From Liolophura sinensis (taxonomy: Eukaryota > Mollusca > Polyplacophora > Chitonida > Chitonidae), in NCBI RefSeq assembly GCF_032854445.1, contig NC_088302.1, positions 46,230,645 through 46,294,644 on the forward strand: a DNA stretch of 64,000 nt, in the 5' to 3' direction. Every line of letters begins with the position of its first letter. Within the stretch, counting starts at the first letter, position 1. Below, piece by piece: positions 1 to 64,000 of the stretch. A program made the position numbers and the translations under genes. The notes beneath the pieces were generated by a model, which saw only the letters and a program-made list of their open reading frames with translations, was not told the DNA's origin and did not search any database.

Positions 1-11896: not shown

Positions 11897-12619
11897 GTAA
11901 GTGCCGGAGATGCTGCATTCCTCATAGCTACCATGTAGACAGGCCTTAGAAATTGCAATCTTTACGCCCACGGTTTCAGTCATAGCCTTGTTATAAGCAG
12001 TCTCTGAATCTGTCTTCATTACAGGACTTGACGACCTTGTGTTGTTGTTGTTTTGGAACTAGTGGTGTTACTATTATGCTCTTTAGGAGTGGGTCCTCGA
12101 AGACTATAGATTTCTTAAACCTGCCACTCTCCTGGAACTTACAACGCTCTGAAACATGAGATCTGATTCAAACAGACATGTACATTGAGGGCTGGACATC
12201 ATCAATTTAATGGATAATGCTGGTAAAACATTCAAATAAATCAAATTAATTGAAGGTGTACACATTAAGTTCAATGAACTAAACGTTGATGTCTTACTTT
12301 TCATGTCAGACGGGTGCATGGACCTACTTTTTTTTATATATGGGAATAAGGGTACATGTCAGAATAAAAAAATAAGAAGGGAGGACAGTTGGCTTGCTGA
12401 ATTTGTGGGGCATTTTTCAAAGAATGTCTACATGTGTATTTGATCCTATTTTTGTCCCTGTTTTACACAGCACAACAACCAGCCCATCAAAATAATCCTC
12501 TCAGTTGCATAGACTATACAGAACATATGATGACTATACAATAATTGAAGCCTTTCTAATATTTCTGGTTAGGTTTCTGGTTAAGTCTTTACAACAGCAG
12601 GTTGATGATGGCACATGAG

Positions 12620-12900
12620 GGCTATAAGCCGAGTCAGCATTTCAGGAGTCCCGCAAGCTCACACAGATATGGATGAGACGGGAGGGGGGTGTTCTCGCAA
12701 TCTAACGCAGCGAAAAGGCGATATTTTATGATACTTTCTGCACTGAATACACATCTCGCATAACCGGGTCTGTCGGCCCAATGGCACCCTTAGCAGCTGC
12801 CATAAAATCACAACTTTTAGTTTGCAAGAACCCCCACCCTGTCATGTCTCAATGTGCATGAACCTGCGAGATTCCTGAAATGCTGATTCAGCTTATTGCC
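12620..12900. repeat. Long foldback (inverted repeat) element
   Basis: Left arm from about 12620 (GGCTATAAGCCGAGTCAGCA, TTTCAGGAGTCCCGCAAGCT) matches the reverse complement of the right arm ending at 12900 (GGCAATAAGCTGAATCAGCA, TTTCAGGAATCTCGCAGGTT). Similarity runs about 100 bases into each arm, past GGGGGTTCTTGC. A MITE-like foldback is the likely origin. Confidence 0.7.
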
Positions 12901-13144
12901 TATTTTTTAAGATTCTATTGTAATATTCTAATTGGGATAAAACTACCAACAGAACATGATTATTCTTTGAATACTTCATACACAAATACACACAAGAAGA
13001 TAATTCAGCTTTTAAGTTGTGATGTTACGACATCATAGTGACATCATCGCTTTAGGGCATGTTGGGGCGAATCAATGCATTTTTTACCCAATAATTAATA
13101 TTATCCATAATTGATTAAGGTCACTATCCAAAATATTCATTTTA

Positions 13145-13492
13145 GAGTGAGTGCTTGGGGTTTAACATCGTACTTACCAATTTTTCAGGCATATGACGAT
13201 GATTTAATCGTTAGAGTGCATGTAATGTGCCTCCTTGTTGAAGGACGGATTTCCACCATTCTTGTATCTAGTGCTGCTTTACTGAGACGCCTTATCGAAG
13301 GCAAGTACGCCGCTCAGCCTGAGCCATTATACTGATACGAGTCAACCAGTCATTGCACTATCCCCATCATGCTGAACACCAAGGGAGGAAGTTACAACTT
13401 CCTCTTTAAGGTCTTTCCTGTGACTTGATCCAGGCTTGACCCTGGATCTACCGCTCCCGAAGCCGACGCTCTACCAACTGTGCTATCGGGCC
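13145..13492 (-). mobile_element. tRNA-derived SINE, family B (full length)
   Basis: Minus strand. A tRNA-like head (GGCCCGATAGCACAGTTGGT, AGAGCGTCGGCTTCGG) is followed by the palindromic GAGGAAGTTGTAACTTCCTC block. The 3' end reads GTTAAACCCCAAGCACTCAC. Two plus-strand relatives lie at 24805 and 55096. It sits in the likely 5' UTR intron of BLTP1. Confidence 0.8.
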
Positions 13493-13860
13493 AGTATTAT
13501 TTATTTTAGAGGATTTGAACGGGATTTGTGGTAATTCTAGAAATGCTTTGTGGTTAATTTTCGTTATTGTATATACCCGCCCATATTAAAATTCTGGAAT
13601 TTACCCCACCATACATTAAAAGATGATATCACATCATAATGTCATAATTATTAGAATCACCCGTTATAAGGTTTTCTATATCCTATATACCGCCCCATGT
13701 TAAAACTGGCATACATTATGCAGAAATTTCAGTCCTGAGCATGTCATGTGACAATACATTTACTTGTTTGTGGAACTTTTACTTCATACTGTAATGTACA
13801 TGTATGTTGTAGCGTTTAATGATGTGTCCTGTCAGGCTCGGCCGATAACCTGAAGGCACC

Positions 13861-14062
13861 ATGTTGAACGGCCACCACAATGATTCATTCATCGACCGCC
13901 TGGAGACGGAACTTCCTCAGTCCACATTCTACTGGCTGGTGATAGCACTGCTCCTGGCTGTCCTCTGGGTAACCTACCTGACGTATTACAACTCTAGGAT
14001 CCTGGGCATCATCCTCTCCATTGTTCTCAACAAGTTTGTCAAATATGGCCATATCAGATTTG
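13861..14062 (+). CDS. BLTP1: BLTP1 exon 1 (N-terminal ER anchor)
   Basis: ATG 13861. About 20 polar residues precede a hydrophobic helix (FYWLVIALLLAVLWVTYL), then TYYNSRILGI as in family members. Donor G|GTATGT, phase 1 out. A preceding CCTGTCAG at 13828-13835 suggests the exon proper starts at 13836 with a short 5' UTR. Confidence 0.93.
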
Positions 14063-17000
14063 GTATGTTACACATGCTTTCTTTTATTATTGTATGTATT
14101 GAGCCATTGTGCCATGTACATGTGTAGATACAATATGCATTATTAGGGCTGAAATGGGGGAAAAAATGGGTATATCAGTGCAGAGGTAAAACTTTGGAGT
14201 GTACTGGGTAAAAGGTGGACACATACATATATGTGCACCCATACATTTCTAAGTTAAGCTTTGATTGGACATGTGTATTAAAAAAATTATCCTAGAGACG
14301 CCGTAGATGCTATCTAGGCACATGTCATTTACATTGGTTAAATCAGACAATGGTGTAAAATTCCTGCATGGGCAAGTGTGTAATCAATGTAATCCTGTGA
14401 CAGCTGTTTTGTAATGAATTTCCAGTGGTGTCATGATTTTCATCTCCTGGAGTGTTATCAATAATTATACACCTCCTACTCTGTCATGTCCATTTGTGTT
14501 CATATTGTATGTAACTCTATCTATGATTGAATCAGTTTTTCTATTCTTTTCTAAGTAATAGGTTATGCTATGAAATCTATCAGCTTGTGTGTTAAGTATT
14601 AAATTATGCTGCATAAGGATATACATGTGCATGTACACAATTTTGGTATTAGTCTGTATGATATTATATGTTTACACTTCTAGTATCCTAATATATGATC
14701 AATCCAATTATAAACCTACAGTGTAAAACACCAATCAAATAAATCAATAAATGAATCAATGATAAACCAAATGATCTGAACTTCTAAACATGCACTTGTG
14801 GTAATATTACCGGTAGTCAAAAAAGCTTACAGTGTACATATATGTACTTAATACTTAGCATTCAGTGATTTAATATTAGTACAAATCAAGACTGTTGCAT
14901 TGTGTGGGATTTGTGACTGAAAGTGCTCTGCAGTATGTGCAAAATAGGACCATGTTTATAGTTAATAAGGTGTTGTGTTATCTGTCTTTGTAAGGTGATG
15001 TGTTATCTGTCTGTGTAAGGTGATGTGTTATCTGTCTTTGTAAGGTGAAGTGTTATCTGTCTTTACGCGGATCATAGGATGTGTCTAGTGATGCGTGTGA
15101 CATTGCTCTTTCTATATCTGCCAGAATTATTCCAGTGACTGAAGTGTTGTGTTGTCTGTATCACCTTGGATTATTCCAGTGACTGAAGTGTTGTGTTGTC
15201 TGTATCACCTTAGCTTATTCCTGTGACTGAAGGGTTGTGTTGCCTGTATCACCTTGGAATATTCCAGTGACTGAAGTGTTGTGTTGTCTGTATCAACTTA
15301 GATTATTCCAGTGACTGAAGTGTTGTGTTGCCTGTATCACCTTGGAATATTCCAGTGACTGTGGTGTTGTGTTTATCTATATGATCACTTGGATTATTCC
15401 GCTGACTGAAGTGTTGTGTTATCTGCATCTCTGATTATTCCGGTGACAGAAGTGTCATGTTGTCTTGATCTACTATAATAGGGGAGTTTGGAGTTTGGTA
15501 CTCTTTAATTGCTCAAGGAAAAAAATGTTCTGCTGTACCATGTGACCCGTCAGAAATGTTAGGTAACTATTTTTTGATAACATTTGCTATAACATGGGGT
15601 AACCTGGAAAAGGTTTCTGCAAAAGTTATTTAGAATAAAGGAAAAATGGAGAGAATGAAGGAAGTGAAACTTTATGAACTTCAGAAGTACCTGGAAAAGA
15701 GCAGTGTCAATGGTGTGTCCACAAAATAACAAAACAGCTGATTGGTAAGATAATGTCAACAAATGTTGCCTAATATATTTGACAAGTCACATGATACAGA
15801 AGGACTATTTTCACTCGTACCTCCCCTATTCCAGTGACTAGAATGTCATATTATCTGTTTTCTGAAGGATCCTTCTCCGTGTCTGTGTTATCTGGAAAGA
15901 TCATGTTTAGAGATGTACATCTGGTTACCGAGGATTTCTCAGTCCGGGTTCAGTATGGCTGGATCATATTCCGCTGGTGGCGACCCTATGTATTTCGGGA
16001 ACTCCATGAAGGTATGACATGTGAAATAACTAGAGTATACATGTACTATGAGTCTGAGGACTCCAGATATGTATAGGTCTGCTTTGATTACTTTAAACTT
16101 TAAAATGGACGTCTTTGGTTCCCTGCTTTACTGCATTTGTCTTCATTTTTCTTCTCTGATAAAATTATATACCTTGAACCTTTTATACCTCTTTCCCTTT
16201 TTTTGATTTTAACACATTTTTTTTCTGCCATCATCAGATTACATAAATGTATTTCCAGTTTCTGTGTCTGAACTTTGAGCCAGTATTTTCTCTGTTATTG
16301 TAGTGTTCAATTTAGTATTTTTGTTTTGTGTATCAGATTTGTCTCATTCTGACACTCGTGTCTCACTGTACCTGGACAAGTTTGAGTTTCACGTGTACAA
16401 CCGTTCCATGGAATATGCCAGTCTGGAGAAACTGTTTGGTCTAGACCCTAAAATGTTACCCAAAAAGGAGCCCCCTGATAAAGAGAAGGAGCAGACTGGG
16501 TTAGTACATGGACATGTTTCATGATGATTTTGAGATTGGTTTGGCAGAAGTGAATGTTATAACACTATTCATGTGTATTAATTTGCATCTTTATGTTTAA
16601 AGAAAACATTTTCACTATTTTCGCTGTTTTTAAATTCCCTGCCTCCACTGTACTTATAGCCTGGGTGGCAGTAACTGGCTTGTAGCACTCATAAGGCAGG
16701 TACATTGAGATTCCTCAGCAGATGAAAATCTGTGTGTCACATGTGGGGAAGCTCATCACATACTTGCAAAATGCCAGTGGTTTATTCTGATCACTCAGTC
16801 AAATATTCTAGACTATAGTATTAATCCACAAACTATCAGTGAATGAAAAGATATATAGTAGGAAATATCTCTGATAATGAGTGAATCTTTATATTTTCAT
16901 TTCCACTGATAAGCTTTATGAAGTATAGTATTGTGGTAACTCCAACAAAAGATACAAGTCGATGCATGAGTCCATATTTCGGTTTTATTTAAACCATTTT

Positions 17001-20000
17001 CAAGAATGGTTGAAAATGGCCTGAATAAAAGCGAACTATTGAATCATGCATCGACTTGTATCTTTTGTTGGAGTTACAATACCCTACAATACATGAATCA
17101 TTGCTAAACATATTGTTCTCATCTTGTTTGACAGGATCCAAGTACCCAACAAGAATTTTGGATGGAGAGATTTAGTACCTGTCATAAAAGTGCACATGGA
17201 AGCTGTAAGTTATTAGTCTAACTGCTACATCAGACCTGTGTGCTGTTGAATTGGATGCACAGCGAAAAAAAAAAAAAAAAAGGGTATTACTAGCTTTTCA
17301 TACTTTGCATAAATGCAGCGATTCTGCCTTTCTGTATGTATTTAGAATGCCCTGGACTTAATTATTTTAAAATTCTGTGATGCTTTGCTCTCAATTTTTA
17401 TTTATATGTTGTGGGATTTCATAGGAATGGTGTGTGTATATGATTATCTGAATCCGTTATCGTTTTCAGGGGAGGTTGGTGTTTGGGAATCACCTTGTTC
17501 CCACGACTTTGACAGTTGGCTTTGAAGGGGCTCACTTCATATACACCACCAAGCCAGCGTCTACCCCATTTGACCAGTTCATGCATGCCACCAAGTGTAA
17601 GGGAGAGAATGTTCGTATCATGCTGGTACCCAGTCCCAAGTACACTGGCCCCACAGATGAGTAAGTTAGTCAGTGTTCAGCTCAGTGCCATCTTTGTTTA
17701 GGTCAGCTGTTTATATCAAAGTTGATGCACATCTTTCTTCAGATTATACTGTACATGTTATGTGTGATCTTTTCTCAAGAATGTTAATTGTGAGCATTGG
17801 GCTAATGTCTGCACTCACTCACCAGTTTTAGTGAGAGATCGAATAAGGTATAAGGCTGCTCATTGGACTTTTTAAAGAAGTTATCCTTTCCATCCATAAG
17901 CAAAAGAACAGACATGGTTCTGCAGCGGAAAAAAAAGGAGAAAAAAGAAAACGGTCATATTGACCCTCTTTGTGTGAGTGAATTCTCTACTTACGTGTGT
18001 GCTCATGTTTTTCTGACCTGTTTGTGTTTCAGACCTCCACGTTACATGGGGGAGGGATTTGTTGTCTTCCAGTCTAATGATGTGAACATGTATTATTATC
18101 AGGATGAGCCAGGTATGGTCAGCTTAACAAGCCTGTGATTAGATATCCAATCAGCCATGTGTTAGACAACATAAAACACATTAGAGTAGGGGGTGAGGCA
18201 CATTGTTTAATTAATATATTAAGCCATCTCATAGTGCAAAAAGAAAACAAAAGCTGGGAGGTCATGAATAAATTTCCAGTTTTGTCTCATAGATTTCAGT
18301 CTGGGCATAAAAATTCAGTTTGTTAGTAATTACAGTAACAGTATACATGTAGTTCAAAACCGATCCTTGTTATATTTCATCTAGAAACTGTTTTCAGATT
18401 CATGCTCTCTGGGGAAAGCACATATTTTATAATCTGCACAACAAATTTTAAGACTTGAATCTGTGCTATACCCAGATAGTATGATCCGTAGTATTCTGCT
18501 GGCGGCTGGTTAATCGTGAATATGTCTGTGACCTGCAGGACTGGTTCCTCATGAACCTGAGATCGTACAGCTGGCTGACGGGGAGGTGGTAGTCAGGAGA
18601 ACATGGCCCTGTTGTGGGATAGAGATCAGTTGTGGTAAAGGCACCGACTTCAACTACGGTCCCTGGGCAGATAGGCAGAGGTATGTTCATTGTAATGACC
18701 TAAAGAGATTGACAACTTGAATTTCAGTTTGAAGTTGGGTGAAAGATTTGTGGTACAGATTGTGTTTTGAAAGATTTTAATGTTTGTGTTGAGATTTGCT
18801 TCTGACTTCTGGTATATCATGTGTTAAATGTTCGTGGTCAAAATACATGTTCGGAAAACATGACATTAGCGCAGAGATTTCCTTTTATTTACAAACACAG
18901 TGTTAAGTCAGTTTCATGGAAATTTAATAAGGTTAGCTCACGATAATTTCGGATTTCTTCATGCATGTGATATATTTGTATTTATGTAACATTGTCTTTC
19001 AGGGAATATTTATGGAAGTTTTTCTACCCTGTGAATTATGAGGAGTTGGTGCCGACACCAGTACCAGAGCCAGGCCAGACCCGACAATTTAAACAGTTTG
19101 AGTTCAGGATCAACATACTGGCTGAGGCAACCATAGACTTCCTGTTCACCAAAGACAAGGTAAGTAAAGATAACAGGTAACCTGTTAAACTTCACTGATG
19201 TACAATTCCAGTTCGAACTCATCTGTCGTTAGAGGTAAAAACAGTCCTACTGTATCCTGTGACTTGTGAAAAATATTAGGTAACTTTTGTTGACATTAAT
19301 TTACCGATCCTGTTTCATCATGTTCTTGAGGCACTAATGACACCTCTTTCCTTGAGAAACTTCTCATGATCACCAACATTCAGCTCTTCAGTTTTCTCCA
19401 TCAATTGTCTACTCTAACTTTTTGGAAAACTTTTTGCAAACCAGTGACACCAATGTTACATTAAATTTGATTGATAAAAGTTCTTAACATTTTTGACATG
19501 TTTCAGGATACAGTGGGCATTTTTTCTACCTCTAATGATAAAAGAGTTCGTTAACAAACATGTTTTAATGATACCCTCTAACCGAGGCTCGCCACGATAT
19601 GGCTGAAATATTGCTTTTGTGGTGTTAAGCCATGATCATTCATTCATTCATTCTAACCAGGGCTCTGTAGAAGGGCCTGCTATTGTAGAAGAAAAAGGAA
19701 AAAGGCTGTCAAAATATTAAACAGCTGATTCTTATATTCTGTTGTAGAATCTGTGATTTTTTGTTAAAAATTTAAAGTTAGCAGACCACGAGAAAGGCCT
19801 TGCTAATTAAAACTTTATATTGGAATCCCAGGAGACACAGGCTATTCACATGAATGCTGGCCAGGGGTCATACATAGAGGCGGTTACTCCCTACCTGACT
19901 GGTGAGAATGGGTACCAGGCCAAGGTTAATGGTCAGTTCCTGCTGCTGGATGCTACCACAAGTCTGCCCTACCGGTCACTGCTTGAATGCGAGACTTTAG

Positions 20001-23000
20001 AGGTTTGTTTCCTCTCTACTCCTGAGGGACCATTTCATAAAAACTTCTTGCCGAATTTTTTGTCTGTAAATATTGGATGTGTGTGATGAGGCTTCCTAAT
20101 AAGCTGACATCGCTAATTGATAAAAAATTGTGTATGAAGTTGGCCTTATTTTCATTGTCAACAGTGTTGAATAAAGTTTTATTTCTGTGGTTGATTCCGG
20201 GGCAAAATATATTTACCTGTATGTCTTTTGTCCCTTTTGAATAAAATTACAAGCAATACGGTGATTAAATCGTCAGAGAAAAGGGATGGGTTTGACGTTC
20301 TTATTACATCTTAGCCCTATAGCTCTGCACAAGTACACATGCCATTAAATCAATGTGAGAAAGATACTCTTATATAGTAAGTTTTTATGGGTCAAGAATT
20401 GTGTCTTCTCATATTATGCATAGAGGTGGCTTGTAGGATCAGATTTTTTGTTGACCTGATTATTGCGGACGTCAGAAAGTACTTAATCTCAAGCACTCTG
20501 TGCTGTGACACTTATTGAAATCATTCATATTTTTATTACTATTTTTCTTTCGTTTGTTTTTTGAAAGCTTTAAGAGCTGTAAAATTGAAAGTTTTTATTG
20601 GATGTTATTGAAATTTAGTGATGTTAGGAACAAGGTTACGGAGTAAATTTTGGTTAACACATGACATGGCGGCTGTCTTGAATTTTGATCAAAGCCTTTA
20701 AAAATCTTCCTCTCAAGAAGCAAGGAACAGATTCTTTTGAAATATGATATACTTGTAGAGTGATTCTAAAATTGTCTAATTTTGATAATGTTTTCATGTA
20801 TTTTGGTGTATTAGGCAGCACTGATTCTGAATCTGCTTTCAAATTTTTTGAGATATTGTCGGTTTCGTTTTTTCAGTTTCGTAGTTTCAATGGCCTATAA
20901 CTCGTACACACTCAAGACATACTGTAGTTTCTGGTATGTGCCAATGGATATGAGCTATGATCAATAGTTTTCTCGCTAGAAATGTTTAAATGACACCACC
21001 CTACTTCAGAAATAGAAATGTAAGTCCTGTTTGCAATGCATCATGGGTCAACAATCGGGACGGCATTCTCCCACACCCCCGTGCTATCAGGAATATAATG
21101 TAAGTCCAAAGCCATGGCGAAATACATAGGAAAAACTTCTATCCACTACCTTCAGTCATTACGAGCCCAAAAACTGTAACTCTTGTGAGGCCAAATTCAC
21201 CTGTTAAAGAAATGTTGCAGTTTCCAGTTTCTTTTCAGGTCTAGACTTCACATGCCCATAAGGAAGAGACGGGCTTTAGGATGCCCTACAGAAAAGTAAC
21301 TACGAAACCATACACCATGGCTTTGAACGGGGGATGTTTTTTAAAGAAAACAACACACAACACTGCTTATTCCTTCTATGTAGACCAAACTTTCATAACT
21401 TTATAGTCTCCTAACTTTTCCTGTCAGCTACATGCTCTCTGTCCTTGCCCGCTCTTAAAACTGAACTGAGCCCAGGCAAACCAGATGGGACACTAGAGTG
21501 GAGTGATTGCAAACCATGTATCAAGCAACTTGAAATGTACATACTCAACCAGGTGTGGTGGTCGCCAAGGCCTAACACGGGCAAGATACTGTGGTGATTT
21601 TCAGCTCTAGACACATTATATATGATATCTGATAGTGTGGGGTTCAAACCCAGTTGATCACTTTTCATTTTCGTTATGCTTTTCTCCATGTTGTACTGTT
21701 ACAATTTGTACATGCAGGTTGATTTTGTGAAATTTTCCATTTGTCTGTTTTACTCCGGCAGTTAAATCAAGCTGTTTGTCCTTATGTGTTAGCATATGGT
21801 CGTAAACTGTGTTTTAAGATTAATGAGTGCAGCATATAATCAGCAGTTTTAATTCAATCCATTGTCGATACTGTCATTTGCAAAATCAGAATTTTCCTGA
21901 AAATTTTACTGACCATATAATGTTTTCTTTCAACCTGTCAAAATTGGTTCAAACTTATACTGGCTCTAATGCTCTAAGCATTACTTACATTCTATCCACC
22001 TCTCTCAAAGCACAGCAGCAAGGAGTCGATCAATCCTTTTAATCCAACTCCCTCACTATTAACGCTGGATCCCAAGGCCCAGATTTGTAAAAAGTTATTT
22101 TATCAACTGAAAGTAAGGCTTATAAGATTCAGAGTAATTGTGAAACTGGTTAACCTCGTATAAACATTTACCACTGTTGATTCATAGGCTTCTTTTATAA
22201 TGTTAAAAGCCTGTTTGTAAACACCCTCAGTGCCCACAGCACTTGTGTAATGAGCTGACGCAATTCAATTTGACACGATTTTTTTATGTTTTCCTAAGTT
22301 TAATTTTTGCAATAATGGAAAATTAGCTCAGTGCATTACTTTCATTGTGTGTTTTTTATTGACAATCAGTTGGGTCTTGGTTCTTGGCTACCAGTATCGC
22401 TGTAAGGAATGTAACAGTTTTCATTGCATTTTATAATGCTCAGTGCCCATTTGTTCAACTTGTGCCAGCTAATACTGGTGTTAAATCATATTTTATAATT
22501 AAAATTTTACACAAACTGAGCAACCAATGCAGTTCTCCAATGTCAAAGTATAACAGCAGCATTTTAGGCGTACGTTTAATTTACTGTTACAGAATTGTTT
22601 TTAGGCTAAGTACAGAATTGAAGACTTGTCTTAAAGTTAAATCTGGTATTAAGTCTTAAACCAGTTTTGAACAACCGAGCCCAGGTGTGCAAAAAAAGAC
22701 AAATGAGTGAAATTAAAATTCTTCAGTTGTGATAATTTCAGAGAAAAAACAAAGTATATGTCATAGTTTAGATTTAATTTTAAAAAATGTCTTTTCGTTT
22801 CAATATGCCTATGTCCTCCCTAGGGAACTTTTCGCCGACTCTGGTATTTCTTATTTACAAATTGCTTAGCGCACACTAAACTGAATAATAATATGTGTAT
22901 ATGTATCTTTTGAGCAGCGTGACTAAGTATGGCCTACTGGGGAGATGATTGCAATATTCTACTGACATAATTTGAGCAGCTTGTCTAATTATGGCCTAGT

Positions 23001-26000
23001 GGGGAGATGATTGCAATATGCCACTGACATAATTTTTGATACCTCACTTGCATTAGCTTTGAGGTTCGTCAGGCACTTAGCAAAGGGAACCAGTTTCCGC
23101 CACTATTAAGCCGTGTCTCTGCCTATACACTGTTAAACACTAATCAAATACATGTGTTTGCTTGTATGATAAGTGACCTAAAATTTCCAAAAAAGTGCCA
23201 TTAGAGAAGCAAATAATTAGTGTAAAGTATTACTTTTGGTGCTGAAATTTACATTTTCCAGTAAGATATAACCGTACCTTATATAGAAACCACAAAGGAA
23301 CTTTTTGAGATTAATAGAACTCTGAGAATGATGGAAAATGTGCAACTTAAGTGATGAAGAGAAATTTTGAGCCATTTAATATAAATGAAGTGTATGCTCG
23401 ATAAAACTCCATAAAAAAACTTCAGGATAATGATTGCTGACCTGAGTGTGTGTGATTTTCAGTTCTTAGTGAATGTGAAGTACCCTCGTTTATGGAATGA
23501 CCACCAGGACTGGTACATAGACCTCACAGCCTGCAAGGCTTCGCTGGGACTCATCTTCCATCACAAACACTTCATCGTAGGTGAGGCAAATCTTCTACAT
23601 TGCATACCATATGTACTTATCAGTTGTTCAGACCTAGAATGTGACATGAAGCTGTCTTATACATGTGGTTAAAAATACCATTGTGGGAAATGATTGTTCT
23701 AAATTTTTTGTTTAATTCTTTTTATCGGTAATCAGAACTGCACTATATGGCTTGAAAATAACTTATTTTTTGTAATGTTTTTTTTCTAATACTTACATTG
23801 GTTTTAACAAACTTTGTATGTAGGGAATTAGTTGTTATCTTCCTTATAAAGAATTGTGTCTTTAGACTTAATTGTGAGTTTTCATTTGCCGCCACATGTT
23901 TGTTTTACAATGTATTTGAGATCTGTTCTATGAAGATATAAAAATGTTGTTCTCCAGGAAAATTCATTATAAAAGAATTAGAAAGGCCTGACTATTTCGA
24001 AGGACATACCTCTCAGTCATGTTGATTGTTGATGTTGTAGATTTGATTGATGACTGGTCCACCAAGACCGTCCCAGACCTGTATCACTTCACCCCGTACA
24101 CCTGGCATTTTAACCTGGTGATTAAGGAGTTTGAATTGCTGACTATGACAAATGAGTACAATTGGATAGACACAGCCTCACAGCATCAGGAAAATGGTGA
24201 GGATTTACACTCACTGGCATATACTTTTACCTGTTCATATATTTGAAGTAAAATACTCTTGGGTTCCTACTTTAATAGCTAATTTTTGCAGGCAAATAAA
24301 TGTCATAAGATATTAGTTTTGGTGCTGAAACTTACATTTTACCAGTGGGGTATCATCCTACCTTTCAAACAAACCTCTGAACGCACGTCTAAAGTCAGTA
24401 GAACTCTCTGCATTTGGAAAAATGAGCATGTTCGAAATTTTAGATCATTTAGGTTATATGTAGCTTACTGTGAAAATGTAATATTTAGTCAATCTCACAA
24501 CCGGTGTTAACGAAGTTTGAGGTATCAAAAATATGTGGTCAAGATGGTATAAAATATTTGGGGACATATTGAATCCTAACTAAACCGCATAGGCCTGTAT
24601 TTTCCAAAAGAGGTCAATTAAGAGAGTTAAGGGGGAATTCCTCACTGATCTAAACTGTCCGCTTGACTAGATAACATGCAAATGAGGCAGTGCAAAGATG
24701 TCCACAGTGTATCATTCACTCCTAGATAGGACATGTAAACAGTACCATAGGTTGAAAGGGAATTATAAATTTAGTAAACCATATGTGATCTTCCTTTCTA
24801 TTGATGCGTCCGCTTCGGGACCGGTAGATCCAGGATCAATCCTTGATCGAGTCACACCTAAGACTTTAAAAGAGGAAGTTGTAACTTCCTCGCTTGGCGT
24901 TCAGCATGAAGGGGATAGTGCAACAACTGGTTGACCCGTATCAGTATAATGGCTAGGGCGGGGCGGCTTACTTGCCTTCGGTAAGTCGTCTCAGTGAAGC
25001 AGCACTAAATAAAAGAGCGGTGGAAATCCGTCCTGCAACAAGGAGGCACATTACACGTACATGCACCCTAATGATTCCTTCGTCGTCATATGACTGAAAA
25101 ATTGTTGAGTACGACGTTAAACCCCAAGCACTCACTCACTCCTTTCTATCGATAATGTTTTATAAAGTATTCGTAATTTTCAACGATTTCTATGGCACAA
25201 CTGAAGTTAAATGGTAGTCCACATAATTACAACACAATATCGTGTCTGACATTCAAGTTCCTTGAACATCTCCTGCTCTCTAGACAAGATGGGTAGGTAA
25301 CTGACTCGAATAAATCAGGATTTCTAAATAGAGCGACTTGAGTGAGTTGATGATTGAAGGGAAACCCCAGGTAAAAGTTAGAGTAAGTAAGACATCTGGA
25401 AGTCTCAACTTTATGTAGATGAGGTCTAAGATATCAGCACAATTTTTTCTACGTCAGTGGTATGTCCCTTTAAGACTTTTTTTTAAAGGGTGACATGTCC
25501 TAGAGGTAATGAAAATTCACTGAGCTATATTTGTCACTATATGGTGATCTCTTTGTTTTCTTTCAGCACACATAGCCATATGTGGAGAAACGTTTGACCT
25601 GTCCTTCCAGCTTCCCTTTATTGACTTCATGCCAGAACGTCTGCCCATTAAAATTTTTATCAGGGTGAGTTTTACGTGTTCCTTACAAGTCCATATCCAT
25701 GACATCAGTTTGAATTTGTTTATAGTGGTAATTCATGGGTTAAATACATCTCATAGCACATTTTTTTATTTCCAATGTCTGTGATTTAAACAGTTTTATC
25801 CAGTCTTGTCTGATGCCTGTCAGTTAGAGTGCGCTTAAATTGGATTTAACACGAGTTCCTGGTGTCCCCCATTTTTTTTCTTCTCTTGTGAGCAGAAAAA
25901 CTTTATCAGACAAATACCAAAACTTTGAGATCAGATCTACACCGAAATAAACTCAAATATTAATTTAACAAATATAGCTGCTAATTCAAGCCAGTATTGC

Positions 26001-29000
26001 CGGCCTAAACGGTGTCACTTCCAGTTACCTTAATGATGTCCATGTATAGATATATAACCAAACTTAATTAGAAAGCCTACATTCTCCGCAGACATTCTTG
26101 CGTTGTACGCTGTATATCATATGTGTGTAGATGTGCCAAATCGACCTTTGGGCAATATTTGAAAGCGTGCATTTTTTATTTTTTATCTTTTATCTGTAGC
26201 GGTTTTGTGTCATGTGACCTCCAGTTATGGGGCAAAAGTGCACTTTTCGGACATTAATGGCAATTTACGACAAAACTGTACATCAAAGAAAAGTAAAAAG
26301 ACCAGATTCGTGATCAGAACATCAAACTACAACAAGCAGCGTACTTAAAATGGGATCGAACTCTGACATGACTGACTGGGGTGAGTGAGAAAAGCCAGGC
26401 ACGACCTGCCTAATGTCAATTTCCCAATGTCAATCATCTTAGACTTTCAACTGCTCGAGACACATCTGCGTCACACCACACAGCAGGGAGATGGTTTGGA
26501 ATTTTCACTTCAAATTTCCATACAAATAAGTTATTGGTCAAAAATCAATACATAACGTGATACACAGCTTTAAAACTTTCAGTGCGACCTTACACCATTT
26601 ATTATTGAGGCAGTTGGCCGGTCATTTGCATTCCCACGATTAGATCAGCTTTATGATGCTGTGCTATGCCCAAAGACAAACAGTGATCCTTTCTCAGACT
26701 TAACATGCTTTCTGTAAGAAATAACGCAAAAAAGCATGGCCTGTGTAACAGCAAGTTTATGCTTTCACGTATGAATGCATGACCTGCCATGGACAGACTG
26801 ACTGCTGTCTTAAGAGCGCGGCTGTTGTCAGAAACCGAACACCTGAACCAGGGCACGTGTGGATATCTGTCAATCACTGGGACATGCTAAGCGTATAGTA
26901 AAGAAGACAACGTTGCACAAAACCTAAGTATGGTGAAAATAGTTGTCGAGGGAATAATCTCAACCTTATAGAAAAACTACAGAAAATAACTGATTCTATC
27001 AGTGATCAACAGTGACAAAGGCTCACAGATTTCCAGAAAAAGCTCGACCTTAAGGACATGATGTTTCTAGCCGGAGAGCGGATGGGGTGATGTAACCCAG
27101 AAATGCATCAAAGGGTGTTGAAACAGATGCCTTGGAAAGGCATTTTTCACGCATGTGATGGAAAGTGTATTAGAAATCCACCAAACTGATTATTCTGATG
27201 ATTTTGATGGCTTCACCCCACAAGACCTTGTTGGAGAGGTCAAAATGTGGAAATTTGAGCAGTGTCTGAATACCTCTGGGTATGAAAGATTTCCTAACTG
27301 CGTGAGGTTTTAGCTGATCATGCAATCCTGCAATTGGCTAACCACAAACCCTTGGAACATTCAGATCCTGATGGAGACACTGAAGACGAGTCTACACATA
27401 TGGGCAATGATACCGGCCTATACCGGCTGTCTCCAGTGTCCTGGACTGTGCCAAAACTCTGTTGAAGTGGCTTGAAGCTAGTGAAGCAGGTGTTACGAAA
27501 GTTCTGCAACTCAGATCATTCATTGACTTTGCCAAGAGTGCATGATGCAGTGCTATTGGACAGATGAAAATGACTTTTTTAACTTAAAAGAAATTGAACT
27601 TTTATACTAAGTGTTTTTCTCATATATGGGGAGGCTAGGCCTATGCATGATGCATTGTGATGCCGAGGAAATCAAAACATATTTTGGATTTAGCGCATAT
27701 GTATACATGCAGTTTGTCTTCATTTTTATACTTTATCTAATTTTAGTGTTTTATCGGCTCTTTAAATTGTGGAATTTCTTTATACTCTATACCAGGAAAG
27801 CCACTAATGTTAATAAACTTTATCGAGGTGGCCAACGCCTCACAACATGTTTATGACAATTCATTTTGTGTTGTGTTTTTCGATTGGCTCCACAACCAGC
27901 GTTTGACCAATGAGCGCGTCTGTAGGTATGACAACTGAATTTGTTGCCACCATCATTGTTCATCAAGTGAATGAAAGGTTTGTTGGCTGTAAAAATATTG
28001 TTTATATCGTCATAAAGAAACATCAAACTATCTGCAACTTGCATTCATATATAGTGTCATCTTTATGGTCAGTATAATAACTTAGGAGTAACCAACAATC
28101 GTTAAAGTTAAATTTTCACATATTCTGTGGGTGCCTTATGTGGCGATTTAGTCACATTGACATGACAAGGTTTATTTAAGCAATCACAGGCACTGGGGTA
28201 GCTCTTTGAAGTTCCATCGGATTTACTGAGTTAGATATGAAGCAGTAGGTGAATTAATAGTTTCATAATTTGAATATTTGTCATTTAAACCAGTGAACGA
28301 TGATTTTGGTGTTCCTTGAGCCTCCATGAGCTAACTCCCTTCCATGGACTTGATTTTCCCCGAATCCAATTAAGGCACAAATAGAAAAAAATTGTCCCCC
28401 AATGGGCACTTTATTTCAAGGGAGCAGTGTACTGGTACATCATGATTAAATGTCTGTTACAGGGAGAGAGTGCTGACCTTCACTTGTACCTGTCCAAGTC
28501 CAGCATTTAAACTAACCTGGTTAAATGTGTGTTACAGGGAGAGAGTGCAGACCTTTACTTGTACCTGCCTGAATTTAACACCAGCATTTTAACATAGTTG
28601 TACATCATGATGAAATGTCTGTTAGTAGTTACAGGGAGATACAGCTAACCTTCGTTTTTACCTGTCTAAGTCCAGCATTTAAACTAACCTGGTTAAATGT
28701 CTGTTACAAGGAGAGATTGCTGACCTTCCCTTGTACCTGCCTGAATTTAACACCAGCATTTTAACAAACTTGTACATCATGATTAAATGTCTGTTAGTAG
28801 TTACAGGGAGAGAATGCTAACCTTCGCTTTTACCTGTCTAAATCCAGCATTTAAACTAACCTAGTTAAATGTCTGTTACAGGGAGAGAGTGCTGACCTTC
28901 GCTTTTACCTGTCTAAATCCAGCATTTAAACTAACCTGGTTAAATGTCTGTTACAGGGAGAGAGTGCTGACCTTCGCTTTTACCTGTCTAAATCCAGCAT

Positions 29001-32000
29001 TTGAACTAACCTGGTTAAATGTCTGTTACAGGGAGAGAGTGCTGACCTTCGCTTTTACCTGTCTAAATCCAGTATTTGAACTAACCTGGTTAAATGTCTG
29101 TTACAGGGAGAGAGTGCTGACCTTCGCTTGTACCTTCCCGAGTCTAACACCAGCAGGGGCACAGTCCTGTCTCTGGCCGAGAACATGAAGATCACGGACA
29201 GGGAAGGGAACGTACTGGACAAACCATTTGGGCATCAAGAGCATAAGAAATGGGTCCGCCACTGTGTTCCCAGGTCTGTATGCCCATGCCTGTTTGTAAA
29301 TATAATATTGATATGTTTTGTTGAGCTTGTCTTGTTACAACTTGTCTGTTTTACAACTCACTAGGTGGACAGATGTGTGAGGTACAGTGTACTTGCATGC
29401 ATTCATTATTTTATGAACTTCATAATAAACTGGCATATGCAACAGCTGTAATGGAATTATGTCCTTTTTTGTGTATTTTCTTGTTAGCCATACACTAGTA
29501 TAAACCCTGAAATAATGTTTTTTGTGAAGTTGCTAGCTTCAGGTAAAATGTATATATCTATTCAAACATACAGGTTATCTGGTAAGTCTGAAGAAGCATA
29601 TTGAAATGCAATTTTTTCAGATTAAAATTTGCAAGCTATGCACATGAATTTGCACTACCTCAAGCTTATATTAGATGTAGATGTTTTATGGTGCTTAAAC
29701 CCACATTCCCTTCTTTATCCATTTTAATCAAATCTCTTCCTTTTATATTTTGTTCACAGCTTGGGTTGGGTGACATGTTGGACCACAAATATTGTTGCCC
29801 TGAGCATAGGATATAATTTCCATCCAATGCCCGTTTTGGCTAAGCCAGTGGACCCCAAGCAGGAGCCTCAGGAGTGTGCCCTACCTCTGACCACGCCCGA
29901 GGAGGAGGAAGCACTGCTGAGCCCCCTCAGGCCCATCAAACCTGCTAACTCCAGCCTGTCCATGGTCCCAGACAAGTTTGACCCATCCTCTATGACCCCT
30001 GATGAGATCAGTGTGGAGCTGGAGTTAGGGCCGTCTGTCGTCTGCCTGTATGGCTCTCTTCTCAGAAACTTCCTCCACCTCAAGGTTAGTTTTAGATAGT
30101 ATGTGTTGATCAGTTTGGAGCATATCTGTAGCTCACTTTGTGAAAGGTTTGTTAGTGTCTTGCCAAAAGGTTGGTGGTTTACTTCTAGCACCAATCATAC
30201 TGTATGTATGAATAAAACACGGCCTGACAGCACACTCCCCTAACGGCGGAGTTGAAAGTCATATAGGCCAAGGTCCGACTTCAGCAGTCGTACATTGTGG
30301 GTAGCATGATGTGACAGCTGAAAAAGACAGACAGGCAATTCTGGCAGCAGAATCCTGAATGCGGAGCATGTTTTTAAGTTACAGATGTAGTATCTTCAAT
30401 TCACTGCTCCCTCTAATTTACGCGGATCGATTTACCATGAAATCGGAATTAACGAGTAACAAGATGGTGTGGTGTCCTCCATTTTTTAAATTTTTTTTTG
30501 CACCTGTATCAAAGTAAACAAAGGGACATGCTCGAGCAGGAGTCAAGGAACAGACTTGTTTTGAGCTTAATTGCTTCCCTTCACGCTTATTGGGTGCTAT
30601 CAAAACCCTCCACATATGATGTATGATGCTGTCTTTGACTCCAAGTTGTTATTATTATTTTCTAAAGCATGAACTCCATTGATGAAATTCTACAGTTTCA
30701 CATGTGTTTAGGTAATTTGGTGGCTTGACATTCTACGCATAATTATGAATTCCCCTGATATTTGGCACTCTTCGTTCGATGCATTTAGTTTACAGTACAT
30801 TTACCAAAAACACCGAATGGCAGAGAGTCAGTCAGCGCGGAAAAAAACTTTGAATCTCCTCACAGGTTATGTTTCTTTCAAATCGCCATGAGCCTTGCCT
30901 GCCTGAACAGTGGGAATTTGGTTGTAAAACATTATCAGTCTGTTCAGCTGTTATGTAAATAAAACTGGAAATTTTTGTATTTTGGAGTAACCTTTTCTCA
31001 CATAGATTTTTTGTCACCAGTCCAGCAACACAATGTGTCGCTGCCATCTTTATTTTCTTACACATTGTCAAGGCGGATTAAGGTGTGTTCTCTGCAAAAT
31101 ACAGTATTCCTTAAAAAAAAAAGGGAGGAATTCTTGACATAGGCCTACTGTTATCATGCAGGTCTAATGTTTGCCCTTCTCGAAGATAACAGACTCTCGT
31201 CAGTCACATTCAGAATTCTGCTTATTCCAGCCATTACAAATTATCTCCCTTGTAAGCATTTGATTTTGCGCAGGTTCGATTATAACACGGTATGAATCTT
31301 TTGGGTCCAGATGAGCGGGTTATTTCGAGGGAGCAGTATACCACTAGCATCATAACATTCACAGTCAATTAATAAGAATATTATTAATCAGTGACCTTTG
31401 GGTCACAGCGTCACCACGATATGGATGAAATGTTGCTGATGTGGCGTTCAGCTATATCATTTGTTCATTCATTTGAGAATGCAGCACTAACTTTCAGGGC
31501 CCAGTTTCACTAAGCTTTCTTAACGTTAAGAGCTCGCAACTACCATGACGACATAATGCCTACAGTACTTGTTGCTGTGGCAGTTTAAGTGAATGTAATG
31601 TTAAGAGAGATTCATGAAACCACCCCAAGGCCTTTGGTTTTTGGAGAAATACAGCAACCCTTCAGCTTTTGGACCAATACGGCAACCCTTCAGCCAATAT
31701 TGAGGCAGTGCAAAAACCTTCAGTGAATAGCATATGTAATAGCTTTGACCATTTGAATAACATGTTGAAACTTGCAACAAGTTTTTGGTGTTAACAGGAG
31801 AACTACCTGGGAGAAGATGACAAGTTCACCCCATTTTTGACTTCCCCACCCCCTGCAGTGGAGGACGACACAGTGTCTACCTTCACTCTCATCAGCCCCC
31901 CGGAAGAGGAAGAAAAGCATTTTGACCCGCGCAAGTACCGACCATTCTCCGTCACTGTGTCCTTAACGCTTCATGACATTCAGGCTCATCTTATACGGGT

Positions 32001-35000
32001 ATGTACATGGAACACACTACATGCTGAGGCCTATACAACTCAGATATAGGCTCAGTAGGGCTATTCAGAGATGTAGTTCTTACACAGCTGTACTGAGATC
32101 TAAACTCAGTGTGTCAGTTACTCTGATATGTAGGCTCAGTATGACTATGCTGGGATGTTTATTTCTCAGTACGGTTATTCAGAGGTCTAGGCCTTACGTC
32201 ACCACAACATAGCTGAAATATTGCTGATCTGACATAAAGCCATAATCATTCATTCAAGGCTTTACAAAGCTATGCTGAGATCCAGGTTAGCTACAGTTAT
32301 GCAGAGATCTAGGCCAGTTATGAGGTCTTGACTCCATAAAACTATGCTGAAATGTAAGCCTAAAACGATTGTGCTGAAATGTAGGTCTGACATCTAAGCT
32401 TAATACAGTTATTCTTTCCTCTATACTTATTATAGCTTTGCTGAGATCTACAATGAATATGAGTGTGCTGCGATTTTCATGTAAGCTTGCCTTGGATATG
32501 ATATATTCTAGTTTCTGTAGATACATGTATGGTGGGAAGCTATATTGGTGTAGAGATCTAGGCTCAGTTCGGCTATGCTGATTTCTAGCAAACCATACTA
32601 AACTTTTTTTGTTGCATTAAATATGTGTGCCTTATTAGATAATTACATAAAACATGTACATATACATTATAAATCACATTTTCAAAGTTTATATAGTGTT
32701 TTATTGCTACCATTTTCGTAAGCGGTACTTTATGAGCATTAGAGAAAAGAGGATATTATAAATAAAACATACTCTTGTGAAGATGGCAGATAAGAAGTAA
32801 AACAGTGATTGAAAAAGTGTTCTGTTTTCAAGTAATAAATGATAATATATGAATTTTATTATAAATGCCTTGTGTTCAGAACTGCAGTGAGCAGGACCCA
32901 CCATGCCCCAGTGTTCACATAGAGAGGATAGGATTTGAAATGGACAAGACATTCCTGGAGACCAAGCTTCAGCTGTTGTTATCTCCTGCAATACTGGTTG
33001 CTACAGACAACTTCACGGTGGGTAATAATTCAGAATGTTAATTAGTACATTGTACAAATTACATCCTTATACTGGTAGCTACGGACAACTCCATGTTGGG
33101 GAATTATAGAAAATAATATTCATATTCTTGCTGCCCCACGGACACCATCACAAAATAGTGATCGTACACCAGTGGCCAAATGTCATATCTGCTTTTTAGT
33201 CTGAGAGCATCTTATTTCAAAATGTTAAAAGAAATCAGAACAAATTCATTTGATTTGTAAAATATGTTTTGACTACAAATGGTAAACTGTATGATGCATG
33301 TATTTCATACAAGTTTAGCAATGCTTTCTGTTCCCGTTATAGAGGCCTCATGATCAAGGTCACTTGCGTCAAGGTCACATAGGTCTCTCAGGTCTTCAGG
33401 TCAGAGGTCATGCTATGTTCTCTCACCAAGGTCTTCCCCTGGACAGTGAGACTCTGGAGTATGGATGGCTGGTGGAGGCCACTATAGGCGATATCACAGG
33501 AAAACTGACTACACCACAGGTTGGTACTATCATATCATATAGGAGATATCACAGGAACTACATCAAAGGTTGGTACTATCATATCATATAGGAGATATCA
33601 CAGGGACACCATCAAAGGTTGGTACTGTCATGGCTGTAGGTGATATCACAGGAAAACTGACTACACCACAGCTTGGTACTCTCAGTTGATATCAGAGGAA
33701 CTACACCACAGGTTAGTACTATCATGGTTATAGGAGATATCACAGGTAGTACACCACAGGTTGGTACTGTCATGGCTATAAGAGATATCACATGTTCTAC
33801 ACCACAGGCTGGTATTATCATGGCTATAGGTGATATCACGGGGACTACACCACACGTTTGTACTACCAAGCTATGTGCAGGATTGAGTCATATGGTCTGT
33901 CTGGCCAAGAAAAGCCCATAGTGCACCTTAATTGTACTATCATGGCTATACATGATATCACAGGGAAATGGACTACATCAAAGGGTTGGTGGGGCCTCCG
34001 TGGCTCATTCAGTTAGCAGCATAGTGACCAGAAGCCTTTCACCAATGTGGTCGCTGTGAGTTCAAGACCAGCTCATGCTGGCTTCCTCTCCGGCCGTATG
34101 TGGGAATGTCTGTCAGCAACCTGCGGATGGTCGTGGGTTTCCTCCGGGTTTTGCCCAGTTTCCACCCACCATAATGCTGGTCGCAGTCATATAAGTGAAA
34201 TATTCGTGAGTCCGGAGTAAAACACCAATGAAATAAATAAATCAAAGGGTTGTACTCTTAAAGATATCAATGGGAAACTGAGAGTTGTACTTTTTTGACT
34301 CCATTACATTCAGTGAAGACTAATTGTCTTCTATTGATATGGTGTGCAAAGGTTTTCAGTAGCCAAAGGTCAGCGGTTTACCTCTGGCACTCCGGTTTCC
34401 TCTAGCCATAAAACTGTGATTGTATAATTATCTAGTGTTGAGTTAAACATCAGTCAGATAAAAATAATTAAATAATCAGACTGTAGCTGTTTACAAACCT
34501 GCTGTTCTCCCTGCTCAGGTCCAGAACATCTCTGAGTTCCTGATAACGTTTGTAATGCTGGTGGATGACCCTGAGAACCGGCTTCAGCGGCCAGTCCCCT
34601 ACACCTTGTGCCAGCACATGTTACCCCAGCACCAGTGTGGCCACTCCTCCCGTCTCCCCTTCCCCTGCCCATCCTCTGAAGACATCAAGTATCGCATGAC
34701 ACGAGCGTCCATCGACTCTATCAACCTGTTTGTGGTGGAGTCTGGGAGTGCCCTTAACTTCCAGGTAAGAATATTTGTATTCTGGAAGCTTGTTGTTCAG
34801 AAGGTCTTCAGAAGATACAACTAGCTTTACTCCCATATTTTATTACCAGTGATAAAACCAAAATGCTAGGTAGACTATTGAAACAGTGCATTCCACAGTA
34901 CGCCTATTCAGTGAGATAAAACCAATGTATCTATTAGTTGAGGGCTGTCAGTTCTCATTACACTTCTGTACTCAAGAAGTGTATCCTGTTAGCTGAGTAA

Positions 35001-38000
35001 GGTCTTTTGTGTTTACTGTAAAAGCGTACTGTCTTTTCTGTATTGTATCCTGTTTCCTGTACGAATGTGCCAGGTTTACGGTGTATAAAGTGTATCCTGT
35101 ATACTGTACAGGTGGACCATGTTTATGCTACAAATGTACCGTGTTTACGGTGTATAAAGTGTATTGTGTTCACTCTACAAGTGTACCAGGTTTACGTTGT
35201 ATAAAGTGTATTGTGTTTACTGTACAAGAGCACCATGTTTACGGTGTATAAAGTGTATTGTGTTCACTCTACAAGTGTACCAGGTTTACGGTGTATAAAG
35301 TGTATTGTGTTCACTCTACAAGTGTACCAAGTTTACGGTGTATAAAGTGTATTGTGTTTACTGTACAAGAGCACCATGTTTACGGTGTATAAAGTGCATT
35401 GTGTTACTGTACAAGAGCAGCATATTTATGGTGTATAAAGTGCATTGTGTTACTGTACAAGAGCAGCATGTTTATGGTGTATAAAGTGCATTGTGTTACT
35501 GTACAAGAGCAGCATGTTTATGGTGTATAAAGTGTATTGTGTTTACTGTACAAGTGTAACATGTTTACTTTATGAGTGTGCTGTTTTTTGTGTAAGTGCA
35601 CCATATTTGTGTATGTTGGAAGTGTTATACAAACCTTAGAAGCAACTTATCACACATATATTAATGTGGTCTAAAACTGTTGCGGATTATAATTTACACA
35701 AATACATTAAAAGATATTAAAACAGCTCAACAAGATTTACACTGGTGGAAATTCTAAGAATTCATTCTCACTTTTATGTGTATCGAAATTTGCATCTTGG
35801 TAATTTACAGAATGAAATTTTATTCTTAGTGTATGGAATGTCCTGTTTTATGTTATCAGTTGTTCCCTGCCCGTGTGTCCACCTGTAACCTACATGGCAC
35901 CAGTACCAGGGCTGGGATCACCGCCGTGGTTGAGCACATTTACCTGAGACAGTTTATCACGTTAACTGCCGTCCGCTCAGAGACTGACAGTACCGACACC
36001 TGGCTGGAGTCTGGGGGTCTTTCCCTGGGACCTGTGAACCTGGAAGCTGCTATGGCCCTGCCAAGCCCAGAGTTCCACTTTGTACAGGATGAGTTCCTCA
36101 AGTTCCATGACAGTAAGACACGCAGGCTCTGGTTACTGTGGCCAGAGGACGTGATTGATGCACCCCCTAAACACCTGGGGAAGTGTGGCTGCCAGGGTGG
36201 TTGCGAGTTCTTTGGGAAGAACAGAAATGGGGTAGGATTCTTCTACCCGAAGCGGTACACAAAGGATACCATGGCTAAGGCAGTGTTTCAGATATTCCCT
36301 GCAGGCACAGATCCTGGGTTTGGGCAGAGTTTGTTACACCAGGACAGGCTTGTGTTTGAAGTGACCAGTACAGCCATCCCCGAGTCCCCCAATGGTAAAG
36401 GTTTCTCCTTTACTCGTGGGTACATGAGCCCCGAAACCCCCATGACAAACAGCACTCTTGTAGATGACCTCAGGCATGGCAATACCTGCAGTTTGTCCAG
36501 CGAGCAGAGCGTTGTGTTACGCAGTCATCCACAGAAAGACTCAGAGTCAGATGTCCTCCTTGTCGCTGATGGACACAATCCAAGTGACAGCTCAATATCA
36601 ACAGTCAGTCCCAGCATACCTAGTGAGCATTTACCTGAAGGGCCCATACCTGATCCATTTGACACGGACAGCATGAGCAGCCCAACAATTGCCACAGCGT
36701 CCTCAGACAGCCGGTCGTTACAGTTCAGCCTAGGGAGCTCCCCGACCAGCAGTATCCCTGGGGGAACGCATCGGTTGAGTGGAATGACAGGCTCACACAG
36801 TCAACATGCCTCACCCATCACAGGGGACAGGCGAGACTCCCGCTCATCTATCCTCAGCTTCCACAGTGTGGGGACAAACTTTGACAGGTCCTCGTCGAAA
36901 CAGTCCCTTAGTAGTCCCCTTTTGGGGCATCTCAGTTCCAGCAACTCTCTGCGCCTGAAGTCCAGCGCATCGGCAGACAGTGAGAACTACTTGACCGCTG
37001 ACGAAGACATGATGACAACGCCGGAGCTAGAGCGACATGGTCTTCTGCACAGCATCCCAGACTTGGACCTCAATGATACGGATGACCGCGATGGGACACT
37101 GGTGTCACGCTCCACGGACGTGTCTCGACTCAGCGACTACACCGTGGAGGGAGAGACAGTGTTAGACGTAGGCAGTTCCTCTTCCTCACTCTCCAGCTCC
37201 ACCATCTCATACATGTCAGCAGGGTCTTCACCCACAGAGACTGGATCCCAGGAGCTGCCAGAGGACTTCTCCCTGGTGGACCTCCACGGGCAGATCAACC
37301 AAGCCATCACTAAGTCACCAATCCTCATGTCCTGTTACTCCAGCCACCTGACCCAGCTTCAGTGCCAGAACTGGACGGCTCCCCCGCCCCTCCCGTACCT
37401 CCTCCACCGCCCTGGGCTAAAGCATGACCGATCATTCCAGTCACATTCTTCTGTGTCTAACCACATCCTGTCTCAGCCCCCATCCTGGATCCCCCACTTT
37501 CTCCCCACTAGGCAAGGATTCACTATGAGCTCTATGAAGAGCAGGGTGAGGCATGCGTTGTCCCCAGAGTCCCCAGGTAGTGAGGCCAGGAGACCATCCT
37601 GGGACATGTCCAGTGACAGCACTGGTTCCAGTACTCCTGTTGAGAGGGATGGTAAGTCAGAAGGCAGTCCTTAGACTGTCAGATATACACATAACCATGT
37701 AATTACAGTAAGCCACCAATAGTTTTATGGAATTTGTCTGCTGTTGAGAAAAAATCAGTTTTTGTAAACAATTCACTCTGCTGTTGATAGAAAATAAATT
37801 TTATGTAATCATGCTACTACATTGAATGACTGATAATTTCATGGAATTTGCTACCAGTTAATCATTGTGAAGAATTTATAGTGAATCACATGTAAATTAA
37901 CAGGATTTTTCACCAACTAATTGTACACCCTTGTGTACAACAGTTCACACAGAAAGGTGATCAAATAATGAAAAATTAGAGATATACCATACTCGTAGGA

Positions 38001-41000
38001 ATGTCAGGACCAGTATAAATTTCATGGGATCATTTCCAAGCTCTCAGTTCATTTTGTCAGTATAAAGTGCAGAGTGGTTTATGAGGACTCAGGCACTTAT
38101 CTGGCTATGTAGCGATTGTACCTAGTGGGCCTCCATGGCTGAGATTATTATTGAACTGACCAGCACAGCACAATGACACAAGAACCTCTCACCATTGTGG
38201 TCACTGTAAGTTCAAATCCAGCCCTTGCTGGCTTACTCACCTGTGGTATGTGGGAAGGTCTACGAGTAACATGCAGATGGTTGTGGGTTTCCTCCTACCA
38301 TAATGCTGGCTGCTGTCGTATATGTGAAATATCCTTGAGGATCCTTAAAACACCAATCAAATAAATAAATAAATAAATTGATTTTGTTTTACACTTAAAC
38401 AGTAGTGAATAAAATGTGTTGATTGTCACCAGCTAAAATAACCAGTTATGATATAAATACCTGATCCATGTTTTCTGGTGCACAGATGTATCAGAGCTTG
38501 CTGCAGCAGAGAACACCTCTAAGACGACAGCCGTGGTGAAGATTAAGGAATCTGTGGACATTATGTTGACCCCACTGCTGCTGGAGTCCATACAAAGGTG
38601 TGTGTGCACAATGCAGGATATCATCGTTCAGAGTCAACTGAACTAAGGTCTACCCAGTGCACTCTTCGCAAATAATAGTCATATGAAAAACATAGAAGGA
38701 TTAATGTCTAGTCAAGTGTTAGTAATGGTTTGTAACGATATTCACATTAGCATCAACTGTCAGAAGCTCTCAGATCTTGTGTCTCACTATAAACAGTTGA
38801 ATTCTTAACCATGAATCATGAAGTGAGAGTTCAGTCATGACCTTGTACACGGAATTTCTAGATTCTCTGCGCTAATTGCTTGTGCGGTCTTGGTGACTGT
38901 AAGCCATGTGTAATGCCCTTGCGGCTGTTTGTACAGTGTTATGTTCATTGAAGGCTACATGTCCCACACAAAATATCATAGAAGTCTGCATGTCATATGT
39001 GCAAAAGTCCTACTGGAACCTGCCAAAGGTCAGTGGTTTATTTTAGGCATGCTGGTTTCCATCACCCAGAAAATGTATACACAAAGAATTCTCGTGTATG
39101 GCAATAAACAACCATAAAACAAATCCACTCTTTGTCAGGTATGTGGAGGCAGTGATTCCAGCCTTGAATGTCCTTCACCCGTCCTCAGTGATTGACTTCC
39201 TGCATGGCCTCTGCCTGGACAAAGTCAAGCAGCAGAATACATTCAAACAGGGAGTTCACAGCGACGCTGACACTCCGGACGAGGAGGAGGTACCCTCGTC
39301 TGACCAGGTGGACCATTCTGGGGAGGTGAACAAGGGGGATAATACGGCCACGCGCACCTCTAGTCTACAGGCCCTCATCTCTCTCTCTAAGGTGACTCTA
39401 ATAAATGCCTTATGCTTGTATGGATATAATGCACATATGAAACAGAAGTGAATGGTGATATAATGCAAATAGCTATATTCTTGCTAAGATGTTTGATGTA
39501 TTCAGGAGTCCAGTTATATAGTGCAGTGGTTAACAGTGGTTAGAAAGTCATAATGGTGTCAAGACGTTGTTGCATGCAAAAAAAATTTTATTGAGTGAGG
39601 TCAGTACAGTTGTCTTTGCTGAAAGATATTACCTGTTGTTGTCTCATTATTCCATGTAGTTTTCCCAGTACATATATAGCAGCCTAGATGTGCATATGTG
39701 TGTCATTTCCCTTGTAAGCCCATGTCATTTTCCTTGTAAGCTAGCCCATGTCATTTTCCTTGTAAACCAGCCCATGTCATTTTCCTTGTAAGCTAGCCCA
39801 TGTAATTTTCTTGGTAAACCAGCCCATGCTGTTTTCCTTGTTGTCTCATTATTCCATGTAGTTTTCCCAGGACATATATAGTAGCCTAGATGTGTATATG
39901 TGTGTCATTTCCCTTGTAAGGTAGTCCATGTCATCTTCCTTGTAAGCTAGCCCATGTCATCTTCCTTGTAAGCTAGCCCATGTCATTTTCCTTGTACACC
40001 AGCCCATGTCATTTTCCTTGTAAGCTAGCCCCTGTCATTTCCCTTGTAAGCTAACCCATGTCATTTCCCTTGTTGTCTCATTATTCCATGTAGTTTTCCC
40101 AGTACATATATAGTAGCCTAGATGTGTATATGTGTGTCATTTCCCTTGTAAGATAGCCCATGTCATTTCCCTTCTAAGGTAGCCCATGTGATTTCCCTGT
40201 AAGCTAGCCCATGTCATTTCCCTTGTAAGCTAGCCCATGTCATTTTCCTTGTAAGACAACCCATGTCATTTCCCTTGTAAGCTAGCCCATGTCATTTCCC
40301 TTGTAAGATAGCCCATGCCATTTTCCTTGTAAGCCAGCCCATGTCATTTTCCTTGTAAGGTAGCTCATGTCATTTCCCTTGTAAGGTAGCCCATGTCATT
40401 TCCCCTGTAAGCTAGCCCATGTCATTTCCCTTGTAGGCTAGCTCATGCCATTTTCCTTGTAAGCTAGCCCATGTCATTTTCCTTGTAAACCAGCCCATGT
40501 CATTTTCCTTGTAAGCTAGCCCCTGTCATTTCCCTTGTAAGGTAGCCCATGTCATTTTCCTTGTAAGCCAATAGTTTTCCCAGTACATATATAGTAGCCT
40601 AGATGTGTATATGTGTGTCATTTCCCTTGTAAGATAGCCCATGTCATTTCCCCTGTAAGCTAGCCCATGTCATTTCCCTTGTAAGCTAGCCCATGTCATT
40701 TCCCTTGTCGGCTAGCCCATGCCATTTTCCTTGTAAACCAGCCCATGTCATTTTCCTTGTAAATCAGCCCATGTCATTTTCCTTGTAAGCTAGCCCATGT
40801 CATTTTCCTTGTAAACCAGCCCATGTCATTTTCCTTGTAAGCTAGCCCATGTCATTTCCCTTGTCAGCTAGCCCATGTCATTTCCCTTGTAAGCTAGCCC
40901 ATGCCATTTTCCTTGTAAGCTAGCCCCTGTTATTTTCCTTGCAAGCTAGCCCATGTCATTTCCCTTGTAAGCTAGCCCATGTCATTGCCATTGTAAGCTA

Positions 41001-44000
41001 TCCAATGTCATTTCCCTTGTAAGCTAGCTCATGTCATTGACCTTGTAAGCTAGCCCATGTCATTTCCCTTGTAAGCTAGCCCATGTCATTTCCCTTGTAA
41101 GCTAGCCCATGTCATTGCCCTTGTAATATAGCCAGTGTCATTTCTCTTGTAAGCTAGCCTGTGTCATTGCCCTTGTAATGTAGCCCATGTCATTTTCCTT
41201 GTAAGCTAGCCCATGTCATTTCCCTTGTAAGATAGCCCATGTCATTTCCCTTGTAAGGTAGCCCATGTCATTTTCCTTGTAAGCTAGCCCATGTCATTTC
41301 CCTTGTAAGGTAGCCCGTGCCATTGCCCGCGTAATGTAGCCCTTGTCATTTTCCTTGTAAGCTAGCCCGTGTCATTTCCCTTGTAAGGTAGCCCATGTCA
41401 TTTCCCTTGTAAGGTAGCCCATGTCATTTCCCTTGTAAGGTAGTCCATGTCATTTCCCTAGGTAGCCCATGTCATTTCCCTTGTAAGGTAGTCCATGTCA
41501 TTTCCCTAGGTAGCCCATGTCATTTCCTGTGTAAGGTAGTCCATGTCATTTTCCTTGTAAGGTAGCCCATGTCATTGTCCTTGTAAGGTAGTCCATGTCA
41601 TTGCACAGGAGCCTTTGTCATTCCCCCCTGTAAGGTAGCCTATGTCATTTCCCATGTAAGGTAGTCAATGTCATTCCCCTCGTAAGGTAATCTATGTCAT
41701 TTCCCTTGTAAGGTATATTTACAGGTACCGGTAACCTGTGTCATTTCCCTTGTACAGTAACTGATGCTATTTCCTTACTGTAAGGATGGTTTCATTTTAT
41801 TTTCTAGATCAACTTGTGTATCCTTCAGTCCTCTGTGGTCGAGGAGGTTATCTCTTTCTCAGCCCTTGACCACATCCAGGAGCTGGCCTGTGTGTCCATG
41901 CTGGCCGTGTGTGTGTGGACAATATCACCTGTCAGGCTCTGTTCAATGACCACTCTTGTCAGATCACACACCAGAACAGCCGAGAATCCAGCATCAGGAA
42001 GCTTAGTTCTGGAGCTGTCACTAAGAAAAGTAAGGACTCAGTGGTCGTGGAGATTCCTGCCCCGGTAGATGGGGAGGGGGAGAAAGTGGCGGAGGTACTG
42101 CGGGAAGAGTCCCTGGGCAAACTGCAGATCGGCCGAATACACTGTCAACTAAGGAGGCTGTTCAAAGCAGCTGCAATCACGGATAATGTGTTTCTGACAG
42201 CTATACCGGACCACCGTTCCAAGGTCATGTTTGTGTTTGATAAAGATCCCAGGGCACCTGCGTCTGGGGGAGCCCAGTCGTCTCCTAAACGCCCTAGAAG
42301 GATGTCTAACAAAGAGTTAAGGCTGAATGACACGGAGGATACCCAGGGGCTGATCATGTTTGAGTGTGGAATTGAGGACATCACTCTGACAGCTGTGCGC
42401 AGGCTGGGTTATAAGGACAGCACCAGCCAGTCCTTCCAGGAGAAGATGGCGGAGATTGAGCGCACCCTGAATGAGATGCAGGAGAAGACCAACTTTGAGA
42501 TAGAGACAGAGACAGAGCCCCCAGCAGGGCACCGCAGAAGCAGCACCAACTCCAGTAGGGTGATGCCCAGCATAGACTCTTTTTCTTCCTGGGACTCACG
42601 TCTCTCCATCCCCTCCAGCGCTACATCCTTGCCCAGTGTGACCCATGTGGAGCCACTGGTTGGTGATGCTTCCAGTCTGATCCTTCAGTTCACAGATGTC
42701 TGGTTCAACTTTGCCTCCCCACCTTCATTGCCCAGGAAGAGGCAGGCAGATTTTACCAGGTAGATGAACACTATTAATGGTCTAGATCATTATTGTTCAA
42801 TAACAGCAGTAAAAGTTTTTGCTATAGTGCACATGGAAAGAAGTGTTATTACCCTTTCTTGGAAATACTAATGTAATAGGATAGAATTAATATTTTCTTG
42901 TTCTATTCTTCCAATATTTATCATTGTATGAAGAGAAGCCTGTAAATTTGTAACAATTACAAATTGATTTATACATATTTCTAGTGCTCAACAGATGTAT
43001 ATTTTGCAGTATGAATTTATTGAATGTTGTGAGCATCCTCTTGTCTGATTTTAAGGCTGGATTGGAACCTACTGAGCACTGCAACCCCTGCCATCAATGC
43101 CTGGCTGAATCCTGGTGACCGTATGATGACTTCAGTGAATGAGTTAGTTAGAACAGTCACAGAGAGGACTAGTTCCATCATGGCCTGCATCATGACGGAT
43201 GCACTTGAGGTCCAGGGCATACACATGCCTTACAAGGTACAGAGCACGCACAACCTTACTAGATGTGGAGCACACACGTGCCTTATAAGGTATAGAGCAC
43301 ACATAACCTTACTAGATGTACATGTGGAGCACACACACCTGCCTTACAAGGTATAGTGCAGACACAACCTTATTAGATGTACATGTGAAGTACACACACA
43401 TGCCTTAGAAAGTATAAACCATGCACTACCTTAACCCCCTGCAGACGAGAGCCAAATGCTCAGCTATTGACCACGAGTAACTAAAACCTCATCGTGTGTA
43501 CCCAGTTTTTAGTGAGTGAGTCAAGTATCTAGCCTGTTCGATATTTTCAGGCAGGCAAGATAAAAAACTCAGTGTGTGGGAAAGGTAAGCCATCAGCTCC
43601 GCCAGATACATAAACAGCCCATTATATATGCGCTAATAAATCATATGACTTTTCCCTGTGGTTTGCTCAGAATGGCATCAGAAATGATGACTGATCTGTT
43701 ATAGCTGATTCAGCCATTTTTTGTTGATAGGAAGCTCATAAAGAATGACATCACTGTTTGACAGTAAAGTTGGCAGTAAACTCTGCTCTACCGCATCATC
43801 CGAGTCCACCATTGTTCTTCTGTTGAGCCACGTGAGCCATGTCAAATGACTGATCATATCCTGTTTCACAGCAATCTGCAAGCTAAATGCTCATCATCTG
43901 CATTTAACTTTTTGACTGAGGCTATGCCCTCATCTGATTAGTAACTTAGCATTCGGCTCTTGTCCACGGAGAAATTGTGGGGTACACACACATGCCTTAT

Positions 44001-47000
44001 GAGGTACATGTATAGCGCTCACACAACCTAACTAGATGTACATGTGAAGCTCCCACACATGCCGTACAAGGCATTGAGCGCACACAACCTTACTAGATGT
44101 AGAGCACTTTTTTTATGTTCCCCATATATTATGACCTTCACACTACATTTGTATCTTACGTCCTGTCCAGCTATGGTTCCGAAAAGCACCAAAAATTTAC
44201 AACGTATAATACTCCTGTTTCTGCGTCTTTCAGAGTAAATTCAACAAGCTGACCGTGCTCTCTAAGACATTACAGGAGGACCCTTCATGTCAGCTGATGA
44301 TAGTTCTGAGGAAGTACATGCTGAAGGTTGGTACAGAGCCTGTTGAGGAGGCGATCAATGCTGAGACTATCCCTCAAATCATCACTATACAGAAGGGCAT
44401 CCTTGCTCTGACCAGGCAGTGGAAGAACATCCTCTACATGCCTCAGTTAGCCGGCATGACCTTCAAGGCGAAGAAGCCTGTACGACCGTACAGCGTGAAG
44501 TTCTCTATCCCGGAGGAGGACGGGAGCACGGACTTTAATGTGGAAGACGATGATGAAGGAGACATCCTGGTTAGTCAGTATGACATTGTGGATGAGAAGG
44601 TGTCCCTGTTGGACGCAGAAGGGGGATCCGTGCACCACTCCATTTCCAATCACAGCCTGAATGTTAAGGCTGAGGCTCAGAAAGGGACTGGGGTAACTGT
44701 AGAAGGGGACCCCACGGAGGCCTCCCAAAGTAAAACCAAGGTGACCACACTGCCAGAATTTCAAGTTATTGACTCCCCAGAACGAGGACCTACTGGTGGT
44801 CAGAAAGGTTTCATGCTTGCACCTCATTCCATCATGAAACGTAACGGAAGCAATTTCAGTTTCATTTCTGGTGGAGGCAGCATGTCCAGTCTTGACCAAG
44901 GAGGGGCCATGACACCACCAACAACACCACTCAAGGTGGGAGCTTCCAAACACTCCATTTTAAAGAAGCCAGAAGAGCATGAGGATTTGTATCGATGGAT
45001 GGCTCGCCAGCAAGATGGACAGCATTTCTCAACATTCCACCCCGCATTGCATACTGCGGCTTCTCGCCAAGATTCGTCCATGTCTGGTTTCATGAGTAAC
45101 TGGAGCCATGATGACAGCCGTAATGATTTAGGCTCAGAAACGTTCACTCTGGCCACCTCTATTCTCCAGCTTGCCGATGCCCAGATCTTATTCAAACCCT
45201 TTCTTCAGAGCATAGGTCTGCATGTAGAAGAGGTCAGGTCTTCAGCAATGATGAAGCGCTTTGGAGGAAATGTATCTCTGCAAGGAAGCTTTAAATCACT
45301 GAAAATAGAGATTGTGGAATCTGAGCAAAGGAACGTTGGGAAGCACAAAGGAAAAGGCAAGTCACAAGCCTATCCAAAAATCCGCAAAATCTTTCCAGAT
45401 TCTCCAGCATTTCTTTGCCAGAAGTTTAACTTGAACATTGGCATGAAGGATGTGATTGACTTTGAAAGGAACGAAACCTCTGGTGAAACCAACAAGAAGT
45501 CCTCTCACAGTCTTAAGTTTGCCATGCATAAACTGGAAGCCAAGCCTGCCACTACCCAGGTGAACTTCTTGGTGGAGAAAGAATCGGTTACCCTCAACGT
45601 AGACATGTCCTTGCTTCGTTTGGTGCATCAGTTTGCTTCAATGATCAGCAACATTCAGGTTACCAGAGAAGAGCTGAAACAAAACAGGTCCAGTGATATT
45701 TGGACAAGAACCCACAGGAAGCAAAACTCTAAGGATTCCACTTCAAGTACATCTACCCAACGTTCCGAATCTGATCAGCAGGTGCCCACAACCAAGCCAA
45801 AACAGCATCGTCATCAGGAGCCTAAACCAATGACCTCACGGTCACATCAAACCTTCCAAACAAGTCAGCCGTCAGAGCAGAAACACAACAAACGCAGCAA
45901 GTCCACAAGTGGGTCAGGGAGTAAGAAGTTTGTTGACCTTAAGAGACCAGATAAACTTGCCTTGGCATTGAAACTGAAGACTGATAAGTTCTCCAAGAAA
46001 AAGTCGAGCAAAGATTCATCCCAGTCTGAACCGCTTACACCAACGCTCCTAAACCTGAGTGACTCAGTGACAATTGACATGGTGGATAGCTCATCTCCTA
46101 CTCTGGCAGAGAAAACCATAGTAGATGAGATCAAAGGTAAATCTTAAGACTATCATTCAGGCAATACATCTTGATCAGTATATATTTTTGATGTTGATGC
46201 AAAAATCATATGGAGAAAATGCTGTGTTTGTGGTTCAGTTTATACCAGTGTGTACTTGGAATGTGCGATTGGATGTAAATTGTGTACCATAGAACTGCAA
46301 GAATGCACAAAAATGAAAAAGAAACTCTTATTAAGAAGGATTCGGTACTTCGAGTCAATGAAAACATGAGAAGAGTTTTATCAATATTAGGCATACAATA
46401 ACGCCAGAATTTGTGGCTATTCAGGAATTCCTCAGAAGTTGTGCATATTTTGTGAGCCAGAAATGTGAAAGACAGTGACCAAACATCCCTTTTCGAGGCC
46501 ATTATAACAGGGTGTCCAGATTTCATTTTCTCCTGTCTGTCCTATGTTAAAAGTGCTGAAAACAAGATGTTCAAATAGCACCAGTTTTCTATTTCACCTG
46601 TCTACTGGCTAACCCTATGGTAGGGTGCCATTGAACAGTATGAATTATGGTCAATTTGCCCTTAATGTGCATGGTGATTTTTATTGAGCCTGTTGTGTTG
46701 TCTGTTGCAGAGACAACCCCACAGTGCTGGAGGACCCTGTACCACCTGCTGGCTCTCTACTCCACCATGCCAGAGCCCAAGACGGTCAGTAAGCGTTGTG
46801 ATGCCTCCCGCCTCTCCGTCATCCAGGAAGAGCCTGACCATGACAGCAGGGCAGTGCGCAGAGCCGCAGGCAGGATAGAGATGAAGGAGTTTGGGAACAC
46901 CAGAGAAAGGCTGGACTCTATAGCTGCCGATGAGGAAAAGATGGATGGGAAGTTTGCTCAAACCTCATTCAACAGGACAAGCTTCAAGCAAAGTATGGCT

Positions 47001-50000
47001 GTAGTATCAGTTATGATTAGATAATGATGTTTTGCACTGTGTCTAATTTTAACAACATGTGTTATTTTATATTCTTTGGAACATTGTAAATACATCACAT
47101 GGGCTGATATTGAAATGAAGATTTAAATTTATGTTTCAGTGTGTATGTATATTATAGAAAATTACAATACTTTGATTATCAGTGTGTTATTCCCACTCAT
47201 CCAGTAGAGACCTCTGAATGATGTCAGTCCTCATCATGTATATTTTAATGGGTCAAGGGTCATAGTTGAGAGGTTAAGACTCCTAGCCTTGGACAGAGAA
47301 TTTTGGATTCCTTGCTCCCACTGTTTGCTGGGCCTTGTTGACAATAAATGGTTGACTTCGTTTGTGTGGTCTGTTTGCATGGTCTAATGTTTGTTGAACA
47401 CTACTTGGTTTCCACCAATATGGTAAGCGTATCTGTACATTTACATCACATGGGGGAAACTTTGTGAGCTACATGCAAAAGGTCAGTGGTTTATCCCAGG
47501 CACTTCAGTTTCCTCCATTCATAAAACTGACTGTCATGGTATAATTATTGCGTTAAATAATTAAATAAATAAATACTTGTGCTTTGTTTTAGGCATTTAC
47601 ATAGGGGAGAGCACTCCTCTTGTGGTGTACGGGGTGGCTAAGGTGAAGAAGGTCAGGATACTGGCTGCCCTGGGGGGTCTCAAGCTAGAGGCTGAATTAC
47701 AGAATGCTCATGTCTCTGGGGGATACAAAGAGAAAGTCAAAGGTAAGCAGAGCAGCTGTGTTCATATTTGTGGATACAAGGAGACAGTCAAAGGTCAGCA
47801 CAGCAGCTGCGTTGATAGTGGGAGATAGGAGAAAGTCAGAGGTAGACAGACTGTGGCAGTATGATTGGGGGATACAATCATAGTCAGAGGTATGCACCAT
47901 GGCAATGTGTGTATATTGGGGATACAAAGAAAAAGCCAGAAAAGCATTGTGGCAGGGTTTATATTTAGGCATACAAGGAAAAAGTCTTAAGCACTGTGTG
48001 TTGTATTGGGGGATATAATGAAAAAAGTGAAAAGTAAGCAGTGCTTGTATTATTTGATACTTGGAGATCAGAGGTTGGCACTGTGGCTGTGTTTATGGTG
48101 GGGGATACAAGGAGAAACCCAACCTGTAACACTAGCAATGCTTATTTTCTGAGGACGGAGAAAGTCCAAGGTAAGAACTATGATAGTGTTATGGAGGGGT
48201 GCTATGATATGGTCAGAGGTAAGCATTGTGGCAATGTTAGGGAAACCAAACAAGAAGAATGTCAAAGATAAGTGCTATGGCTACAAATTTGCAAAAGTGC
48301 TTTTGTTACATCATCTGTCTCAAAAAAAAGATGATGATTCCAGAGAATGATGAAAGAAAAAAAAATTCAGAACATACTCATGCTCAAGATAAAAAGAAAA
48401 TAAAAAGTGGTTAAAAAATGCACACTTTTTGTGGAATTTTCAAAATACAGTTTCCATTTTTTTGTTATGCAGGATTGCCCAAGCGGAAGTCGGCCGATTC
48501 TTCAGTAACAACCTGCATTGGCCACACAATGATTGTTCTTAAGGAAGGCCAGCCTCCCAGAATGCAGTACAGGTAGGAAATTCTTACTAATGAAAAAGTT
48601 TTGAGTTGTTTAACCATGCTGAGTATGAATATAAATATAATATCGTGGCATTTGCTTTTACAATTGTATTAAATCTTGTTCTTAAAGTTTTTTCGCTCTT
48701 GTTTTCTCCCCTTCAGAAATGTGGTCAGTGCTAAGGGTGACTGCCACAGCTGACACACATCTATCTTAAGACAAACCCATTTTGAAAAGAAAATAGATGA
48801 TCCATTGTCGGCCATAAGTGGGAAGGTCTGCCAGCAACATGCGGATGGTTGTGGGTTTACCCTGGGCTCTGCCCGGTTTCCTCCAACCATAATGCTGGTC
48901 GCTGTCATATAAGTGAAATATTCTTGAGTGCGGCATAAAACACCAATCAAATAAATAAATAAATAAATAATACCATCAATGTTATTCAAGCATTTTGTTC
49001 GTATTTTCCCCCCTGCACCAGAACTGTGGTCAATGTTGACATTGGCTCATGCCACAGCCTATACACATCCATCCTGAGGAGAAGCAGGGAACATAACTCA
49101 GCCCTGATTGACATTGGCGTGATTGATATCAACATCCCTCAGCACCCTGTGGTCTTGCATGGAATGATGACACGAGGCTCCAGACAACTCAGCAGTACCC
49201 TGCAGGAGTTCAGGTGGCCTGTCTCCAGAGCAAGGTAGTTCTCATGGTTCAGCTTCACATATCTAGATTCAGTACATTTGGTTGCATTGCATTTATTTCT
49301 TGCCCATTCATTATCAGAGAAGGAGTTTTTAAGAGCTCCACATCTGCTAGCAACCTACGTGGTTTCCTCCCACCATAATTCCAGCCGCCATCGTAAAAGT
49401 GAAATGTTTTTGAGTATGACATGAAACATCAATCTAATAAAAAAAGAGCTCCACTCCTTAACCATGTCTGTAATCCGGCTAAAATCAGATGAAGTATCGG
49501 CTTTCAACGCCTATTTCCCACTTACTAGAGCTGAAAGAAAACCTGCTTCTGGTCTGTTTGATGATCTCTTCTTCAAAAATAGAAAGTGCTTAAAGTAAAT
49601 TAAAATGTTAACTTTATTTTCCAAAATGGCAAAGCAAGAGTTTGATCTGACAGACAGCAAATGAGCTGGGCATAGTAATAACTTCAGTTCTAGCATCAGG
49701 TCAGTGATGTTAACGGTTTATGATATTAAAATGCTGTATTTATTAAACATCTGCCACTGTGTAGCATTACAGTAAGCCTTTTCCTATTGGCAGTCGGACA
49801 ATGATGGACACAGAGTCTAACTTGTCAACTACCCAGGCCCAGGAAGAGGCCCCCAGTGAGGAGTCTCATGTCCGCTTCCACAAGGCTGCTGTGGGCAAGT
49901 CCTCTGGGTTTAACATCCGTGTGAACGCTACATTACAGGGCTGGTGCATAGGGGCTGCTCTACTGCCATCACTCAAGGCACAGTATAAGGTGAAGGCAAA

Positions 50001-53000
50001 ATGTGAATCACTTCAAGGAAACCTCAGCTTTTACGTTCATGTAACCAATCAGTTGGTGTAGCTAATAGTGTACATATACAAAAGTAAACTTTGTGAAGAT
50101 GATTTTTTGTGGTTCAGATCACTCAAATCCAGGACCCGGGATCATGAAGCGAACTAAAACTTCAGTCGAAATTTCAATCATTAAACTTGATATTTTCCTT
50201 CCATTATTTTAGCTGAAATTTGTTTTACAGTAATTTACCCAGAATTTAAGTCGTCAAAAAATATTTTGAGCTTGTATAAAAAATAACAATTTTAAAGTGA
50301 TTTGAAATTTTGACTTAAGTTTAAGATCACATCATGTTCCCGGGGCCTGCTCTTGCTACTTTAGCTGAGGCTTTAAGTCAGCAGGTTGTCAGGTTTCCTC
50401 CATCCATAAACCTTACTGCTGTCTTATTAGAGAAAGATTTTTCAGTATGACGTCGACACCAGTCAAATGAATAACTTCAATCTTTTGTCAATCTAAAAGT
50501 CAATCTTTTGATTTTGTTACTATCCACATTTCTCATCATCTTTTTGCTGATTAACGCATCATTGCATGTTCTGTCAGTGTTTCTTTTTAGTGTAGTTTTC
50601 AGGTCAGTGTGCTTTTTTTTCTTCTTTTTCACAGACAGAGAAGATAACAGTGTCTGGGTTTACTGGAAAGAAAGCCAAGTTCTCCGTGGATTTGCCTGGT
50701 CACAAACTCAGCTTTCAATCAAAGGTGAATGACATGTATGACATACAGTTATAACAGGAAGCAGTTCCCAATGGTCACCAGAATGGTGTGCTACAAATGT
50801 GCTACTAGTGTGCTAGTGGTTATGCTTGTGATGAGCCTGTGGGACAGCAGTGGACTAGCTGTTAATGGTTATGATTGGCACGATCAGTATATTCACTCTT
50901 CGCTGTCAGCAGGCAAAGCTAGGAATATTTTGTACCAGTACGACAGAAGCAGGCTGCATTTGAGATACATGTACTTGTAGTAGGAAGCCGGGAAGAATCA
51001 TTTACCTAGTTGTCACTATGTTGTCATGCTTTTGATTAATTCTGATAAACCTGGCTGCCTCAGACATAAAAATTTTTCCACTTGCCACATGCGTTCATCC
51101 TGTATAAATAGATATTTTCAGAAAATTGTGCGATCTTGATGTAGTTGGAAAACAGTTTTGATTCAGTCAAGTGCACAAGATTACACTATATCAACAGTTT
51201 AACGAATCAGTGTATCAACCAACAAATCATAGTACTTGCCCTTTGTAGGTAACAACAAAAGAGACGCTAATCCCATCGTCAGCCAGCGTGGACTTACCTC
51301 CCATCCACATCACAGCTGATTACCGTCACCATAAGAGCAGCGTGAGCTCCGCCCCTAATGAGCGATTGGTGGAGGGGCTGACAATCAAGGAGGGCAGTTA
51401 CCTGAATGCAGTGGCAGAGGTGGGCATGCTAGAGCTTAGCCTCACCACAGACCTCCTCAATCACCTGGTGTTTGTACAGAAAGTCTTCATGAAGGTGAGT
51501 CACAGTGTAATTGAAACAAGTAGATGGATCAACATGTTCCATTAATGGCATTGGGGCCTCTTTGGTGTGGTATTTGGCATGCTAGTTCAGAGCCACTTAC
51601 CAATGCCGTCGCTGTAAGTTCAAGCCCAGCTCATGGTGGCTTCCTCTCCTGTCGTATGTGGGAAAGTTTGTCAGCAACCTGCAGATGGTTGTGGGTTTCC
51701 CCAGGGCTCTATCTGTTTTTTTACACCATAATGGTGGCAGCCATTATATGAGTGAAATATTCTAAAAGAACATTAGTGTGGCTTAAAATGTATGGTACTT
51801 TGGGACAATCTGAAAAAAAAAACAAGTAGGAAACTGCTAGGTGTAAATAATTTTTGAAATGAAAATAATCACTGAAATGATCTGAAATAAATTCATGATT
51901 TTCTGCTACTTTGTAAATAATCTAAAAGCTGTTAAATAAGGTTTTTCGCTTGAGCTGTCTCTAAACCAACTCTTTCTGTTTTTGTACAGGAACTTAATGA
52001 GTTGCTGCAGAAGATGTCAGGGTCTGAGCAGCCTTTTGCCTCATGGGGTGGAGATGTCAAAATCAGCAAAGAGAATGCCCCTGCAATTCTGTACTCACTC
52101 CTCTTCACTTTCAAGGTGAGTTTTAAAGGCAGAGGCTACAGGTGTTCCAGGTGTCCAGGTCGGATGTTGACTGTGATATCAGCAGGAAACACCTTCACAT
52201 GGAAAGCAAGCAACATTCCTGTGCTTATACACACACAAGTAGCAGCTGGTGGGAATTTCTCAGTGGTAATATGTGGAGATTACAGATGTGGAGATAGGCT
52301 TCAAATCCTGGTGTAACCAACAGACTATATCCTTTAACCATGATAAGAGCCTAAATTAATGTGATGATGTAAAAAAATGTAACTATCGCAAAGTTAGGAG
52401 AGCAAAAGCAAATTTATTGACAAATTCAAAATTGCATGAATTAAATTTGTTTAATGTCTTAAGTTGCAAAAGGGTTTTTCTGCATTTGCGCCTGAACTCT
52501 TCATATGTGTGTAGATTGTTCTATAAATGACAGGGTAACATGATTATGATTTGTGATGGAATTAGCAGTGTCGGGTATATGTACCTGTGATACCTCGTCC
52601 TTGCACTGCTCATTTTTGTGTCAGTCACTGTGTCTTACTTCTATTTGTCATCTATTTTGTCCCATAGGGCATCCAGATAACAGCCACCACCCCGACCTCT
52701 AGTGCTGTGAGGCTGGAGACTGGGGCCATAGAGCTGGAGCTGTCTAACAGGCTCAAGACACAGACCTCAGACACTGTGGACAGTAAGACAGGTAAAGGTA
52801 TGTGCTCTTAGGACAGGAGCAGATGGTTCCACTGGCACATATAGCTCATATATTGAGTATGGGGCTATTACACGTTAGACAACGTTTAATATTAATTTCT
52901 GTTACTTAGAAATTGAGCCAAGCATTTTTGTCATGTTTTCCAATAACAAAAATATTTAGCTTATGTCACAAAGTGAACATGTCTACAGTACTCTACAGCA

Positions 53001-56000
53001 TTGGGTAGTGTGTCGTGTGTAACTACCTTGGTAGTCTCTAACCCTGGCATACATGTACCTGTACAGGACTTGTTGATGAAGATACTCTACCAGACTTTTC
53101 AAGAGTCTATTGGATGTCTGTGTCGCATTATTCTGAACTGAAATAGATTCAGATTGTAAAAACAGTGTTTGTATTCATTACTGACCCAAGAGAATTTCAA
53201 CAATATGGTAGTTGTGAGTTCAATTCCAGCTCATGCTTGCTTCCTCTGTGGGCATACATGGGAAGGTCTGTAAGCAAACTGCTCATGGTGGTGGGTTTTT
53301 ACGAGCCCGGTTTCCTCCCACCATAATGCTGGCTGAAATATTCTTGAGTACAGCATAAAACACCAATCAAATGTATAAATAAATAAATGTATTCATCACA
53401 TTTGTTCAGAAATTACATGCAAATAAGCTGTGATGTTAATGTGCATGTGTGGTGGTTTAATTTGTACTTTTAGTGGAGAATCAGAAAACTTTCATCAGAG
53501 CACATGTGGAACTGAACCTGGCCCTGGGACAGTTGCTAAAGGTACACGTATGATCTTCCTACAGTAAATGACCTAAAAATTAGCCCATGTAACCTTCACC
53601 AAGTTATTTGCTTTTAAAACTGCACTTTTATTGGCAAAAGTTTGTCATTTATTGTTTGTGAGAAATTCACTTGCTCCCTTCAATTGCTTTACTTAAGAAA
53701 TGAAGGCACCCTGTACTTTTCAGGTGTTTTGTCGCTATCTTGTGGAAGGATTGTTTTTCATAACTCTCCTCTTCTACTTCTATGAATGTATTTGATTTAA
53801 ATATGAAAATACACTGATGTTTTAAGGCTCCCTAGGCTCTTCTGTATACATATCGGTGTTTATGGCATTCTGTATTTTTAAGTTTCTGTGCTTTTTAAAG
53901 TCACAGCATCGATAGAAAATTATTTTTGCCACTTTTTTTCTGTTTTTACATATGTATGTGTTGTAGTTTATGTACATGCTTATATTGTTTTGTAGAATCC
54001 AATGTTTGAAGAGGCTGAACCAGAATTTCAAACCATGGCTTTCTTTAAAACCAAGATTGCACTGCGGAATGCTTTACAGGTAATTCAGGGGTGTGTCCAG
54101 GACTAAGGTGTTTCTCGGTGTATTTGTCTACCCTTCAGCCTGACTGTAGTCATACAAGTGATATAGTGTTGATAATACAGTGTAGAAGATGAATGAGGTA
54201 ATGGGATACAGTTGTGACTACCCTTTAAATTGATAGTACATCTATGCCTACAGTATATGATACATCTATTATAGTATGTCTGCCTTATAGCATATATGTG
54301 TTTTGTGACTACCTTTTGAGTTGATGATATGCCAACAAACTTGGCAGTTTTGTTTTATGACTACTTTTGAAGTGTTTCCCTAATGCTTCAGAAATTTGGG
54401 ACAGTTATTAGTAGTGTTGAAAGAAGAATATTACATTTCTTTACCAGCCTTTTGGAAATGTAAAGGTATGATTATATTGTTCATGAGGCTGTCTGACCAT
54501 GTAAGAAAAAAGAAACTCAATATTCCTGCTAGAATTAAACATATATTGGCTAAAATCAGCAGACCAGGTGTCCCAAATTTTAGAAGAAATAGGGTACTTT
54601 GCCTACACTATATCATTTAAAAGTGTGTTTTGTTTCCACAGTCTGAGATGATCCCAGGTCAGGCAGAAGATCAGGAGGCCTTGCTCATCAAACTCACACG
54701 ACCCATCATCCTGGCTCAGCCCCAGTCATTTGACAAAGGTATTAACTAGCTACTTCTCTGTATTACTACTAAATTATTTTTCTAAAGCCTGTTTGCTGAT
54801 AAAGGTTAAAATATAATCAGAATGGCTTTATTGAGACATGGCCTCGGTTATATAAAAACTTGCTCCTCTTTTATGCACAACATCAGTACATTGGAAATAA
54901 AATAGTAAATATGGAAGTAAACTTACGTTATTTTGTTCTAATATCTGTTCATTAAAAACACCTTAACACTTTTTTGTGCTTGCCCTGTGTTTGCAGCTGT
55001 CCTGGTTTGGCTGAATTACAGACATGCTTATGAGTACTGGGCTGAACAGAGAATGGCTCTTAACAAGGAGGTATGTGTGATCATTTTACATTTACCTCAG
55101 TTCATAGAGCATCCGCTTCAGGGGTAGTAGGTTCAATCCTGGGTAGGGTCACACCTAGGACCTTAAAAGAGGAAGTTAGAACTTCCTCGCTTGGCATTCA
55201 GCATTAAGGGGAAGTGCAACAACTGGTTGACCCGTATCAGTATAATGGCTCAGGTGGAGTGGCTTACTTGCCTTCGATAATGCATCAGTGAAGCAGCACT
55301 ATATAAAAGAGTGGTGGAAATCTGTCCTGCAACAAGGCGGCACATTACATGCACTCTAAGGACTCCTTTGTTTACATATGACTGAAAAATTGTGAAGTAT
55401 GACGTCAAACCCCAAGCACTCACTCACTCATGTTACATTTACATGTGTTAAACAGGTGTAGATTTCTGTAAATAGTTGGAATCTGTAATAAAGATGTATC
55501 TGAAGTGCGCTGTACACTTATGCTGGCTTCAGTTTGCTTTTGTTTGTCTCTGGAAAGAAATGCTTGTTGTCATTCAGTAAGACTTCTTTTGTGAAGTCAC
55601 AATTATAGTGAATTTTCCCTTATTTTATTTTAGTCCTTAATTCCGATCTTGTGGTAGTCAGATGTTGATCGTATTTTAGTCGGAATTTCTGTTATATTTG
55701 ATCCCCAGGTTCAGCGGGCCACCCAGCAGGTAATGGACAAGCTGCCCCAGCTAGCTCCCGCCTCTGCCCCAGCCTTTAGCACCCTCTTCCTCCAGCTAAC
55801 TGTAGATGACCTGGGTATCTGTGTTCCAGCCTCCACCAACACACACGTAAGAATACAGCCACCTTACAATGAGATCTCAGTGATTATTTGACTGTAAAGC
55901 TCTTGTGCTTTCATATCTACATGTTTTACATGCAGAATCCTCAATCCTCAAGTGTGAAAGTATGTTACTGGCCTTTTTTAAAATTGTTTTGTTGGTGGCT

Positions 56001-59000
56001 TTTTGGAAATTTGACATGTTTTTGTGCTAGGCCAGGTTTTCTCTGTTATCCTTTCAATCATTCATGTTCCAGGGCCACCAAATGACCAGCAGATTTGTGG
56101 AGAGTGAACCGGGAGCAGCCCTGGTACTGACTATAGAAAACACCCAGATCTCTGCTTGTTCCTCTGGCTCTCTGGTCAGCAAGGGAAAGTTCACAGGTCA
56201 GAGGGTCAAAGGGCATACTTTTCTAGTCTTCATGTAAATGTCGTGTCATGTGTGTATTCTTCAAAGATGTTTTGTGTAAGAACATTTGAGACCTCTCTGA
56301 TGTGTGGCTGACTTTATATTAATTATAAAAATAAAAATTATTAATGTATGTAAAAATGTAAATTATAGCTAGTACATTAATCCGCCAATTAAGAGTGCCA
56401 ATATACGCTTTATTTATACCGTGGCATTATGACACTGTTAGTATTGAACATACATACTGTTTATAGTCTGTTAAGATCTGATCCCTTCATCTACTTTCTG
56501 TGTTAATTCACAGTATAGTTGATGTTAAAGTGGCGTTATTTTTCACCCATCCGTGTACAGGTTTCTGTTTGCGGTTTGCGGATGACTTTGAGACGTCATG
56601 GGATGAGTGGAAGCCAGATGAGCGGCATGGTCCTATCATGAATGTGTGTAATGTCCCTGAGGGTACCTATGAGGTTTGCTCCAGGACCATCAGCAAGCAG
56701 ACACCAGGTACGATGATATGACGTGTTAATGTTTCCATATTCACAATTTCCACTGCTCCTCAGATACCTTGAAATTACTTGAATTTGTTGAAAGATTTGC
56801 ATTCTTTTTTAAGCTTTCTTTTGGGATTATTTTTTTAGAAGTCTTTGAAAGTACTTATTTTAATGTCAGATGTATGTCAGATGTATGCATACTGGTTATT
56901 GTAAATGTAGGATACAAAGCTTATTACATGTACCCTAAATGCCCCGAAATTTCGCCCACAAAAGTGCATTTTTAGAGGCAAATAAACCTTTCTAAAATTA
57001 ATGGAACACTCAGAATCAGGAAATATGGGCAAAGTTATAGTTATGGACGAAATTTATGGTCATTTATAGGTACTTACATGTAGAAGCCCATACAGTACCT
57101 GTTCATTGCAAACAGGTTAAGGGTTTCAGATGTTATATTACATGCACGTGTACATTGTGAATTTATCAGCAAACAAGCATCGTGTCAACATTTCCACATT
57201 TCTCACAACTTTTGATAACTGATTTAGTTGTATCATGGCACCATGTGTGTTGCAAGTGACCGTATAGTGCTTTGTCTGTTAAATACTCTTACAGTGTCCA
57301 TTATTCCAGTAATGTAGCATATATGTGCGAGATATTTTGCCAGGCCTGGTCTTTATGAAGTGTAAAAGCTTCTCTGTCATTTGGCCCCAATCTAGTCAAA
57401 GTCACTGTGAGAACAGACTGTGTATTAGCAATCCTGGGGTTGAACATTTCATAGCTGTGCCATTGTTATGCATGAACTACTTTTGTATCAAAGTTTCTTG
57501 TTACATGTACATAATAAAATCATAATTTTTAAAGATGTTGGTGGGGAAGAGGGGCATGGAAGGTGTTCGGTGGCCAAGTAGCTAAGATGTTAGCACAGAA
57601 CAATGACTCAGGAACCTCTCAACTATGAGGTCGCTGTGAATTCAGAAACATGCTGATGGTCATGGGTTTCCTCGGGCTCTGCACAGTTTCCCCTCACCAT
57701 AATGCTGGCTGTTGTTGTATTAGTGAAATATTCTTGTGTGTGGCGTAAAACACAAATATAATAAATATGTACATTAAACACGTTGATTTCATGTTTTCCT
57801 GGTTTTCTGTTCAGATACAAATGCCAAGTGGATTTTGAACATCCTATGGCAAATGCAGGGTATAGATGTCCACTTTGATACAAACATTGGGAAGTGGTTG
57901 TCTGCCCTTGGCAGCACTCTGACGGTTTTAGCAGGACAACCTGACTATAACATTGAAGAGGATGGGCCTAAAGGGGATGCAGAGGATGACTATGACGATG
58001 ATGATGATATGCAGTCATTACAGGCATGTTGTTACTCTACCGTTCCCTAGTAAACACACAGCATCGAGTTAAGTTATCCTAGACAAAGGAATAAATGATA
58101 CCAGTGATGGTGATGTACAGAGTGCATGACGAATAATGTCTGGTGGAATTTAATGTAGATGGCAAAACAGAAGGGTTAAAATAAAAATGGCAATGTTGAT
58201 TGAAATATCCCTTCCAGTTAGTAGTACAAATTTGAAATAGTTCACTGGAAAATGTGACTAGGTGTTAGCAAGTAACCTTTCTTGAATCCTTCAGCAGGGT
58301 TTTACTTAGTTAAATGCAATCCCTCAGTAGACCCCTCCAGGCTTTCTTCGCCCATTTACATGACCATCACATTATTCATAAACAAATCTGGAGTATGGTG
58401 TGAAACAGTAGTGATATGCACATTCACAGCCTAACAGGCCCTTCTCACCTCCCCTCCCTAAGAAAAAAAACAAGTTTTATGTCTTAAAAATTTTACGGTT
58501 TAGGTGGAGACAATGTCTCGCCGGTCAGCCCAGGTGATGGAGAGCTTACCAGCATTTGTGTATGACACCAGCATAGAGCCCAAACAGAGGGTGAGACTGA
58601 TAGAAACAGAGATGAACGAACAGGCCAGGGTGGTGCAGGATCTTAAGTAAGTCCTGGTATAGTTTATCATTATTTGTGTACGACACCAGCATAGATCCCA
58701 GACAGAGGGTGAAGCTGCTAGAAACAGGTGAACGAACAGACCAGGGTGGTGCAGGATCTTAAGTAAGTCCTGGGATAGTTTATCATTGTTTGTGTACGAC
58801 ACCAGCATAGATCCCAGACAGAGGATGAAGCTGCTAGAAACAGGTGAACGAACATGCAACACCTCACAAAACATACATGTAGCATCTGAAATTATGATGG
58901 ATGTGAACAGAATACTTAAATGAAACAAAGTTTGGATTAACTGAGTTAAATATGAATGACTATTAACCGTTTTTATGTGAAGTCATAGATAAAAAGGAAG

Positions 59001-61517
59001 AAGCATCTTATAATCTGTTATAATCGATGTTAAAGGTGGTGGAGGGGATTAAGATAAATACATGAACATATATATTTCTTTTCTGGTTTGCCTTCAGCTA
59101 GTCTTTGAGTACTACAGAACTGCAGTAAATGTTATCTTGTGCAGTATAACATGATTGTTTGTGTACATACATGTATTAATGATGGCTGATTGTTGGGATT
59201 CAGACAACTGGGGGCAAGCCAATCAACTGTGGAGATGGAGAGCCGTAAACTGGAGGAGCTACAGAATGTCATCTTTAACGATTTCAGGAGAGATGTCCTC
59301 AACAAAATCAGAAAACAGAGTGAAAGAGTAAGACTTTTTCACTTTTCTTGTTCAAGTAGAGTTTACAAGTTCTAAACCACATCTGGGGGAATTACAGGCT
59401 CTGATGGTTAATGTATTAGGTGACTATCAGCACAAGTTTGAATCCAGACCCTCGTATTTTGCCTGCTTAACGCCAGTAGGTGTGTCAGATACCAGGTGAA
59501 GGTTAGTGGTTTACTTCGTTTCCATCTCTCATAAACCTGACCGCCATCATGTAAATGAAAACTTGTGGAGCACAGCAATAAAACAGGAATCAATCCAAAC
59601 CACATCACTGTACACTGTGGCTGTTTCTGAAAACAGCTGCAATGTTTTGGGGAGGCTCGATTGCTATGACAACCCACGTCTTTGACAGCATCTATCTGTT
59701 TACATTGTGACTGACTGTTCAGTGTAAACCATTTTGATTTTCAGGCATCTGTTCTGAAGGATAAGTTAGGCTTGGGCCACAAGCCAGCTCATGTGAGGTC
59801 ACGATCTGTGGGAGGCCACAAGAGACCCAGGTAATGACTTTCAGCCATTCAAGCCTTATACAACACATGTACTTACATTGAACTTGAGTATTTAAATTGG
59901 ACACTATCTTATACTTGTGGACAAATTTATCGTTATTAGGACAAAATTTTTTGAAGTAATTCTCACTAAAATAAATGCCCTGCAAGTCAAGTCATATTTA
60001 ATGACTTAATTTTTCTGACATATATTGGTTAGGTGGTTATTGTGCCAGCAAAGCTCTATGACCCAGGAGACTCGCTGTGAGTTCAAGTTCAGCTCATGCT
60101 GACTTCCTTCCTGTTTGTGGGAAGTTCTGCGAGCAACCTGCAGATGGTCGTGAGTTTCCCCCTGGACCCTGCCCGGTTTCCTCCTATCATAATGCTGCAT
60201 GCCATTGTACAAGTGAAATGTTCCTAAATACTGTGTAAAACACCAATTAAGTAAATAAATAAATGCCCGTATGCTTTATATAACATGACATATAAACTGT
60301 AAACTGAATTTTTAGAATTATAAAATGTAGGAAAAACTAGTAGAAATGGAAGTGTACGTATTAAGCATAAGGTACATAGAAAGGTTGGCTGATATTGTGA
60401 TTGAAGATGAATGTGATTGAGCTGTGCTGTGTGTTACCAGGAGGGTTACTTCAGACACAGTGTGTGGGACGGAACTTGAAGTGCCACAGGAGTCGGTGGG
60501 GAAGCACGGACGGGCCATGTCATTGGATGTGTCCAATATGACTCGCCTGCCCCCACAACGGGTCCACTTCAGAAACAGAGAGTCACAGTCATCTACCACC
60601 ACCACCCCGTCATCTCTGGGGTAAGGCACTAAGTCCTTCACAACATTCTAAAATGCCTCTGCGATGCATCCCCATTTCCTGCCATACATGTACATGTAAA
60701 TGTACTTGTACTACGATTAACTTTAATAAAAAATATGGACCTTCAAAAGTAACCAAATCAGGTTTCACTTTAATAATCATTACAGAGCTGGGTAGATGAT
60801 AGAATATTCTTAAAGAAAGCTATTGACTTCCACTAGTACACAAAATGAGATTTTTTTTCCTAAGGTAGATTTTGATATGAGAAGTGGTGACGTCACAATT
60901 ATTTTTTCGTAGATAGAAACCTTACGTAAAGCTTGAGCGCCTTGTAGAAGGCTATGTTTTTCAACCACTAAAACACTTTTTTTAGTGAAAATTGTGCATA
61001 CAATTTTTACGAAAATGACGCTAAAAATAATTTGATCTGGAAACTTCATATTTTTGACATCATATTCCATCGTATCTTACTCTATTTAATGTGGATATGG
61101 TTGAAATTGTCATAGTGTCACCTTTTTTGTTTGTCTTCAAGCAGTTAATTGTTAAGTACAAGTGTTGGTTACCGTTCCTTGAAAGGTATATGTCTAAGCT
61201 TGCAACACCAGCTTGTCAGGTAGGCACAAACAGTGTCACATGTACCCTGTTTTACCTTGTACATGTATCTGTGTGTGCAGATCCCCTGACCCACTGTCCA
61301 CTACAATAGATGACCCCACCATGCTTCACACCCTGTGGCCCCTCACTGATTCTCCCTCATCCGAGAGTGCCCCTTCCCAGCTACCCGCCAGAGGCACCCC
61401 CTACCCACGGGTTGATCTGTCTTCCAGCTCTGAGTCTTCCCTGGTGGCTGAAACTGATGACGAGGAGGATGATGATGTGGCTTTCCTGTCCACAAAACAC
61501 ACACAAGTTCTGAAGAG
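13861..61517 (+). CDS. BLTP1: BLTP1 orthologue (KIAA1109/Tweek/LPD-3/Csf1), bridge-like lipid transfer protein; exons 1-46, 3' end beyond window
   Basis: Role (known for the family): a very long rod with a hydrophobic groove, anchored in the ER by its N-terminus, that moves bulk phospholipid to the plasma membrane or other organelles. Tweek acts in synaptic vesicle recycling and LPD-3 in ER-to-plasma-membrane lipid supply. Seen: 46 exons with matching phases, about 3,790 residues, against about 5,000 for the human protein. An N-terminal hydrophobic helix (residues 22-41) precedes the conserved TYYNSR. Family blocks follow in the expected order: SFSVSVLSGK, YTTKPAS with the nearby LVPSP, MGEGFVV with SNDV, CGKGTDFNYGPWADRQR, EVISFSALD, LDWNLLSTA, IHMP, LQEDPSCQ, FETSWDEWKP and EGTYEVCSR. 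Two giant exons (19 and 24) hold Ser-rich disordered inserts. Odd: a 2-base frameshift in exon 22, a GC donor after exon 41, and arrays of copied splice sites beside many exons. Start: the ATG at 13861 lies 25 bases after a plausible acceptor and opens the membrane helix. Confidence 0.95.
14716..14752 (+). mobile_element. Family A SINE tail fragment
   Basis: Only the 3' end is left: GTGTAAAACACCAATCAAAT followed by AAATCAATAAAT. Confidence 0.55.
14970..15062 (+). repeat. Short tandem repeat, 28-29 bp unit, about 3.5 copies
   Basis: Unit GTGTTATCTGTCTTTGTAAG plus GTGAT, repeated with single-base changes. Confidence 0.8.
15120..15465 (+). repeat. 45-bp tandem array upstream of BLTP1 exon 2, eight copies
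   Basis: Units begin near TTATTCCAGTGACTGAAGTG and contain TTGTGTTGTCTGTATCACCT. Copies start near 15131, 15176, 15221, 15262, 15307, 15352, 15400 and 15441. A further diverged unit (TATTCCAGTGACTAGAATGT, then TATTATCTG) occupies the 40 bases directly before the exon 2 acceptor, after the inserted element at 15477-15830. Confidence 0.8.
15477..15830. mobile_element. MITE-like element with long inverted repeats
   Basis: Termini AATAGGGGAG / CTCCCCTATT are a perfect 10-bp inverted repeat. Further in, CTGTACCATGTGACCCGTCA, then AATGTTAGG on the left, matches the complement of the right side (CTGTATCATGTGACTTGTCA, then ATATTAGG). It has no coding capacity and splits the 45-bp array from its last unit. 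A related segment occurs at about 19225-19285. Confidence 0.7.
15868..16011 (+). CDS. BLTP1: BLTP1 exon 2
   Basis: Acceptor CTGAAG, donor G|GTATGA. Encodes GSFSVSVLSGKIMFRDVHLV and later GWIIFRWWRPY, both strongly conserved N-terminal family blocks. Phase 1 in, 1 out. Confidence 0.95.
16337..16499 (+). CDS. BLTP1: BLTP1 exon 3
   Basis: Acceptor TATCAG, donor GG|GTTAGT. Encodes LYLDKFEFHVYNRS and EKLFGLDP, conserved in the family, then a short charged stretch. Phase 1 in, 2 out. Confidence 0.93.
16929..17081. repeat. Foldback element with near-perfect 37-bp terminal inverted repeats
   Basis: Left arm 16929-16969 (AACTCCAACAAAAGATACAA, then GTCGATGCATGA) equals the complement of 17044-17081 apart from a 3-base GGT insertion near the left end. 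The interior is also self-complementary (CCATTTTCAA with TTGAAAATGG), so the whole 153 bases fold as one hairpin. It lies in intron 3. Confidence 0.85.
17135..17204 (+). CDS. BLTP1: BLTP1 exon 4
   Basis: Acceptor TTGACAG, donor GCT|GTAAGT. Encodes WRDLVPVIKVHMEA; the WR-L-PVIKV block is conserved in the human protein. Phase 2 in, 0 out. Confidence 0.92.
17470..17660 (+). CDS. BLTP1: BLTP1 exon 5
   Basis: Acceptor TTTTCAG, donor GA|GTAAGT. Encodes GRLVFGNH, YTTKPAS, QFMH and NVRIMLVPSPKY, closely conserved. Phase 0 in, 2 out. Confidence 0.95.
18033..18112 (+). CDS. BLTP1: BLTP1 exon 6
   Basis: Acceptor GTTTCAG, donor G|GTATGG. Encodes PPRYMGEGFVVFQSNDV and MYYYQDEPG, nearly the human sequence. 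Phase 2 in, 1 out. Confidence 0.95.
18539..18680 (+). CDS. BLTP1: BLTP1 exon 7
   Basis: Acceptor CCTGCAG, donor AG|GTATGT. Ends with CGKGTDFNYGPWADRQR, one of the most conserved motifs of the family. Phase 1 in, 2 out. Confidence 0.95.
19003..19159 (+). CDS. BLTP1: BLTP1 exon 8
   Basis: Acceptor CTTTCAG, donor AAG|GTAAGT. Encodes LWKFFYPVNYEEL and INILAEATIDFLFTK. Phase 2 in, 0 out. Confidence 0.95.
19225..19285. repeat. Fragment related to the 15.5-kb MITE-like element
   Basis: CTGTATCCTGTGACTTGTGA followed by ATATTAGGTAACTTTTGTTG closely resembles the inverted-repeat arm of the element at 15477-15830. The partner end was not found with confidence. Confidence 0.45.
19578..19662 (+). mobile_element. 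Family D SINE-type 3' fragment (CATTCATTCA tail)
   Basis: CACGATATGGCTGAAATATT, GGTGTTAAGCCATGATCATT, then CATTCATTCATTC. Two more copies lie at 31395 and 32190. Confidence 0.65.
19832..20002 (+). CDS. BLTP1: BLTP1 exon 9
   Basis: Acceptor ATCCCAG, donor GAG|GTTTGT. Encodes NAGQGSYIEA, LTGENGY and LLDATTSLPYRSLLE. Phase 0 in and out. Confidence 0.93.
20003..23462 (+). other. BLTP1: BLTP1 intron 9
   Basis: 3.46 kb, AT-rich. Holds the 62-bp duplication listed below. A tRNA-like stretch with B-box GGGGTTCAAACCC lies at about 21545-21665, too irregular to call. A segment at 23171-23380 resembles 24260-24500 and may be a dispersed repeat. No coding exon recognised, and flanking phases (0/0) need none. 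Confidence 0.6.
22909..23032 (+). repeat. 62-bp direct tandem duplication
   Basis: TTTGAGCAGC ... GGGGAGATGATTGCAATAT ... CTGACATAA occurs twice, at 22909 and 22971, with a few substitutions. Confidence 0.85.
23463..23580 (+). CDS. BLTP1: BLTP1 exon 10
   Basis: Acceptor TTTTCAG, donor G|GTGAGG. Encodes NVKYPRLWN and LIFHHKHFI. Phase 0 in, 1 out. Confidence 0.93.
24041..24196 (+). CDS. BLTP1: BLTP1 exon 11
   Basis: Acceptor GTTGTAG, donor G|GTGAGG. Encodes DLIDDWST, FTPYTWHFNLV and NWIDTASQHQEN, all conserved. Phase 1 in and out. Confidence 0.94.
24805..25142 (+). mobile_element. tRNA-derived SINE, family B
   Basis: CGTCCGCTTCGGGACCGGTA head remnant, GAGGAAGTTGTAACTTCCTC palindrome, GTTGACCCGTATCAGTATAA, and a GTTAAACCCCAAGCACTCAC end. 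Lies in intron 11. Confidence 0.8.
25567..25664 (+). CDS. BLTP1: BLTP1 exon 12
   Basis: Acceptor CTTTCAG, donor AGG|GTGAGT. Encodes ICGETFDLSFQLPFIDFMP. Phase 1 in, 0 out. Confidence 0.93.
27040..27545 (+). pseudogene. Decayed pogo/Tigger-like transposase C-terminus
   Basis: With frameshifts and stops, plus-strand reading gives LKDMMFLAGERMG, then CIKGCWNRCLGKAFF (like the C-terminal I-NCW-KAGF block of pogo/Tigger transposases). An acidic DDFDGFTPQDLV follows, and finally a helical tail (LDCAKTLLKWLEAS to LRSFIDFAKSA). Recognition is from this order of blocks only. At 28414-28434 the sequence TTATTTCAAGGGAGCAGTGTA matches the terminus of the intron 14 element, suggesting one related transposon family. 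Confidence 0.5.
28440..29106 (+). repeat. BLTP1: Array of eight copies of the exon 13 acceptor and exon start (75-bp and 97-bp units)
   Basis: Each unit has TCTGTTACAG then GGAGAGAGTGCTGACCTTCG, the real acceptor and first codons of exon 13, followed by about 35 diverged bases. Exon-like starts fall at 28463, 28538, 28635, 28710, 28807, 28882, 28957 and 29032; the real one is 29107. Spacings are 75, 97, 75, 97, 75, 75, 75, 75, giving a 172-bp higher-order step at the left. Copy 28710 has lost the acceptor (ACAAGG). In the exon frame most copies reach a stop soon after (ATTTAA or ACATAG). Confidence 0.95.
29107..29273 (+). CDS. BLTP1: BLTP1 exon 13
   Basis: Acceptor GTTACAG, donor AG|GTCTGT. 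Encodes GESADLRLYLPES (human counterpart GEDVDLHLFLPD) and HKKWVRHC. Phase 0 in, 2 out. It is the only copy in the preceding array whose frame stays open. Confidence 0.93.
29760..30084 (+). CDS. BLTP1: BLTP1 exon 14
   Basis: Acceptor TTCACAG, donor AAG|GTTAGT. Encodes GWVTCWTTNIVALSIGYNFH, then a Pro/Glu-rich linker, then PDEISVELELG and CLYGSLLRNFLHLK. Phase 2 in, 0 out. Confidence 0.93.
30402..31340. mobile_element. Candidate non-autonomous Tigger-like DNA transposon
   Basis: Left end CACTGCTCCCTCTAATTTAC and right end (complement) TACTGCTCCCTCGAAATAAC share an 11-bp core ACTGCTCCCTC and partial similarity beyond. The right end also matches 28414-28434. No transposase frame is visible and no clear TA target duplication was found. 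Confidence 0.45.
31395..31475 (+). mobile_element. Family D SINE-type 3' fragment
   Basis: GCGTCACCACGATATGGATG, AAATGTTGCTGATGTGGCGT and a degraded TTCATTCATT tail. Confidence 0.6.
31798..31998 (+). CDS. BLTP1: BLTP1 exon 15
   Basis: Acceptor TTAACAG, donor CGG|GTATGT. Encodes ENYLGEDDKF, an acidic linker, then RPFSVTVSLTLHDIQAHLIR. Phase 0 in and out. Confidence 0.93.
32040..32600 (+). repeat. BLTP1: Degenerate 25-40 bp tandem repeat in intron 15
   Basis: Variants of AGGCTCAGTACGGCTATGCT and GAGATCTAGGC recur irregularly about 15 times. It also contains a family D SINE fragment (32190-32258). Confidence 0.55.
32190..32258 (+). mobile_element. Family D SINE-type 3' fragment
   Basis: ACGTCACCACAACATAGCTG, AAATATTGCTGATCTGACAT and ATAATCATTCATTCA. 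Confidence 0.65.
32880..33017 (+). CDS. BLTP1: BLTP1 exon 16
   Basis: Acceptor TGTTCAG, donor ACG|GTGGGT. Encodes PSVHIERIGFEMDKTFLE and LQLLLSPAILVATDNF. Phase 0 in and out. Confidence 0.93.
33343..33519 (+). CDS. BLTP1: BLTP1 exon 17
   Basis: Acceptor GTTATAG, donor CAG|GTTGGT. Encodes GHIGLSGLQVRGHAMFSHQG and LEYGWLVEATIGDITGKL, closely conserved. Phase 0 in and out. Its last 30 bases and donor seed the downstream array. Confidence 0.94.
33520..34300 (+). repeat. BLTP1: Array of copies of the exon 17 end and donor site
   Basis: At least eight units of about 50-65 bases repeat GATATCACAGG, a stretch like ACTACACCACAG and then GTTGGTACTATCATGGCTAT, that is, exon tail plus 5' splice site. 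Copies differ in donor quality (GTTGGT, GTTAGT, CTTGGT, GCTGGT, GTTTGT). One unit is split by the SINE at 33989-34240, and sequence resembling the array resumes after it. Confidence 0.93.
33989..34240 (+). mobile_element. Full-length family A SINE with 12-bp target-site duplication
   Basis: tRNA-like head GGGGCCTCCGTGGCTCATTC, B-box GTGAGTTCAAGACC, body and AAATAAATAA tail. ATCAAAGGGTTG flanks both sides (33977-33988 and 34241-34252), a clean target duplication. It defines the ends of family A. Confidence 0.92.
34345..34475 (+). mobile_element. Family C SINE-like fragment
   Basis: AAAGGTCAGCGGTTTACCTC, GGTTTCCTCTAGCCATAAAA and an AT-rich tail. The same order recurs near 30155, 39015, 47450 and 59490. 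Confidence 0.5.
34519..34764 (+). CDS. BLTP1: BLTP1 exon 18
   Basis: Acceptor GCTCAG, donor CAG|GTAAGA. Encodes PYTLCQH, PFPCPSSEDIKYRMTRASID and LFVVESGSALN. Phase 0 in and out. Confidence 0.94.
35005..35600 (+). repeat. BLTP1: Minisatellite, about 47-bp unit, about 11 copies, intron 18
   Basis: Unit resembles GTTTACGGTGTATAAAGTGT, ATTGTGTTTACTGTACAAG and TGTACCA. Two sub-variants alternate (TGTACCAGG and AGCACCATG), and the right third is a run of AGCAGCATG units. Confidence 0.9.
35860..37651 (+). CDS. BLTP1: BLTP1 exon 19 (1.8 kb, Ser-rich)
   Basis: Acceptor TTATCAG, donor G|GTAAGT. Starts with a folded part (GITAVVEHIYLRQF, KTRRLWLLWPEDV, CGCQGGCEFFG; human KCGCLGGCRFF). It continues with about 350 residues of Ser/Thr/Pro-rich, probably disordered sequence and a YSSHLTQLQCQNW block. 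Phase 0 in, 1 out. The longest uninterrupted frame in the first half of the gene. Confidence 0.95.
38127..38378 (+). mobile_element. Full-length family A SINE
   Basis: GGGCCTCCATGGCTGAGATT head with B-box GTAAGTTCAAATCC, ACCATAATGCTGGCTGCTGT and a AAACACCAATCAAATAAATA tail. In intron 19. Confidence 0.85.
38486..38597 (+). CDS. BLTP1: BLTP1 exon 20
   Basis: Acceptor CACAG, donor AG|GTGTGT. Encodes KTTAVVKIKESVDIMLTPLL (human TTAIVEVKGTVDIVLTPLV). Phase 1 in, 2 out. Confidence 0.94.
39139..39391 (+). CDS. BLTP1: BLTP1 exon 21
   Basis: Acceptor TTGTCAG, donor AAG|GTGACT. Encodes RYVEAVIPALNVLHPSSVID and an acidic linker (PDEEEVPSS), ending SLQALISLSK. Phase 2 in, 0 out. Confidence 0.92.
39632..41745 (+). 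repeat. BLTP1: 2.1-kb minisatellite filling intron 21 (25-26 bp unit, about 75-80 copies)
   Basis: Unit AGCCCATGTCATTTCCCTTG plus TAAGCT or TAAGGT. Almost every unit carries GTAAG. Four longer inserts with TTTTCCCAGTACATATATAG and CCTAGATGTGTATATGTGTG sit near 39632, 39839, 40070 and 40568, giving a higher-order structure. It does not match the adjoining exon sequences. Confidence 0.95.
41808..42759 (+). CDS. BLTP1: BLTP1 exon 22, with a 2-base frameshift at a (GT)n tract
   Basis: Acceptor TTTCTAG, donor AG|GTAGAT. The first part encodes INLCILQSSVVEEVISFSAL and HIQELACVSMLAVC. At 41907-41917 the tract GTGTGTGTGTG shifts the frame by +2; from 41909 the second frame continues VDNITCQALFNDHSCQ and stays open to the donor. 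Both halves are family-like, and the phases of exons 21 and 23 require both frames. Read strictly, the first frame stops at 42066-42068. Sequencing error, a length allele, or a real lesion are all possible. Confidence 0.9.
43056..43236 (+). CDS. BLTP1: BLTP1 exon 23
   Basis: Acceptor TTTTAAG (unusual -3 A), donor AAG|GTACAG. Encodes LDWNLLSTATPAINAWLNP, SSIMACIMTDALEVQ and GIHMPYK, among the best conserved parts. Phase 2 in, 0 out. Its last bases seed the following array. Confidence 0.94.
43237..44110 (+). repeat. BLTP1: Array of copies of the exon 23 end and donor, in two blocks
   Basis: Units of about 55-60 bases repeat ACACACATGCCTTACAAG (exon tail) and GTACAGAGCACACACAACCT plus TACTAGATGTACATGTG. 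Block one spans 43237-43435 (three copies). Block two spans 43980-44110 (two copies). They are separated by the inserted element at 43437-43985. Confidence 0.9.
43437..43985. mobile_element. Candidate DNA transposon/MITE inserted in the exon 23 array
   Basis: Left CCTGCAGACGAGAGCCAAAT plus GCTCAG matches the complement of the right GTAACTTAGCATTCGGCTCT plus TGTCCACGG. The interior has no transposase frame. TTAA precedes the left end (43431-43434), but no matching right copy was seen, so the superfamily is undecided. Confidence 0.55.
44234..46136 (+). CDS. BLTP1: BLTP1 exon 24 (1.9 kb)
   Basis: Acceptor TTTCAG, donor G|GTAAAT. Opens with SKFNKLTVLSKTLQEDPSCQ, conserved in the family, then LTRQWKNILYMPQL, a long linker, and SILQLADAQILFKPFLQSIG. 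A second folded part follows (TTQVNFLVEKESVTLNVDMS, VHQFASMISNIQVTREELKQ). It ends in a Lys/Ser-rich disordered tail. Phase 0 in, 1 out. Confidence 0.95.
46711..46992 (+). CDS. BLTP1: BLTP1 exon 25
   Basis: Acceptor TTGCAG, donor A|GTATGG. Encodes TPQCWRTLYHLLALYSTMPE, a conserved helix-like block, then a charged linker. Phase 1 in and out. Confidence 0.92.
47255..47577 (+). mobile_element. Family C tRNA-derived SINE (most complete copy)
   Basis: A tRNA-like head (GTTGAGAGGTTAAGAC ... TTTTGGATTCC) is followed, after a spacer, by AAAGGTCAGTGGTTTATCCC, TTTCCTCCATTCATAAAACT and an AATAAATAAATA tail. Confidence 0.55.
47593..47742 (+). CDS. BLTP1: BLTP1 exon 26
   Basis: Acceptor TTTTAG, donor G|GTAAGC. 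Encodes VYGVAKVKKVRILAALGGLK and LEAELQNAHVSGGYKEKVK. Phase 1 in and out. Its tail and donor seed the next array. Confidence 0.93.
47743..48285 (+). repeat. BLTP1: Array of about ten diverged copies of the exon 26 end and donor
   Basis: Unit of about 48-50 bases: GGATACAAGGAGAAAGTCAA, AGGTAAGCA and GTGGCAGTGTTTATATTGGG. Copies fall near 47772, 47820, 47870, 47921, 47969, 48012 and on to about 48260. Several keep a usable AGGTAAG or AGGTATG; others have lost it. Confidence 0.9.
48473..48572 (+). CDS. BLTP1: BLTP1 exon 27
   Basis: Acceptor TATGCAG, donor AG|GTAGGA. Encodes SVTTCIGHTMIVLKEGQPPR. Phase 1 in, 2 out. Confidence 0.92.
48695..48775 (+). pseudogene. BLTP1: Decayed duplicate of the exon 28 start with acceptor
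   Basis: TTTTCTCCCCTTCAGAAATG, TGGTCAGTG, GACTGCCACAGC and ACACATCTATCTTAAGA parallel the exon 28 start (CAGAACTGTGGTCAATG, TCATGCCACAGC, ACACATCCATCCTGAGGA), including the polypyrimidine tract. The frame is lost. A family A SINE now separates it from the real exon. Confidence 0.75.
48808..48970 (+). mobile_element. Family A SINE, 3' two thirds
   Basis: GGCCATAAGTGGGAAGGTCT, CAACCATAATGCTGGTCGCT and AAACACCAATCAAATAAATA. The head is absent. Confidence 0.85.
49022..49234 (+). CDS. BLTP1: BLTP1 exon 28
   Basis: Acceptor GCACCAG, donor AG|GTAGTT. Encodes HSLYTSILRRSREHNSALID and INIPQHPVVLHGMMTRGSRQ. Phase 2 in and out. Confidence 0.93.
49343..49442 (+). mobile_element. Family A SINE, 3' fragment
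   Basis: TTTCCTCCCACCATAATTCC, GTAAAAGTGAAATGTTTTTG and AAACATCAATCTAATAA. Decayed. Confidence 0.6.
49794..49989 (+). CDS. BLTP1: BLTP1 exon 29
   Basis: Acceptor TTGGCAG, donor AAG|GTGAAG. Acidic/Ser linker, then FNIRVNATLQGWCIGAALLP and SLKAQYK. Phase 2 in, 0 out. Confidence 0.93.
50635..50724 (+). CDS. BLTP1: BLTP1 exon 30
   Basis: Acceptor TTCACAG, donor AAG|GTGAAT. Encodes TVSGFTGKKAKFSVDLPGHK. Exactly 30 codons, phase 0 in and out, so it could be skipped without a frameshift. Confidence 0.92.
51249..51494 (+). CDS. BLTP1: BLTP1 exon 31
   Basis: Acceptor TTTGTAG, donor AAG|GTGAGT. Encodes VDLPPIHITADYRHH and later LTTDLLNHLVFVQKVFMK, a conserved block. Phase 0 in and out. Confidence 0.93.
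51552..51775 (+). mobile_element. Family A SINE, decayed, nearly full length
   Basis: TTGGGGCCTCTTTGGTGTGG head, B-box GTAAGTTCAAGCCC, CCATAATGGTGGCAGCCATT. The tail is eroded. Confidence 0.7.
51990..52115 (+). CDS. BLTP1: BLTP1 exon 32
   Basis: Acceptor GTACAG, donor AAG|GTGAGT. Encodes ELNELLQKMSGSEQPFASW and LYSLLFTFK. 42 codons, phase 0 in and out. Confidence 0.92.
52668..52791 (+). CDS. BLTP1: BLTP1 exon 33 (tandem donor, 52791 or 52797)
   Basis: Acceptor CCCATAG. Encodes GIQITATTPTSSAVRLETGA and IELELSNRLK. The end reads ACAGGTAAAGGTATGTG: donors G|GTAAAG and, 6 bases on, G|GTATGT both give phase 1, differing by two residues (Gly-Lys). Confidence 0.9.
53190..53390 (+). mobile_element. 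Family A SINE, partly deleted
   Basis: B-box GTGAGTTCAATTCC, GGCATACATGGGAAGGTCTG, CCCACCATAATGCTGGCTG, then direct fusion to AAATATTCTTGAGTACAGCA and the AATAAATAAATG tail. Confidence 0.8.
53474..53541 (+). CDS. BLTP1: BLTP1 exon 34
   Basis: Acceptor CTTTTAG, donor AAG|GTACAC. Encodes ENQKTFIRAHVELNLALGQL. Phase 1 in, 0 out. Confidence 0.9.
53996..54079 (+). CDS. BLTP1: BLTP1 exon 35
   Basis: Acceptor TTTGTAG, donor CAG|GTAATT. Encodes EFQTMAFFKTKIALRNALQ, typical of the family. 28 codons, phase 0 in and out. Confidence 0.92.
54642..54738 (+). CDS. BLTP1: BLTP1 exon 36
   Basis: Acceptor TTCCACAG, donor G|GTATTA. Encodes EALLIKLTRPIILAQPQSFD. Phase 0 in, 1 out. Confidence 0.92.
54997..55070 (+). 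CDS. BLTP1: BLTP1 exon 37
   Basis: Acceptor TTTGCAG, donor GAG|GTATGT. Encodes AVLVWLNYRHAYEYWAEQRM (human AVLFWLNYKNAYDNWNEQRM). Phase 1 in, 0 out. Confidence 0.95.
55096..55432 (+). mobile_element. tRNA-derived SINE, family B
   Basis: CTCAGTTCATAGAGCATCCG head, GAGGAAGTTAGAACTTCCTC palindrome, GTTGACCCGTATCAGTATAA and AACCCCAAGCACTCACTCAC end. In intron 37. Confidence 0.85.
55709..55846 (+). CDS. BLTP1: BLTP1 exon 38
   Basis: Acceptor CCCCAG, donor CAC|GTAAGA. Encodes AFSTLFLQLTVDDLGICVP, nearly identical to human. Phase 0 in and out. Confidence 0.95.
56073..56196 (+). CDS. BLTP1: BLTP1 exon 39
   Basis: Acceptor TTCCAG, donor G|GTCAGA. Encodes GAALVLTIENTQISACSSGS and LVSKGKF. Phase 0 in, 1 out. 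Confidence 0.94.
56561..56707 (+). CDS. BLTP1: BLTP1 exon 40
   Basis: Acceptor TGTACAG, donor G|GTACGA. Encodes FCLRFADDFETSWDEWKPD and VPEGTYEVCSRT, a signature block. Phase 1 in and out. Confidence 0.96.
57567..57773 (+). mobile_element. Family A SINE with internal deletion
   Basis: CGGTGGCCAAGTAGCTAAGA head, GGTCGCTGTGAATTCAGAAA, a short body, TCACCATAATGCTGGCTGTT, and AAACACAAATATAATAAATA tail. In intron 40. Confidence 0.75.
57815..58023 (+). CDS. BLTP1: BLTP1 exon 41 (GC donor)
   Basis: Acceptor GTTCAG. Encodes WILNILWQMQGIDVHFDTNI, KWLSALGSTLTVL and an acidic run with YDDDDDMQSLQ. The only position keeping phase with exon 42 is CAG|GCATGT, a GC donor. Phase 1 in, 0 out. Confidence 0.9.
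58504..58646 (+). CDS. BLTP1: BLTP1 exon 42
   Basis: Acceptor GTTTAG, donor AA|GTAAGT. Encodes AQVMESLPAFVYDTSIEPKQ and MNEQARVVQDLK (human LNEQAKVIDDLK). Phase 0 in, 2 out. Confidence 0.94.
58647..58850 (+). repeat. BLTP1: Two tandem copies of the exon 42 second half with donor
   Basis: After the real donor, TTTGTGTACGACACCAGCAT, AGATCCCAGACAGAGGGTGA and GTGGTGCAGGATCTTAAGTA repeat with a period near 118 bases. The first copy keeps the complete donor AAGTAAGTCCTGG; the second is cut short at GAACGAACATGC. Both carry a small deletion (AACAGGTGAACG for AACAGAGATGAACG) that breaks the frame. Confidence 0.93.
59204..59327 (+). CDS. BLTP1: BLTP1 exon 43
   Basis: Acceptor ATTCAG, donor AGA|GTAAGA. 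Encodes QLGASQSTVEMESRKLEELQ and FRRDVLNKIRKQSER, a probable coiled coil. Phase 2 in, 0 out. Confidence 0.94.
59398..59597 (+). mobile_element. Family C SINE copy
   Basis: tRNA-like GATGGTTAATGTATTAGGTG and GTTTGAATCCAGACC, then GGTTAGTGGTTTACTTCGTT, ATAAACCTGACCGCCATCAT and an eroded tail. Confidence 0.55.
59745..59830 (+). CDS. BLTP1: BLTP1 exon 44
   Basis: Acceptor TTTTCAG, donor AG|GTAATG. Encodes ASVLKDKLGLGHKPAHVRSR (human AASLKDKWGLSYKPSYSRSK). Phase 0 in, 2 out. Confidence 0.94.
60025..60264 (+). mobile_element. Family A SINE, nearly full length
   Basis: TTGGTTAGGTGGTTATTGTG head, B-box GTGAGTTCAAGTTC, CAACCTGCAGATGGTCGTGA, ATCATAATGCTGCATGCCAT and AAACACCAATTAAGTAAATA tail. Confidence 0.8.
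60441..60620 (+). CDS. BLTP1: BLTP1 exon 45
   Basis: Acceptor TTACCAG, donor GG|GTAAGG. Encodes a linker with MTRLPPQRVHFRN and a Ser/Thr run. Phase 2 in and out. Weakly conserved, but the frame and position fit. Confidence 0.88.
61281..61517 (+). CDS. BLTP1: BLTP1 exon 46
   Basis: Acceptor GTGCAG, donor AG|GTAGGC. Encodes DDPTMLHTLWPLTDS, a Ser-rich stretch and ETDDEEDDDVAFLSTKHTQ. Phase 2 in and out. Reading through the donor meets TAG at once. Its last 40 bases and donor are the seed of the terminal array. An end at one of the many later donors cannot be excluded. Confidence 0.85.
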
Positions 61518-64000
61518 GTAGGCACTGCACATGAATGTGGCTTTCCTGTTCACCAAACACACACAGTCTCTGCAGAGGTAGGCACTACACATGAATGTTG
61601 CTTTCCTGTCCACCAAACACACGGGCTCTGAAGAGCTAGGCACTACACATGAATGTGGCTTTCCTGTCCACAAAACACACACAAGCTCTGAAGAGGTAGG
61701 CACTACACATGAATGTTGCTTTTCTGTTCACCAAACACACACGGTCTCTGCAGAGGTAGGCACTACACATGAATGTGGCTTTCCTGTCCACCAAACACAC
61801 ACAGTCTCTGCAGATGTAAGCACTTCACGTGAATGTGGTTTTCCTGTCCACCAAACACATGGGCTCTGCAGAGCTAGGCACTACACATGAATGTGGCTTT
61901 CTTGTCCACCAAACACACATGGGCTCTGCAGAGGTAAGCACTACACATGAATGTGGCTTTCCTGTTCACCAAACACACATGGGCTCTGCAGAGGGAGGCA
62001 CTACACATGAATGTGGGTTTTCTGTCCACCAAACACATGGGCTCTGCAGAGGTAAGCACTACACATGAATGTGGGTGTCCTGTCCACCAAACACACGGGC
62101 TCTGCAAAGGGAGGCACTACACATGAATGTGGCTTTCCTGTTCACTAAACACACATGGTCTCTGCAGAGGTAGGCACTACACATGAATGTTGCTTTCCTG
62201 TCCACCAAACACACGGGCTCTGAAGGGGTAGGCACTACACATGAATGTTGGTTTCCTGTTCACCAAACACACATGGGCTCTGCAGAGGTAGGCATTTCAC
62301 ATGAATGTGGCTTTCCAGTTCACTAAACACACACGGTCTCTGCAAAGGTAGGCACTACACATGAATGTGGCTTTTCTGTCCACAAAACACACAGGGTCTG
62401 CAAAGGTAGGCACTACACACAGGCTCTGCAGAGGTAGGCACTACACACAGGCTCTGCAGAGATAGGCACTACACATGAATGTGGCTTTCCTGTTCACCAA
62501 ACACACAGGCTCTGCAGAGGTAGGCTCTACACATGAATGTGGCTTTCCTGTCCACCAAACACATGGGCTCTGCAGAGGTAGGCACTACACATGAATGTTG
62601 GTTTCCTGTTCACCAAACACACACGGTCTCTGCAGAGGTAGGCACTACACATGAATGTTGCTTTTCTGTTCACCAAATACACATGGTCTCTGCAGAGGTA
62701 GGCACTACACATGAATGTGGATTTCCTGTCCACCAAACACACGGGCTCTGAAGAGATAGGCACTACACATGAATATGGCTTTCCTGTTCACCAAACACAC
62801 ATGGGCTCTGCAGAGGTAAGCACTACACATGAATGTGGGTTTCCTGTCCACCAAACACATGGGCTCTGAAGAGGTAGGCACTTCACATGAATGTGCCTTT
62901 CTTGTCCACCAAACACACGGGCTCTGCAGAGGTAAGCACTTCACATGAATGTGGCTTTCCTGTTCACCAAACACACATGGGCTCTGCAGAGGTAAGCACT
63001 ACACATGAATGTGGGTTTTCTGTCCACCAAACACATGGGCTCTGCAGAGGTAAGCACTACACATGAATGTGGGTGTCCTGTCCACCAAACACACGGGCTC
63101 TGCAAAGGGAGGCACTACACATGAATGTGGCTTTCCTGTTCACTAAACACACACGGTCTCTGCAGAGGTAGGCACTACACATGAATGTGGCTTTCCTGTC
63201 CACCAAACACACGGGCTATGAAGGGGTAGGCACTACACATGAATGTGGCTTTCCTGTTCACCAAACACACATGGGCTCTGCAGAGGTAGGCATTTCACAT
63301 GAATGTGGCTTTCCAGTTCACTAAACACACACGGTCTCTGCAAAGGTAGGCACTACACATGAATATGGCTTTTCTGTCCACAAAACACACAGGGTCTGCA
63401 AATGTAGGCACTACACACAGGCTCTGCAGAGGTAGGCACTACACACAGGCTCTGCATAGATAGGCACTACACATGAATGTGGCTTTCTTGTTCACCAAAC
63501 ACATGGGCTCTGCAGAGGTAGGCTCTACACATGAATGTGGCTTTCCTGTCCACCAAACACATGGGCTCTGCAGAGGTAGGCACTACACATGAATGTTGGT
63601 TTCCTGTTCACCAAACACACACGGTCTCTGCAGAGGTGGGCACTACACATGAATGTTGCTTTTCTGTTCACCAAACACACATGGTCTCTGCAGAGGTAGA
63701 CACTACACATGAATGTGGATTTCCTGTCCACCAAACGCACGGGCTCTGAAGAGATAGGCACTACACATGATATGGCTTTCCTGTTCACCAAACACACATG
63801 GGCTCTGCAGAGGTAAGCACTACACATGAATGTGGGTTTCCTGTCCACCAAACACATGGGCTCTGAAGAGGTAGGCACTTCACATGAATGTGGCTTTCCT
63901 GTCCACCAAACACATGGGCTCTGCAGAGCTAGGCACTACACATGAATGTGGCTTTCCTGTCCACCAAACACACGGGCTCTGCAGAGGTAGGCACTAGACA
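61518..64000 (+). repeat. BLTP1: 2.5-kb array of about 45 copies of the exon 46 end and donor; runs off the window
   Basis: Unit of about 55-60 bases: GAATGTGGCTTTCCTGTCCA, CCAAACACACGGGCTCTGCA, GAGGTAGGCACTACACAT. The first half equals the exon's VAFLSTKHT coding stretch; the second half carries the donor GAG|GTAGGC. Many copies have GAGGTAAGC, a better donor than the real one, and some have GAGCTAGG or AGGGAGG and are dead. Sequence from about 62040 recurs from about 63040 with an offset near 998 bases. The open frames on both strands here are translations of the repeat. Confidence 0.95.

Follow-up and report, generated by a model that had tools for sequence, protein, structure and literature searches.

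Six exon edges of the BLTP1 gene of the chiton Liolophura sinensis are extended on their intron side by tandem arrays in which the splice junction itself is part of the repeated unit. The same pattern is present in dynein, myosin, kinesin and PI-kinase-family genes, where it occurs at near-background rates, and the duplicated splice sites have diverged like the rest of the copies. We consider it likely that these arrays are mirages, i.e. minisatellites whose first duplicated unit chanced to span a splice junction.

Arrays at the exon edges of BLTP1

The window, i.e. the whole 64,000-nucleotide stretch of DNA that was analyzed, belongs to one haploid assembly of L. sinensis (609 Mb, 632 contigs). 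This assembly was first published under the name L. japonica (PMC11068029), which has been renamed L. sinensis (PMC12441733). Exons throughout are predictions of a simple sequence-only gene finder trained on the BLTP1 window. The gene occupies most of it:

13861 to 64000, + strand: BLTP1 (bridge-like lipid transfer protein family member 1), one open frame over 47 predicted exons, Pfam matches

The 47 exons kept join into a single open frame, 11,264 bases long and free of stops. The gene model is open at its 3' side, as the 3' end of the gene lies beyond the window. Pieces of the translated frame match Pfam BLTP1_N, BLTP1_M and BLTP1_C, and the frame gives a weak match to PDB 9cap. A 48th predicted exon (48072-48170) lies inside the decayed array behind donor 47742 and was rejected as false; the edge scan was done with the 48-exon model and its 95 edges, in which this exon was still included. 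The gene finder called further false exons inside arrays in L017, one of the stretches sampled from other genes.

A query with the 48-bp junction sequence revealed a strong copy in the adjoining intron, no more than 400 bp away, at 6 of the 95 edges, one acceptor and five donors. Their scores were 58-94, followed by a gap down to 38; in 30 shuffles, the same six edges gave scores of at most 29. The arrays, a weaker copy and an intronic array serving as control case are:

28456 to 29135, + strand: array at acceptor 29107, units of ~75 bp, older part with a 172-bp period, exon at the right end
33508 to 33865, + strand: array at donor 33519, units of ~48 bp
43208 to 43416, + strand: array at donor 43236, units of 53-61 bp
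47721 to 48260 (end approximate), + strand: array at donor 47742, units of 51 bp, strong copies to 47817, then decayed
58554 to 58854, + strand: array at donor 58646, units of 116 bp
61475 to 64000, + strand: array at donor 61517, units of 58-60 bp, extending past the window end into L028
32995 to 33090, + strand: weak, diverged extra copy of donor 33017 (score 38, against a maximum of 21 in 30 shuffles)
39701 to 41712, + strand: 26-bp intronic array, the largest BLTP1 array away from exon edges (control case)

When the DNA was read directly, the unit of all six junction arrays proved to combine the edge of the exon with the splice site and the adjacent intron, and in six out of six cases the true exon sits at the exon-side end of the array. 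On both points, and on the location of the arrays, our results agree with a preliminary description of this DNA, which had placed them at the acceptor of exon 13 and the donors of exons 17, 23, 26, 42 and 46; for the later exons, the numbers of our model are one or two above those used there. Two further arrays had been named as probable. For exon 2 this was not borne out, as neither of its edges is among the 24 best of the 95. The one at exon 28, given without coordinates, might, as a guess, correspond to the decayed copies that follow donor 47742.

The array at acceptor 29107 has eight copies, with AG intact in seven; those at donors 33519 and 43236 have six and five copies, respectively, with GT intact in four each. 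Two further copies of donor 43236 follow beyond a gap of ~590 bp, at about 43975-44110. The array at donor 61517 continues for 4,268 bases in L028, the stretch past the window, and thus measures ~6.8 kb in total; 115 copies were found in it, 91 with intact GT, and the next predicted exon after it is at position 4374 of L028. Six other BLTP1 arrays lie off any exon edge (14966-15064, 15126-15465, 22909-23035, 31639-31694, 35060-35568 and the control case, 39701-41712).

Junction copies in other gene families

For comparison, 27 ten-kb stretches (270 kb) from gene families fixed before any sequence was inspected were analyzed: 15 from dynein, six from myosin, four from kinesin and two from PI-kinase-family genes. 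There was one stretch per gene cluster, for part of the clusters among the family matches, and the gene finder has probably annotated the kinesin and myosin stretches incompletely. Before counting, eleven predicted exons with over 60% of their length in arrays (one in L004, seven in L017, three in L027) were removed.

Junction-copy arrays are not specific to BLTP1. The 27 stretches hold 61 arrays, together 38,341 of 270,000 bases (14%), and 12 of the 61 straddle the edge of a predicted exon, nine at donors and three at acceptors. Copies were checked singly in 18 arrays, i.e. the six of BLTP1 and 12 of the sample, the L017 array being left out of this check; the main unit spacings range from ~31 to 126 bp. 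The GC content of the arrays (0.414) is between that of the remaining introns (0.357) and that of the exons (0.492), which makes exon edges favourable ground for arrays.

At six array junctions (in L004, L019, L023 and L026), exon-side splicing gives proteins that align without gaps to solved relatives, namely myosin VIIa (two junctions), mTOR, dynein DNAH2 and kinesin (two junctions). At donor 6686 of L004 the dynein match stops, and the next predicted exon matches a different part of the same dynein.

Frequency of arrays at exon edges

Arrays had been claimed to prefer exon edges. Within the window, this preference depends on the null chosen: 6 of 12 arrays lie on an edge, where 5.3 are expected from free placement (P 0.44) and 2.3 when the placement spares exons (P 0.013). 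When whole arrays were permuted across the sample, the 10 edge arrays stood against 9.9 expected (donors 7 against 4.9, acceptors 3 against 5.0), whereas a seed model gave 7 donors against 2.4 (P 0.011) and 3 acceptors against 2.4. Arrays beyond the outermost predicted exons were dropped from both tests, so that 46 of the 61 were kept for the permutation and 44 for the seed model. The two disagree because the permutation forces long arrays in short introns to the edges. We relied most on a third test, which uses no repeat finder: it counts how often a 48-mer is the first copy of an array, comparing junctions with 13,500 random intron positions.

In this comparison, 11 of 316 sample donors start arrays, which exceeds the 5.2 expected (P 0.018) but not clearly the 7.8 expected once GC is matched (P 0.16). 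No such excess is seen at acceptors (5 of 316 against 5.3, or 7.6 with GC matching). For donors and acceptors pooled, 16 stand against 10.5 (P 0.07) or, GC-matched, 15.3 (P 0.47). For BLTP1, which is a case selected for being striking, 5 of 47 donors start arrays against 0.67 expected from its own introns (P 0.0007). As a general rule, the claimed preference is not supported; outside BLTP1, it mostly fades once controls are applied. A strong donor bias is excluded for this sample; a mild one, at most about twofold, is possible.

Origin of the arrays

The interpretation that we favour requires no mechanism particular to exon edges. The introns of this chiton abound in minisatellites, and some initial tandem duplications would cross a junction by chance. 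Duplication across a donor would produce the order exon, junction, copy with junction, intron; at an acceptor the result would be the mirror image. The exon-side copy would still yield the correct mRNA, and the extra junctions would end up in the intron. Provided that the exon-side site stays in use, as we infer it mostly does, the cost would be small and survival about equal to that of intronic duplications. The junction array would then expand and decay like any minisatellite, presumably through ordinary slippage or unequal exchange. As the exon-side copy is intact and the new copies are intronic, junction duplications should be about as tolerable as intronic ones. The position of the exon, always at the exon-side end of the array, implies no special process, because the coding sequence must be kept.

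Some observations count against this neutral interpretation. These are the donor excess in BLTP1, the donor excess of the seed model in the sample (7 against 2.4), the predominance of donor over acceptor arrays, and the roughly doubled number of tandem triples of donor words, counted in matches.

The predominance of donors amounts to 16 donor arrays against 6 acceptor arrays among the 22 arrays of BLTP1 and the sample in the 48-mer comparison (P 0.052; sample alone, P 0.21). It could reflect differential tolerance: arrays might originate evenly at both kinds of edge, with acceptor arrays being lost more often since upstream acceptor decoys are met first. The imbalance would fit, yet its P values are those just given, and acceptors fall below the intron rate with GC matching only (5 against 7.6, but against 5.3 without it). 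This explanation is possible but doubtful.

Donor junctions could also be mutational hot spots for tandem duplication, e.g. because of R-loops, nucleosome edges or the GC step. Besides the excess of sample donors in the 48-mer comparison and the seed model, and that of BLTP1 donors in the same two tests, genome-wide word counts point in this direction. Tandem triples of AGGTAAGT gave 491 matches against 277 for the reversed word, and those of AGGTGAGT 966 against 324. Single words gave 26,660 against 29,208 (AGGTAAGT) and 24,497 against 18,845 (AGGTGAGT), so that triples per single site are 1.9 and 2.3 times as frequent for the donor word as for its reverse, with long arrays counted repeatedly. 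Separate arrays on contig C1, however, counted by eye among the first 100 matches listed per word, numbered 14 against 14 for AGGTAAGT (P 0.85; matches listed reaching 94.4 and 90.4 Mb) and 14 against 6 for AGGTGAGT (P 0.26; first 42.7 Mb), with a seventh reversed-word array starting 85 kb past the 42.7-Mb span. In addition, the donor excess shrinks with GC matching, acceptors have none, and the 40-mer profile across sample junctions with introns of at least 640 bp rises from exon to intron with no peak at the junction. Taken together, we regard donor hot spots as unlikely.

Fate of the duplicated splice sites

The preliminary description had suggested, among possible explanations, that the decoys carry stops and act as splicing regulators. 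The first part is supported insofar as, for 20 of the 22 arrays, splicing to the nearest decoy would cause a frameshift, a stop or both. As to the second, the splice dinucleotides in 219 copies, 115 of them from the array at donor 61517 alone, have an identity of 0.911 (399/438), compared with 0.898 elsewhere in the copies (7557/8417; P 0.42). On this comparison, decoy dinucleotides are neither retained nor purged.

Many decoys are nevertheless good splice sites by score. GT or GC is kept in 163 of 193 donor decoys, 115 of the 193 equal or exceed the true donor in score, and at least one such decoy is present in 13 of the 16 donor arrays; at donor 61517 this holds for 73 of 115 copies. If these introns are spliced accurately, the choice must therefore depend on the position of a site or on its exon context. 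The similarity of copies by rank from the exon showed no shared trend across the checked arrays.

The strength of the decoys and the frame-breaking effect of their use would suit selective retention of decoys that regulate how a very long transcript is spliced. But GT and AG are no better kept than other positions of the copies, and dynein, myosin, kinesin and PI-kinase-family genes have the same pattern. Selected regulators are, in our opinion, very unlikely.

It is more improbable still that the copies serve as genuine alternative exons or as parts of the protein. The nearest decoy gives an open in-frame extension in 2 of 22 arrays, against the 20 in which the frame is broken. Moreover, mismatches in the exonic parts of the copies are even over first, second and third codon positions (42/707, 50/717 and 56/696; P 0.30), which means that these parts are unlike coding sequence. 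An assembly artefact, which the HiFi coverage of just 14x might suggest, is hardly credible given that the copies are mutually diverged, that the pattern is repeated in many loci and that many arrays are shorter than the mean read of 8.3 kb (PMC11068029).

Implications for splice-site choice

The arrays are a natural experiment that would be hard to construct: tens of near-identical donors stand beside exon sequence in one transcript. They pose a clean test of splice-site choice among look-alikes, and RNA reads from this animal could reveal how position alone chooses among equal sites. Of duplicated donors, the one nearer the acceptor tends to win (proximity rule). We offer as a long shot that chiton splicing instead takes the first transcribed donor; a strict first-come or exon-definition rule would let donor mirages outnumber acceptor mirages genome-wide. 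If the exon-side donor 61517 were used almost always, such a rule would outrank both the strength of a donor and its proximity to the acceptor. On the neutral interpretation, repeat-rich introns generate splice-decoy arrays without selection. Gene finders can be misled by such arrays into false exons.

Comparison with known systems

Repeat units with splice donors are known from the minisatellite of human IFI6 (6-16), which contains multiple donors (Turri 1995, cited in PMC4526556). The chiton units at exon edges likewise carry donors. In IFI6, however, downstream repeat donors are used and lead to protein isoforms, whereas decoy use in the chiton is predicted to be mostly frame-breaking.

Tandem duplication of segments bearing splice signals is also the basis of intron gain from AGGT-containing segments (PMC4974935; PMC3087553). 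That process makes a new intron inside an exon, whereas the chiton copies occupy introns that already exist, and none was seen to be newly formed. The copies are not exon-like in 20 of 22 arrays, and the proteins at the six junctions have neither a gap nor an extra exon.

The closest counterpart is found in amphioxus. Although the preliminary description knew of no named description of the pattern, boundary-spanning minisatellites in amphioxus globin genes have been named mirages, with Adh3 cited as the first case (PMC3087553), and mirages are reported from the troponin C and PGBD5 genes as well (PMC3902484). Like these, the chiton arrays are minisatellite-like boundary copies at 5' and 3' edges, and both edge types are hit (16 donors, 6 acceptors). 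Their units of ~31 to 126 bp are within the 10-160 bp reported for amphioxus. AG/GT is kept in many but not all amphioxus repeats (PMC3087553), comparable to the partial retention in the chiton, where the 163 of 193 donor decoys mentioned above have GT or GC. For amphioxus, regular splicing was found by RT-PCR, and array length varies between haplotypes (PMC3087553); the chiton arrays are known here from the sequence of one assembly.

Among the papers listed in searches of open PMC papers, we recognised none as a report of mollusc mirages, and the chiton-genome paper PMC12005716 does not mention minisatellites, with "tandem" and "intron" occurring once each in an unrelated context. Differences from the amphioxus work are that the animal is a mollusc and not a cephalochordate, and that several gene families were sampled together with a background rate. 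The chiton arrays indicate that mirages are not a peculiarity of amphioxus.

Repeats within the window

The matches listed in the self-comparison of the window include a dispersed repeat whose copies measure roughly 100-235 bp and are 76-87% identical. Both orientations are present, and copies lie 5' of BLTP1 as well as within its introns. A separate dispersed repeat of about 330 bp has three copies with 81-86% identity among the matches listed.

Dispersed repeats from the self-comparison (window positions)
1778-2012, 10389-10579, 34013-34246, 48809-48968, 60072-60264 and others: repeat of about 100-235 bp
13145-13480, 24806-25141, 55098-55429: repeat of about 330 bp

In BLTP1 itself, the array at donor 43236, an exon edge, spans window 43236-44110 in two parts, with about 590 bp separating one group of copies from the next.

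Stretches sampled around other genes

In the dynein stretch L004, the predicted exon at 8395-8520 matches DNAH2 about 1,250 residues downstream of the match of its neighbouring exons. The stretch includes 200 N, and therefore this exon order may reflect the assembly. In L027 a PI-kinase-family gene carries an array of 75-bp units (3250-4893), many of which are crossed by long open frames; this array may be either intronic or coding. The 82-bp array of the myosin stretch (L017:3524-4603) contains tandem pairs of decoy acceptor and donor sites; here the gene finder predicted six near-identical exons of 48 bp and, at the start of the array, a seventh that is bigger than the other six.
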